From Gigantopelta aegis (lineage: Eukaryota > Mollusca > Gastropoda > Neomphalida > Peltospiridae): DNA of 64,000 bases. Where the stretch lies: NCBI RefSeq assembly GCF_016097555.1, contig NC_054702.1, positions 64,153,682 through 64,217,681 of the forward strand, given 5' to 3'. Shown piece by piece: positions 1-64,000 of the stretch. The position numbers and the translations under genes were made by a program. The stretch's first letter is position 1. The number at the start of each line of letters is the position of its first letter. Below the pieces are notes generated by a model that was not told where the DNA came from, made no database searches, and saw only the letters and a list, made by a program, of their open reading frames with translations.

Positions 1-134
1 TATAAAAGATCCCTTACTGCATTAAAAAGAATGAAGCAGCTTTCCTCTGATGACTACAAGTCATAATTACCGAATGTTTGAGATCCCATAGCCAATGATG
101 GCCAGTGGTGTTGATAAACAAAACAAACTTTAAA
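1..134 (+). repeat. SINE, tail type A, cut by window start
   Basis: It begins inside the shared central domain (tataaaagatcccttac) and runs through a tail resembling accgaatgtttgagatcc to aacaaaacaaacttt. It lies in the intron just before the last menin exon. The sequence is degenerate, so the copy is old. Confidence 0.75.
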
Positions 135-175
135 TAATAAAACATTATTTCAATTTCCATTCTTTATTTTTTTAG

Positions 176-1295
176 ATACAACTATAACCGAGAAGATGAA
201 GAAATTTACAAGGAGTTTCTTGACATTGCTAATGAGCAGATTCCAAAAATTGTGCGTGATGTTAGTAACGAGTGTCGGAAAATGGACACAACCGAACTGC
301 CACTACTACTTGACCCCGGGGTTTATGCGGACATTCTGCGCTTCTATGATGGGATTTGTGAGTGGGAGGAAGGCAGTTCAACACCTGTGCTCCACGTCGG
401 TTGGGCCGTGAAGCTCGTGTTCTCATTGTCCAAGTTCGATCCACGCGTTCGGTCGTTCTTGGATGTTCATGTTGAAGGTGCTGATGAAAACGATAGTGAC
501 GTAAATTCCGAAAATGGCGACGATCTCAACGGGAAGGAATCTGCTCAGAGCGGCACACCATCGCGGAGAGGTCGTAAAAAATCTAAGGTGGTGGAAAATA
601 TAGTTAATGACTTAAAGGATAACACATCTTTGAAGACCAAAGTTGAAAACGGAACGTGTAAAGATTTTTGTGTGAATGGCAAGTCGCCATCGGAGGAGGA
701 GCACATTAAATCTACCATTCAGGACTTGGTGTCGAAAGTTGGCGGAGATGCCAAAAACGACAGTCCGAACCCAAACATAGCTGCACTGACCGAGGCATGC
801 GGTGTGTCCATACTGAACAAAGACTACTTACTTGGTGTTGGGGAACCATTTACGACAGCACCAACAACAACAACTACATCTACAGTGACTACATCAACTG
901 CGACACCCGAGCCTCGGGTTGACCTGAACGAGTTTTTAAGTTCGCAGTCGAACGGGACGGCGTTTATGGGATTGACCGTAGAAACAATGCTCAAGGCCGA
1001 GAGCCCTGCAGACATGATGTTGTGTCGGAAGGAGACGGAGACGCGTCAGGCCCCAGACGACGACCCCGACCCCGCGGAACACCTGTTTCTCAACTGCAAC
1101 CCGGTCGCTCTCAAGCTGCACAGTGCTAAGATGAAGGGACTGAAGAAACTGTTGACGTCATCCAAGTTGAATTCTAGTGCAATCAAACTGCAGCTTACGG
1201 CACAGTCCCAAGTCCACGTCAAACACGGGGGTGGAAAGAGAGTGAGCGACGTAGAGACGTCGGGAGGAATGCGAAAGCGATCCCGCAGAGAATGA
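176..1295 (+). CDS. MEN1: Menin, last coding exon (C-terminal 372 residues)
   Basis: Menin is a nuclear scaffold that links MLL/KMT2 histone methyltransferases and transcription factors. Seen here: a polypyrimidine tract and AG acceptor end at 175, and the frame is open from 177 to the TGA at 1293-1295. The start carries the menin motifs REDEEIYKEF, LRFYDGICEWEEG and TPVLHVGWA (exon residues about 5-80). About 215 residues of acidic, Ser/Thr-rich low-complexity sequence follow. The conserved tail has KMKGLKKLL and NSSAIKLQLTAQSQV (from about residue 318) and a basic end, RKRSRRE, which could act as a nuclear localisation signal. The disordered loop is about twice the roughly 115 residues I recall for human menin. 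The first ATG at 252 is internal; upstream exons lie outside the window. The identification is firm; the loop-length comparison is from memory. Confidence 0.95.
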
Positions 1296-3032
1296 AATAC
1301 AGATTTTTGTTGATTTTTTGAAATATGTTTTGCATCATGTCAGGTTTTAACAATTATATGATATTCATTTTGTGTGTGCTTTTATGATTGTTTTTCCATT
1401 CATTATATTTGTGCTATTCATATTGTCTGTGCTATTTGTCACATCATATTTTAATATAGTGTTTATATATTGTACCACTTGTGATTTCAGACTGTGAAAT
1501 TTAGAAGGCAAAAAATTAAATTTTATTTTGTCCGAAAATTAAAAGTAATTGTGGAACATTTGTCAAATGAGTACATTGTGGATCTATACTGTTAAACTGC
1601 AATAACATGGGAACATATTAACAAGAAAAGAAAACTTTACAGGAAAGCTTTAAAAAAAATGGTATCACTTCAAAAGTGTATTTTTGTGGCTATATTTGGC
1701 AACACATAATTACAACTTGCTAAATGACTAATTAAAAAATTACCAAATGTTTGACATCCAGTAGCTGATGATAAATAAATGAATGTGCACTGCTTGTATC
1801 ATTAAAGAAAACAAACTTTAACTTTAAATAGTTAATATTTTTTTCTGGCCTATCAATAAGTTTAGCATCCAAGCGCCTTCTGAGAGAATTACAGTACAGT
1901 AAGCTTTTGCTAAAGTAAGGAACGGGTAGAAAATTATTTGTAAATACAAACTTTTGTCATGTTGGTTTTATGTTAATCAAGACTGAAATTTTTTGGTGAT
2001 AATATGCTGGCCATGACACAAATGAATTGCACTATATTGTTTTTGGTTAATATGTGATGTGGTTATAAAAATTGTCTTTCATTTCTGTTAGTAACTGTCA
2101 TTTTTATTTTTATGTGTTATGTGTTATGGTATGAATGAAAAACATATACATATGAATGAATGAAATGTAATTGTTTTAAGTTTTGCTTATTAATGGAAAA
2201 GATGTAAAAAGATAAAACATTTTTTGGGGGGGCTTTTAAAAAGCTAAGATGAAATTTAGATTATAAGCACAATTTAGGATGTTATGTTTTTTCTTTTATA
2301 AGTATACTGGGATACACATACTTGTGTTAGCAGTGGGTTTCTTTTCCGATTTGTCCAGATAAAATGTTGCAGTTAAAATATGCCAGACTTTCTAACAGCC
2401 TCTGCTTAAATATTTCGCTTCAGTGTTACGCAATTATTCTTTTCTTGTTAAGGAGGGACATTTAAAATAATTTTAAAATGTCGCCTCCACTTATAACATT
2501 TACCGGTACTAACCTTCACAGTAAGACACTGTGAGAGCATAGTTTCCACAGTCTAACTGTCTTTTAGTTTTACTAAGGGCCAATCAACAATTACTGAACG
2601 CAAAATTCAGTATTTTGAATATCCTCTCTTCCCCCATGTAATGTTTTGTAGCATTAAGGCCACTCACACCTCTAAACTTATGTAATGCTTGTCAATACCC
2701 CCCCCCCCCATTCTTGTGTGATAACTAGTGAGGACTAGAATAAAAATTAGAAAATAGTTTTGAAAATGTTACATAGCTTTTGATAAACACCCCTTGCCTC
2801 CCCCATAACATTTTGTAACTTATCTCATGCCCCCACCCCCCACCCTGAGTTATGTAATTGTTGAATGGCCCATAATGCTAAATAAATATAACAAATATTT
2901 TAATAAACTAGCATGTTTTTACTTTTAGATGATTATTAAAGATATTGTCAACTGCTTAGGCAAGTCACATTCTACTTTCAATTCTAAACTGCCTACTTGT
3001 ATTATTTGTAATTGATGTGGATGTTACATATA
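1296..3032 (+). other. Menin 3' UTR/flank, no other gene seen
   Basis: AT-rich, T-skewed sequence follows the menin stop. It holds several AATAAA-type hexamers (for example 2882-2887 and 2903-2908) and short C runs near 2700 and 2830. I cannot decide the polyadenylation site. No open frame here looks like a gene. Confidence 0.5.
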
Positions 3033-3792
3033 TTAAAGGCACTATTCTGAGTATGCTACCATTTTATCAGAACTAAAATTACATATTAAAGATATTTTCT
3101 TGTTCAGAATATCGGTGTCTGTACAAACCAGGTGTTTGTTGTCATCTTAATGTTTGTAGTAGCCCAAACCGCATTTTACCTTCCAGTAATTTTGTACATA
3201 TCAAGAAGAAGAAAAAGGTTAAGAGGTAAAATGAAAAATGGTTGCTACAAACATTAGCAAAAAAGAAAGAAATGTTTTATTTAACGACACACACAACAGA
3301 TTTTATCTACGGTTATATGGTGTCAGACATATGGTTGAGGACCACACAGATTTTGAGAGGAAACCCGCTGTCGCCACTACATGGGCTACTCTTTCCGATT
3401 AGCAGCAAGGGATCTTTTATTTGCGCTTCCCACAGGCAGAATAGCACAAACCATGGCCTTTGTTGAACCAGTTACGGATCACTGGTCGGTGCAAGTGGTT
3501 TACAACTACCCATTGAGCCTTGCGTAGCACTCACTCAGTGTTTGGAGTCGGTATCTGGATTAAAAATCCCATGCCTCGACTGGGATCCAAACCCAGTACC
3601 TACCAGCCTGTAGACCGATGGCCTAACCACGATGCCACCGAGGCCGGTCACAAACATTAGCATATGGCCACAAATACATTGGATATATAGACACTGGTAT
3701 TCTAAACAAGAAAACATATTTAATATGTAAGTTTAGTCACCAAAAAGAAATATCTTACAATGTCTGCAAACTCGGGACAGTCCATTTAATAA
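3033..3792. mobile_element. Palindromic MITE carrying a SINE insertion
   Basis: The left arm starts ttaaaggcactattctgag and includes aatgtttgtagtagccca (about 3152). The right arm has gctacaaacattag and ends gcaaactcgggacagtcca. The arms are inverted copies, typical of a TIR-only DNA element. A type-B SINE sits at 3259-3649, in the right arm. A second copy of the family lies at 8143-8632. Confidence 0.65.
3259..3649 (-). repeat. SINE, head B / tail B, full length
   Basis: Read on the - strand: a tRNA-like head with a box-B-like GGTTTGGATCCC, the shared central domain (GGATAG/CTTGCTGCTAATCGG region), and a tail ending GTCGTTAAATAAAACATTTC plus CTTT repeats. It is flanked by the perfect 12-bp target duplication acaaacattagc (3247-3258 and 3650-3661). 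Confidence 0.9.
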
Positions 3793-5031
3793 AGAAAAGT
3801 CTTTTGCTAAGAGCAAGATTCAAAAAGGTTTTTTTTTTCAGAAGTTTTTTTTTAGACATTTAGTAGTGTGCATGACTTGATCCGTATCATGACAAGCAGA
3901 CACTTTAAATTTTTTGTTTCACTAAAAATATCTTTAGAAGTCAAACTGGTGCAGTAGGGGTAGTTAATCTTATATTCCAAATCCTTCAGTATTAACCATA
4001 TTATGTGGATTGATTTATCTTTTCACTATCCAGTACACAAAATGTGAGTTTTTAGAACAATCTAGTTCTTTTTCAGAGTGTTTAAGTCTGGGCATGAATA
4101 AATTGAACTTCAGACACATCAGTTCTTAATTAATGTTAAAGGATCAAAAGAATTAAAATTTATGGTTATTGAATTAAATTTGTTTTACTAAATATATAAT
4201 ACACATCCAGATTCATTCATTACTGTTGCCCATCGATTCAAAATTATGTCATGCTGTAATCATTTGTTTACCATAAACATCGTAGTCTACAAGTACAATA
4301 TTTGTTTTATTCCATAAGATCTTCCCCAATCAGGTACGGTGTATGCTTATTATCATTACAATCCCATTGTCTATTGGAGAGAGATTTAATCGTATTGCCT
4401 AAAAGGCTGTGGGTTAAAAGTCTAGTCTCAAAACAAAACAAAGAATACAACTTAGCATGCATATGGTGTTTTTGGGACCAGCTCATTTCATACATGCAGG
4501 TTAAAATAATAAATAAAATTTTAATACTATTATTAGTTGGGTTACTTTAACCCTGCTTTCAACCCTTCCAGGCCCAGCATAATCTCCATTTCATGCTCGT
4601 GTTTTTAAAAACAAAAAGGATCATTAACTGCATCCGTCCAGTTCAGCACTTGTCATTATATACTTATAGTATTCATACCACATTATGCACTTCGACCATT
4701 ATTGTTATGCGAGATAACAATAATCTTATTGAATTCTGTTGATGTTTTATACTGAAAGGTTTATGAGAGTTGTTTGGTTTATGTTTGGTGTGATTGAAGT
4801 GAGTAAGTCAGTAAGTAAGAAAGAGAGAGGCTGTTTGCCAACAGTGGTAGTTATTTAATCTGACATTGGGATGTCCCATTTTTTAAAAATGTGTGTATCA
4901 AGATACGAGTAAAAAACATTGATGTTATGACCACTGAAGTAAAACGTAGCTTGTACCAAGGCTTGGCTAGTTTCAGAAATATGTGTACTAGTTTTATTTT
5001 CCTCAGTATGGGGCCATTCACATTCATGAGC
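3793..5031. other. AT-rich non-coding tract
   Basis: No gene, RNA gene or recognisable repeat seen. Base composition stays T-rich on the + strand, as in the preceding menin flank. Confidence 0.5.
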
Positions 5032-5039
5032 GTATAAAC

Positions 5040-5443
5040 TAGGGGTGTCACATTACACCGATGTATCACGATACTACTGCTGACAATACGATACACAATA
5101 CCCCTGCTTGTGTATTAATTCCTATTTTTACAATGTATCGATTCCTATATTAATTCCATATTCATTTACTAATACCAGTTTGTACTGGTGTGTACTTATT
5201 GACAAGTATTCTTCAAAAAAGACAATTTACAGATAATATGTGTCTGCTTATGCTGATATGTGTTTAATCAGAATTGTACTTTTATAAAGTTTATTTCTTA
5301 TTTTTAAATGACTTCACGTAAGCTGCAACTTCTTGGTTTACGGGGAGAACATTGTGAATTGGGTATCGCGATACATATCATATCACGGTCTGTGTATTGT
5401 GATATGTATTGAATCTTGAGGTAGGTGCATCGTGACACCCCTA
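5040..5443. mobile_element. hAT-like MITE with TSD
   Basis: The termini are inverted: TAGGGGTGTCAC at the left and GTGACACCCCTA at the right. They are flanked by an 8-bp target duplication, gtataaac (5032-5039) and gtattaac (5444-5451), 7/8 identical. The TIR sequence and 8-bp duplication fit the hAT superfamily. There is no coding capacity. Confidence 0.85.
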
Positions 5444-5451
5444 GTATTAAC

Positions 5452-8142
5452 CGTACAGTGGGGGTGAGTGGTAGAAGAGAAGCAGGGGCATATTTCCATT
5501 GGATGTTTACCAATCAACATTTTAAAAATTGTTTTTAGGGGAGGGGGGAGGTACCGAAGAAGAGATTGTTTATGTTGTAAAAAGGTTAATAATTGATGAG
5601 TGTTTTTACAAAACTCGTGTAGTCCATGACATGAGAATTTGAGAAAAATTATAATACAGATATTATCAGTTTAAGCATGTTTTAAAATACATGTATTTAG
5701 ATAAAAACTGATGGCGTACCTTCATATGTGGAACCTTTTGAGGCAATCATTTATTCCTGCATACTCGTTAAACATCCGTATGTCTGTAGCTGGTTTTGTG
5801 CAATTTGTTTTAAATGCATGTAGAAAAATATGTGCTTTGAGAGGTCCTTATTATGTTTTAAATATGGACTGGTAACATTTCACTGTTCACTTTAATTTAT
5901 TTGTTTTTATTTGTGTAATGTCATTTTGTTCATTATGACTGGAACTCATGAACTTTTTTCACATGATTCATCTTAAAACGGAGAACAATTTTAGAAATGA
6001 ATTGTTGTGAATATTTTGTTTTTAAATGATCCTAATGGGTCAAATATTGTTAAATAAAATGTTGTACATTTTAAGCATTGTACATAATTTGTATATATAC
6101 ACTTTTTAAACTCTGCACCTTTGATAGCCACTTCTTTCCTTGGTTATTTATAATATAATCAATCGAAATAGCTAATTTGAATGTATTCATTTACACAGTG
6201 TGTGTGATATGTTCATGCAAACCTTTCTGTTGATGAAAAACTAGATTAAAATATGTGTATTTACTTTATCATTTATCTTGCAACCTCTGTTTCTACTGGC
6301 CGATTATGTTGACCTATTAAAGCAAAGTCTTAAAGGAATACCTGCAGATTATGACTTTTGATGTTATGTACACATACATAGATACATTACAGAATCGTTC
6401 ATTTGACTTCTAGTTCATCGTACAATAACACAAATGATATTTTTAATAATTATAAAAACATTCATTGGCTGAACATTTCATATTCTGGAAGAATGAAAAT
6501 TTATCCTGGAAAAGTGCTTGAATTTTATGTTTTTTCAAGTGTTAGAACTCTGAGTCATTGACATAGCATATCACATTTTATCCTGTACAGATTCCATTCT
6601 TACCGTCACAGGATAAAACCAATATCCTACATCATTAAATAGTTATTCTCTATTTATACCTGTTAAATCATGTAAGTTGGCAAAATAGTTTTTGGGTTTT
6701 TGCAGGTGTGTTTGCACATGTTTGTGTGTACATGTATGTAGCATGTATATTATACCCTCATGCACGTGTGTCTTTATGTAATATGAGTAAAACTTAGGGA
6801 GCATATTCATTAATGAACATTTTATGCTTAAATACATAAGTTTAACTGTTGTCATGGCAGTGGTTACTTTTAGGTGAAGGACTGCAAAAGCCTCCTTCAA
6901 GATGTTTGTAAATGTTTTAAAAACAAATTTGGCTTTCGTTGGATCACAACATTTTTGAAGCCAGTGTATCTTCTAATTTTTGCATTTGCTTCCAATGATT
7001 CTTCTGTTTGACTATATAGTTCAGACTACTAGCTAGCTGACATTCAGTTATTTTAGGGGTGTGAGGTATTTGTTTTACTACTGTTAAATCTGAGGTAAGA
7101 AGCCACCCAAGGGAGTTTTTACCGAGTGGCCTCTTAAAACAGGTGTCTGCTTTATACAGTTCAGTTTGTATTAGATTATTTAGGAGAAGGTTAAAGGTTA
7201 ACTTTATAATAAAATTGTTGACTATAAGCGGTTACTATATGTGGTTTAAGTCTATTTTACTGTATACTTTCAAGTTTGTATTCCCAGTAACGAGAAAAAA
7301 AAAGTTATTCCTACTTTTTCTTCATATGCTAAACGTTCCAAACTTTATTAAAAAATTAAGATCTCGTTCTTCATATAAAACATCATTCTAGATCATATTT
7401 AGTATGTACACTACATGGCTGCAGACGCAGAAAATCGCACAACTTACATCACTATGAAAGGGATTTTCATTTTGGCCAAAAAGTAATTTTAATGCAGGAT
7501 TTTAAATAATTTTTATGAAATTTAAATATTATTTATTGAAAATGAAAACTTTCATAATGGCATCTCCTGATATTTAACTACAGCTTAGGAAGGAAAAAAA
7601 AAGTCTTGTTTTAACTTCAACTTTATTATGACGTTGACCTTTACGGTGACATTTTAAGTTAAATGGCTTGTTTATAGAATTGATATTTTGAATATGTTTG
7701 ACTGTACTGATTACTTTGTTTTCTTCCGTTAGTACATTTTACCCAGAAGTACAGAGTGATGTGTGTTTTGTTTTCACCTTTGTGGCACCAGCATTTTGTA
7801 AAGGGTTTTGACCATTCAAGAAAACATTTATCCATTTAATATGGTGGAAAATTGTCTCAAATTAATTTTGTTATATATAGATATATATACATGTATGTAT
7901 GTACCTGTGACATTCATTGTAGATTGTTTCCAATTCAGTCATAGTATAAATAACAAACCGGTGTTCATTATACATCATACATTTCTTTTTCTTTTCTCAT
8001 TCACATCAAACTTTGAAAAAATTATCAGCAAAATAGATTATTTTTGTTTTTAAAATAAGTATTGACACTTTATTGAACAGGCTGTTTCTTGAAAGGAACT
8101 TTGCTGATATTATAACATGTTTATGACCAGCAAGTCCTTTTT
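5452..8142. other. AT-rich non-coding tract in menin 3' flank
   Basis: T-skewed and without convincing genes; short open frames here are chance. A candidate polyadenylation hexamer AATAAA lies at 6053-6058, followed by TTGTACATTTTAAG. Confidence 0.45.
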
Positions 8143-8632
8143 TAATTAAAGACATTTTCCTGGTTCAAATTTTGTCCTAATGTTTGTAGTAGCCCAATGT
8201 GGATGTTACCTTTCAATGATTTCATATGTACGAAAAAATATTTAAATGTATCATAAAAAAATTAACAATGATTGCTACAAACATAAGCACACGATAGACA
8301 GATAGACAGATAGACAGACACTGGTATTTAAACAATAATTTCTCGTTCCAACCAGTGCACCACAACTGGTCAAAGTTATGTTCTTTTCTGTCTGTGAGGA
8401 AGTGCATACAAAAGATCCTTTGCTACATTAAAAAAAAATGTGGCAGGTTTTCTCTGATGACTACATGTCAAATTACCAAATGTTTTACATCCAATAGCTG
8501 ATGATTAGTTAATCAATGTGCTCTAGTGGTGATGTTAAACAAAACAAAGTTTCAATAAAAAAAAATATTTAATATGTAATTTTATTTTGAAAAAAAATCT
8601 TAAAGTAATTACAAACTCAGGATAGTACATTG
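8143..8632. mobile_element. Second palindromic MITE copy, with SINE insertion
   Basis: It matches the 3033-3792 element in order: attaaagacattttcctgg, cctaatgtttgtagtagccc, gattgctacaaacataagc, gacactggtattt, aatatttaatatgtaattt, caaactcaggatagtac. A type-A SINE interrupts it at about 8334-8553, a different site and family from the SINE in the other copy. Confidence 0.6.
8334..8553 (+). repeat. SINE, tail type A, 5'-truncated
   Basis: It begins at the tttctcgttccaaccagtgc region just after the tRNA-like head. It runs through gcatacaaaagatcctttgc and the A-type tail caatgtgctctagtggtg, ending in aacaaaacaaag. Confidence 0.8.
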
Positions 8633-8786
8633 AAGAGATAAATTTCTTAGTTTTTCATTATCAAGCAATTTGATTGAGAAATCATTATTGTGATTTATTT
8701 CTTGTAGCAACTAAGTGATTTAGCTCTTTCAGTGTCTTCAACACTTGTTTTTAAAGGTAAATTAATAATGTTTTCTTTTTCCAAGA

Positions 8787-8853
8787 TCTGACGCCATATA
8801 ACCGTAAATAAAATGTGTTGAGTGCGTCGTTAAATAAAACACTTCTTTCTTTC
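8787..8853 (+). repeat. 67-bp SINE tail-B-only insertion
   Basis: Only the last 67 bp of the B tail are present (tctgacgccatataaccg to CTTT repeats). It is flanked by the perfect 11-bp duplication tttttccaaga (8776-8786 and 8854-8864). This is a strongly 5'-truncated retroposition product, not a decayed full copy. Confidence 0.85.
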
Positions 8854-9293
8854 TTTTTCCAAGAACAGCAATATTAGTTATTTAATAATAAAAAAGTTAC
8901 TTTTTAAAATAATTTTAAAAGTTGAAAATAAAATGATCTTGTTCATATGTAACTATTTAATATTTGTGGTCTTTGTTTGTATGTAAAAATAGTTAACTGT
9001 GTGTACATTGGAAAGCGAGTACACTTCATTTTGTTATATATCTATCACCAGACATTAATAATGAAATTATTTTAAGCAATTATGGACTATTTACCAATAC
9101 TGCTGTAGGTTTTAATACAAAACTACAGTAATTAGGACATGAAATCAAATAAATCATTGGCATGTTCTTACTTTCCACTTCTGATTCAAGCATATCTGGC
9201 TGGGCAGAATTCTCCATATTTTCGAGGAGATCTGTTCAGAATAAAATATTTTGGTGCTTTTGAATTTGATACTTAATTTACATTTTGTCATGT

Positions 9294-9690
9294 TTTTACC
9301 ATGATCCTAATTATTGTTATACACACTGGGTGATTCATAAGAAAACATCTCACTTTCTGAACAGCGGGAAAGGTAGTGAACACTGAACATTACAGATTTT
9401 ACCATTATCCTAATTATTGTTATACACACTGGGTGATTCATAAGAAAACATCTCACTTTCTGAACAGCGGGAAAGGTAGTGAACACTGAACATTACAGAT
9501 TTTACCATTATCCTAATTATTGTTATACACACTGGGTGATTCATAAGAAAACATCTCACTTTCTGAACAGTGGGAAAGGTAGTGAACACTGAACATTACA
9601 AATTTGCACAAAGTCACTTTGTTATGTTGTGCAAATTGTCAATGTCTTGTGTTGCTGTTGAACAGTGGACTTGTTTATGAATCACCTGGT
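9294..9690. mobile_element. MITE with triplicated 103-bp left end
   Basis: A 103-bp unit (tttaccattatcctaatt to gaacactgaacattaca) is repeated three times head to tail between about 9294 and 9600, almost without change. Each unit holds ACTGGGTGATTCATAA, whose inverted partner TTATGAATCACCTGGT lies once at 9675-9690. The inverted pair suggests a small TIR element whose left end was tandemly amplified. Confidence 0.65.
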
Positions 9691-9849
9691 TTTTCATAAA
9701 ATGTTATAAAAATCAGCCTTCTACATTGTGACCAGTTTGGTCACATATGCGACTAAAACGTTTCATACTATCTTTTTAATAAATACAAATCGGTGCCATC
9801 TGGCTCCTAGATAGAAAAGTTAATGTAGAGGGCTGAACATTTTTACAAT

Positions 9850-10410
9850 CTTATTTGAAATATATATATATATACACACACACAGAGAAGGGAATCATGA
9901 CTTATATATAGGTAATGAAGCACAAGTAGAAACCAAGGATGATCAAAAGCAATTTTTGTCTTACCTTTATGAAATTAAAGGTGAGATGTAGGTATTAGTT
10001 TTCTGGCGGTGGTGGTGTCAACTTTTGAGATAAAAGTTTCACATTTACATCAGTTTCTCACAAACTATAAGTCATAGGTCAATGCAACTTGGTTTATAGT
10101 TGCACCTATGTGTGTTCATCGCAGTGCATGTGAAAATAATTAAACAATTTGAATTAAATACTTTTTCATTTAGCTAAATGTTGAAGTTTTGTTTTTAAAC
10201 TTCATTTCTCACAAACTACAAGACATAGATAACCTTGGATAACCTTTTTGATGATCTCTCTCATACTCTTTATGCACATTTAAAACGGTAAATTGAAGTA
10301 TATATTAAACCATGCATTTAAACATTTACAATAATTCATCACTTGTTTTTTTCTTTCTATGATGAGCGTTTCTTCATTTTCGCTTAGATCTGATTTATAA
10401 TCTGGATCAC
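9850..10410. repeat. Dispersed repeat, also present near 58 kb
   Basis: A (TA)n/(CA)n stretch at 9860-9885 precedes a segment (about 10016-10140) with cagtttctcacaaactataa and tatagttgcacctatg. The reverse complement of 58,030-58,165 has the same blocks in the same order. Family unknown to me. Confidence 0.5.
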
Positions 10411-10949
10411 ACTGAAATATAGTTCTAGTTTAATATAATTTTGTTTTCAGATGGACATCTTATGGATGCAACTATCAGTAACATTGAATTATTTTATGGT
10501 AGGTGAGACATTAAATTCTGCAGAATTCTTCTGAACATTCATAACCTGTATTTGGTATACATAAAAAAGGTACTAATTGTCTGGGGTTATGTGATGGGGC
10601 CAGGGGGTGATAGTGTAGGAGCCAGTAATTGTAATGCTGTACCTCATAATAAGGTGGTTTAGAAAGTAGTTTGGAAGCACTTCCCCTTTTTTTCGTCAGT
10701 GGATTTACCAAAGTTTCCCAATTGTAATGATGTGTCGAAAGATTCTATATAACTGTTAGTAGTGATGTTGCAATGATAGATTAATATGGGAAATATATTG
10801 TTTGGTCTTTATTAATATGATGATCGGTTATAAAAAATCAATAATCGATTGTCGCTGGAAATGAGTCCACAATTTCACTGATTGAATTGATGTAAATATG
10901 TTGTGGTTTGGGTTTGTTTTCATGTGTATGTAAGGAAAAAATACTAGCA

Positions 10950-11528
10950 TTCCATATCAAATCGATGAAAAGCAGGGTGAAATTATACATTAGCACCTTC
11001 AATTTTGCTGAAACTTTTCTGTCCTGTTTTATGAATGTGAAACACTTTTGATATGAAAGTTTCAGGTCAATATGATTTTAATTTCCAGAGATACAGGTCA
11101 TCGAAGTTTGACCAAACCGTGACCACCTTCTGACTTTTCGGATGTTATAACTCTTTGTTCTAAATGAAATATAGATGTGATTTTGGTGTCATTTTACAGA
11201 TTTTATATTTATCAACCTTTGTAGATCATGAAATGCACCAACAAATAAGAATAGAAACATTCTTAAAATTTTCAATTTGATCTTTGACCTGGCCTTGTTA
11301 TAATCCTGTAACCTCTGATTTCTGAGATTTATGGTTATATTAAAGCCAATGTTTAGGAGTTTTGGTATTTGAAAAGTTGTGAGATGTATAACATCAGGTC
11401 AGGTCAAACTTTGATGACCTATAACTATAGAATACAAGAGCAGATTGCTTTAAAATTTATACAGTAGCCATAAGTCATAAATATAAACTCGTACACAGAG
11501 TTTCATCAAAGTTGTTGATTGATATGGA
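10950..11528. mobile_element. Diverged inverted-repeat element
   Basis: The left arm has gcattccatatcaaatcgat and caggtcatcgaagtttgacc. The right arm has gtcaaactttgatgacct and ttgattgatatggaat, inverted and in mirrored order. This is a non-coding, old TIR-type element of uncertain family. Confidence 0.55.
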
Positions 11529-12206
11529 ATCCCATATATTGAATAGGTTTTAAATATAAAATAGCAGTTTGTGGTGTATTTCCCGGTGAACACGACAATA
11601 GATGAATAGTCCTACTCATTCTAATCTTTCTTCAGTTTATATAATTTTAACTGATTGTATACTAGTAATCAAAAGTTTTGATCGGTTCATACACGCCGTT
11701 TATAACCTCTGATGAAATTCTAACAGATTCCCAACATTCATAATTCATGGTGTACCTTTCCAGAGTTCCATATTTGTTGATACTTCTGTTTTCTTGTCTT
11801 TTTTTAAATGTCTCTCCCCCCCCCCCTCCCCAACTAGTGTATGTGAAGAAAACTGTTATTGCAGATTTATTTTTTCTGATTTTTATTTAACAAAACATTT
11901 AACATGCATTATGTTTGAAGAAAGACATCTTGAAAAGTCCTTGAATATTGTTTCACGGTTAATAAATCTTGTAGTTTACAAAAGACTTGTGTTGTTGGTT
12001 TTTACACTGTTTGTGGAAATAATTCATGTACATTGTATAATTTAGATACTTTTAGTTATGTAACTAATTTGACACAATTGCAAAAAGAATAGTTGTCTAT
12101 GCCGTTTTTACCTATAACATGTGAAGTATGTTCTGAAATCTATTAAAACTGAACCAGCATTTGGCATATGGAATAACATATACAAAATAGTTTCATAGGA
12201 TAAAAA
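11529..12206. other. Non-coding spacer
   Basis: AT-rich; a C run lies at 11,816-11,826. No gene recognised. Confidence 0.4.
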
Positions 12207-12832
12207 AGTTTGTTTTGTTTAACGACACCACTAGAGTGCATTGATATATTAATCATCGAGTATTGGATGTAAAACATTTGGTAATTTGACATGTATTCTT
12301 AGAGAGGAAACCTGCTACATTTTTCCATTAGTAGCAAGAGATCTTTGATATGCACCATCCCACAGACAGGATAGCACATGCCACGGCTTTTGATAAATAA
12401 GTCGTGGTGCACTGGCTGGATCGAGATATAGGCCAATGGGCCTACCGACGGGCATCAATCTCACAATGGCACAGTGCTCGCTCGGTGCGCGGTCGGTGTG
12501 CGATCGATCCCTGTCGGTGGGCCCATTGGGCTATTTCTCGTTCCAGCCAGTGCATCACGACTGGTTTATCAAAGGCCGTGGTATGTACTACCATGTCTGT
12601 AGGATGGTGCATATAAAAGATCCCTTGCTGCTAATCAAAAAGAGTAGACCATGAAGTGGCGACAGCGGGTTTCCTCTCTCAATATCTGTGTGGTCCTTAA
12701 CCATATGTCTGACGCCATATAACTGTAAATACAATGTGTTGAGTGCGTCGTTGAATAAAACATTTCTTTCTTTCAATCTCACACTGACCGCACATCAGGC
12801 GAGCACTTTACCTCTGGGCTACGTCCCGCATC
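12207..12832 (-). repeat. SINE head A / tail A, split by another SINE
   Basis: Tail, central domain and most of the body lie at about 12,207-12,465. The rest of the tRNA-like head (reverse of gggacgtagcccagaggt) lies at about 12,775-12,832. The intervening 310 bp is a nested SINE on the opposite strand. The repeated tcaatctcaca on both sides is the target duplication. Confidence 0.85.
12466..12772 (+). repeat. Nested chimeric SINE, head A / tail B
   Basis: The head carries ggtgtgcgatcgatccctgt, followed by cccattgggctatttctcg and the shared central domain. It then switches to the B tail (gcgacagcgggtttcctctc, ccttaaccatatgtctgacg, CTTT end). It is inserted into the minus-strand type-A SINE. 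Confidence 0.85.
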
Positions 12833-12965
12833 CAGAACAGTTTTAAGTCAAGAGACTGTTGACAATGTCACCTGTTCAAATGAACATAAAACAACATGGG
12901 CAGCATCAGCTTGGACCAGCTGAAATCACAATTCCATGTGGTTAGTGCGAGAGATTGTACAGAAT

Positions 12966-13074
12966 GAAAAAGAAGAAATGTTTTATTTAATGACGCACTC
13001 AACACATTTTATTTACAACACCTACCAGCCTGTAGACCGATGGCCTAACCACGACACCACCGATGCCGGTCTCA
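12966..13074 (-). repeat. SINE B, internally deleted
   Basis: The B tail (reverse of tttaatgacgcactcaacac) is joined directly to the start of the B head (reverse of agaccgatggcctaaccacg). The central domain is missing. Confidence 0.75.
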
Positions 13075-13083
13075 TTCTGACAT

Positions 13084-13302
13084 AGTCTCACAGAGGTAAC
13101 CCGTTACATTTTTCCATTAGTAGCAAGGGAGTTTTTATATGCAGCATCCCACAAACAGGATAGCACACACCACGGCGTTTGATATGTCAGTCGTGGTGGA
13201 TGGCCTGGAACAAGAAATAGCCCAATGAGATCACCGATGGGAATCGATCTTAGACTGACTGCGCTTCAAACGAGCGCTTTATCACTGGGCTACGTCCCGC
13301 CC
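13084..13302 (-). repeat. SINE head A, tail missing
   Basis: The central domain (reverse, gggagtttttatatgcagca) and the A head ending gggctacgtcccgc are present; the tail is lost. Confidence 0.75.
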
Positions 13303-13308
13303 GATGAC

Positions 13309-13450
13309 CTGGGCCCATATTTTCGAAGCAATCTTAGTCTACGAAATCGTAAAATTATCGTAAGCTATGACGTCACTATGGCGTGTGCTGTAGTGACGTC
13401 ACACCCTACGATGGTTTCACGATTTCGTAGCTTTGAAAATATGGTCCCAG
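13309..13450. mobile_element. 142-bp palindromic MITE
   Basis: The ends CTGGGCCCATATTTTCGAAG and CTTTGAAAATATGGTCCCAG are inverted. The body contains further inverted blocks around TGACGTCACT. It does not code. Confidence 0.8.
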
Positions 13451-13898
13451 GTGAATACATTCTCCATAACACCAGTCCAGCATTAAGGATGGGAAAATAA
13501 TCTTTGACCATGTAATAAATCACCTTGTTCCACAGATGGTAGATGCTGCTGAAAATCTGTTCCTTAAATTTGTCAAAAAACCTAAATGCGATGATTCCGG
13601 GTTAGCGTCATGACTCGCGATGGTTATGGATGGTCACAGTGTCAGTTACGTTTGCTGGACATTATGACACTTGTTGGTGGACTCGTGACAGTTAAAACCT
13701 TTTGTTCACGTAGGTTAAAGATTAAGGGGCCAAATTTACCAAAAAAATTTCAAATCATGAGGTGGACAGTTCAGAAAGAAGCATCTCTAAAGTCCCCTCA
13801 CAATGGTGTACAAGCACGTGGCGTTATCAAACTCTGCAGCAACCAATTGCATTCAGTTCACTGGTGAGGTTTACCCCACAAACCTTATTCTGTACAAA

Positions 13899-14290
13899 CC
13901 GGCCTCGGTGGCGTCGTGGTTAGGCCATCAGTCAACAGGCTGGTAGGTACTGGGTTCGGATCCCAGTCGAGGCATGAGATTTTTAATCCAGATACCGACT
14001 CCAAACCCTAAGAGTGCTCCGCAAGGCTCAGTGGGTAGGTGTAAACCACTTGCACCGACCAGTGATCCATAACTGGTTCAACAAAGGCCATGGTTTGTGC
14101 TATTCTGCCTGTGGGAAGCGCAAACAAAAGACCCCCTTGCTGCCTGTCGTAAAAGAGTAGCCTATGTGGCGACAGCGGATTTCCTCTAAAAGACTGTCAG
14201 AATGACCATATGTTTGGCGCCCAATAGCCGATGATAAGATAAAAAATCAATGTGCTCTAGTGGCGTCGTTAAATAAAACAAACTTTACTC
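13899..14290 (+). repeat. Chimeric SINE, head B / tail A
   Basis: The head is type B (cggcctcggtggcgtcgtgg, gggttcggatcccagtcg). The central domain is shared. The tail is A-like: ggcgcccaatagccgatgat, caatgtgctctagtggcg, aaataaaacaaacttt. This is the fourth head/tail combination in the window. Confidence 0.85.
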
Positions 14291-14301
14291 TTTTTTTTTT
14301 A

Positions 14302-14388
14302 TGTCAGAATGACCAAATGTTTGACACCCAAAAGCCGACAATTAATAAACAAATGTGTTCTAGTGGTGTTGTTAAACAAAACAGACTT
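14302..14388 (+). repeat. SINE tail-A fragment
   Basis: It follows the previous SINE after a T run. Only the tail is present: gaccaaatgtttgacaccc to gttaaacaaaacagac. It may be a 5'-truncated insertion or the second half of a dimer. Confidence 0.65.
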
Positions 14389-14425
14389 TTTGACAAGTTA
14401 TCTTCTGTGGTGGCAACAGCATTAC

Positions 14426-14476
14426 CAATCTAATTAAAATGAGCTATTACCAGTAGAGCTAATTTTAATCAGATTG
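14426..14476. mobile_element. 51-bp minimal MULE-like MITE
   Basis: Inverted ends CAATCTAATTAAAATGAGCT and AGCTAATTTTAATCAGATTG are separated by only 11 bp. It is flanked by the perfect 9-bp duplication cagcattac (14,417-14,425 and 14,477-14,485). The ends match those of the two 593-bp elements at 22,540 and 36,275. Confidence 0.9.
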
Positions 14477-14594
14477 CAGCATTACTATATGTTGTGGAAC
14501 GGAATCCGATTTTATGGCAAGACATTGTACATTTCATACGGGAACGCATTACAGTGGCAAACCTAATTTGCCTCACAAGTATTTATGTCAATGG

Positions 14595-14982
14595 AAGAAG
14601 AAGAAGAAATGTTTTATTTAACGACGCACTCAACACATTTTATTTACGGTTAAATGGCGTCAGACATATGGTTAAGGACCACACAGATTTTGAGAGGAAA
14701 CCCGCTGTCGCCACTACATGGGCTACTCTTCCGATTAGCAGCAAGGGATCTTTTATTTGCGCTTCCCATAGACAGGATAGCACAAACCATGGTCTTTGTT
14801 GAACCAGTTATGGATCACTGGTCGGTGCAAGTGGTTTACACCTACCCATTGAGCCTTGCGGAGCATTCACTCAGGGTTTGGAGTCGGTATCTGGATTAAA
14901 AATCCCATGCCTCGACTGGGATCCGAACCCAGTACCTACCAGCCTATAGACCGATGGCCTGCCACGACGCCACCGAGGCCGG
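14595..14982 (-). repeat. SINE head B / tail B, full length
   Basis: Complete B-type copy. It is flanked by tttatgtcaatgg / tttatatcaatgg (12 of 13 identical) as target duplication. Confidence 0.9.
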
Positions 14983-15015
14983 TTTATATCAATGGTGTAT
15001 ATATGTCGATTGATA

Positions 15016-15201
15016 CACTGCAAAGGCGGATCGGGGGGGGGGGGGGGGCAGGGGCCCGGCCCCCTAAATTTTGCGACAGTTATAATTTTATTATATATTA
15101 ATTTTCATCCCCCCTCCAAACCTCCCCCAAAGTTCCCTTGGCATTCCGCCTCATGTCATTGGGGCTCCCTAAATGGATTTTCTGGATCCGCCACTGCACT
15201 G
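15016..15201. mobile_element. MITE of the GGCGGATC family
   Basis: The ends GGCGGATC and GATCCGCC are inverted. The body has gttataattttattatat and cctcatgtcattggggctcc. Related copies are at about 23,981-24,175 and 46,440-46,605, a partial one near 25,598, and a divergent one near 47,512-47,662. Confidence 0.75.
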
Positions 15202-15555
15202 CATAGACGTTTTAGCCACATACGTTACTATTGTCGTCTATGGGATTTAGTGGTTTACGTCCTGTATCTATACCATAATATGATATTATGTAAAATGCTA
15301 TTTGACCAGTAGTTAATTTTTTTTTGTTGGAAATGGGGACGCTTATTGTCTAAGACCCAAGTAAGAGGCATAAAAAGATGGGTCTCATATGAACCTATGT
15401 ATATTTATGCTGTGAGAAAACAAAACGTAATAGCGTAACAACTCCTGAACTTTGGTGAAAAGATAGAGGTATGGCTTACCTAATAGTAGTTTTTTAAAAT
15501 CTGATATCAATCGAGAATGCGTATTAGTACACACACGATTTCAAATTTCTGTGGG

Positions 15556-15586
<31 letters not shown>

Positions 15587-16330
15587 CAATTGTTTCTTGA
15601 AAACGAACATAGTGAACTAATTTCCGGTTTGTCAGATAGTTCACAGCAACATCATAACTTTTTCACAATACACTGAGATGTATCCCTGTTTATAGCAAAT
15701 GGCGGCCATTTTAGATTTCAGTTTTTCATTTTAAGCGGTTTTTCTTGAGATCTAATGATTATGTGCTGATATGGTGACATTTTAAGGGAAACATAACACA
15801 GCTGGTCGTGTCAAATAAACAGTCAGTACGAGTGGTGTAAAATAAATAATAAATAAAATTAAATCCTGGACGCCATTTTTAACTTAAGATGTCGTACATT
15901 TCAAAGTTTTTTGTTTTTTTCGTCTTATGAAGAATACGTGTTTCGCATTAATAAGTGAACTGAACTTAAATTCCATATTTTACATTATTTACGGTATAAA
16001 GTTTCCCCATTTTATTTGAAGGCCTTCGGTTTAGGGCATGACATTTATTTTATATTAATACGTTACCTAGTACAATGGGCATAAAACTCTATACACGGAT
16101 ATTTTGTAAAACTGAGTTCCATTTCTGGGGGTCTCCTGCACTGGTTTCATTCTCTTGTGTATACTGCATTACAACTGTATAAGAAATAAAAAGAGTATCT
16201 ATTTATTGTCAATAGTATTTGCACAAATTACCAATGTCACATATTACTACCCATCTTCGCAAGCTACGGTACCATTCCGTACAGTAGGCTTATACTGCAT
16301 TTCTTACATTGGCTTCTGTAGGTGCGTAAA
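15202..16330. other. Non-coding spacer
   Basis: AT-rich, with a T run at about 15,557-15,580. No gene recognised. Confidence 0.4.
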
Positions 16331-16340
16331 CCGAGCCCAG

Positions 16341-16650
16341 AGCCCGTGCTTATAAAACGTTTAGAGTCCAAACTCAATATCTAATGACGTCACACACGTT
16401 CAACTTGTATAGCATTGCCATGACGTTAATGTCTCGGACTGTCTAGACTCGGACTCTAATAAGAGTCTGAGACACTGATGTCATGACAACGCCATACAAA
16501 TTGTATGCGTTTGACGTCATTAGAGACTGGTGCTTATAAAACGTTTAGAGTCTAGACTCGAGACTCTAATAGAGTCTGAGACAGTAACGTCATGACAACG
16601 CCATACAAATTGTATGCGTGTGACTCTAAAAGTTTTATAAGCACGGGCCC
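16341..16650. mobile_element. Nested palindromic MITE (GTGCTTATAAA family)
   Basis: The outer ends GCCCGTGCTTATAAAACGTT and AGTTTTATAAGCACGGGC are inverted. A second internal left end, GGTGCTTATAAAACGTTTAG, starts near 16,529, so the element has a duplicated or nested arm. A simple 151-bp relative is at 49,803-49,953. Confidence 0.8.
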
Positions 16651-16689
16651 TTAAACCTTGGCTTGCGAAGACGGATAGCAGATCACCTT

Positions 16690-17065
16690 CCATTGATTTA
16701 CTCACAAGCGTTAGAACTAAAAGAAATATCTGAAGGTATTAAATCCATTTTCTACCTCGATCAATGCATAGAGGTTCAAAGCGATACTAAGTCTCCAAAA
16801 TAAGCTGTATGGCAAAAGGGATGACTTCCGACATTCCAGTAGTCAATTTTCCCTTTTATGTCGAGCAGTATACCTTCTGCACAAACTTTTGGTGCCTACA
16901 TATCAAACCTTCTAAGATACCTCAGGGCATGCTCACTGTATGCAGATTTCAAACAATGCCATATCATTCTGGCACAGAAGTTGTTCCATCAGGGTTATGA
17001 TGTCCAGACTCCGGAAGGTATTCAAAGCGTTTTATGGTAGACATTTGGAAGCCATATCTACTAAA
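16690..17065 (+). pseudogene. Retroelement reverse-transcriptase C-terminal remnant
   Basis: Successive frames give pieces resembling the end of an invertebrate RT ORF I recall, with a NFPF..SSIPSA..FGAYIS..LRYLRACS pattern and an HQGYDV segment. It is broken by several breaks. The family is not certain; it could be Penelope-related or another non-LTR type. The following roughly 450 bp (to 17,500) may be its 3' region. Confidence 0.45.
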
Positions 17066-17524
17066 TATTGACCAAAGTGATGGCCGATACTATTCTATAT
17101 TTTGAACTTGTGCATGTTTTCATCGCTTTGTTGAAATATTGCACATTTATTATTTTATCATCGTTTTAGATTAAGTGACATACGTGACATATGTCGTTTC
17201 AGTACTCATGACGAATGCCACCGGTAGATTAGGATATGCTCACCTTTCGCGAACACCTGATAGCATCACTGTTAAGACAGTGATTCATGAGTGCATGTCA
17301 TCACAGCTGTACTTATTCTAGTGAGCTCCGTCCGGTGCTAGTTTTGATTTAGTAAACTAGTCTAGGAGAGGCAGTCTTCTTTGTGACTGTGCAGGGGATG
17401 ACATCTCCATAAAAGATCTCCTTGGGAGTGACTGTCCTCCTATAGACGTGGCACTAGACAGAAATGCATGGAACCAACCACTATTTTGCCAAAGTCCATT
17501 CGACTCTGCATTGAGCGGAGAAAA

Positions 17525-17834
17525 GGGGCAGGCCGTATCCCAGTGGTAAAGCTCTCACTTGATGCGCGGTCGGTCTAGGATCGATGCTCGTTGGTGGGCC
17601 CATTGGGCTATTTCTCGTTCCAGCCAGTGCACCACGACTGGTATATCTAAGGCCGTGGTATGTGCTATCCTGTCTGTGTGATGGTGCATATAAAATATCC
17701 CTGGCTACTAATGAAAAAAATGTAGAGGGTTTCCTCTCTAAGACTAAATGTCAAAATTACCAAAGTTTGACATCAAATAGCCGATGATTAATAGATCAAT
17801 GTACTCTAGTAGTGTCGTTAAACAAAACAAACTT
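17525..17834 (+). repeat. SINE head A / tail A, near full length
   Basis: It shows an A-box-like tatcccagtggtaaagct, a B-box-like ggtctaggatcgatgc, the central domain tatgtgctatcctgtctgtg, the tail ccgatgattaatagatcaat, and the end aacaaaacaaactt. Confidence 0.9.
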
Positions 17835-17884
17835 GCATGCGGAGATACGACCCTGATCATGTATTATGGTTTTGTCGTTCGTAT

Positions 17885-18215
17885 TGTACTGTGTGTGTAT
17901 GTGTGTACACGTATGTATGTGTATGTGTACACGTATGTATGTGTATGTGTGTGTGTGTGTGTACATGTGTGTACACATATGTATGTGTATGTGTACACGT
18001 GTGTGTATGTGTGTACACGTATATGTGTACATGTATGTGTATATGTGTGTGTGTACACGTGTTTGTGTGTATGTGTATGTATGTATGCGTGTGTGTGTAT
18101 GTGTGTGTGTGTGTGTGTGTGTGTTTGTGTGTAGTGTGTGTGTGTGTGTGTTTGTGTATGCATGTGCGTGTGTATTTATGCATGTGTACGTATGGGTTTA
18201 AGTGTGTGCGCGCGC
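17885..18215. repeat. Compound (TG)n microsatellite
   Basis: About 330 bp of GT/GTAT/GTACAC repeats. The long open frames on both strands (Cys/Val and His/Thr repeats) are products of the repeat, not genes. A shorter (TG)n at 28,545-28,645 is followed by related flanking sequence. Confidence 0.9.
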
Positions 18216-18679
18216 TTGTGTAGATGAGAACAAACATGAAAATGCATACACTTAAGCTTGTTTTTATTTTTATGCTTACTCAACATAACATATTTTTGTT
18301 CGGTTCAATGGCACCTTATACCCAACCACCTACCTTGCCGCTTCTATATATAGATTTTTAAATACTACTTATCATGGAGTATATTGTACAAAGAATAAAA
18401 TAATCGGTCACAATTTGAACAGCTTTTACATACATACAGTATACATGACGACTATATTACATAACTGTATATTTAAACTACATTTAAACAGTCAAAGATA
18501 ACCAGGGGAAGGACATAATTATATATACAGGATAATTAAAGAAAGAAAGAAAGAAAGAAAGAAAGAAAAGAAAAGAAAAGAAAAGAAAAGAAAGAATGAA
18601 ATAAATAAATAAAAGAAATATATATACAAACAAAATACGTAAATAAATGCGACAAAGTATAATTTGTATTCTTGATTTT
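18216..18679 (-). other. 3' flank/3' UTR of ARF-like gene 1
   Basis: It contains a (GAAA)n stretch at 18,540-18,596. The 60 bp just past the stop closely match the 3' flank of gene 2 (34,500-34,654), and the block tatatagatttttaaatac (about 18,346) recurs near 28,721. A minus-strand AATAAA lies near 18,262. Confidence 0.5.
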
Positions 18680-18834
18680 CTACCTAGGCCTATACACAAA
18701 AACAAGCATTTGGTCCAGAATATGATCTACATCTGGCTGATTGTTCTTCCGCAGTCGACAAATCTCCCAACTCCTATTGGCCAGCACCATATTCAGCTGG
18801 AGGGCATCTTTTATGTCATCTATAGATGCCGCAC
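18680..18834 (-). CDS. ARF-like gene 1, exon 3 (C-terminus)
   Basis: The acceptor is TTTTGTAG before 18,834. It encodes AASIDDIKDALQL, aligned to the ARF block AAEITDKLGL, then a 50-residue tail ending VFVYRPR and TAG (18,680-18,682). Confidence 0.85.
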
Positions 18835-21800
18835 CTACAAAATGTAGTAGCTGAATTATAATCACATACTTAGTATTTTATTTCTGCAACTGAATGTAAT
18901 ACAATGCTTATACGGATATGTTGAATGTATATATCACCAAATTAAATCCCACAGACGACAATAGTAACATATGTGGCTAAAACTACTACCCTGCACAACG
19001 TATCAATCGACATATATAAACCACGGATATAAATACTACCACTCTTCACCCTTAAAGTGAATCAGAAAAAATTGAGGGTCAAGCTGCTCGTTTCAGAGAT
19101 AACGGGTAGCGTCTATGACTACCCTAGTTTTGCACAAAATTGAGTACTTATTTTTTACAGGTACTCCATACATGTTTCAAGCACAAGGCTACTTGTCACA
19201 GTGGTACTAGATGAAACAAAATTGGTCTAGATAAAAAAAGTTTTTGTTTTTGTTTTTTTACAACACACTCACATTTATCACCAATGATAGAGTGCTGTTA
19301 AAGCAATACATGTCCCCTACCGCGCCCAACACATTTTCATATCTCCTAAATTCATGGGCCATATCTGTGTCAAAAATAGGTCAAGTGCCTTGAACGTTAA
19401 ACTATATCTGTAACAGTACATAATAAAGCTATATACCAAATTATATCTCAATATCTGAAGACACTGTGAAAAAAACCCCATCCTGAAAACTATATGTAGG
19501 ACAGACGGACGAACGGACGGACAGACAGACAAACAGAAGGACGGAGATGAAACATATAGTCCTCTCCGGTTGGTACTAAATGCTAACAGGAGACGTGTGC
19601 TGTAGAATTAGTCTAATTGAAAGTAATGTCTGTTTTGTTTAACGACGCCATTAGAGTTCACTGATTTATTAATAATCGGCTATTGGATGTCAAACATTTG
19701 GTAATTTTGACAGTCTAAGTGAGGAAACCCGCCACAGTTATCCATTAGTTGGAAGGAATGTTTTATGTGCACCATCCCACAGACATGATAGCACACACCA
19801 CGGTCTTTGATATACCAGTCGTGGAGCACTGGGCTACGCCCCGTCCTAGTCTAATTGACGTCAGCAGAGTATGTTTTAGTTCCATTATCGACCATGTACA
19901 GAATAAAATAAAGAACAAATTGATAAAACAATCATTCTTAGAGTAATTCTAAACAGTACATGTCCCCTACCAAACCGAACACATTTTCGTATCTTCTAAG
20001 TTCAAGAGCCATAACTCTGTGAAAAATTGGTAAATCACTATAAGAGTTAAAAGTGTTCTGTAACAGTACATGATAAAGCCATACAAAAGTTCATCTGAAT
20101 ATCTTCAGATATTACAAAAAGAAACAAAAAGAGAAAAAGTCTGAAAAACGTTTTTTTTATATATATATATATATATCTTAAGTTCAAGGGCCATGAAAGT
20201 AAAACTGTATCTATAAATGAACACGATAAAGCTATACACAAAATCTCAGCTCAGTATCTCGAGGAATTAAAAAAAAAAGTGGAAATTTATTTTTCGTATC
20301 TCTTAAGTTCAAAGGCCATATCTCTGTGGCTAGGCCCAATGGGCTATTTCTCGTTCCAGCCAGTGCATCACGACTGGTGTATCAAAGGCTGCGGTATGTG
20401 CTATCCTGTCGATAGGATGATGTATATAAAAGATCCTTTGCTACTAATGGAAAAATGTGGCGAGTTTCCTCTCTAAGACTATATGTCAAAATTACCAAAT
20501 GTTTGACATCCAACAGCCGATGATTAATAAATTAATGTGCCCTAGTGGTCAAACAAAACACACTTTTGTCAGCACGTGTTACAGTTTATTGTACTAATTA
20601 CCTGGAGTATTCACCATGTTTGCTACTACTAAGATTGGAACTGTGCGCAAGTCAACAGCTTCCACCAATTGCTCCAGGTCCTTCTTGGCCTCTTCTATGT
20701 TAGCCATGTCAGCACAGTTTACCATCAGGATAACCCCTTGAGTTGCATCATAGAACTGTCTTCGTCGCAAACGCATGCCCGGTTTGCCACAAAGGTCATA
20801 GACCATGAACTTTTCACCAAACCTAGGACAACTGATGATCTCGACATTGTATGTGTCCGTTGGATTTGGAGCAACGACTTTGCCAACTCCCTTATGCATT
20901 GCACGCAGCAAATAAGTTTTTCCTGAAAGAATAAATAGCAGAATTTACATTGACATTTACATTGAATTAAAACAATATGTATGTTTAATGGTAAGCCTTC
21001 TGACTGTATTTTGCCCATGCTGTTTTGTAATGGTGTGCACCGACTTTTTGGGACATGGGTATATAGCGCAAGAGACAGCCGGAGTGAATAGGTTAATGAA
21101 CCCCTGTTCGGACCGGTACTACAACCAGATGCGGTCATATAGCAAAACACTGAGACGGAAATGTTCTCAATTTTGGAGTGAAAATAAATGCTTATATAAT
21201 GTATGTTCGCAATGGTGTATGTTGTTAGTGTCAACGAGAACCCGTTATATTGGCAATCTTCATTTGAAGTTGGGCAATTTAACATGGAATCCAATGGCAG
21301 ATGACATCTGTGTAGTGAGACCATAGACAAACAAACAAATTATTTATACGAGGAAGTTGAAAACGGGAATGCATGCTTGTTTACTCGGCGACATCTATAT
21401 TAGCCGTATAACATATACAGATTGAGACACATGATACAAAGGTTGAAAATTGGTTGAATTATTATATAGTATCCTGCATGGCATCGTTTAAGTATATGTT
21501 AAGCTTATTATTATCGATAAACATTAGTGCACATGGTATTTGTTTATGGGTCTGACCGGCCTCGGCGGCATCGTGGTTAGGCCATCGGTCTACAGGCTAG
21601 TAGGTACTGGGTTCGGATCCCAGTCGAGGCATGGGATTTTTAATCCAAATACGGACTCCAAACCCTGAGTGAGTGCTCCGCAAGGCTCAATGGGTAGGTG
21701 TAAACCACTTGCACCGACCAGTGATCCATAACTGGTTCAAGAAAGGCCATGGTTTGTGCTATCCTGCCTATGGGAAGCGCAAATAAAAGATCCCTTGCTG

Positions 21801-23765
21801 CTAATCGGAAAGAGTAGCCCATGTAGTGGCGACAGCGGGTTTCCTCTCAAAATCTGTGTGGTCCTTAACCATATGTCTGACGCCATATAACCGTAAATAA
21901 AATGTGTTGAGTGCGTCGTTAAATAAAACATTTCTTTCTTTCTTTCTTGTTTATGGGTCCATTCATTATTGGTGGCATTTATGTTGGGGTTTTTTACTTA
22001 GCCCAGTGGTAAACCGTTCGATTGACGCGCAGTCAGTCTAGGATTGATTCCCGGCGGTGGACCTCAACTGGTGTAAGAAATGCCGTGGTATGTGCTTATA
22101 AAAGATCTTTGCTGCTTCTCGGAAAATGTAGCCTTTTACATTGCGGCAGCGGGTTTCCTCTCTCAATATCAGTGTGGTCCTTAATATCATATAACCGTAA
22201 TCAAAATGTGTTGAGTTCGTCAAATGAAACATTCCTTCCTTCCAAGGGGCGGGACATGGCCCAGTGGTAAAGTGCTCTCGGTCTAGGATCGATCCCCGGC
22301 GGTGGGCCCGTTGGGCTATTTCTCGTTCAGGGCTACGCACCACGACTGGTATACAAAAGGTCATCGTATGTGTTATTCTGTCTGTGGGATGGTGTATAAA
22401 AGATTCCTTACCAGTAATAGAAGCATGTCTCTAAGACTAAATGAATACCTGACTATGACAATGTCACAACTCCACCAACAAAATAACAGCACAATTCTAG
22501 GAGATGTGCCACTGTTTTACTCAGCAGAACTATCTAAGCCAATCTAATTAAAATTAGCTCCACTATTACATGTGGATCTAACACCAGCCAGTTGGAGCTC
22601 ATGTTCACCAATCAAAACCTTACTTGCAGAATCCTGCCAGTGATTTAAAACTAACAACACTGCTTAGTCCCCAATGTCCAGGTAACATTTCGTCTGTAAA
22701 TAATAATTTAAATATTGACCAATCACACTTCTCCTTTTATAACGTTATTTGGGAGCATACAAATTCTAAAAATATCGGGCGAGTCTATTTTAGTGGCCGC
22801 AGTACAGCGAACCATACCAATACATACGGGGTGGGTTATCAGTCTTCAATTTTACATTAAAAATTATTTATTTATTTATATAAAAAAACCTAACTAAATC
22901 AGTCTTCAATTTTACATTACAAATTATTTATTTTATAAAATAAAACATGTTTTAAAGCATTCGTATTTCACACGAAACATGTCGTATACCCTCAGGATAA
23001 TTCGGAATGTTTTCAAATTATTTTTAAATCACTGGCAGGATTCTGCAAGTAAGGTTTTGATTGGTGGACATGAGCTTCAACTGGCTGGTGTTAGATCCAC
23101 ATGTAATAGTGGAGCTAATTTTAATTAGATTGTATCTAAGCATGCTTTATTAAATTCTATTGACTTGGAGTCTTGAGTTGTGTTATTATTTTACTCAGAC
23201 AGTTAGATTGACACCACGTGTTATTCTAGTGCTAAATCAGTTTTTGACGAATGTGGATTTGGCATGTTGTTATAGTCAGATATTCAAATGTCAGAATTAT
23301 CAAATGATTGACATCCAATAGCCGATGATCAATAAAGCAGTGTGCTCTAGTGGTGTCGTTATTAAATAAAACAAACTTTCCCTATATTCCTTTATTGGTA
23401 CCATAGTTTTATGGCGTTATTATTTGTGTCACACTTCGTGGTTTTCCCTCTAAAAAGCCCTCGTAGAAACAAAGAAACAAAGGTTTGATAGACTTAAAAT
23501 TTCCGTAAGACATTTGCGTGTTAAAGTTCGAGGCGCACCGTTAAATATTTACAGAGTAAAAACAGTAGTAATATGTGACATGGGTTATTTGTGAAATTAC
23601 TATCATCCGTTGCCAATAACTTCAGCGAAAATGAGGATTGCTAATAAAAACGTTCATGAAATCGCTTAAATGGTATGTGCATTTTGTTCCAAACAAATAG
23701 GGCCTACCTGCATTAACTGGTCCAATAATGAGTATTTTTATCGGCACTGAAGAACTGCCCCCCAT
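18680..23765 (-). CDS. ARF-like small GTPase, divergent, gene 1 (3 exons, 177 aa)
   Basis: Exons 23,765-23,708, 20,922-20,602 and 18,834-18,680 join through GT/AG phase-1 introns into one open frame. The start MGGSSS has Gly2 for N-myristoylation and a good Kozak context, but the usual ARF amphipathic helix is nearly absent (14 residues before G1). G1 is GPVNAGKT (15-22), the switch-I Thr is PT41, followed by YNVEI as in ARF. G3 is Y-D62-L-C-G65-K66, so DxxG is kept but the catalytic Gln is Lys. IEEAKKDLEQL and VPILVVAN match the ARF fold. G4 is N121-M-V-N instead of NKxD, and no SA/CAT G5 is visible near ICRLRKNNQ. A paralog lies at 34,655-49,445. I infer a membrane-attached protein with weakened or altered nucleotide binding; its cellular role is unknown. 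Intact frames across three exons argue against a pseudogene. Confidence 0.88.
18850..19260 (-). other. Intron 2 segment conserved between the two ARF-like genes
   Basis: Blocks such as cggatatgttgaatgtat, gacgacaatagtaaca and ttcagagataacgggtagcg recur in order at 34,870-35,165. This shows the intron was copied with the gene. No gene of its own. Confidence 0.85.
19261..19560. repeat. About 130-bp-unit dispersed repeat with CAGA-rich end
   Basis: The unit includes cccaacacattttcatatct, gggccatatctgtgtc and acagtacataataaagctat. It ends in a (GGACA/GACA)n run. Related blocks lie at 19,940-20,332, 37,240-37,540, 44,150-44,284 plus 45,603-45,710, and 46,010-46,340. The open frames in it are repeat products. 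Confidence 0.7.
19627..19846 (-). repeat. SINE A with internal head deletion
   Basis: The A tail (reverse of tttgtttaacgacgccatta) and central domain are present; the head is shortened. The target duplication tagtctaattga flanks it. Confidence 0.85.
19940..20332. repeat. 130-bp-unit dispersed repeat
   Basis: It carries tacatgtcccctaccaaac, cgtatcttctaagttcaaga and further partial units. A (TA)n lies at 20,158-20,176. The same block begins at 44,150 in the second ARF-like gene. Confidence 0.7.
20333..20566 (+). repeat. SINE A, 5'-truncated
   Basis: It starts at aggcccaatgggctatttct and runs through the central domain to aacaaaacacacttt. It ends 36 bp before exon 2 of ARF-like gene 1. Confidence 0.85.
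20602..20922 (-). CDS. ARF-like gene 1, exon 2 (G-domain core)
   Basis: A 321-bp exon, acceptor CTTTCAG before 20,922 and donor GTAATT after 20,602. It carries the Lys-Thr of G1, switch I, DLCGK (G3) and NMVN (G4). It has the same length as its paralog exon at 47,157-47,477, with no indels. Confidence 0.9.
20923..21552 (-). other. Intron 1 of ARF-like gene 1, proximal part
   Basis: Unique-looking sequence without a gene. The open frames on both strands have no recognisable domain. Confidence 0.4.
21553..21946 (+). repeat. SINE head B / tail B, full length
   Basis: Very well preserved, with box-B-like gggttcggatcccagtcg and a CTTT tail. The perfect 13-bp duplication ttgtttatgggtc (21,540-21,552 and 21,947-21,959) marks a fairly recent insertion. 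Confidence 0.93.
21998..22240 (+). repeat. Chimeric SINE, head A / tail B
   Basis: Head A (agcccagtggtaaaccgttc, cagtctaggattgattccc) is followed by a shortened centre and a B tail (gcggcagcgggtttcctctc, gtgttgagttcgtcaaatg). Confidence 0.8.
22246..23388 (+). repeat. SINE A split by a MULE-like MITE region
   Basis: Head and centre lie at about 22,246-22,443; the tail, with gacatccaatagccgatgat and ctctagtggtgtcgtt, lies at about 23,283-23,388. The same SINE, with the same downstream flank (cctttattggta, then ggcgttatt), is at 48,254-48,882 in ARF-like gene 2. It therefore predates the gene duplication. Confidence 0.8.
22540..23132. mobile_element. 593-bp MULE-like MITE
   Basis: The roughly 120-bp inverted arms start CAATCTAATTAAAATTAGCT and end AGCTAATTTTAATTAGATTG. 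It has the perfect 9-bp target duplication tatctaagc (22,531-22,539 and 23,133-23,141). There is no transposase. A copy of identical length is at 36,275-36,867. Confidence 0.92.
23708..23765 (-). CDS. ARF-like gene 1, exon 1 (N-terminus)
   Basis: 58 bp encode MGGSSSVPIKILIIGPVNA plus the first base of Gly20; the donor is GTAGGC. The next exon supplies GKT, completing the P-loop. Confidence 0.85.
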
Positions 23766-23990
23766 CACAATGGCCCTTTCATTTGACGGCAAGCAAGGTG
23801 TTTCAATTTAATGACCCCCCCCAAAACCCCCAACAAAATGTATTCGCGTTTGTATAATTTAATTTATGTATAAAAATACGTCATAATGTAAACAACAAGC
23901 AACGCAACAGTGGTGTTTTCTAATGACGTCATAAAGACGGGTTCACTCAGTACAGTTAACGTACTTATGTAGACATACTCAGTGGCGGAT
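23766..23990 (-). promoter_or_regulatory. Upstream region of ARF-like gene 1 with CRE-like TGACGTCA
   Basis: A palindromic TGACGTCA lies at 23,924-23,931, about 160 bp 5' of the ATG. The block aatgacgtcataaagacg plus gttcactcagtacagtta is conserved upstream of gene 2 (49,589-49,625). I infer a shared core promoter or enhancer; there is no expression evidence. Confidence 0.5.
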
Positions 23991-24175
23991 CCAGAAAATC
24001 CATTTAGGAGGCCCCCAATGACATGAGGCGGAATGCCAATGAAACTTTGGGGGAGGTTTGGAGGGGATCGTAAAAAAATGAAAATGAATATGCAATAAAG
24101 TTATAACTGTCTAAAAATGTAGGTGGGGGGGGGGAGGGGGCGGGCCCTGGCTCCCACTAGATCCGCCTCCGATAC
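23981..24175. mobile_element. MITE of the GGCGGATC family
   Basis: It starts CAGTGGCGGATCCAG and ends near TAGATCCGCCTCCG. The body shares atgacatgaggcggaatgcc with the 15,016 copy, in reverse orientation. Confidence 0.75.
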
Positions 24176-24569
24176 TACTACTACTACTATTACAAGATGG
24201 GGAGCCCAGAGCCTTGAGCTCAAACGACCGAGGTACTAAAATAACTGGTCTAACCTAATTAAACTTGGAGGTAGGCTACCAGTCAGAACCACTTCCAAAC
24301 TGCACACTACCAACCTTACAATGAGGTCATTTATATAGCGACAGACATGCCAACCGCTGCAAAAGCCCCCCCCCCCCCCCCAACGCTCCCAAAATGTGGG
24401 CTAACCAGATTAAATGAGCAAGTACATCCCACTGAATGTAAAATTACCCAAGCCACACAAATTGTCTGCTGAGTTGACCGTACCAGACACCCCAAATATT
24501 CACTCCCTAGACCCTCTGCAAGAACCGATCTAGCTCAAACATTGGAGATACCAGGTATAAATAAGTCAG

Positions 24570-24645
24570 TATAGGCCTACATGTATGTATGTATGTATGT
24601 ATGTGTATGTATGTATGTATGTATACATGTATATATGTATGTATG
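24570..24645. repeat. (GTAT)n microsatellite
   Basis: A simple repeat of GTAT with minor variants. Confidence 0.9.
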
Positions 24646-24734
24646 AGGAGAACAAAAATAACGTCGATTAGCTTATATTCTGAAACTGCCCCTGACATTT
24701 GTATAAAACATCACTCCTACATGATGTACAATTA

Positions 24735-25260
24735 CCCTACATGATTGCAGTTGTTGGCAAAACGTTCACTGCGGCGTCTGTAACCACGTTGTCGTCCATC
24801 ACGTCGCTGTAGAAGGAAACGTGACTCGTCGCTGAACCATACTCGCCGCCAGTTTCCCAAGTTCCACCCCCTGTACATTCGTGCACCAGCGAACACGTAA
24901 ATGTCGATGTTGACGTCGCAGGACGGGGCCAACATACGGTCTCCTAGCCCGTAAACCAACTTCTCTAAGTCGGTTCCGAATGGTTTGTGCAAACACCCTT
25001 CTCAAACCAGGTATAGACCAGCAGTGTTCGTTGCTGTGGCAGTTCGGTGACGCAAGTGCAGAACCCGGATGTAGCGAAGATGTGCTGTGCATTTCTGGGC
25101 CGGTCCTCAGCTGATTGAAACTGCTGGTACCTGTCCCAGAGACGTGAAATGGTGCTCTGATCGACGTTCATGTGGCGTGCAACTGCTGACTGCGATTCAC
25201 CTAGCTGGAGGCGGCCTATTGCATTGTTTCGATTCGGCAGGTTTAGTCTTGGCATCTTGC
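24735..25260 (-). pseudogene. Tc1/mariner-type transposase, broken
   Basis: It starts MPRLNLPNRNNAIGRLQ with an HTH region (SAVARHMNVDQSTISRLWDRY). In another frame come TIRNRLREVGLRARRPYVG and then, in a third, WFSDESRF (second catalytic Asp) and GYRRRSERFANN. At least two frameshifts separate these, and the last catalytic third is absent. It is a non-functional Tc1-family fragment with no clear TIRs. Confidence 0.9.
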
Positions 25261-25839
25261 AACTCCTCTACGTCGAAAAGGAAATGAGGCATCATTGCGA
25301 GCATCGCAGCTTTAAATACCCATCACTACGCCAATCTTTTCCCCGAGTTCCACGTGCATTCGCCAAAATCTGACCATTCCACGCCGATTTCCTGCAATTG
25401 TTGCACAGCGTGTCACAACGTGCCACAATGTGCGTTAAATTTGTTTTAGGGTGCATTTGGGCATGCTGTCCTATTCCAGGAACATTAACAAACATAGTCA
25501 TTCAGCAACATTGTACAAAAAGCCCCGATATTTTGTAAAATCAAACACTTTTCTTCTTTCCCTATCACCTATGCGTGTCTTTTTTGACAGAGTATATATA
25601 TATTAATTTTCATCCCCCGTTCCCTAAGCATTCCGCCCATGTCATTGGGGCCCCCTAAAGAAAGAAAAAAGAAAAAGAAATGAAAGAGGACTTGTTGCAT
25701 TCTTAAGGGACCACAAGTATCAGAATGAGGTGCCATAACACTTGGTCCCAAGTTCTTGGCACAAAGAATTTGTTGTAGTTTTTTCACTTTCTGTTTTAAT
25801 TTAATGAACATTTTAGAAATGATTCTTTAATGTGTACAT

Positions 25840-26280
25840 TCAGAACAAGATATTGTAGGGCATATTTCAAAAATGGTCAACACCAGGCCCAAAAATTCAA
25901 ATAGCAGCTCAAACTGGATTTTGCCTTCTATAAGTTTGTACATGTAAAAACAAATCCTGTTTAAGCTACTATAAATATTAGGAATTCCAGAAACACATGG
26001 TGTACAAACATTAATAATCTAGGCAAGAAAATGTAATTAATATCCAGTTTTATTCGTTAAAAGCCTTGTTAGTAGTGGGTATGTTTAAATGTCTGTAAAG
26101 TCAGGAATGCTCCTTTATTTAAGTCATGATTGTCATTTCTTAATAAAGTATGATGATGTCGAAAGCACTTTAAAATATATATCTAGGTGTGGTATAATGT
26201 GTTCATTAAAATTATGCTGCTTAAAAGTATGTCATTTTATTTCCATCCGACACCAAAACTAAAGTGCCTATAGAAGACAA
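25840..26280. repeat. Dispersed MITE-like repeat, copy 1
   Basis: Blocks ctataaatattaggaattc, gttaaaagccttgttag, gtcaggaatgctccttta and gtcatttcttaat recur in order at 30,430-30,790. The end resembles the tcaggaat-gtccctttaa arm of molluscan TIR elements as I recall them. Confidence 0.6.
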
Positions 26281-26653
26281 AGGGTTAATCAGGGAAATCT
26301 TATGAAAAAAAAAAAACCCCATTAGTTAATCAAAGGTTCTTCATATACTTTTGACTGAAAGTTGCATTGATTCTGTTAAGTTGACATCTTTGATTTCTAT
26401 CAATGACCAACACCAAAACTATCTAAACTTCACGAAGTCAAAATAGGTTAATTAAGGAACTTGTCTCCTCCTCCTCTTACAAAACCATGTTACTTTACTT
26501 CCTAATGTGGAATAGAAAATGTTGTCTAATTTCTTGAATATAATTTTGACGCATAATTTAGAACGATTCATCGAAATTGAAAATGGAGTTAATCGGTTGA
26601 TTTGACGTAGTTGATCGAAAGGTAGCTACTTGCTGAAACCTTTTTGGATTGGG

Positions 26654-26889
26654 CATGGGCGTCGATCGGTGGGGGACAGGGGGCACACATCCCCCTCACT
26701 TTTTAACGCCGGTGGACAGTGTATATAAATGTCCCCCTCCCCCATTTTTCTTTTATCACACACACACACACACACACAAAATGATCTACACATTAATTAG
26801 GCATTGTGAAAAGAACAGCCGATGCCAAATAATGCACTTAAAGACTACCAAGATTCAAGTTCTTTCCTGACAATGTAACCCCTGATTAA

Positions 26890-26932
<43 letters not shown>

Positions 26933-26966
26933 CGCACACACTTTTAAAACCGGATTGACGCCCATG
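26654..26966. mobile_element. hAT-like MITE with CA-rich body
   Basis: The ends CATGGGCGTCGATC and GATTGACGCCCATG are inverted. The perfect 8-bp duplication ggattggg (26,646-26,653 and 26,967-26,974) flanks it. The inside has C runs and two (CA)n stretches. A second copy is at 49,984-50,472. Confidence 0.88.
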
Positions 26967-27159
26967 GGATTGGGTAGAGTGTGCTGGTATTCTTTGTCCG
27001 ACTATCTCTGTGTGAGTGCAAGTGCGTACAAGGGAGCCAATTTTCTTTTGCCTGGCTCCCTATGGAACGTAGTGCAGTTGTACTGGGCCATTAAAGGTAG
27101 TTCGGATGCATGGTTATCACAAGTCAATGCATCATGTGTGATAGTGATGTATTATTGTA

Positions 27160-28510
27160 TGAATGAATGTTTGTTTAACGACACCCCAGCACAAAAATAT
27201 ATATCGGCTATTGGGTGTCACAAATGGTAAGTATATGGAAATATTATATATATATATATTCATGTAAAACCACAGTGTAAGGAGCTGTGGGGAAAAGTAT
27301 AATATAATACATAAAATGAAGGTAAGTATATTTTAAAAATTTAAGTCAAAGTGTTTTAAAAACTTTACAATTAATTCTGGATGTAATTTAAACGATTCCA
27401 AAACATTTATGTTGCCAAATATATCATTTCTCGTCGGCTTGAGATGATCACACTCTACCAAAATGTGGTGCACAATCAGTGTACACTGACAATGTTCACT
27501 GAGGAGGAGGGTCCTTCTTTAAAATAAATGAATGCGTCAAATATGTATGGCCGATGCGGGCACGGCACAAGACTACTTCATCCTTCCTGCACCGCCTGTA
27601 GGATGACTGCCACTCTCCTAGAACTGCCTTGACAGAATGAAGCTTATTCGCAACCGCACCATCCCAATCGTCTTGCCAAGTCGAAAATATATATTGGTTA
27701 ATATGAAATTTAAAATCACTGTAGGAGACACTAACATGGACACAGGGCAAGTTCAAAGCAGACTTGGCATCAACATCTGCCTTTTCGTTACTCTTAATGC
27801 CAATATGGCTGGGTGGGTACCCAACAAAATATAACATCTTTATTGGCAATTGATGAAAGGACACACTTTCGTATCACCATCGCAACTAAGGGATGCTCCA
27901 ATTTCATGTACTGTAGAGCTTGGAGACACGAACGTGAGTCTGTAAAAATAATATACTTGGATGCACATGAATCCTTATTCTGTTCCAGGGCTTTAATGAT
28001 TGCCCAAATTTCAGCAGTAAAGACTGATGCTGAATCGGGCAATCTCATGGAAATTATTGCGTCTGATGGAAAACCTGTAGCACAAGCCACATGATTCCCA
28101 TCCTGTGATCCGTCTGTGTAAACAGGAATGTAATCACAGTACCGCTCTTGGATTTCCATGAAATGTTGTTTATAAATAACTGCATCTGAATGAATGAATG
28201 AATGTTTAACGACACCCCAGCACGAAAAATACATCGGCTATTGGCTATGGTAATGCAAACAAATAAGGTGATGATCAACATCAATACAAAAATTCAAGAT
28301 TTAAATAAAAACAGTGTAAAGAACTGTGCAAAAATATAAATATCACAGATAGATGCTGACTTTTACTAAAAATTTCAAAGAGAATGTTACACCCCTGCAC
28401 CACGGTAAGGTTACAGCACGCGCAGGGGTAACTGCATCTGTGCGATCTTTCTTTAGATGCACAAGATCGAATACAATATTTGGTGGTTTGATACACTAAG
28501 GTGGCAAAAT
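27160..28510 (-). mobile_element. LINE 3' portion (RNase H type), copy 1, split by a small retroposon
   Basis: Read on the - strand: RNase H (IPVYTDGSQDG, FTAEIWAIIKAL, IIFTDSRSCLQAL, then SNEKADVDAKSAL), followed by a WQDDWDGAVANKLH and RIGHTYLTHSFILKK domain. A 3' UTR ends in CGTTAAACAAACATTCATTC. The 5' part of the LINE is missing and the ORF is frameshifted. A 240-bp retroposon sits at 28,189-28,428. RNase H-bearing non-LTR families include the I/Nimb/Jockey groups; I cannot place it further. Confidence 0.85.
28189..28428 (-). repeat. SINE-like retroposon with LINE-derived 3' half
   Basis: Its - strand starts CCCCTGCGCGTGCTGTAACC, has a roughly 80-bp head, then about 170 bp nearly identical to the LINE 3' UTR ending in CATTCATTC. 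It is inserted in the LINE with the perfect 12-bp duplication taactgcatctg (28,177-28,188 and 28,429-28,440). Confidence 0.88.
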
Positions 28511-28544
28511 AAAATATGAAGACGTTTCCAAAATGTATTATTGT

Positions 28545-28574
28545 ATGTGTGTATGTATGTATATATATATATAT

Positions 28575-28624
<50 letters not shown>

Positions 28625-28800
28625 ATGTGTGTGTGTGTGTATATATCTTGATTCTTTTTTTTTTAAGTACCCCACAGGTTAAATAACGTTGTTTTGTTTT
28701 CAGTCCAATGATACCTATATATAGATTTTAAAATACTACTTCTCATGGAGAATACGGAGAATATTTATATATTTATCACATAACTACTTTGCTAAAACAT
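28545..28800. repeat. (TG)n and segment related to the 3' flank of ARF-like gene 1
   Basis: (TG)n lies at 28,575-28,643. Then tatatagattttaaaatact and actacttctcatggagaata match 18,346-18,385. This may be the far edge of the duplicated block. Confidence 0.5.
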
Positions 28801-28849
28801 TGGACATGCCCATAACATAAATCATACTACTTTCACCTGTCAAAATTGT

Positions 28850-29315
28850 TTACAAACATGGCCACTTTTAAAATCGGAGATGTTGTTAGTACAGACAAAC
28901 ATGGAAGTAGCACCATTAAAGCTAATCTACCTGGCGGAAACTATATTGTTATGATTAATTCTAAAACCTGATTACCAAGAGAACCTATTTATAATGAGTC
29001 TCCCTATAAGGGAAATATTATCTTGCAGTAGAAGAAAGACAATTTATTACATAATTACTTTACATCTGGTGAAACCGCAAGTTTTGTTCTCACGTCGTTT
29101 TTCAATTGTGTCCAAATTGGTAGAAAATGTAATTCTTCACAAACACATGTTATCAATATTTCCGGAGGTATTAACACCATGTTTGCATGCAACATTAGTG
29201 GTGATAACATTGTGATAAATGTGTCGAAGCCTATAAGTCCTGTGGTTCCCTCTAAGGAATTATTTTTGACATGGACTCCGACTCTCAAAGCCAGTGACAT
29301 TCAAATCATGTGAGA
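28850..29315 (+). pseudogene. Unassigned decayed coding remnant
   Basis: Codon-like sequence starts at an ATG near 28,861 and continues to about 29,310 with regular composition (GC-balanced, Ser/Ile/Asn-rich, hinting at beta structure). It is broken, with a few breaks. I do not recognise the family; a mobile or virus-like origin cannot be excluded. Confidence 0.3.
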
Positions 29316-29527
29316 AAATCTGTTACAACACTGACATGCTGGCATTGTCGTCTTGCAAAAGAGAGCCAATACCAAATGATTGGCTAAGTACCCCACAGAT
29401 CCTGCAAAATATCGTCCCTATACCTGATACCCGTCGTTTCCATGGATGATAGTGCACAGAAATTCCACCAACAACATCAATGTTCCGCCGTTATATTTGA
29501 CCCCGTTTGTTGTTTGGATCTACAAAT

Positions 29528-30113
29528 CAGGGGCGGGAAGTAGCCCAGTGGTAAAGCGTTCGCTTGATGCGCGGTCGGTCTAGGATCGATCCCCGTAGGT
29601 GGACCCATTGGGATTTCTCGTTCCAACCAGTGCTCGTGGTATGTACTATCCTGTCTGTGGGATGGTGCATATAAAAGATCCCTTGCTGCTAATCGAAAAA
29701 GAGTAGCCCATGAAGTGGCGACAGCGGGTTTCCTCTCTCAGTATCTGTGTCCCCTGCGCGTGCTGTAACCTCACCGTGGTGCAGGGGTGTAACATTCTCT
29801 TTGAGAATGGCCAATACAGCACAAATTGAAGTTTAGAGTAAAATTCGGTGTCCGTACAATTCTGTGATATTTGTATTTGTATTTTTGCACAGTTCTTTAC
29901 ACTGTTTTTGTTTAAACCTTGAATTTTTATATTGATGTTGATCATCACTTTATTTATTTGCATTACCATAGTTTGACACCCAATAGCCGAGTATTTTTCG
30001 TGCGTCGTTAAATAAAATCATTCTCAGTATCTGTGTGGTCCTTAACCATATGTCTTACGCCATATAACCGTAAATAATATGTGTTGAGTGCGTCGTTAAA
30101 TAAAATATTTCCT
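29528..30113 (+). repeat. Chimeric SINE head A / tail B, split by a retroposon
   Basis: Head A (agcccagtggtaaagcgttc, ggtctaggatcgatcccc), the centre, then gcgacagcgggtttcctctc up to 29,750. The B tail resumes at 30,037 (ggtccttaaccatatgtct) and ends in CCTT repeats. The split is a 271-bp retroposon insertion. Confidence 0.9.
29751..30021 (+). repeat. SINE-like retroposon with LINE-derived 3' half, copy 2
   Basis: Same head as at 28,189-28,428 (CCCCTGCGCGTGCTGTAACC) and the same LINE 3' UTR-like half. It is flanked by the perfect 15-bp duplication tctcagtatctgtgt (29,736-29,750 and 30,022-30,036). Its end (gtgcgtcgttaaataaaatc) is closer to the SINE B end than to the LINE end. Confidence 0.9.
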
Positions 30114-30249
30114 TCCTTCCTTCCTGGATCTACAAATATGTCACCCGGAGATCAAATGGTGGTTCTTAGACGTTTCCGGTTTGTCTTGTTGGAGGGACTG
30201 TGTACTTGTTGAAACTTCAGTTGGTCTCTAAGACCTCGGACAGTGACAG

Positions 30250-30393
30250 TGCGTTGATATAATGCCATGTTAATGCGTTGATATAATGCCATGTTAATGC
30301 GTTGATATAATGCCATTTTAATGCGTTGATATAATGCCATGTTAATGCGTTGATATAATGCCATGTTAATGCGTTGATATAATGCCATGTTAA
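30250..30393. repeat. 24-bp minisatellite, six copies
   Basis: The unit gcgttgatataatgccatgt plus taat is repeated six times with one change. It reads as an open frame on the - strand (LYQRINMA repeats) only because 24 is a multiple of 3. Confidence 0.92.
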
Positions 30394-30429
30394 CAAAATA
30401 CTGGTCTTCAGCGCATGTTTGAAAAATTG

Positions 30430-30790
30430 TCAATACCATAACCAAACATTCAAATTAGCAGCTCAAACTAGATATTGACTTCAATAATTTCGTACATTTA
30501 AGTTACTATAAACATTATGAATACCAGAAACATATGATATACACACATTAATATTCTAAAGAAGAAAATTTAATTAATATTCAGTTTTATTAATTAAAAG
30601 CCTTGTTAGCCGGGGGCATGTTTAAATGTTTGTCAAGTCAGGAATTCCCTTTTAAGAGTCATGTCTGTCATTTCTTAATGAATTATAATGAGGAAGAAAG
30701 TACTTTAAAATATAAATCTAGGTTTGGTATATAACGTGTTACTTAAAATCAAACTGGTGAAATGTATGTAATTTTATTTCCATCTATTCT
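30430..30790. repeat. Dispersed MITE-like repeat, copy 2
   Basis: Homologous to 25,840-26,280 over about 350 bp, in the same orientation. Confidence 0.6.
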
Positions 30791-31420
30791 ATTGCATCCA
30801 AAGTTATTATCTTTACAGATTCACTTTCGTGTCTACAAACTTTACGTAATATGAAGCTGGAGCATCCCTTAATTGGGATGGTGATACGAAAGTGCGTCAG
30901 TTTATCCATTGCCAATAAAAACATTATATTTTGTTAGATGCCCAGCCATGTTGCCATCATGGGTAATGAAAAGGCAGATTCAGCTGCCAAGTCTGCTTTG
31001 GATTTACATCATACTGATTTTAAACATAGTATTAACCTATTTATCTTTTCGACTTGGCAAGATGAGTGGGACGGTGCGATTGCGAACAAGCTTCATGCTG
31101 TCAAGCTAGTCCTGAGAGAGTGGCAGTCCTCTTATAGGCAGTGCAGGAAGGATAAAATAGTCTTGCATCGTGCTCGCATCGGCCATATCTACTTGACCCA
31201 TTCATTTATTCTGAAGAAGAATCCTCCACCTCAATGTGAGCACTGTCGGTGTACTCTGACGGTACACCACATTTTGATGGAGTGAAATCATCTGAAAGAA
31301 ACTAGAAAAGATTTATTTTGTAAAAGAAATGTCCTTTCGATTCCATCCAGAACTTTTATTACAGTTTCTTCGAGATACTGACTTTTGTTCTAAATTTTAT
31401 TTTTTACCTATCTGTGATAT
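30791..31420 (+). mobile_element. LINE fragment (RNase H end and C-terminal domain), copy 2
   Basis: It starts within RNase H (IFTDSLSCLQ-like) and continues as MPSHVAIMGNEKADSAAKSA, WQDEWDGAIANKLH, RIGHIYLTHSFILKK, PPPQCEHC and LTVHHILME. The CxxC and HxxxE (normally C) residues resemble the zinc-knuckle end of such LINE ORFs. It has a premature stop before the PSH motif and is 5'-truncated. It lacks the CATT tail. Confidence 0.85.
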
Positions 31421-31437
31421 TTCTCTCTCTCTCAAAA

Positions 31438-31518
31438 ACAACAACAACAACAAAAAACAAACAAAAATTAAAAGTTTAACCACTAATGTGCAACTTTATG
31501 ATTTTCATTGACGTTCCT

Positions 31519-31596
<78 letters not shown>

Positions 31597-31702
31597 GTTC
31601 TTTACCACACGAGTCCAGGATTGATTCATCAGAACCCAGGTTCTACGAAATCGAGCTCGAACAGCGACTCAAATCGCTGCTGAACCGGTTTATCCTAGTA
31701 GC
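31438..31702. repeat. Repeat with internal (TC)n, copy 1
   Basis: acaacaacaaaaaacaaac, gtttaaccactaatgtgcaa, then (TC)n at 31,523-31,592, then ccacacgagtccaggattga to ggtttatcctagtagcc. An almost identical copy is at 50,149-50,406. Family unknown. Confidence 0.8.
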
Positions 31703-31812
31703 CGCGGTGATGTGTACACAATATATATCCTGGAAAGGAGGCCCCGTTGTTATTTGTGCTGCAGTCCCCGCGGATCCTTAAACCAGCTCTGAATCGCTGC
31801 ACAGTTACACCA

Positions 31813-32222
31813 GGTTACTGGGGTGCGAGTGACGTGTCAGTCGATTAGAAATCGTTTACATGCAGCTCATCTGCATTCTCTGCGACCACGTATTGTGCCA
31901 CCGTTAACGGATCGCCACATGGTAAACATGCGCCAATGGTGTACGCCGCGTAGAAACTGGAAGAATCGTCGATGGTCTCGTGTAATGTTTTCTGACGAGT
32001 CCAGATTCACTCTGGACTTCTTGGATAGGCGTGGTCGCGTTTGGCGACGTCGTGCGAAATAACGCCAAGCATACGTCAACCTCAAGCCGCATGACAGATT
32101 TTATGGTGGTTCAGTTATGATGTGGGGTGGCATCACTGTGAATGACAGAACACCACTCCATATTGTTGACTGGTCAGTACTACTGGGATAACATACTGGC
32201 ATCGATTGTTGTCCAGAAAACA
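31813..32222 (+). pseudogene. Tc1/mariner-type transposase fragment, interrupted by LINE
   Basis: VTCQSIRNRLHAAHL, WSRVMFSDESRFTLDF (catalytic Asp) and, after an in-frame stop, RFYGGSVMMWGGI. The N-terminal HTH is missing. The 3' side is cut where a minus-strand LINE tail begins at about 32,224. Confidence 0.9.
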
Positions 32223-32223
32223 A

Positions 32224-33345
32224 ATGAATGAATGAATGAATGTTTAACGACACCCCAGCACGAAAAATACATCGGCTATTGGGTGTCAAACTATGGTAAT
32301 GGAAAAAACAAAGTGATGATCAACATCAATATAAAAATTCAACAGTTAAATAAAACACAGTGTAAAGGACTGTGTAAAAATACAAATATCACAGATAGAT
32401 ATAATTAAAATTTAGAATAAAATTCAGTATCACGTAAAAATTGTAAAATAATTTCTAGATGGAATCGAAATAATTCCATCACATTTGTTTGACCAAATAA
32501 ATCTTTTCGAATTACTGACAAATGCTTACACTCCACCAAAATGTGGCGCACAGTCAGAGTACACTGAAAGTGCTCACACTGAGGTGGAGGATCTTTCTTT
32601 AAGATAAATGAATGGGTCAAATAAGTATGACCGATGCGGGCACGACACAAGACAATCTCATCCTTCCTGCACTGTCTATAGGAGGACTGCCACTCTCCCA
32701 AGACTGGCTTGATGGTATGAAGCTTGTTCGCAACCGCACCGTCCCAATCATGTTGCCTAGTCGAAAAGATAAATTTGTTAATACTATATTTAAAATCAGT
32801 ATACGGTACACCAACCCTGGCATGAGGCACATTCAAAGCAGACTTGGCAGCTGAATCTGCCTTTTCATTACCCCTAATACCAACATGGCTGGGCACCCAA
32901 CAAAATACAACATCTTTCTTCGCAATAGATAAAAAAAACACTTTCGTATCACCATCCCAATTAAGGGATGGTCCAGCTTCATATTTCGTAAAGCTTGGAG
33001 ACACGAAAGTGGGTCTGTAAAAATAATAAATTTGGATGCACTAGAATCATTTATTTCTTCCAAGGCTTTAATAACTGCCCAAACTTCAGCACTAAAAATC
33101 GATGCTGAGCCAGGCAGTCTTATGGAAAGTATTGTGTCTGATGGAAAAACTGTAGCACAAGCCACAGAATTTCCATCCCATGATCCATCTGTATACACAG
33201 GAATGTAATCACGGTACTTGTCCTGAATTTCCATGAAAAACTGTTTATACACAACAGCATCTGTACGATCTTTCTTCAGGTGCGAAAGATCAAACACAAT
33301 TTTAGGTGGTGTAATACACCAAGGTGGTAAAACAACATTTTAAAA
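32224..33345 (-). mobile_element. LINE 3' portion (RNase H type), copy 3
   Basis: The - strand gives IPVYTDGSWDG, IFSAEVWAVIKAL, IIFTDPLSCLQAL, VPSHVGIRGNEKADSAAKSA, WDGAVANKLHTIKPVLG, RIGHTYLTHSFILKK and a C-terminal CEHFQCTLTVRHILVECKH. A roughly 200-bp 3' UTR follows, with the end GGGGTGTCGTTAAACATTC and CATT repeats. One frame change lies around residue 150. It is 5'-truncated. This is the best-preserved copy and the donor-type 3' end for the nearby retroposons. Confidence 0.9.
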
Positions 33346-33614
33346 TATAACAATCAATAATAATAATTTTAAAAAATTGATATTTTTATATCAAATACAT
33401 GGCAGATATATATAAAAACGTTTAAATCATATATTATTAATCTCAAAACTATTACTTTTTAATATATCAAAAATACGTTTTAAAATGTGTGTATCCAGGA
33501 ACGTGTTGAGAAACATTAGGTAGAGTAGGTCGGGTTTTCCTCCCGAATATTTCACCCTCCATAGAAGTTGTCAACATATAATCTCCTGTGGGAATTTAAT
33601 GAAGAAAGCAGGCA

Positions 33615-33622
33615 CACAAACA

Positions 33623-33683
<61 letters not shown>
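33615..33683. repeat. (CA)n microsatellite
   Basis: Simple dinucleotide repeat. Confidence 0.95.
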
Positions 33684-33687
<4 letters not shown>

Positions 33688-34160
33688 TCAACCTATATAA
33701 TAATGGTGGGAAATTGGAATAAAAAAGAGAAATTAATGCATCGAAAAAATAATTGTGGTCGGCCCTTTTTATTTTAGGACCTCAGTTTCCCGGAAATATA
33801 CCTTTTTTAGGCCTAAATAAAAAAATAGCATTTTATATTTTAATATTTGATTACATCAAGTGCATGGCACATTGATCTTAAAACAATAATACAGTATAAG
33901 AGCTGGAGGAACTAGTGCCCGTTTGCGCCCTACTAATCCCCGCTTCTGACGACCTACCAATCCCCGCTTCTGACGCCCTACATTTGGATTGCACGTTATT
34001 TGTTGGGAGATAATTTTATGCACACTTTGTCACACTGAATAAAATCTGTAGGCTCAACAAACAAATGAAGATGTAGAAATAATAAATTTACTAACATAAT
34101 ATTTGGTTAAAATAAGTTCTCTTTGCGTTCTTTTATAAAGAAGAAAAAAACATATCTCAC

Positions 34161-34355
34161 GTGACCGACCCCGGTGTATTGGGTTCGCATCCCGGTACCG
34201 GCTCCCACCCAGACCCAAGTTTAACGACTCAATAAGTAGGTGTAAAGCCACTACACCGACCTCTCTCTCACTAACCACTAACAGACAGCTCAGATTGCTG
34301 AGGTTTATGCCCAGGAAATAGTGCTTTAACCTTAATTGGATATAAGCACGAAAGA
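34161..34355 (+). repeat. SINE C (third tRNA-like family)
   Basis: B-box-like gggttcgcatcccggtacc, then cgactcaataagtaggtgta, agacagctcagattgctgag and the end aaccttaattggatataagc. It lacks the central domain of SINEs A and B. It resembles a SINE I recall from other gastropod sequences. Confidence 0.7.
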
Positions 34356-34654
34356 TAAATATAAATGAATGTTTCTCTCCTGTTAAAAACCTCTCCCATT
34401 CGAAGTTAGCGAGAAAAGTAACTTTTTTTGTAGGTAAAGTAAAAGCAAAGCAAAGTATAGTAAAAGCAAAGTAAAAGTAAAGTAAAGTAAAGTAAAGTAA
34501 AGTATAATAAATCATATATATATATATATAAGATAATTAAATAAATTTAAAAAAAAAAGGAAAAAGAAAAAAAGAAAGAAAGAACAAAAGAAAGATATAA
34601 ACAAACAAAATACATAAATAAATACTACAAAGTATAATTTTTATTCTTGATTTT

Positions 34655-34803
34655 CTACCTATACACAAAAACAACAAAGTCGTCCAGAATGTGATCTACA
34701 TCTGACTGATTTTCCTTTCCCAATGGACAGATATCCCAAGTCCTATTGGCAAGCATCGTATTCAGGTGAAGAGCATTTTTTATGTCATCTACAGATGCCG
34801 CAC
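34655..34803 (-). CDS. ARF-like gene 2, exon 3 (C-terminus)
   Basis: Same acceptor TTTTGTAG as gene 1. It encodes AASVDDIKNALHL to VFVYR and TAG (34,655-34,657), two residues shorter than gene 1. Confidence 0.85.
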
Positions 34804-37800
34804 CTACAAAATGTAGTAGATGAATTATAATCACATACTTACTAAAAAAAATTAACTAAAATTAATATAATGATTGTACGGATATGTTGAATGTATACCA
34901 CCAAATCAAATCCCATAGACGACAATAGTAACGCATGTGGCTAAAACTCCTACCCGCAGCGTATCAATCGACATAATATACACCACGGATATTATAAATA
35001 CTACCACCCCTCACCCAGTGAATAGGAGTAAAGCTGCTGATTCCAGAGATAACGGGTAACGTCTAGGACTACCCTAGTTCCGCACAAAATATGAGGGTTT
35101 TTTTTAACAAGTACCCCATAAACGTTTCAAGCACAAGGCTACCTGATACAGTGGTATTAGATGAAATATATATATATATTTTTTTACAACACACTCACAA
35201 TTATCACCAATGACAGGGCTTGTGGGATTAACTGCTCTATCAACTTTGACCCAGCCGGATGTTATTTGGTTTAGTATAACCTGTACGCCTACGGAGATAA
35301 ATATCATAATTGTAATTATACAATGTTATGTTTAAGCATCTAATCATTTTATGATTTTAAGCTTAAGTCCAATTATATTCATGTACCCTTAAAATTAAAG
35401 CCACTAAGCCTTGTATTAAAGCCGCACACCCTAGTTCCATCCAGCGAAAATAAATTATAATTTGGTTAATCTACAAACCTGTAACACACTTAGATCACGT
35501 TTTTATCAAATGGAGTGAAAAAGCAGGTTTTATATCGATAAATACCATGGGAATCCCCATGTCCCAATTGCTTAAAATAATTTTGAAAGTTAGTATTCTG
35601 ATGTCACCGGTAGATGTCGCTCGAAGCACAACAATGCCTACGTCACGACAAATTTCACAGACTTGGGGTGCGTTCCTTTCACCTCTCCTGGACATGTTGC
35701 AACTGTTCTGTCCTGGTTGTATCCCCTCTCCAGATATCGTAAGACTAAGCAAAATTATTAGTTTTAAGGATTTGTAACGTTTTGTATTGAGACACTTACG
35801 TGTCTGAACTTTATTGTTACCGAAAATGTTCACGAACTGTGAAGAAAAATCTCACAAATGAACAACAAGCAAACGACAATAAATCGGATGTTGATTGCGC
35901 GAACCGTGCACGAGAAAACAAACCGAACCAAAATGATAACGGTCACGTGGTATACCAACGTCTGTGACGTTTACACAGGAAGATTCCCTCTAAAAAACAG
36001 ATTGGACCTCGCTTGCTTAACGGTTTTTTCTCGAGTGCGCGCGGCTTTTTAAGAAATACAAAAAATGCATTTCGTGGTTTTACAAACAGCAGGATTACCG
36101 GGATTCCCAAAAAGCACTTCAGGTGAATGGACATGTGTATTCTAAATAATAAAATGTAAGTAAAGTGCAATTTTATTTGTGAAAAAATGGGTTTAATAGC
36201 GAAAAACAACGCCGTAATGGTTAACAACTAGCCGTAACTAGGGTGTGTCCCTTTAAACCTGTTTAAAAAGCCAGCAATCTAATTAAAATTAGCTCCACTA
36301 TTACATGTGGATCTAACACCAGCCAGTTGGAGCTCATGTCCACCAATCAAAACCTTACTTGCAGAATCCTGCCAGTGATTTAAAACTAACAACTCTGCGT
36401 AGTCCCCAATGTCCAGGTAACATTTCGTCTGTAAATAATAATTTAAATATTGACCAATCACACTTCGCCTTTTATAACGTTATTTGAGAGCATACAAATT
36501 CTAAAAATATCGGGCGAGTCTATTTTAGTGGCCGCAGTACAGCGAACCATACCAATACGTACGGGGTGGGTTATCAGTCTTCAATTTTACATTAAAAATT
36601 ATTTATTTATTTATATAAAAAAACCTAACTAAATCAGTCTTCAGTTTTACATTACAAATTATTTATTTTATAAAATAAAACATGTTTTAAGGCATTCGTA
36701 ATTCACACGAAACATGTCGTATACCCTTAGGATAATTCGGAATGTTTTCAAATTATTTTTAAATCACTGGCAGGATTCTACAAGTAAGGTTTTGATTGGT
36801 GGACATGAGCTCCAACTGGCTGGTGTTAGATCCACATGTAATAGTGGAGCTAATTTTAATTAGATTGAAAAGCAGCATACGATTTTTCACCTTAAAAAAC
36901 AAACAAATTAAAACAAAATAAAAACATTAAAAACGAAACAAAAATGAAATTGCATTTTAAAAAAATATGATATTGCATTTTAAAAAAAAAATGAAATTGT
37001 ATTTAAAAAACCCAATGATAGTTTCAAAAAATATATTTAATTGAAACCGCCATTAAAAAAACAACTTTCTAGCTTTCATAAGATTATTTCAGATTTAACA
37101 AAGAAGAAAAAAAAAAGATACTATCGCTGATAGCAGCATAAGTATTGTGGAGCTAATAATTAATCTGTTAAGTATTGTGGAACCAATTAAATTAACGTTT
37201 CACCTTTTATTAGATCATTAAACCTTTTACTTTTAAACAAACATTCTGAGAGTACTGCTAAAGCAATACATGTCCTCTATCGCGCCCAACACATTTTTGT
37301 ATGTCCTAAGTTCAAGGGCCATAACTAAAAAAAGTCAAACTTGATCTGTAACAGTACATCATAAAGCTATACACAAAATGTCAGCTCAATATCTTGAGGC
37401 ATTTGTAAAAAAAAAGTCTGGAAAACATATTTTCATATTTCCTAAGTTCAAGGGCCATAATTCTGTCATAAATGGGTAAATCGTCATGAAAGTCAAACTT
37501 GAGCAGTAACAGTACGTGATAAAGCTATACACCTATATATATATTTGCATATATTTAGGATCATAAACCTAGTGGACAACCTTGCCAACAAGCTACTGAA
37601 AATGTGTTATTCGCCGTTACATATAATGCCCCTCTGCGAAATTCACCCAGTGTTTTTCACTTGCCCAGTAGTCAGTCTCTGATTTGGTATCTTTTTGAAA
37701 AAGTGTTTACTTTATGTTTGAAGTTGATTCCAAATGGATTTTTGTACCAAGGAATACAATGGTGCTAACCGATTTTTGATAAAGTGTGTCCGATATGACC

Positions 37801-40800
37801 TGTCGGACACCCCTCCCAATTGTTTACGTACTTATATATGTAAATATTGGTCGATTGGAATACTTTTTGCATCGATTTATATCAATTTAAGGATGGCCGC
37901 TATTATGCTCAACATTCAAAATGGCCACTAAAATGGTGAAATGTTCTAATGGGTTTACCAAATATAATAAAAATTCCTTTAATGTTTTTACCTTGTATAC
38001 AGTATTTATTGCCAAAGCTTTGTAGCAGATTGATAGAAAAATAAAAAATTACCAAAAATGGTCGTCGCAAATAGAGAAGTGTTATCATATGATCTAATAT
38101 ATAGACTTTGTAAAACAAGTTTACAAAGAAACTTGTTAAAATTATGCGTTTATGGTGAGAATTTGATTGCAAATAATTGATGATAAACATAATTTATGTG
38201 GAAGTTTATGAATCTAGTGGTTGTTTTATAAATTATAATTACTTTTGTGGGAGTTTGATTTTGATTTTTTTAAATTATTATTATTATTATTATTTTTAAT
38301 TTAATTTTTTTTTGGGGGGGGGGGAGACGGGAAAAGCTGATCGACTATTCTATTAATAAATTATGAAGAAAAATAAATTGTGTTACCTTTACCTTTTTTT
38401 CTTGCAAATTTGATATGGGAATTGAAGGGGAGATGTAAAACAGGATATAGGCTACCACAAGCAGTTGTTTAAAGCACTCCTACGGTCAACTTTAGATAGA
38501 TTGCATAGATTCCACATCCTGATATTTATACAAACCTGTTGTCACATTAGACTAGGATAGTTCAGCAATATGGGAAGTAAGGTCTTTCTACAGAAATTTC
38601 CGTTTCAAGTCAGGCATCAGATACACTTAATAAAATAGTAAACAATAAAGCACTAACACTGACACCGTCACACCCTGAAGGAATGGCGAAATGGATCACT
38701 GATATGTGGAGTTCCTAAATATGGCCCACTTCCAACCTACATAAAACAGTTTTCCAGTTCCTATTATGTTGTTTTGTTTTTAATCGTCAAAACATGCCGT
38801 ATATCTATGAAGAGATAAGAAATAATAAAAATCTCAAAATCTCTGCTGTTTATTAGCGTCTATTGAACGAAAGGTTTTAATGGATCGCTGCTTTGTGAAA
38901 AACACACTAAAATACCATTGAATCAGATCATGGAAGTACCCATCAACAGATTCTCCAAGAAGACGGGTGGTCTGTCTTGTGCTACTGAGCGATGGGTATA
39001 TATAAAGCATTCTTTGGCTACGCTCAGTATTTCGAGAAAGGCACAAAGGCAACAAGTTACTGAACTTGGTGTAATGCGAATGCGAATGCAGAAAAATGCG
39101 AATCACGAAGAGTATAACTTTTGAGTCCTAACAACCATCTGTAACTACTTTAGAAACAGATGCCACAAATGCATTAATCATGTTACGAAATAACAAATCA
39201 CATTTTGCAAATCCAAAGACAAAGGGATAATTGTTGCGATTCTTGCTGATTTTGATTAGAAAAACCCCCATTGGATATGACCTATTTAATATGACGTGGC
39301 TGATCACAAAAAAGCTACTTGCTACTAATAATAAGCGAGGTGTCAGCAGGACATCATTAGTCTTTGTTAAAAATCAATATCCAGCTTCGTTCCTCAAAAC
39401 CACCAACATCGGTTCCATCCAGGGAAAGACAATACAGTATTGGAGATGCTATGCGAGTAGTATGCATAATTCCCATCACTGATTTTGGCCCTCCAACTTT
39501 CAAATCCTAGGTACACATGATTATGACGTACCTTAAGTTACTGACAAATACTACTCTTCATCTCTTTTGTGATGGTTATCGCTCACAAAGGGTACAGCTG
39601 AACTTGTCCAAAGAATGGCCAGACAAAAGTAAAGAACAGAGAATCTTTGATCTCAGTCAAATCTTACTATAGCTGTGGGAATGGGATGACTTTTGTTTTA
39701 CAAATGATACTAACAAACAACCGATAACTGCTTCATGACTACTTGTTGTCTCGTCTTTTACATATCAACAGTACATCTATATCACAAAATATACCCAGTA
39801 TATATAAGCGTACGATACAGGGGAGAGAACGGGTGGGGGAAGGGGACCGTCTCCCTAGTGCTGGAGCAAAACCTCAAATTCGGGCAAAAATGACAGGCTA
39901 TATTCGGGAAAATTAGCTAACCTGAGACCTTTTCCTCATGTATTTTCATCATTCTACCCTCAAAAATAGTTGTAATACATATAAAAATGCATAGTGATTC
40001 GTTTGCAACCATATATATAGCTTTTTGGTAGTATTGCTAATATGAATAAATGTTGTTATCCAGATTCGTGCATTTTCGTTTAATTTGGGGGGGAAAAATC
40101 CAGCCTGCCCCCTACAAAAATGTGAGTCTGTACTCCTATGTGAGTATAGTTATATATTTGCAAATACACGCAGTCCAGATACAGACGCCTCTGACATTAG
40201 TTAATTCCACAAATAGGCTGACCCAAGGCTTGCACTGCATATTGTCTATACTTCGTCGATGCATACAGGTACATGTCTCATAGCTGATTGTACTGATGTG
40301 TACATACTGGTACCCATGCTTCTTATTACTACCATCAACACTGAAAAGAGGAATAATCTACCACAATGTCAAGGTATTGGCGGAACACCTTGTGAATGCC
40401 TACCAGCTTTTCACGTGGATACTGGGAGTGTCTATACCCATGCATTATTTGAGCTTTCCAAGTTTCAGATTTTCATGATGCAGAAACTTCATGACGCAAC
40501 ATTCTTACTGACAACTAACGCAAAAGGAAAAAAGAAACACCTGGGGAAAGTCAGTACATCATGCTATTCCCTGGCAAAGCTTATGAAGCACCTGCCTAGA
40601 ATACCAAGTTGGCCAACACCACTGACCTACTAGACATGACATACCAGATGGGCTAATATGATCATGATTCCAGTTTGATACCGATGATGTTAGCTCGAAA
40701 TAGGAAGACAATGCTCAATCCAGTGACATTTATGTTCACAACACTGTTCTGTATTATCACATTATTCTAGGAATTCTGTATACATCACCCATCTGAGAGC

Positions 40801-43600
40801 GATTCACAACTGCCAAAGTGCCCCTTCATCTGAGATACTTTTGAATCATGATATCAATTTTGTCGTTGAGATTTAGGTACCATTTTACTATATATGATCC
40901 CTATTGTTAGTCTATAGTCCTCATCACAGAGAACGCCATTTTCTTACTATGGTATTTACTACACATTATTTATTTCTGGGCCGATTGTTTTCTAAATTGA
41001 CACAAAAATAGTGGGGGTGTTGGGGTTTTTTTAATTTCCAAAATACTTTTACTTTTCTTCGTAGGTCAAATCAAACTGAAATTACTGACACCCCCCCAAA
41101 AACCCCACAAAAAAACAACAAACAAAAACCTAACAAAAGAATACACACAAAAAAACACCACAATATTCATGGAGGCTGGGAAGAACTAGATCTATAAGTA
41201 GTCATTTTATTTTTATAGTACCATTTTTAGTAGTGTTTTTTTTATGTGTTTTCAGTTAACTGCAACAATATTGTGGCAATAAATATAAAAGATAATGATA
41301 TTAACGAAATTTGAAATGGATTTGGTAAAACCATTAGAAAATGTCACCATTTTTCGAGGCCATTTTGAATGTTGAGCATAATGGCGGCCATCTTGGATTT
41401 TGAAAATTATTTTATTGAATTGGCTATCCTTGAGTTGATATAAATCGATGCAAAAAGTATTCAAATCGACCAACATTTACATTAGCCCGAGTACTCTGAC
41501 TGTAAGAGAGCTAGACGGACATTTGGACATAAACACGCTCTCATTACAGTCAGAGACCAACCTATGTCTTTTTTTGGCAATTTCTGACTACCAAACGGTA
41601 GGCAACGAGTCCCGCTCTAATACCACAACAATCCTATGTTTGACGTCAAATACCTTTACATCAATCATTTTCGAGTTAAGTGATACAAAAAAATCCACAT
41701 ATTAATCACTAATACACTTACTACAGAAAGAAACCCGACAGCACCCACATTCAGCTACGCTTCGTGACACTCCGTCGCAACAATTGCAAAGCTCGGCGAT
41801 CTATTTCGAGACGTAGACCACGTGATCGCGCACTGGGCGATTCCGCCTTGTGCAGCAGTTACAGGGGCCGTCTCATATCAAGCGAAGTTACAACATGGAA
41901 GAGTTTGGCTAATGCCGTTTTGGATGAATTTGGATTTCATTACGTCATTAAACCAAAACAATTACACATTATTGATTCCATTTTGAATTTGAAGGATACA
42001 TTTGGGGTGTTATCGACAGGATACGGTAAAAGTATGTGCTACGTACTGCCTCCTCTTATGAGATGACCCCTGTAACTGCTGCACAAGGCGGAATCGCCCA
42101 GTCTCGAAATAGATCGCCGAGCTTTGCAATTGTTGCGACGGAGTGTCACGAAGCGTAGCTGAATGTGGGTGCTGTCGGGTTTTTCTTTCTGTAGTAAGTG
42201 TATTAGTGATTAATATGTGGATTTTTTTGTATCACTTAACTCGAAAATGATTGATGTAAAGGTATTTGACGTCAAACATAGGATTGTTGTGGTATTAGAG
42301 CGGGACTCGTTGCCTACCGTTTGGTAGTCAGGAATTGCCAAAAAAAGACATACGTTGGTCTCTGACTGTAATGAGAGCGTGTTTATGTCCAAATGTCCGT
42401 CTAGCTCTCTTAAAGTCAGAGTACTCGGGCTACATTTACATATACACTCATATGAATTACGTTACATTACGTAGTGAAACACGTGTTGGGGTATATTTGT
42501 AAACAAACAAACAACGTTAATTTAATTCATAAAACAATTGTTAAAACAGCACATCTTAATCGTTAACATATGTATAAAACTAGTAGATAACAATTTGATT
42601 GAACAAAAAACAAACAACAACAAGAATTAATGCACTAAAAGTATACTTTTGCCAGCCTCGATCAACGTGTTTTTTTATCACCTGTCAACACGTGTCTTAG
42701 TGTAGGGCGCGCATTATGTCAGTACTTTCCTTAATGTACATGGAGAGTTACTTCCCTCTATTTAGCAAATTTAAAATGGCGTGGTATGTTGTTGTTGGAA
42801 TATTTATTTTGTTAATAATGATGCAAGTACTTCAATCTGGATTTAGTGAGTACGGTAGGTTACACATTTTTGGGTTTGTGTGTTCATTTGTTGCACTATT
42901 TCGGTTGAGAAACGGTTGAAACATGGTGACAACAGTTTTGACTACCAGCTATATATAGGGTATGTAACAATATTCGGACGTAGAAAGAACCACACTTTCT
43001 ACGTCCCTTCGAACTACATGTGTTTGTCACCGCTATAATGATCAACCTTGTATATTAACTTACATAGTTTACATAGAAGCTTCAATACATACCTTATTGT
43101 AATTTATGAATCCATTTTATTTTATCTGTTAACGTAAACATCCAAGTATACTTTGAATTTCCCTCCGACACAACACAAACAATATAGCTGCAAAGACTAT
43201 CAAGCTTACGCTGCCTATTTTTAGCTATAGTCTGTTTCAAAATTATCCTTGATTGTCCTATATTTCTAACGAACATTTACACGGTTAATAGCAGACAACT
43301 TTTGTTGAATAATGATCATACATTTTGACATTGGCCTTTTTTATATTGTCATTCTGTGTTATCCAAACTAAGGAGCATGGAACACCATTTATATTTATCT
43401 CATTTGCATAATCTAAATTTTCCTAAAACAAAGACTATAATAAGAAGTGTTTGTTGTCTAGAACTTACAAAAAGTCGGATCCATCACCTGTTGTTGTTTC
43501 TGTGAATATTAGCGACAGAAGTGCTTGTTTTTAATGTTTGCTGCGCAGACTTATGTACCGTCATGCAGGCCAGTAAATACAGGGAGGTCCCACTAAAAAT

Positions 43601-43637
<37 letters not shown>

Positions 43638-43778
43638 GTAGTAACACGTTTATTGTTCCATTATACTGTAGAGGTAAAACAAATATTTTTAAAGAAAGAT
43701 TTTAACTTTAAAATATAACACAAATGCTTAGGTGCGCAGACTTAGGTGACACCAGTGTATAAGTAAGTTTTTATGTTG

Positions 43779-43813
<35 letters not shown>

Positions 43814-46800
43814 AGCAAAAACTTGGGGGTCAGAGGGGTCCTGTTGGACACAATGTATCAAAAATCGGTTTGCACCATCGGATTCCTTGGAAAAAAATCA
43901 ATTTGGAATCAACTTCAAACATAAAGTAAACACTTTCTAAAAAGAGAGGCATCGTATTTAACAGCGAATAAAAAATATTCAGTAGCTTGTTGGCATGGTT
44001 GTCCTCCTAGGTTGTGATCCTAGATATATGTAGATATGATTTTAGGTGGCAAACCTTTTACAGCACGCCCCCTAGGTATATGTTTTATATCCATTATCGA
44101 CCATGTACAGAATAAAATAAAGAAAAAGTTGATAAAACAAGCATTTTGAGAGTTCTTCTAAAGTAATACATGTCCCCTACCAGACCGAACACATTTTCGT
44201 ATCTTCTGAGTTCAAGAGCCATAACTCTATGAAAAATGGGTAAATCACTATAAGAGTTAAATTTGTTTTGTAACTACATGATATGACCGTCAAGTGAGGC
44301 GGTGGGTAATTTTTTTTAGGAAAATAGGAATTTGTGTTGCCTAAAACTAGGGTTAAAATATGAATTTTGCCCACTAAATAGGAAGAAAATAGGAATTTTG
44401 TATAAAAGTAAATGTCCCAAAATAGAGAATATTGCAGATGTCAAGTGAGTGAGCCATCTCAAAACACTAAATATGGAAAAAGAAAACCATTGAAAAGATA
44501 ATAATACAGGAAAATAAGACAATGTGTATATCATAGGAATAAAATAGGCACTTATTTTGTTTTAAGATGGCCTCCCAACACCCCTTATAGCCATCCCGAT
44601 CCACCACTTTTTATTCAGACAATGCAGTGGTTGAATTTGGTTCTTTGGAGTAAGACTTTTAAAAAGCAACACAATGCAGTATTCCTTTTATGCTATTGAA
44701 TAATAATAGTTACAAGGTCAAATTTTAACTCTTAAATGACAGGGGTGTTGACTGAAAAAACCCCACAACAAGACATTGCTTACCCAGTGACACCATCAAA
44801 AACAGCAGCCATGGCAGTGTGTGTGTGTATGTATGTGATTGAATGTGATTGAATGTGGGTATGGACACTATTTTTAAAATTAGTTTTCTCTTGGTAGATC
44901 AACTGGATAATATAGCTGGATTTAGTAGCTGTGTGCTAACTGAATTGGTAGAAATAATGTGTCAAATAATTATGATACTGCAGGTGTGCACATTTAATAG
45001 AATACTTGTTACGGTAAGCAAAGCACAACCTGCAAATGAGCACTGAAGTCCTACTTCCTTAGACACCATGCACCAGTATATCAGAGGTAACCCTAACAAT
45101 TTCAGTCTGACTTTGTACAATTTAGACGTGATGAGAAATGTGGAAAATGTAAGATGTTTGCACAAACACCCACCCACCTAGTAGTTGTTTTGTTTTTGTT
45201 TTGTTTTTCTAGTTTTGAGCATTCAACAAGATCAGATATTATCAAAAAACAGAACCATATTCAGAAATTCAGAAATTATAAATAAGAGGACTTTATATTG
45301 CATTGTGAACATTAATAACTGGAAGCCTGTAACCATGCATCCCATCTGCATATTCAGATTTCAATGACTATGCCACAGATATCACAATATGCCTCATATC
45401 AAGTCATCTGGAGCAAATGGTGTTAAGAGAAAAAATATGGTGTCGCTAAAATAAAAAAATAAAAATATATATATATAAAACTGGTCAAAAGTGCAAAAAA
45501 AAGAGGGAAAAAATAGAAATTTTCATCAAAAAGAGGGCTAAATAGGGACTCATAAAAAAAATAATAGGAATAAACAAGAAAAAGTAGGATACTTGACGGC
45601 CTGATAAAGCTATATACAAAAGTTCATCTGAATATCTTCAGATATTGCAAAGTTTGAAAAGCACATTTTCATATCTCCTAAGTTCAAGAGCCATAACAAG
45701 ACCAAGGCCGTAGCTAACGAGGGGGGGGGGGGGGGGGGGGGGGGGGTTGATCCGGAAAACATTATAGAAACTTAAATAACAGTATCTTCTTAACCGTTTA
45801 AGGAGTTTTAGACTATTAACTACTCAGTTGCCACCCCCCCACCACGGGTATTTGTGAATATTCAGTTGAGATTTATGCTTGCATTTATGTTTGCACTGCT
45901 GGTGAAAAACCAATTGTCATTTTTAAAAATAACATCATGACTATCACTAAGCTTAAGAATTTACTTCCTATTCCAAATAATTAGCCTTTAGACAGTGGAT
46001 CTGTGCAAAACGAACAAATTTCCATAAAGTAAATCTTTATCTATAACTGAACATGATATAGCTATAGACACAAAATTTCGGCTCAGTATCTTGAGACATT
46101 GCATAAACAAAATCCGGAAAACTAATTTTCGTATCTCTTAAGTTCAAGGACCATAACTCTGTCAAAAATAGGTAAATCACCATGAAAGTCAAACTTGATC
46201 TGTAACATAACATGATAAAGCTATACACACAATTTCAGCTCAGTATCTCAAGACATTTGGAAAACTATATGTGGGACAGACGCACAGACAGACAGGCAGA
46301 CAGAAGGATGAAGATACAACCTATAGTCCCCTCCAGTTGACAGGGTTGGACAGGTAAGTACACTGAATCCATCACGAACAACAGAATACTTTCAAGACTA
46401 TCCCTTCTCACTGAGAGGAGAATCTAAGGGTGGGGTGGGGGTGGGGCAGGGAACCCCCCCCTAAATTTTGCGATAGTTATAATTTTATTATATATTAATT
46501 TTCATTTTTTTTACGATCCCCCTCCAAACCTCACCCAAAGTTCCCATGGCATTCCACCTCATGTCATGGGGGCCCCTAAATGGATTTTGTGGATCCGCCA
46601 CTGTCACTGATGCCATTCCTGAAACAACGACGGGTGGGACGCAGCCCAGTGTTAAAGTGCTCGCCTGATGCGCCATTGGTCTATTTCTCGTTCCAGCCAG
46701 TGCACCACGACTGGTATATCAAATGTCGTGGCATGTGCTATCCTGTCTAGGATAATGCATATAAAATATCCCTTGTTACTAATGGAAAAAAAATGTGGCG

Positions 46801-48023
46801 GGTTTCCTCTCTAAGACTACGTGTCAAAATGACCAAATGTTTGACATCCAATAGCCGATTATTAATAAATCAATGTGCTCTAGTGGTATTGTCAAACAAA
46901 ACAAACTTTAACTTGTCCTGGAACAATCCTTATTGAATTGAAAAACACGAAAAAAATCCCCAACCCAACAACCACCTCTCCCCAAAAAGAGGACCCCCTC
47001 CAAAAAAAAGAAGAAGAAAGAAAAGAAAAAAAGAAAAGAAAAAAAAAAAGAAAAAGAAACAAAGAAAGAAAAGAAAGAAACCCCAACCCAAACAATACCC
47101 AACCTGAAGTGTATTATTCTTTGTCAGCACGTGCTACAGTTTATTGTACTAATTACCTGGAGTATTCACCATGTTTGCTACTACTAAGATTGGAACTGTG
47201 CGCAATTCAACAGCTCCCACCAATTGTTCGAGGTCCTTCTTGGCCTCTTCTATGTTAGCGCTGTCAGAACAGTTCACCACGAGGATGACCCCATGAGTTC
47301 CCCTATAGAAGTTTTTCTGATGTGGACGCTTGTCCGCTTTTCCACAAATGTCATAGACCACGAACCTTATATGAGACTTAGGGGAAATGATGATCTCGAC
47401 ATTGTACTTTTGCGTTGGTCTTGGAGCAATGATTTTGTCAACTCCCATTTTCATTGCATAGAGCAAGTAAGTTTTTCCTGAAAGAATAAATTGCAGAATT
47501 TACATTGGCGGATCTAGAGAAGGGTCGCCTGTAGCGGTCCCACGACCCCGACCCGTCCAAGGTGCTCGTTTTAAGAGCCCTTTGGGAGCAAACTCAAATT
47601 CGCCCTTTTAGAATTCTGTGAACCCGTCACCCCCCTTAACAAAATCCTGGATCCACCAGCCCATTACCATAGATCTAGACCATAGTACCTATACCATAAA
47701 TGTTTGTCCCTGTAAAGCTTTACGGACGGGACGTAACCCATTGTAAAGCACTCGCTTGATGCGCGGTCGTTTTGGGATCGATCCCTGTCGGTGGGCCCAT
47801 TGGGTTATTTCTTGTTCCGGCCAGTGCAACACAACTGGTATATTAAAAGCCGTGGTATGTGGGGTGGTGCATATAAAAGATCCCCTGTTGCATTAGGAAA
47901 AATGTAGCGGGTTTCCTCTCATGACTACGTGTCAGAATTACCAAATGTTTGACATGCAATAGCCGATGATTAATGAATCAATGTGGTCGTTAACCAAAAC
48001 TAATTTTATAGCTTTATTTCATG

Positions 48024-48091
<68 letters not shown>

Positions 48092-49445
48092 CACTCAAAA
48101 AGAACCCTGTACTAACCCATTCGGTAATCATTTTCGCTGTCACTGAATCAATGAAAATCACCACACGTCCCATGTAGGAATGTCAACAACACATTTTAGT
48201 TTTCAGTCAAGACTTCCTTTTCAAAGTAAAAAACTCACGTCAAGCTCCACAAATTATGGGCCTACTGGGTTATTTCTCATTCTAGCCAGTGTACCACGAC
48301 TGGTGTATAAAAGGCCGTGGTATGTGTTATTCTGTCAACGAGCTACTCTCGATTCACTAATATCAAAACCTATATTAGCTCGGCCATTTACCTTTCGACC
48401 GACCGTTCAAAATTGCGCCAAATTCCCTCAATCAAAATTGCGCACCCTTTTCTCTTTGGCATTTAACTGCTCCATTCAAATTCCATAGCACCACCACCAC
48501 CCCCACCCGCCTGCTACCGATTTGATCGGGCTGCTGGTGCTCCCTTGCACCTCCTCTCCCCTCCCTCCACCTTTCCTGTCATGGACGGAGGAGCCGGTCA
48601 TGGACGGAGGAGCCGGCCAAGGCCGGCTCTTGTGCCCACGACAGGCGTGCGCTACAACAGCTTGTTCTGAATGTGCACGTAAAACCCTATGACATGACAT
48701 GACATGTTATTCTGTCTGTGGACTGGTGCATATAAAGGATCCCTTGCTACTAATAGAAGAATGTAGCGGGTTTCCTCTCTAAGACTAAATGTCAGAATTA
48801 CCAAATGACTGACATCCAATAGCCGATGATCAGCAAAGCAATGTGCTCTAGTGGTGTCGTTAAACAAAACAAACTTTTCCTTTCTTCCTTTATTGGTAGC
48901 ATAGTTTGATGGCGTTATTGTTTGTGTCACACTGCGTGGGTTTCCCAAAGCCGATCTCGTAGAAATAAAGTTTTGATAGACTTACAATTTCCGTAAGAAA
49001 GTTACGTTTTAAAGTTCGAGAGCCGTGAACTAGTTAAAAAGTAAAAGCAGCAGTAATATGTAACATTAGTTATTTGTGAACATACTATCACCCATTGCCA
49101 ATAACTAAACACACTTTTGTTTGTTATAGAACATGGACGTAGGCAGGTGCCAAAAGGGTGTGTGTGTGTGGGGGGGGGGGGGGCAGACACACCCATATAT
49201 ATTTAAATACATATATAAATATATGAAAACAATCGCTGCTGCTACAAAGTAGAGGTTGCAATCAGTGCAGAGTACCCCCCCCCAAAACACAGGATACCCC
49301 CCCCCCCCCATTTATGGAACTGCGATTTTTTTAGCAAAAATGAGGTTTGCTAATAAAAACATTAGGCCTACTCAAATCAACAAATACCTGCATTAACTGG
49401 TCCAACTATGAGTACCTTTATCGGCACTGAAGAACAATTTCCCAT
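34655..49445 (-). CDS. ARF-like small GTPase, divergent, gene 2 (3 exons, 175 aa)
   Basis: Exons 49,445-49,388, 47,477-47,157 and 34,803-34,655 join through GT/AG phase-1 introns in one frame. The start MGNCSS has Gly2 for myristoylation and Cys4, a possible palmitoylation site that gene 1 lacks. G1 is GPVNAGKT, PT41 and YNVEI are kept. G3 is Y-D-I-C-G-K (Lys for Gln), G4 is NMVN, and no G5 is visible. Residues IEEAKKDLEQLV and LRTVPILVVANMVNTPG are identical or nearly so to gene 1, while the loop after G3 (ADKRPHQKNFYRG) and switch-I flank differ. Intron 2 is about 12.4 kb through insertions, against 1.8 kb in gene 1. Same strand as gene 1, so a tandem segmental duplicate. Substrate and role unknown; nucleotide binding may be impaired or altered. 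Confidence 0.88.
34860..35300 (-). other. Intron 2 segment duplicated from/with gene 1
   Basis: It aligns by eye with 18,850-19,260 along its length, with scattered substitutions and short indels. Confidence 0.85.
35420..36252. mobile_element. Non-autonomous TTAA-site DNA element, 833 bp
   Basis: The ends AGCCGCACACCCTAGTT and AACTAGGGTGTGTCCCT are imperfect inverted repeats (14/17). It is flanked by TTAA on both sides (35,416-35,419 and 36,253-36,256). TTAA targeting fits piggyBac or Kolobok. No transposase recognised inside. Confidence 0.75.
36275..36867. mobile_element. 593-bp MULE-like MITE, second copy
   Basis: Same length and nearly the same sequence as 22,540-23,132, with different flanks (aaaagccag / aaaagcagc), so an independent insertion. 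It does not code. Confidence 0.9.
37240..37540. repeat. 130-bp-unit dispersed repeat
   Basis: Units with catgtcctctatcgcgccca, cctaagttcaagggccataa and gtacatcataaagctatac. It corresponds to the block at 19,300 in gene 1 and is cut by the long-inverted-repeat element. Confidence 0.7.
39230..40640 (+). pseudogene. Decayed ORF of a TE-associated protein family
   Basis: Pieces resemble a family common in invertebrate repeats as I remember it. They include an I.DxTDVYIL strand and a CECLPAFHVDTGSVYTHAL motif, where family members have LPAFHA-TG-D. The copy is broken, with several breaks. It lies in the interior of the long-inverted-repeat element, which suggests, but does not prove, that the element encoded it. 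Confidence 0.5.
41483..42432. mobile_element. 950-bp MULE-like element carrying a helicase fragment
   Basis: Inverted arms of about 380-395 bp start TAGCCCGAGTACTCTGACTG and end inversely. The perfect 9-bp duplication catttacat flanks it (41,474-41,482 and 42,433-42,441). Each arm has a further internal palindrome at its outer end (tctgactgtaa and ttacagtcaga). The unique centre (41,879-42,056) is coding-like. An arm-end fragment lies at 54,042-54,121. Confidence 0.9.
41879..42058 (+). pseudogene. Captured RecQ-type helicase exon fragment
   Basis: About 59 residues, open throughout: WKSLANAVLDEFGF, then IKPKQLHIIDSILN, KDTFGVLSTGYGKSMCYVLP. This fits the N-terminal helicase region, with a Q-type motif followed by Walker A (TGYGKS). 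No later helicase motifs are present. It is truncated at both ends by the element arms and so presumably non-functional. Confidence 0.8.
42466..43790. other. Insert within right arm of the long-IR element
   Basis: AT-rich. An ATG at 42,775 opens a short signal-peptide-like frame (WYVVVGIFILLIMMQ) that ends at a GTAGGT donor-like site near 42,854. A polyA run lies at 43,604-43,631. No gene established. Confidence 0.3.
43779..43814. repeat. Poly-C run
   Basis: About 34 C in a row; length is likely unreliable in the assembly. Confidence 0.9.
44285..45602. mobile_element. 1.3-kb TIR element in a dispersed repeat
   Basis: The ends GACCGTCAAGTG and ACTTGACGGCC are inverted. It splits a 130-bp-unit repeat: catgata before it and tgataaagctata after it. 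Inside are repeated aaaataggaatttt motifs near both ends. No transposase recognised. Confidence 0.65.
46010..46345. repeat. 130-bp-unit dispersed repeat with CAGA end
   Basis: Units with cgtatctcttaagttcaagg and aacatgataaagctatacac. It ends in gacgcacagacagacagg like the copy at 19,500. Confidence 0.7.
46440..46605. mobile_element. MITE of the GGCGGATC family
   Basis: ctaaattttgcgatagttat, tttattatatattaatt, ending ggatccgccactg. Same orientation as 15,016-15,201. Confidence 0.7.
46630..46913 (+). repeat. SINE head A / tail A, head shortened
   Basis: gggacgcagcccagtgttaa, the centre tgtgctatcctgtctaggat, the tail ccaatagccgattattaata, and the end aacaaaacaaacttt. It lies upstream of exon 2, as the SINE at 20,333 does in gene 1. 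Confidence 0.85.
47157..47477 (-). CDS. ARF-like gene 2, exon 2 (G-domain core)
   Basis: A 321-bp exon with the same splice sites as gene 1 (CTTTCAG acceptor, GTAATT donor). It carries AGKT, PT, DICGK and NMVN. Changes relative to gene 1 cluster after G3 and around switch I. Confidence 0.9.
47723..48006 (+). repeat. SINE head A / tail A
   Basis: gggacgtaacccattgtaaa, ttttgggatcgatccctgtc, then a centre with an internal deletion, and the tail tgcaatagccgatgattaat. Confidence 0.85.
48027..48089. repeat. (TA)n microsatellite
   Basis: Uninterrupted TA repeat. Confidence 0.95.
48254..48882 (+). repeat. SINE A shared with gene 1 intron, split by retroposon
   Basis: The part to about 48,344 ends tatgtgttattctgtc. 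It resumes at about 48,717 through the A tail to aacaaaacaaactttt, followed by cctttattggtagcatagtt as in gene 1. The split differs from that in gene 1. Confidence 0.82.
48345..48704 (+). repeat. Retroposon with ACATG-type tail
   Basis: Inserted with the duplication tgttattctgtc on both sides. The 3' part has cacgacaggcgtgcgctaca, gaatgtgcacgtaaaaccct and a (GACAT)n end. A piece of the same family, split by a MITE, flanks 49,984-50,472. Confidence 0.7.
49388..49445 (-). CDS. ARF-like gene 2, exon 1 (N-terminus)
   Basis: 58 bp encode MGNCSSVPIKVLIVGPVNA plus the first base of Gly20; the donor is GTATTT. The MGNC start fits dual acylation. Confidence 0.85.
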
Positions 49446-49680
49446 CAGAATGGCTTTTTTATTTTACGGCTACCAAAATGAACGCCCCAAAATATTACAT
49501 ATATTTATATATGTAACATATTGAGGTGATAATTTATTTATAAAAATACGTCATGATAAAAACAAACAACGTAACAATGGTGTTTTATAATGACGTCACA
49601 AAGACGTGTTCACTCTAGTACAGTTAGCGTTCTTATCTAGGCATACTGCTACTAGTATACTCGTACCCTGCTGAGTCGAG
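49446..49680 (-). promoter_or_regulatory. Upstream region of ARF-like gene 2 with CRE-like TGACGTCA
   Basis: TGACGTCA at 49,591-49,598, about 150 bp 5' of the ATG, sits in the same context as in gene 1 (ttataatgacgtcac, aagacgtgttcactc). Homology to gene 1 fades near 49,640. Confidence 0.5.
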
Positions 49681-49802
49681 GTCTCTATTAAGTCGCGCCA
49701 TTTGGGCTGTTAAAGTAATACGCCAACTACCGTTTATTTACGTTCTCAGTCTCACAGTTAGAAGTGTAGACAGTCTCCCCATCCCAACCATTTACTTGTC
49801 CT

Positions 49803-49953
49803 GGCCCCGTGCTTATAAACCTTAAAGTCTAGACTTTAATAAAGTCCAGACTTTAACGTAATGTTATTTGAATGGCGTTGCCATGACGTTGCCATGACGT
49901 TAAAGTCTGGACTTTATTAAAGTCTAGACTTTAAGGTTTATAAGTACGAGGCC
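49803..49953. mobile_element. 151-bp palindromic MITE (GTGCTTATAAA family)
   Basis: GGCCCCGTGCTTATAAACC and its near inverse end the element. The arms contain AAAGTCTAGACTTTA palindromes. It is the simple form of the 16,341-16,650 element. Confidence 0.85.
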
Positions 49954-49983
49954 TGGACGGAGGAGCCGGCCTAGACCAGCACC

Positions 49984-50229
49984 CATGGGCGTCGATCGAT
50001 GGGGGACAGTGGGGGGGGGGGGGGGGGGAGGACGCGTCCCCCTCACTTTTCAACGCCGGGGGACAATCTATATAAGTGTCTCCCCCCCCCCACCCCCCAA
50101 CACACACTTTTTCGTTTAGCAAAAGCAAGAACAAGAACACTACCAACAAAAACAACAACAACAAAAAACAAACAAAAATTAAAAGTTTAACCACTAATGT
50201 GCAACTTTATGATTTTCATTGACGTTCCT

Positions 50230-50298
<69 letters not shown>

Positions 50299-50472
50299 AG
50301 TTCTTTCCCACACGAGTCCAGGATTGATTCATCAGAAACCAGGTTCTACGAAATCGAGCTCAAACAGCGACTCAAATCGCTGCTGAACCGGTTTATCCTA
50401 GTAGCCTCTCTCACACACACACACACGCCCCCCCCCCCTCCCCGCACTTTTAAAGCCGGATTGACGCCCATG
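49984..50472. mobile_element. hAT-like MITE, copy 2, carrying a (TC)n repeat
   Basis: Ends CATGGGCGTCGATC and GATTGACGCCCATG. Flanks ccagcacc / cctgcgcc are 6/8 alike, a decayed duplication. It splits a retroposon of the 48,345 family and is itself interrupted by the 50,149-50,406 repeat. Confidence 0.82.
50149..50406. repeat. Repeat with internal (TC)n, copy 2
   Basis: Near-identical to 31,438-31,702 apart from (TC)n length. It lies inside the hAT-like MITE. Confidence 0.8.
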
Positions 50473-50906
50473 CCTGCGCCCATGACAGGCGTGCGCTTTC
50501 ACACACGAGGACAGTGTTAGATAACACATACATTCATTTCAGACGAACATACAAAATAGCTGTTAAAATTAATCATTTGCTTTCTTTTTCACATAACTCA
50601 TTTAGGAAAGTCACACAGAGAGTTGCTGTATTAGGCCTATTCTTATTTGATTTGGATACGCAGAGTCTAACAGTTAGAAGTGTAGACAGAAGTAGCTAAA
50701 ACATGTTTTTAACTATATCCAGTTTTTTGTTACATTTTACCGTAAGAATATTCCCCCCCCCCCCCCCCAAATAAACCAAAATAAACAAAATCCACAAGAC
50801 TCTAATGTAAATTAAAACACTTTAGTTTTCTTGATGTATGGCGATCATGCAAAAACTGTTAAAAGTATCGTCTACATGTGCATGTATAGAGATTATTATA
50901 TGAGCC

Positions 50907-51025
50907 TGTGTGTCGTACTGATTTTACAAAACGAGTGTCAGGTTTGTTTTATTGCCCGAGCGAGAGTGATGGTAATACATGAATCCTGATAGGAGTTTCG
51001 TAAAATCAGTATGACACACACGCGA
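50907..51025. mobile_element. Small inverted-repeat element
   Basis: tgtgtgtcgtactgatttta and taaaatcagtatgacacaca are inverted around a roughly 70-bp centre. Confidence 0.6.
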
Positions 51026-52300
51026 GTGCTATATTCTTTATTACCCTATTACGCTGCGTGAGAGCCAGAAGGACGTAAATGCATCAAAACTCATTTTTAA
51101 AAAGCCGAGATAATGAAGGAAAACTGTTTTTCTTGATCAGTAGTTAAGATGTCGAATTTCTTTTAATGACAATGAAAGCTGAACATATTTACGATGTCTT
51201 TGTATATTTGCGGTATTTATAGCATATTAGGTGTTTTAGTTATTTGCTTAAATAGTTGTAGTTACGACAATTATTGACTCATGATTTAATTAAATGCGTC
51301 ACTTACGACCAACTGTATATCAAATAAATTTGAATATTTATTCTGAAAGAACCATCACTTGTAAAATATTTCAGTTTTACAAATCACATATTTATTTTTA
51401 AAAAGGAGAAAGCAGCTTGTAAATAGAACATATTTAGAAGCAAACATTCAAAAAGGAATACAAGTAGAAGTACGTATTAATAAAATCACCACTTAAACAA
51501 AATATTACGTGAAAACAATTATTTTACTTTTGTTAATAATAATACGATAAATAAAATCAAACTACTCTGTCTCATGAAATCCTTGTTTTCTTTGACCCAC
51601 CCATTTTGTGTGACTAAGTCTGGTGCAGGGTTTTTGCCACAGGGTAAAAAAGTATGGTGCCATACCCAAATATTTTTGCAGAATTTAACTTTTTGATCAT
51701 TACTGTATGATTTTCTTAATCCTAACCCTAAACATAACGCATTTTCTTTCTGAGAGAGGGACCCCCCCCCCCCCCCCCCACCCCCATATCCTTGTTGATT
51801 GTGGTTGCATTCAATTCCATAGAGCCATACCCAAGAATTTCTTTCTGGCAGAAACACTGTGGTGGTAGTGCTCCATGTTCGTTGTTTGATGGTGGTGCAT
51901 CAGAATCAGACGACTTGTCCATACAAAACCTCTTTTTCAAGGCAAGTATTCGTTCCTGATGAGTCAGAAAAGTTGATGTCTTTTTGTGTGCAGTGTTCTT
52001 TCCGTGTTCTTTGAGCCATGGGAGTCCTTTTGCAGATAGTTCCTGGTTGTGCTGCCTCAAGGTATACTTCACTAGTTTCAAGAATATCAGCTAGTGCAAT
52101 AGACAAACCAGAATAGTTAAGCAAACTGAAGCTGGTATCCTTAATGAAGAAACTATGTTTAGCAGCTTATTGGTTTGGGATACACCGGGTTCAAGTGAAG
52201 CTCATTCATAGGATATAGGGTTTACATTTCCAATGAGGGTGTGTACTGAATATTAAATCCAGAAGTAGTGAACACTACACCATGTCTACCTGTTAAGTAT
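51026..52300. other. Non-coding spacer
   Basis: Minus-strand frames at 51,728-52,124 have mixed composition with a few Cys, but no domain I can defend. A C run lies at 51,762-51,785. Confidence 0.35.
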
Positions 52301-52308
52301 GCAGGATT

Positions 52309-53070
52309 CTCTCCAGGTTATATTGAGTGAACAGTAACCCCTACAGCTTCTGCTGTGCGTTGGGTGTACTCTCCGGGTTCTGTTGTGTGTTCAGTGCACA
52401 CTCCTGGTTTTGTTGTGTAGTTGTTGATCTCTCCGGGTTCTATTGTGTGTCCAGTGATCTCTCCAGGTTATATTGCGTGTTCAGTGATCTCTCCAGATTC
52501 CGTTGTGTGTCCAGTGATCTCTCCAAATTCTCTTGTGTGTTCAGTGATCTCTCCAGGTTCTGTTGTGTGTCCAGTGATCTCTCCAGGTTCTGTTGTGTGT
52601 CCAGTGATCTCTCCAGGTTCTGTTGTGTGTCCAGTAATCTTTCCAGGTTAAGTTGTGTGTTGGGTGTACTTTCCGGGTTCTGTTGTGTGTTCAGTGCACA
52701 CTCCTGGTTTTGTTGTATATTTGGTGATCTCTCCGAGTTCTGTTATGTGTCCAGTGGTCTCTCCAGGTTATATTGTGTGTTCAGTGATCTCTCCAGGTAC
52801 CGTTGTGTGTCAGGTGAACTCTCCAAGTTCTATTGTGTGTTCAGTGATCCCTCCAGGTTCTGTTGTGTGTCCAGTGGTCTCTCCAGGTTCTATCGTGTTC
52901 AGTGATCTTTTCAGGTTCTGCTGTGTTCAAAGATCTCTCCAGGTTATGTATGATGTGTGTTCAGTGATATCTCCAGACTATGTTATGTGCAGTGTTCTCT
53001 CCGTGTTTTATTGAGTGTTGAGTGATCAATCCTCCGGTTTCTGTTGTATGTGCTAAATTATTTTCTGGGT
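52309..53070. repeat. 30-bp minisatellite
   Basis: About 25 degenerate copies of ctctccaggttctgttgtgt plus gtccagtgat. Because 30 is divisible by three it gives long Cys/Ser-rich open frames. Those are not genes: all three forward frames behave alike. Confidence 0.9.
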
Positions 53071-53079
53071 CTGTTGTGA

Positions 53080-53830
53080 GTGATATGTCATGTTCAAGTT
53101 CTCTTGTGTGTGCTACGTCATGATATGTTATGTGTGTGTTCTGTCATGTTCTTCTTCAGGTTCTGTTGTGTGTACTATGCCACGTTCAGGTTCTGCTGCG
53201 TGTGCCACGTCATGTTCAGGTTTTGTTGTGCGTTTTCTGTTATGTTCAGGTTCTGTTGTGAGTGCTATGTCATGTTTAGGTTCTGTCGAAAGTGACTGGA
53301 TAAGGGCCGTGGTATGTGCTGTCCTGTCTGTGGGGAAGTGCATATAAAAAGATACCATGCTGCATTAGGAAAAATGTAGCGGGTTTCCTCTGATGACAAG
53401 TCATAATTACGAAATGTTTGACATCCAATAGCTGATGATTAATTAATCAATGTGCTCTAGTGGTATTGTTAAACAAAACAATAAACTGTCGCCAGTGCTA
53501 TGTCACGTTCATTTTCTATGGTGATTATTTTCTCATGTTCAGCTTTTTGCGGTTATGTTCAGGTCTTGTTGTCAATGATGTACAAAGTTCTGTTGTGTAT
53601 GCTATATATCATGTCCAGGTCGTTATGTGAGCTATCTCATGTTCATGTCCTGTTGTGTGAGCTATGTCATGTTCAGGTCCTGTTGTGTGAGCTATGTCAT
53701 GTTCATTTGTGTGTGCTGTCATGTTCAGCTAATGTTGTATGTACTATGTCATGTTCAGCTTCGGTTGTGCGTGCTATGCTGTGCTAATGTCTTGGTGCGT
53801 GTCATATTCACGTTCAACATTCTGTTGCAA
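53080..53830. repeat. Derived minisatellite, split by a SINE
   Basis: Looser repeats of catgttcaggttctgttgtg plus tgtgctatgt continue the 30-bp array. A SINE at 53,302-53,480 interrupts it. Confidence 0.75.
53302..53480 (+). repeat. SINE tail A, 5'-truncated, in the minisatellite
   Basis: It starts at gggccgtggtatgtgctgtc and ends gttaaacaaaacaataaac. Confidence 0.85.
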
Positions 53831-54041
53831 ATATTCGTTGCCTGTAAAGTTAATTAAAATTCACAGATCTTGCTGTCGTTTATGTTGAGGCCACATTCAC
53901 TTTATTCGCCTTTTAACCTCACGTCTGATTACACTGTCTTCTGTTACTGGACTTTGTCCTGGATAACTTACAATTGCGTTTGTATGTGCAATATTGTTAA
54001 TCCATAATACCTACATGTAGGGCAATCCTAAAAAATACATA

Positions 54042-54121
54042 GCTTGGTCTCTTGACTGTAATGAGCGTATTTATGTCCAACTGTCCGTCTAGCTTTCTTA
54101 CAGTCAAGAGTACTCGGGCTA
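54042..54121. repeat. Arm-end fragment of the helicase-carrying MULE-like family
   Basis: ggtctcttgactgtaatgag, tgtccgtctagctttcttac and gagtactcgggcta match the outer 80 bp of the 41,483-42,432 arms, including their internal palindrome. Confidence 0.8.
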
Positions 54122-54720
54122 GTAGCATACCACGTTGAAAAAACTAATCTTTGATGAATCGTGGGGGTATTAACCATTATTGATTTTAAGAAACAACCCG
54201 TGAATGTTAAATTTTCACGCAATCCCTATCTTGTTTCAAAGTCGTTTGCAGCCATACAATATGCTGCCAACATGAACTGTTGGTTGTTATTTCTTTCCAA
54301 TTCCTTCATTATTATCATGAATCTATTCCTAAACAGTGATACCTCTTTGATACTTCTTTAATTGGCTGTTATTTTCTACATTATCCTACTTTTTTAAGAG
54401 GACATACACACACATATATATACTAATTACTAAATATATACACACACAAAACAAATGTATAAAAGTTAAACAATTTTTATTTTATAATAAATACTTCTTT
54501 ATTACTGGTAGTTACAGATAAAAAAAGTAAGATCATTTGAAGACCAATGAGAACTAAGATATGCAGAAGAGAAGAGCTAGCTATACAGTATATAATATAT
54601 ACTACATACAGTGACAGATGTACAATGAATACAACGGCAGCACAGTCTGGATTTCGCAAACTAATCTACTACTTAAGAAACAATATGATGTGACCAAAAC
54701 ACAACAGGACTATATAATAA
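54122..54720. other. Non-coding spacer
   Basis: No gene seen. A minus-strand AATAAA-type signal near 54,480-54,490 is a candidate 3' end for the SERTA gene transcript. Confidence 0.3.
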
Positions 54721-54902
54721 GTCATTAGTATTCAGGAGTAATCTAGAACTATCAACGTCATTGGTATTCAGGAGTAATCTGGCACTATCAACGTCATTAG
54801 TATTCAGGAGCAATCTGGCACTATCAACATATTAGTATTCAGGAGTAATCTGGCACTATCAACGTCATTAGTATTCAGGAGTAATCTGGCACTATCATCC
54901 TC
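54721..54902. repeat. 36-bp minisatellite, five copies
   Basis: The unit cattagtattcaggagtaat plus ctggcactatcaacgt is repeated five times with few changes. Confidence 0.92.
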
Positions 54903-57900
54903 ATTTGTTTTGGCATTTAACAGTTAAGTAGCATTTACAATTAGATTCAGAACCAATGGCCACAGTTACAGAATATAGGCAGTACAGTGCACCCAGTGTT
55001 TACTATTGATTGGAACAGCAACTATGCCTCGTGTTCTGAATTTTAACCAACTGTTAATTAAAAACTTTCATGTCATCAATACTTAAAACTTATTTTAGAC
55101 ATGTCAAAAATCGGTTTATAGAATTTTTTCTTCGGTTCATTTATCAATTTTTAAATGTTTGCAAATCTATTTCGTTTAAATCATGCAGCACAAGGAACTA
55201 CTCTTAAGAAAAATTGGTATGGAATATCCTCTCATTCGCCATAGAATAATGTTTTATTTCATTGTACATTGGAGACAGTTCAGTTTTAATTGACGAGGAG
55301 AGGTGGGAGAGAAGAGAAGTAATTTATATTTTATAGCATATGTTGAATATACATCTATATAGGTTATGCATAGTACAAGAACAAAAGTACCAAACTGATA
55401 GCACAGTCTCAATTTAGCTTTGATTAAAATTCAACAAAAATGTGTTCAAATCTGAACCCATGTACTACTGTATTCATAAAATAGAAGGCACAATATGATG
55501 AATTACATATCTGGTGTTTAGGGCGACAGTTCTTGGAAGCTATTTAGAAGGCATGCATGAAGAAAGCACTTAGCACATACATGTACACGATAAGACCTGC
55601 AATAGTTTGTACATGTAGTAAAGAAACACAATTTATCCTAGATTGCATGCTATTTTATTGTTCCTTAAAAGAAGCAGTAGTTATCTGCACCTTAATAATG
55701 GCATTCCAAATGGCACATCAAACTTGTTTATATGTAAATATAAATACATCTCCTAGTATAAAAAGTCATTTCCCGGTTGCTGTAGTCAGCCAAATTAGTT
55801 TTGCTTTTATGAAGAGTTATGGACCACAACTTGTGTTTTAACAAAAACAGAAGGAAAAAAGCTAAAACATTTGAATATTATATAAGATACATCAACACAA
55901 TCTAATAAAGTAATTCTACAATTAATTTGTAAGTAAACATAAATGTATGATCTGTATTAATTAACATATGAAAAGCCTCCAAAATCAAAATCCTTTCCCA
56001 TAAAACTGGAAACAAGATAGATTAATTGGTTGTAGATGGTAAAGCAACATCATTTACGTACACACAAAGAAACATACATTCTTCTTCTTCTTCTTCTAAT
56101 CTCTTCAATATTTTTGTACATATTTTGACAAATGTATGACGGTCCTTTGATATATATATATATATATATTATATACATTAAAAATATTAGACAAAATCAT
56201 TTAGTACAAAATAAATAATATACATGCATTTAAACAAGTATAATTCAGCTAGATTTGTACTGGCAAATAAATATTTTCTTTTTAAAAAATGCTGATTGAT
56301 AGATCAAATTTGTTACCCTTACAACCTTTCTTAGTTAGGTAAAAAGGACAAACATAAAAGGTTACATATTTCCACTGCAACTGATGTGACTAATATATAT
56401 CACAGAAGGCAAATTGGAAGTCCTTTCTAGCAACGAAATAAATAACGTACGATATATCAGTATCTGAATTGCAGTCAGTGAGATCCATCTTTTTAACAGA
56501 AGCAGAAATATATATACACAGCTTTGTAAATATTTAAAATGTTCCAAAGAGAAAGAGCCAACTTGTAAGTACTGGCACTATACTCATGACTTCAGTCCTC
56601 AAATACTGTTTTCCTCATACAGTACCTCACATGTCTTAATGTAACACTGAACCCTGGATAAAACTGCAAATGGTATATATGGGTTTTTTTAAAAGAAGTC
56701 TTTGACAGATGTGCAATTCTGCAACTTTACATTGCCCTTCAAATTTACTATTCTGAATGCATATTGGGTACAGGGATATGACATCCATTTGAAAATAAAA
56801 GCTGAAATTATCTTTTAAAACCTGAAACCACTACACTATAAATAAATACAGGTAATTTTTCAGCATTTCAGATCAAATCCAGTATACTTTGCAGAAATAA
56901 TTTTATACAAACAAGAAGCTGAAAAACCCTAAAAAATCACATCCATGTGGGTACTATCCAGAAGGTAGTTTAATGGTCCAAATGCTGTGAGTAAATATAA
57001 AAAGAGTAGGTACAGTGTACCACCACTGTATTTATTGAGAGAGAGAGAAAGAAAGAAAACAAAAAGAAGAAGATGAGATGATGCTCCGAGCTTGGAACTT
57101 CACAGAATAAATATATTATGCAAGAGAACACTCAGTGTCCACTACAAAGTGAAAGAACTCATATAGACATATATTAAACTTTGTTCCTTTGGCTGAATTT
57201 CGACTTGATACAATACTTAAATACTGATATGAGGCTGATGTAAGATTCATCATTTTTTTAAAAAGGAAAAAGAAACATCAAATCTTCAACAAAAAAAGGT
57301 TTTCCAATTGCAACTATACACAATTAGATGAAGATGCATGAATATAACAATGCCTTGAATATTAATGCAATAATTAACTGTGTTTAGTCAAACACATCCC
57401 TGACTGATAAATTGAAGGCATTAGAATATTTATTGGCTTTTAATGTGTAAAGATGTTAAAATAAGTTATTTTTATCACCACAAAGATCACAAATTTTTTC
57501 TTTAAACAATACATCTTTTAAAATGTGATTCTCCCCAAGAAGAAACTACTTCTATTGGTTTGTTTTAATACATTTTATGGCAAGATTTCCAGTATAAAGT
57601 TTAAAAAAAACTAAAATACAACCTGCATAAATAATAATTAGGGATAAGCAAGATATGTTTAAAGACTAAAAAAGATCATCATTATTACACAATTTCTGAT
57701 ACATACACATGTCACCTATACATGTCTTGTCAAATTCACAAGCAAAGCTATAAATTTAATATTTTCTAAAAATTGCAACCAAATATATTCAATGTAACAT
57801 TAAATAATGCTGCACCTATGAGTCTATCATACATAAATATCTTGCCTAAATAATCATTCAATTAAACTAATCCAAAGAATACAAAAGATGCACATAAAAG

Positions 57901-58029
57901 TTCACAAATAATTGAAAGCCAGTATTCCTAAAATATATTGTTCTTAAATGACCCCCCCCCCCCCCCCCCCCCCAAAAATAAATAAATTTAATAACAAAAA
58001 TTCTGTGGAATTAAATGTCTCACCCGCCA

Positions 58030-58165
58030 AAATCCTTTTCAGCGCACTGTGATGAACATCCATAGGTGCAACTATAAAGCAAGACCTAGAACTTACAGAT
58101 AGTGAGAAACCGATCTAACCAAAATCTTTAATGTTAAACTTAAACGCAAAAGTTGACACTGTCAG
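58030..58165. repeat. Dispersed repeat related to 10.0 kb
   Basis: In reverse complement it shares gtgtcaacttttg, gtttctcac, tatagttgcacctatg and gttcatc-cagtgc with 10,016-10,140. Confidence 0.6.
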
Positions 58166-60219
58166 TTATGTGAAAAGTAATAACTATGTCAAGGTGAGAA
58201 AAAACCCCTGCAAATGGCGAAACCCAAATTTTAATATTGTCTTTCAAACCTGACACATATCAGACAAAGATGTTATCATTAAAATTGGATACAAAAAATA
58301 TGGATATACATGTTATTGAAATTCTGGCTGTTGCATTGGTAAAACTGACATGAGGAAATCTGAAACAAAATGAGTTGCACGAAGATTCAAACAGAATGAA
58401 ATGGTTAAGAGTAGAAGTAGGTAACTACAATACTATACTCATCAGGTGGGATTTTTAAAACAAGCATGTGTATAAATTAATGCTCTACTTTGACAAGAAG
58501 TTAATGCATCTCATTATAGTCAATTTACATTTGCAAGCGAACCTATGAATTGCTATGTAACTCAATATAATTAATACAAAACTCGTATAAAAACACATTA
58601 AACATTAAATCTATTCCAACTCAAATTACATTTTATTGAAAAAGAAGTAATGTAAATAAAATGGTTTTGTTAACAAATTACCACCAAATTGCATTTGGTT
58701 AAATCTCCTTTTAAAAAGAAATTACCACAGGACCTTATTCCTCTAAATATGGATTATAAATTAAAATTTTCAGTCATTTGGAATACCAAACCTTGCTAAT
58801 GTCTCAACAAAAATGTATTTACAATCATGCTGGACGAAAGTGCATGACAACTCTAAAATGATTCTTATTTTGGAGAAGTCGTCTGGCAATCGTGTCAAGA
58901 GCAAGGTATATTTTCCCCTGTATTCAAAATGAGATAATATCTGCAATGTGTTAAAAAAGTTTATAATTTTTTTTTATATTTACATTGAAATATTTTGCAA
59001 ACATTGTAATATGAGTTAGCATGGCCATAACATATATTATGTTTTATACGAGTTTAGTACTAACAATTAAAATGACAAGATAATTCATCAGTGCCCCTTT
59101 ATGCAAATATACCATATATAGCACAATTAAAACACGGTTATCTGTTCTACCCACTGGGATATTATGTAGTATTGAAACCAATCTTACCGGAATTCAAACT
59201 GCCTTATCTATTTCATAGCAGTTTTCTCCTGAGTATGCTAAATTCACTATTAAATACTGCCTTATGGTTTGTATACAACATTTGTAGCATAAAGGAAAAT
59301 CCAATGCTAATAAAATAACTTATTTATATAAATAAGATATAAACAATATATACAGTACCATCTATGCATGAAAATAACAAGAAATAATAATTGATCAGTG
59401 TACTCCACTAACTTAGATGTAAATCTTGATTAGTGTTTAAAAACAGATTACATACAGTGTAAAACTGGACCATCTGTAAACAGGAATTCCCTCAAAACCA
59501 GATGATTTCAGTCCCTTTTTTAAAATCAGTACAGAAAAGAACCTCTCTCAAGTCAGATACCACTAAAAGTCAGACTTTTTTTACTTGGTCCTGAAGATGC
59601 TTGGTTTAATTTGGCTCAATATTCTGCTCAGCCACAACTAGTCAAATTCATTCTGCTTTAAATGTTATGTTCACTGTAATTTAATATAATTTTGTTTGCT
59701 AGTTTACCATAACCTGAAAAAGTTAGCATTTTAAATTTGATAACAATACTGAAAAATTAAAACCCACTCCTAAAAAAAACCCGGAAGAAAAACCCCAACC
59801 TTTGGGTAATGTCAAATCAAGTCACAGTTCATTGTGAAATGTACTAATATACATACGTGACTGGCATTTAGGTGTAATAAAAATTGTTCCTTTAAAATAA
59901 TTTGCCAGAAAAATACCATAATAAACAACTTATTGACAAGTATTGTTGTTACATTCAGATCACCATGAATTTTGCACACTTCATATTAAAGTAAAATATA
60001 TATGCAAAGATGATAACATAGTTATATAACCATTATATGAACACCATAAAAATATGTATAAATAAATAAAAGGAGCATTAAAGATAAAACTAGCATATTC
60101 TATACGTAGGTAACATAAAAGGAAAATGACTGAGCAAGCAAATAAAAAATATGAACATCTAAAAACCAAAGATCAGAATAGGCTGCATGGCCAGTAATTA
60201 TATTAACTGATTTTTAACA

Positions 60220-60262
60220 AATTTAATGACGCCCCAGCATGAAAAATATATCAGCTATTCTG
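60220..60262 (-). repeat. LINE 3'-end scrap
   Basis: ttaatgacgccccagcatga and aaaatatatcagctatt match the LINE 3' terminus (ggctattgg to cgacaccccagc, reversed). Confidence 0.6.
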
Positions 60263-60999
60263 AGTTGAACAAAGGTAAATAATGCCAACACTGGAAATTG
60301 AATTATGTTGCTTTTGAAAACATTGTTAATTTTTTTTTGAGAAGTTACACTGCTTTACAATCATGCTAAAATCTCATATTGGCATCTCTACAACAAAGCT
60401 GCTTTGATGAAACCACCATACAGTTACATGTGAAGAAAACAAGACAAAAAAGGTAAGTTGAGAACCATGTTAAAGTACTAGATGTATTGGCGTGTTGCAT
60501 TTTTTTCAAGGGGCCACATGATATATGTACTAATATAAAAATGTCTTAAATAATGTTATTCAAAACAGATCACCAACATAAATAATGCTCTCTCTACGAT
60601 AAACACATGCAATTTAATAATACTTTTTGTTGACTGAAAAATATTTCTACCAATATTGGTAGGCAACACATTCATATACATATGTGTAAAACAAAAAATA
60701 ATTTATGTGTTCAACTGTAGAAAATAAAGCTATAGAGTCTTCTGAAGCAGGCTAAATACCTTTTGAAGCATGCTAAATACAAAAATCTCTCGATGTATTA
60801 AAAACTTTATACAATACTCGGTGGCATAGTCCTTACATATGTGAGACAAGAAACAAAATAAAGTATACTTTTTGGTTGTGCACACTGAATTTTTATACAA
60901 AGGTCTCTGACAAATTAAATGTACAATTAAGATGAACAAATTGATATGAATGAACAAGTGTACATGACAAGCAATTAACTGACAACACAAAACAATTGG

Positions 61000-61147
61000 A
61001 CACCGGTGTAGGAAGTGGGGGAGGGGGCAAGGGGCAATTGTGCCCCCGACTTTGTGACAGCAGCATGTTTTTTATATATATTTATTTATACATATATATA
61101 TGTGTGTGTGCCCCCCACCTTTGGCGCCTTCCTATGCCAGTGTTGGA
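61000..61147. mobile_element. Small MITE with C/G-run ends
   Basis: caccggtgtaggaag and cttcctatgccagtg are inverted. The centre is a TA/TG microsatellite. The open frames in it are not genes. Confidence 0.55.
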
Positions 61148-63301
61148 GATATGGAATAAATCATCCTCAAATCCAATTGCCACTAAACCAGAATTCCTAC
61201 ACAGACAGACCATTTTAATGGTATAAACTGATGAAATTTCAGAATGGCCAATTTGAAAAACTTCACATTTTGTTCCTCTCATTTGAGCATTGTGCAGGTG
61301 TAGATTTTAGGCCTTTCGTGGTAAGCTGGAGATGAAGGAAAACCGCTTCTCTTCAACAAAAGCACACATAATATAGTGGGACAAAAACAGTTTTCAAAAT
61401 ACAAAATAGCACAATATTTAATAATAATTCTGAAAGCAGTAAACAAGTTTATTTATTTTCTTTTTTTCTCACCTATTAATACTGTACTTTCTCTTACAGG
61501 AAATACAATAATGGGTTGTATACATGCATGCATGGTTTCCGCAAGTCAAGAAAATATAACATGTATGTACATAAAGGCATAATCCAGTAAATTTTTCCAA
61601 TGATTTTAGTTTTAAAATAAACAATTTTATAAAAAAATATACCATTGCTCTTTGACATGCTGGTCACCATAGCGGAGGCAATTTAACAGATGATACTGGA
61701 TATGCATAATCAAACCCAAACACCACCATGTAAAAGCACATGTCAGTGATCTCATTTTGACCGACATATAACACAATGGTCATACATTAAATTGCAGTTT
61801 TCTCAAAGTCCATAGACAGTTTGGTGTGCGGCAGTCTTGGTTCCTGTAAATGTCATCTTCATCATTTTGAAAAGATTTCCCAACATGCTTGCAATATCGG
61901 GTTCATCTTCAAATCCAGATCACATAAAATGTTTAAGATGAAAGTGCAAAGTCTGCAGTCAGCTAGGAGTAGGCTCGGGATCAGCTCCTGGCGCCCTTCA
62001 TCATTCATATACATTTTAGCTACTACTGGTCAGCATTATCAGTTAGTAAATACAGGGATTTAGCCAGGGTTTTTTTCAGGGTCCCATATCCAATGGGATT
62101 GGGAAAATCAATGCTAGTAAACCATATTTGGGATAATTTTTTCAGGCAACTTAATGATGAAGTACACTCTATTAAATTAACTTCTTAGACCAGACATAAT
62201 TAAATATATGCATTGGCTAATTTTAGCATAGAAGTTGAAAATTTTCAGTGCCCTGCTCTTTTGGGAATGGGCCTATGTTTGGATCCACAGAACACCTGGA
62301 TAAATCCCTGAAATTCACTAAACATTACATAAAAAGTCAATATGTCACCAGGCATTATTCTGTAGAACAATTGCACCAACTTAAGTACATGCAGGTAAAA
62401 GAAATTTAAATCTTCCAAGATCAAACTCTAGACTGCCGGCGTTGATGAATTTATAATCACAGCTTGAACTACATGTAATGGCGTGTCATCATAAATGTTT
62501 TCAATTTTTCAATAATGAGGGTTTAATTCACTGTTTTATGCCGAAAATCTAAGAATTTTTCAACATGAAAAATAATTAGCGTAAATGTCAAATGTCATGG
62601 TGTAGAGATTATAAAAGGCAATGCAATTTTGCAATATGAAATGTCACACAGCAAACTAGCACTGATGAATTTGTAGAAAAAAAATTTGTTTGCTTAAGCA
62701 GATCAAATTGGGAAAATTACCTTGCTGACCAAAACTCAACCATAATTTAATGACTAAAATGAACTAAAAACAAATATTAAAACTGATGGTCCGGTTGAGC
62801 CAGTCTGTGTTTTAAAGGATGGACTAAACCTGGTCTGTTATCTTTAATGTTCAGCATCTAAAAATCCACAACTGTCATGTCAACTATTTAACTGCAAAGA
62901 TATGCTGTGATAATCCACTGGTATTGTACAACTCGTAAATGATCAAGCAGATGAATATGTTGAAAAACGTCACGGTTTGATTTGCACTACACCACATATG
63001 CATCAGCTATAAAATTAAAACCAATGGATGCAACCTAATTGCACAACTGTTGGTAAGAACAGGTCACAACCATTATCATGTCTTTGTTCTCTAACCGAAT
63101 GCACCTTCAAAACTGGATGTAAAACTACAAATACATGTACGCTGGTATAAAACGACTTAGTTTTCACAAATAAATATTCAAAATATACACAACAATGATT
63201 GCTGCACAATAAATTAGTCAAACGATATCTTTTGTTACAAAAATATATAAAACTTTTGTTCATATTTTCAAAAAATATACCCCAAATCATGCTTCAGTGT
63301 T

Positions 63302-64000
63302 TCACATTCCAACTAAAATCTGCATGATATTGTCAAGGTCATCTAGAAGAGAGTCAGATTTGCATGTGGATCTGGAACCCGGAACGAGAGGAGACGCTCC
63401 CAGAGCCGAGGCAGGATCACCTGGATGACTGGAGGAGTTTGGGAAGGAATGTATGACCTCGTCGGCACTGAGAGGGGCAAACTTCATGGCTGAAGACAGA
63501 GTCAGAAGATCCAGATCACACAGGGAAACGTCGACGTCACCCAGGAGGTCCTCCGTCCACGTGGAAGAGTTCGCCACGCATGCTATCGTGGACAAGAGGT
63601 TGTTATTGGAATCCTCGGGCAATGTCTTTAATAATGCTTTGGAGATCTGGGGCGATTCGACAGGCAACATGGGGCAAGGCACCAAGTCTAGAACAGTTCT
63701 GTCTTGTTCTCTGAAATCTGGCAGCATTCCAACACTTTTCAGTGGCACCGGCAGCTGACAAATCCCATCCATTCTCGTGACAGACTGCACAGGACTCGCG
63801 TTGCTGAACTCGGATTCTGGCAAGGGGTCAAGGGTCAGCTTCTCCAGTTGCGACTCTCCCAGATTAAAGGCAGCTTCTGAAGGAGCAGGGAAGTAAATAC
63901 CTTCGGTTTTCAACTCTGTCTCTATGTGTTTCAGTGTATTCAGAATGAGGACAGAGCGCCGTAAACATGGCTCTATTCGCTTTGGTGGTGATGTTTTTAA
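63302..64000 (-). CDS. SERTA-domain protein, C-terminal part (SERTAD/CDCA4-like)
   Basis: SERTA proteins are nuclear transcriptional co-regulators that bind PHD/bromodomain proteins and E2F/CDK4 partners (family knowledge). The frame is open from the window edge to TGA at 63,302-63,304, 232 residues. It begins with the end of a SERTA motif, RIEPCLRRSVLILNTLKHIE, where family members have EP.LR..VL..NTLR.I. An acidic, Ser/Pro-rich stretch with DLLGDVDVSLCDLDLL follows. The last residues, LLDDLDNIMQILVGM, match the conserved C-terminal motif (LDHIMEILVGS type) of SERTAD2/CDCA4 as I recall it. The ATG lies outside the window. Which SERTAD paralog it is cannot be told from this part. Confidence 0.85.
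   Translation of the reverse strand, partial: LKTSPPKRIEPCLRRSVLILNTLKHIETELKTEGIYFPAPSEAAFNLGESQLEKLTLDPLPESEFSNASPVQSVTRMDGICQLPVPLKSVGMLPDFREQDRTVLDLVPCPMLPVESPQISKALLKTLPEDSNNNLLSTIACVANSSTWTEDLLGDVDVSLCDLDLLTLSSAMKFAPLSADEVIHSFPNSSSHPGDPASALGASPLVPGSRSTCKSDSLLDDLDNIMQILVGM

What the first reader, a model, noticed from the sequence alone, without database searches (positions are those of the whole stretch)
18680..49445. Tandem pair of intact ARF-family proteins with disabled G3/G4/G5 motifs
Seen: two three-exon genes on the - strand, frames open across all exons, with identical phase-1 introns and a 321-bp middle exon each. P-loop GPVNAGKT, switch-I Thr and DxxG are kept. The catalytic Gln is Lys in both, NKxD is N-M-V-N in both, and no G5 motif is visible. 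Known: Asp-to-Asn in NKxD shifts other GTPases away from guanine, and loss of the Gln blocks hydrolysis. Inference: a lineage-specific pseudo-GTPase or altered-specificity ARF subfamily, held by selection.
Basis: partly seen in the sequence, partly recalled or inferred. Interest (0 to 1): 0.8.

Follow-up and report, generated by a model that had tools for sequence, protein, structure and literature searches.

The report
Fast-evolving array of disabled ARF genes
An animal chromosome carries a cluster of eight genes derived from the normally very conserved ARF membrane-traffic switches; all eight read as intact, none keeps the full switch machinery, and their likely contact surface changes faster than neutral drift predicts, as in proteins caught in an evolutionary arms race.

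Summary
The two spliced genes are real: three exons each, intact frames, GT-AG junctions where stated, Pfam Arf E=6.4e-27 and 1.3e-29. They are not a pair: they are two of eight intact copies in a 288 kb array; searches found no further copy elsewhere in this genome. All eight lack the catalytic Gln and G5; NKxD varies (canonical in two of eight); three of eight lack the P-loop Ser/Thr. ARF-family genes on contig C14 share both intron sites and phases and are the likely parent type. Codon models on six copies give omega 1.48 (p=0.002) and 31% of codons at omega 3.9 (p=2e-12), richest in switch I, interswitch, switch II and G4, and nearly absent from the P-loop, G3 and core strands. That is diversifying selection, not decay. 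With all eight copies overall omega is 1.10, not above 1, but the site test holds. Best reading: myristoylated, non-cycling ARF-fold decoys or baits in a molecular conflict. Anatomy and selection are shown; expression, nucleotide binding and the decoy role are inferred. New variant of a known kind (pseudoGTPases).

The parts
23708..23765 (-). Gene A exon 1: MGGSSS start (myristoylation-type), first part of P-loop
20602..20922 (-). Gene A exon 2 (321 bp): P-loop K-T to NMVN, DLCGK at G3
18680..18834 (-). Gene A exon 3 incl. stop: WEICRLRKNNQPDVD at the place of G5
49388..49445 (-). Gene B exon 1: MGNCSS start (myristoylation-type, Cys4)
47157..47477 (-). Gene B exon 2 (321 bp): DICGK at G3, NMVN at G4
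34655..34803 (-). Gene B exon 3 incl. stop: WDICPLGKENQSDVD at the place of G5
20744..20878 (-). Gene A switch I - interswitch - switch II codons (residues 35-79), the part richest in positively selected sites
   Evidence: 15 of 45 codons here vs 16 of 130 elsewhere at posterior >0.8, Fisher p=0.002
47299..47433 (-). Gene B switch I - interswitch - switch II codons (same residues)
20609..20620 (-). Gene A NMVN in place of NKxD
47164..47175 (-). Gene B NMVN in place of NKxD
23908..23935 (-). Gene A promoter block with TGACGTCA, shared with B and four other copies (not P11, P16)
49575..49602 (-). Gene B promoter block with TGACGTCA

Best explanation
Genes A and B belong to an array of eight intact, ARF-derived genes that encode small ARF-family proteins unlikely to cycle as GTPases. 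SHOWN by sequence: intact three-exon gene models, a short MG N-terminus (myristoylation-type in seven of eight) without the ARF amphipathic helix, loss of the catalytic Gln and G5 in all eight, variable G4, and diversifying selection richest on the switch I / interswitch / switch II face while the P-loop, G3 and core strands show almost none. INFERRED: the proteins sit on membranes through N-myristoylation (helped in some copies by a nearby Cys or a basic tail) and present an ARF-like contact surface fixed in one state. Because that face is the one by which ARF regulators, effectors and ARF-hijacking pathogen proteins dock (established knowledge), its fast change fits a decoy or bait role: the proteins bind a hostile, changing partner in place of the real ARFs, and the array supplies variants. 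Confidence that the anatomy, lost motifs and diversifying selection are right: about 0.9. The figure below is for the full conflict/decoy mechanism.
For: Eight of eight frames intact with the same two phase-1 introns and MG start. Gln lost in 8 of 8, G5 in 8 of 8, P-loop S/T lost in 3 of 8, canonical NKxD in 2 of 8. M0 omega 1.48 vs 1: LRT 9.27, p=0.0023; M1a/M2a LRT 53.7, p=2e-12 (M0 lnL equals IQ-TREE's); M7/M8 54.3, M8a/M8 52.8; all six leave-one-out runs keep M1a/M2a LRT at 37.6-51.9; 16 simulations under M1a gave LRT at most 3.7. Mean dN-dS over 15 pairs +0.097, bootstrap 0.014-0.173, 14 of 15 pairs above 1. Selected sites enriched in residues 35-79; by the alignment, sites 72, 73 and 75 match Leu, Trp and His of ARF6. 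Zero stops against about 18 expected. Pathogen proteins that bind ARFs are among the solved ARF complexes in the fold search (SopF, an MCF-like effector, cholera toxin), which shows only that such partners exist.
Against: No expression, binding or polymorphism data; no partner known. A-B alone is 0.82, not above 1. With all eight genes overall omega is 1.10 and not different from 1 (LRT 0.83), though M2a stays significant (LRT 51.6). Split into blocks, omega above 1 is significant for codons 1-60 and 1-90 but not for 61-120 (LRT 2.72), 91-177 (3.01) or 121-177 (0.03), and M2a is not significant for 121-177 (4.95). Flanking non-coding distances are often larger than dS, so dS may understate the neutral rate; dN exceeds the flank distance in 11 of 15 pairs. 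Diversifying selection is equally expected from reproductive conflict.
Confidence: 0.45

Rival explanations
1. Reproductive or sexual conflict: the copies are germline (for example sperm or egg) ARF-like proteins, diversifying against mates or against selfish elements, not against pathogens.
For: The same signature (clustered duplicates, intact frames, omega >1) is typical of reproductive proteins in marine invertebrates (established knowledge). Nothing in the sequence tells the two apart.
Against: The MG starts and hydrophilic N-termini look like cytosolic-face membrane proteins rather than secreted ones, less usual for direct gamete recognition; this is by eye, no signal-peptide predictor was run.
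Confidence: 0.2
2. Endogenous regulators: dominant-negative-like ARFs that hold ARF exchange factors or effectors and tune trafficking, with bursts of adaptive neofunctionalisation after duplication and no continuing conflict.
For: P15 has GKN and P14 GKD at the P-loop Ser/Thr, the site of classical dominant-negative ARF mutants (T31N in ARF1, T27N in ARF6; recalled); the P-loop and core strands show almost no positive selection.
Against: The very face such regulators would need to keep constant is the fastest changing; no single gene carries the signal (leave-one-out).
Confidence: 0.2
3. Altered-specificity nucleotide switches (for example xanthine nucleotides through NxxN).
For: The P-loop Gly, Gly and Lys and the G3 Gly are invariant and P-loop and G3 have a low posterior of positive selection (0.05, 0.06).
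Against: NxxN in only 2 of 8; Lys of NKxD also lost there; G5 lost in all 8; P-loop Ser/Thr lost in 3 of 8.
Confidence: 0.07
4. Relaxed constraint or pseudogene decay with chance-open frames.
For: Pairwise A-B omega 0.82 with an interval including 1; eight-gene omega not different from 1; P13's exon 2 end lies in a short tandem repeat that makes its NRGR end uncertain.
Against: 8 of 8 frames and all modelled splice sites intact; about 18 stops expected, 0 seen, P about 1e-8; six-gene omega significantly above 1 cannot come from relaxation; strongly uneven signal along the protein.
Confidence: 0.04

Closest known systems
Canonical ARF/ARL GTPases of the same genome (C14 genes, ARF6 on C9, ARF1-like L001-L003)
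   Same: Pfam Arf domain; N-terminal MG; both intron sites and phases match the C14 gene; last exon scores best against C14 in 8 of 8, among eight relatives compared, by small margins in some
   Different: The C14 relative has the N-terminal helix, NKQD and TCAV; WDVGGQ is read in its second copy. These are absent or altered in the array. The three ARF1-like genes are conserved (pN 0.07-0.09 at saturated pS)
PseudoGTPases (p190RhoGAP domains, listing; ARL14 discussed as a possible pseudoGTPase, passages of PMC12722892)
   Same: Small-GTPase fold without a working nucleotide switch
   Different: Those described there are individual genes or domains (ARL14 keeps its Gln); here a gene array with diversifying selection on the switch face
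Mouse immunity-related GTPases, Irgb2-b1 (PMC3810784, passages)
   Same: Clustered, highly polymorphic GTPase family; Irgb2-b1 blocks a parasite kinase complex and so protects other family members
   Different: IRGs are a different, larger, interferon-induced GTPase family (recalled); function of the present array is untested
Mollusc AIG/GIMAP GTPase family (Biomphalaria, PMC7053062, listing and start of abstract only)
   Same: A GTPase family prone to expansion in a mollusc
   Different: Different GTPase family

Membership tests
ARF family (fold and descent) | Significant Arf profile match | tested here: met
   8 of 8 above Pfam cut-off, E from 1.1e-29 to 6.3e-11
ARF family (fold and descent) | Shared gene structure with a canonical member | tested here: met
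   Intron 1 (AATGCAG|GTAGG donor, phase 1 in the P-loop Gly) and intron 2 (PG|A, phase 1) match the C14:801-804 kb gene; a further C14 intron is absent from the array
ARF family (fold and descent) | Myristoylated amphipathic N-terminal helix | tested here: not met
   MG start in 8 of 8 and Ser6 in 7 of 8 (not P11), but no helix-like stretch as in the C14 gene (by eye)
ARF family (fold and descent) | ARF fold in a model | tested here: inconclusive
   Middle exon alone: pLDDT 71, pTM 0.64; top PDB matches are ARF1, COPII inner-coat chains and ARL1, but best E 1.8e-3 and TM about 0.5
Working GTPase switch | Catalytic Gln after DxxG | tested here: not met
   K,K,K,K,N,E,A,T in 8 of 8
Working GTPase switch | NKxD (G4) | tested here: not met
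   canonical in 2 of 8 (P12 NKLD, P15 NKVD); not in A or B
Working GTPase switch | G5 (S/T)-C-A-x | tested here: not met
   absent in 8 of 8; the site holds W-x-I-C-x-(L/M)-x-x-x-x-Q-x-D-x-D
PseudoGTPase | No nucleotide cycling | not testable with these tools
   needs binding and hydrolysis assays
Host-conflict (arms-race) protein | Diversifying selection on a contact surface | tested here: met
   six-gene set; eight-gene set: site test only
Host-conflict (arms-race) protein | Binds a pathogen protein; induced on challenge | not testable with these tools
   no expression or interaction data
ARL14/ARL11 type | Orthology by tree | not tested
   no annotated animal proteomes in the tools; resemblance of C14's NKQDMPGA to ARL14 is recalled only

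The most novel reading that the evidence does not exclude
A germline-encoded innate defence family built on the ARF fold: membrane-anchored, nucleotide-uncoupled ARF mimics whose switch face diversifies to trap pathogen proteins that hijack the host's real ARFs, with the array acting as a repertoire of baits.
Probability: 0.33. Interest if true: 0.82.

Novelty: new variant of a known kind. Interest (0 to 1): 0.62.

Why it matters
ARFs are among the slowest-evolving eukaryotic proteins and a common target of bacterial effectors and toxins (established knowledge). An array of ARF copies that lost the switch chemistry but diversify most on the face that ARF-binding proteins use would be a natural experiment in ARF recognition, and possibly a new kind of invertebrate immune decoy. 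It also shows that a single-pair dN/dS near 1 can hide strong site-specific positive selection. The array's A end lies about 17 kb from a menin-like frame, which gives a marker for looking for it in other species.

Tried and rejected
Pseudogene decay: rejected on intact frames and six-gene omega above 1. Simple purifying maintenance: rejected by pairwise and model omega. Altered nucleotide specificity as a family trait: not supported. Recombination as sole cause of the site signal: separate runs on codons 1-90 and 91-177 both favour M2a (LRT 44.9 and 16.8), but codons 121-177 alone do not (4.95), and the tree there groups P13 with P14 at weak support (56); gene conversion between A and B is likely but was not formally tested, nor was GC-biased conversion or multi-nucleotide change. 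Parent by sequence alone: mixed (first part of exon 2 closest to ARF1-like in 6 of 8; middle part closest to C14 in 3 of 8; last exon closest to C14 in 8 of 8), so parentage rests mainly on intron sites. Structure: only the middle exon was folded, since the tool takes proteins read letter for letter from DNA and a spliced product is not; it adds little. Promoter TGACGTCA: in 6 of 8 promoters (not P11, P16), but the 8-mer occurs 10 times in the window, so only the longer shared block is informative. Paper searches: none of the titles listed described an ARF pseudoGTPase array, but listings were partial: 9 of 9, 20 of 260 (33), 15 of 21 (36), 5 of 5 (38), 12 of 504 (57), 8 of 9 (63), 10 of 26 (70), in an open-licence library only.
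Full report
Observation. On the minus strand the window holds two three-exon genes at the stated coordinates. Splicing gives open frames of 177 and 175 residues with GT-AG junctions, both introns in phase 1 and a 321-base middle exon in both. Both are ARF-family by Pfam (E=6.4e-27 and 1.3e-29). The P-loop is GPVNAGKT, the switch-I Thr is kept, the Gln position is Lys, NKxD is NMVN and there is no G5.

It is an array. Searching the animal's own genome (1.15 Gb) with A's middle exon gave 15 matches: 8 on one stretch of contig C4 (A itself, B at 68% and six more at 34-54% identity) and 7 to other ARF-family exons on other contigs. Searches with the exon 3 and the exon 1/promoter regions gave 6 and 7 matches, all in the same stretch. 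The tool calls such counts lower bounds. With small extra stretches I built gene models for all eight: A, B, P16 (minus), P12, P13 (plus), P15, P14, P11 (minus), spanning C4 64.172-64.460 Mb. All eight have three exons, phase 1/1 introns, GT-AG ends, an MG start and no internal stop. Models are by homology only: exon 1 of P15 and P16 lies 22 and 11 kb upstream of exon 2, and the end of P13's exon 2 lies in a short tandem repeat. One further promoter fragment without an exon (L034) looks like a relic of a ninth copy.

Motifs over the eight. G1: GPVNAGKT (A, B), GPVGAGKT (P12, P13), GPTGAGKD, GPAGSGKN, GPSLAGKS, GPNAAGKR (P14, P15, P11, P16). G3: DLCGK, DICGK x3, NLSGN, NLSGE, DLSGA, ALRGT. G4: NMVN x2, NKLD, NRGR, NKVE, NKVD, NRVD, NAVD. 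G5 is absent in all eight and the site holds a new shared block, W-x-I-C ... Q-x-D-x-D (W149, I151, C152, Q159, D161, D163 invariant). Ser at position 6 after MG, a myristoylation-type feature (motif recalled), is in 7 of 8 (not P11); a Cys within residues 3-6 in 4 of 8 (B, P14, P11, P16); a basic C-terminal tail in 3 of 8 (P12, P13, P14). So loss of Gln and G5 is the family trait; NMVN is particular to A and B.

Origin. An ARF-family gene on contig C14 (801.3-804.4 kb, minus) has a phase-1 intron in the last Gly of the P-loop, with the same AATGCAG|GTAGG junction letters as gene A, and another phase-1 intron after NKQDMPG: the same two sites and phases as the array. It has one more intron that the array lacks. 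It has an ARF-type N-terminal helix (MGLVLTRIAELF...), NKQD and TCAV. Its G3 exon carries a long G run that shifts the frame as read; a second C14 copy (L054) shows WDVGGQ and the same first acceptor. The last exon of all eight array genes scores best against C14 among eight relatives compared, sometimes narrowly; other parts are ambiguous. The parent type is therefore probable, not proven. The C9 gene whose last exons match human ARF6 in the alignment has an intron one codon away in the same phase. On this reading the array lost the N-terminal helix, the Gln and the G5 motif.

Selection. NG86 for A-B gives dS 0.229, dN 0.188, omega 0.82, bootstrap 0.50-1.44. Among the six closer copies (A, B, P12-P15; P11 and P16 left out because their dS to the rest is 0.68-1.06), 14 of 15 pairs have dN above dS and the mean difference is +0.097 (95% bootstrap 0.014 to 0.173). 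Pairs with P11 or P16 all have omega below 1 (0.51-0.97), at high dS. My codon-model script reproduces the IQ-TREE M0 likelihood (-2648.539). M0 omega is 1.48 (LRT against 1: 9.27, p=0.0023). M2a adds a class of 31% of codons at omega 3.9 (LRT 53.7, p=2e-12). M7/M8 gives 54.3 and M8a/M8 52.8; leaving out any one of the six genes keeps the M1a/M2a LRT at 37.6-51.9. With all eight genes M0 omega is 1.10, not different from 1, but M2a still wins (LRT 51.6). Three intronless ARF1-like genes as a contrast give pN 0.07-0.09 with saturated pS.

Where it acts. Mean posterior of positive selection is 0.52 in switch I, 0.45 in the interswitch, 0.53 in switch II and 0.54 in G4; 0.24-0.37 in the N-terminus, helices and G5 region; and 0.05-0.06 in the P-loop, G3 and strands beta4 and beta5 (segment borders are mine by alignment, names recalled). 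Of 31 codons with posterior above 0.8, 15 fall among the 45 of residues 35-79 and 16 among the other 130 (Fisher p=0.002). Sites 72, 73 and 75 align with Leu, Trp and His of ARF6 (alignment), in the switch II region that binds ARF regulators and effectors (recalled). Posteriors are naive empirical Bayes from one model.

Caveats. Promoter, intron-edge and 3' UTR distances are often above dS (P13 left out of two of six segments), partly because those alignments include unrelated stretches; dN exceeds them in 11 of 15 pairs. If the true neutral rate is nearer the flank values, overall omega would fall towards 1, but the contrast between codon classes would remain. Gene conversion is likely between A and B around codons 91-130. 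By blocks, omega is significantly above 1 only for codons 1-60 and 1-90; the last 57 codons show neither test significant.

Not decay. The six-gene tree carries about 605 substitutions over 175 codons; about 18 stop mutations would be expected if stops were tolerated, none is present (P about 1e-8).

How it probably works. The proteins keep the P-loop Gly and Lys and the core pattern, look set up for N-myristoylation, and probably cannot run the ordinary GTP cycle (inference from lost Gln and G5 and, in most copies, G4). A fixed ARF-like surface on a membrane with a fast-changing switch face fits a decoy or bait for proteins that grip ARFs. Bacterial effectors and toxins solved in complex with ARFs are among the matches. 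Mouse Irgb2-b1, a highly polymorphic GTPase-family protein, blocks a parasite kinase complex and shields its relatives (PMC3810784, passages): a functional analogy, not homology. Reproductive conflict and endogenous dominant-negative regulation remain open.

Comparison with print. [quoted passage not shown] A 2025 review reports that ARL14 shows no detectable nucleotide binding and discusses it as a possible pseudoGTPase (PMC12722892, passages). Listings of searches, most of them partial, showed no ARF pseudoGTPase array; the library lacks most subscription papers.

Verdict. A new variant of a known kind: an ARF-derived, probably pseudoGTPase, array under diversifying selection.

Noticed in passing
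window 252-1295 (+): Long open frame matching part of Pfam Menin (E=8.6e-46, two stretches): a menin-like gene lies about 17 kb from gene A, a possible synteny marker.
   Followed up: partly
window 63302-63913 (-): 203-residue open frame with no Pfam match; its end DNIMQILVGM recalls SERTA-domain proteins (recalled, untested).
   Followed up: no
window 27794-28234 and 32405-33297 (-): RNase H fragments of retroelements between A and B (one match above and two just below the Pfam cut-off).
   Followed up: no
window 22540-23132 and 36275-36867: 593-base stretch 98% identical between intron 1 of A and intron 2 of B, far closer than the genes themselves: probably a recent mobile-element copy.
   Followed up: no
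L055 (C14:803150-803400): The C14 ARF-family exon carries a long G run at its G3 motif that shifts the frame as read: assembly error or a damaged copy.
   Followed up: no
L034 (C4:64442229-64442294): Orphan piece of the array's promoter without an exon 1, a likely relic of a ninth copy.
   Followed up: partly
L013 (P13), downstream of exon 2: The end of exon 2 is repeated head to tail within the intron, so the donor site and the NRGR end of P13 are uncertain.
   Followed up: partly
window 48025-48088: Long TA-dinucleotide run inside intron 1 of B, with poly-G and poly-C runs nearby.
   Followed up: no
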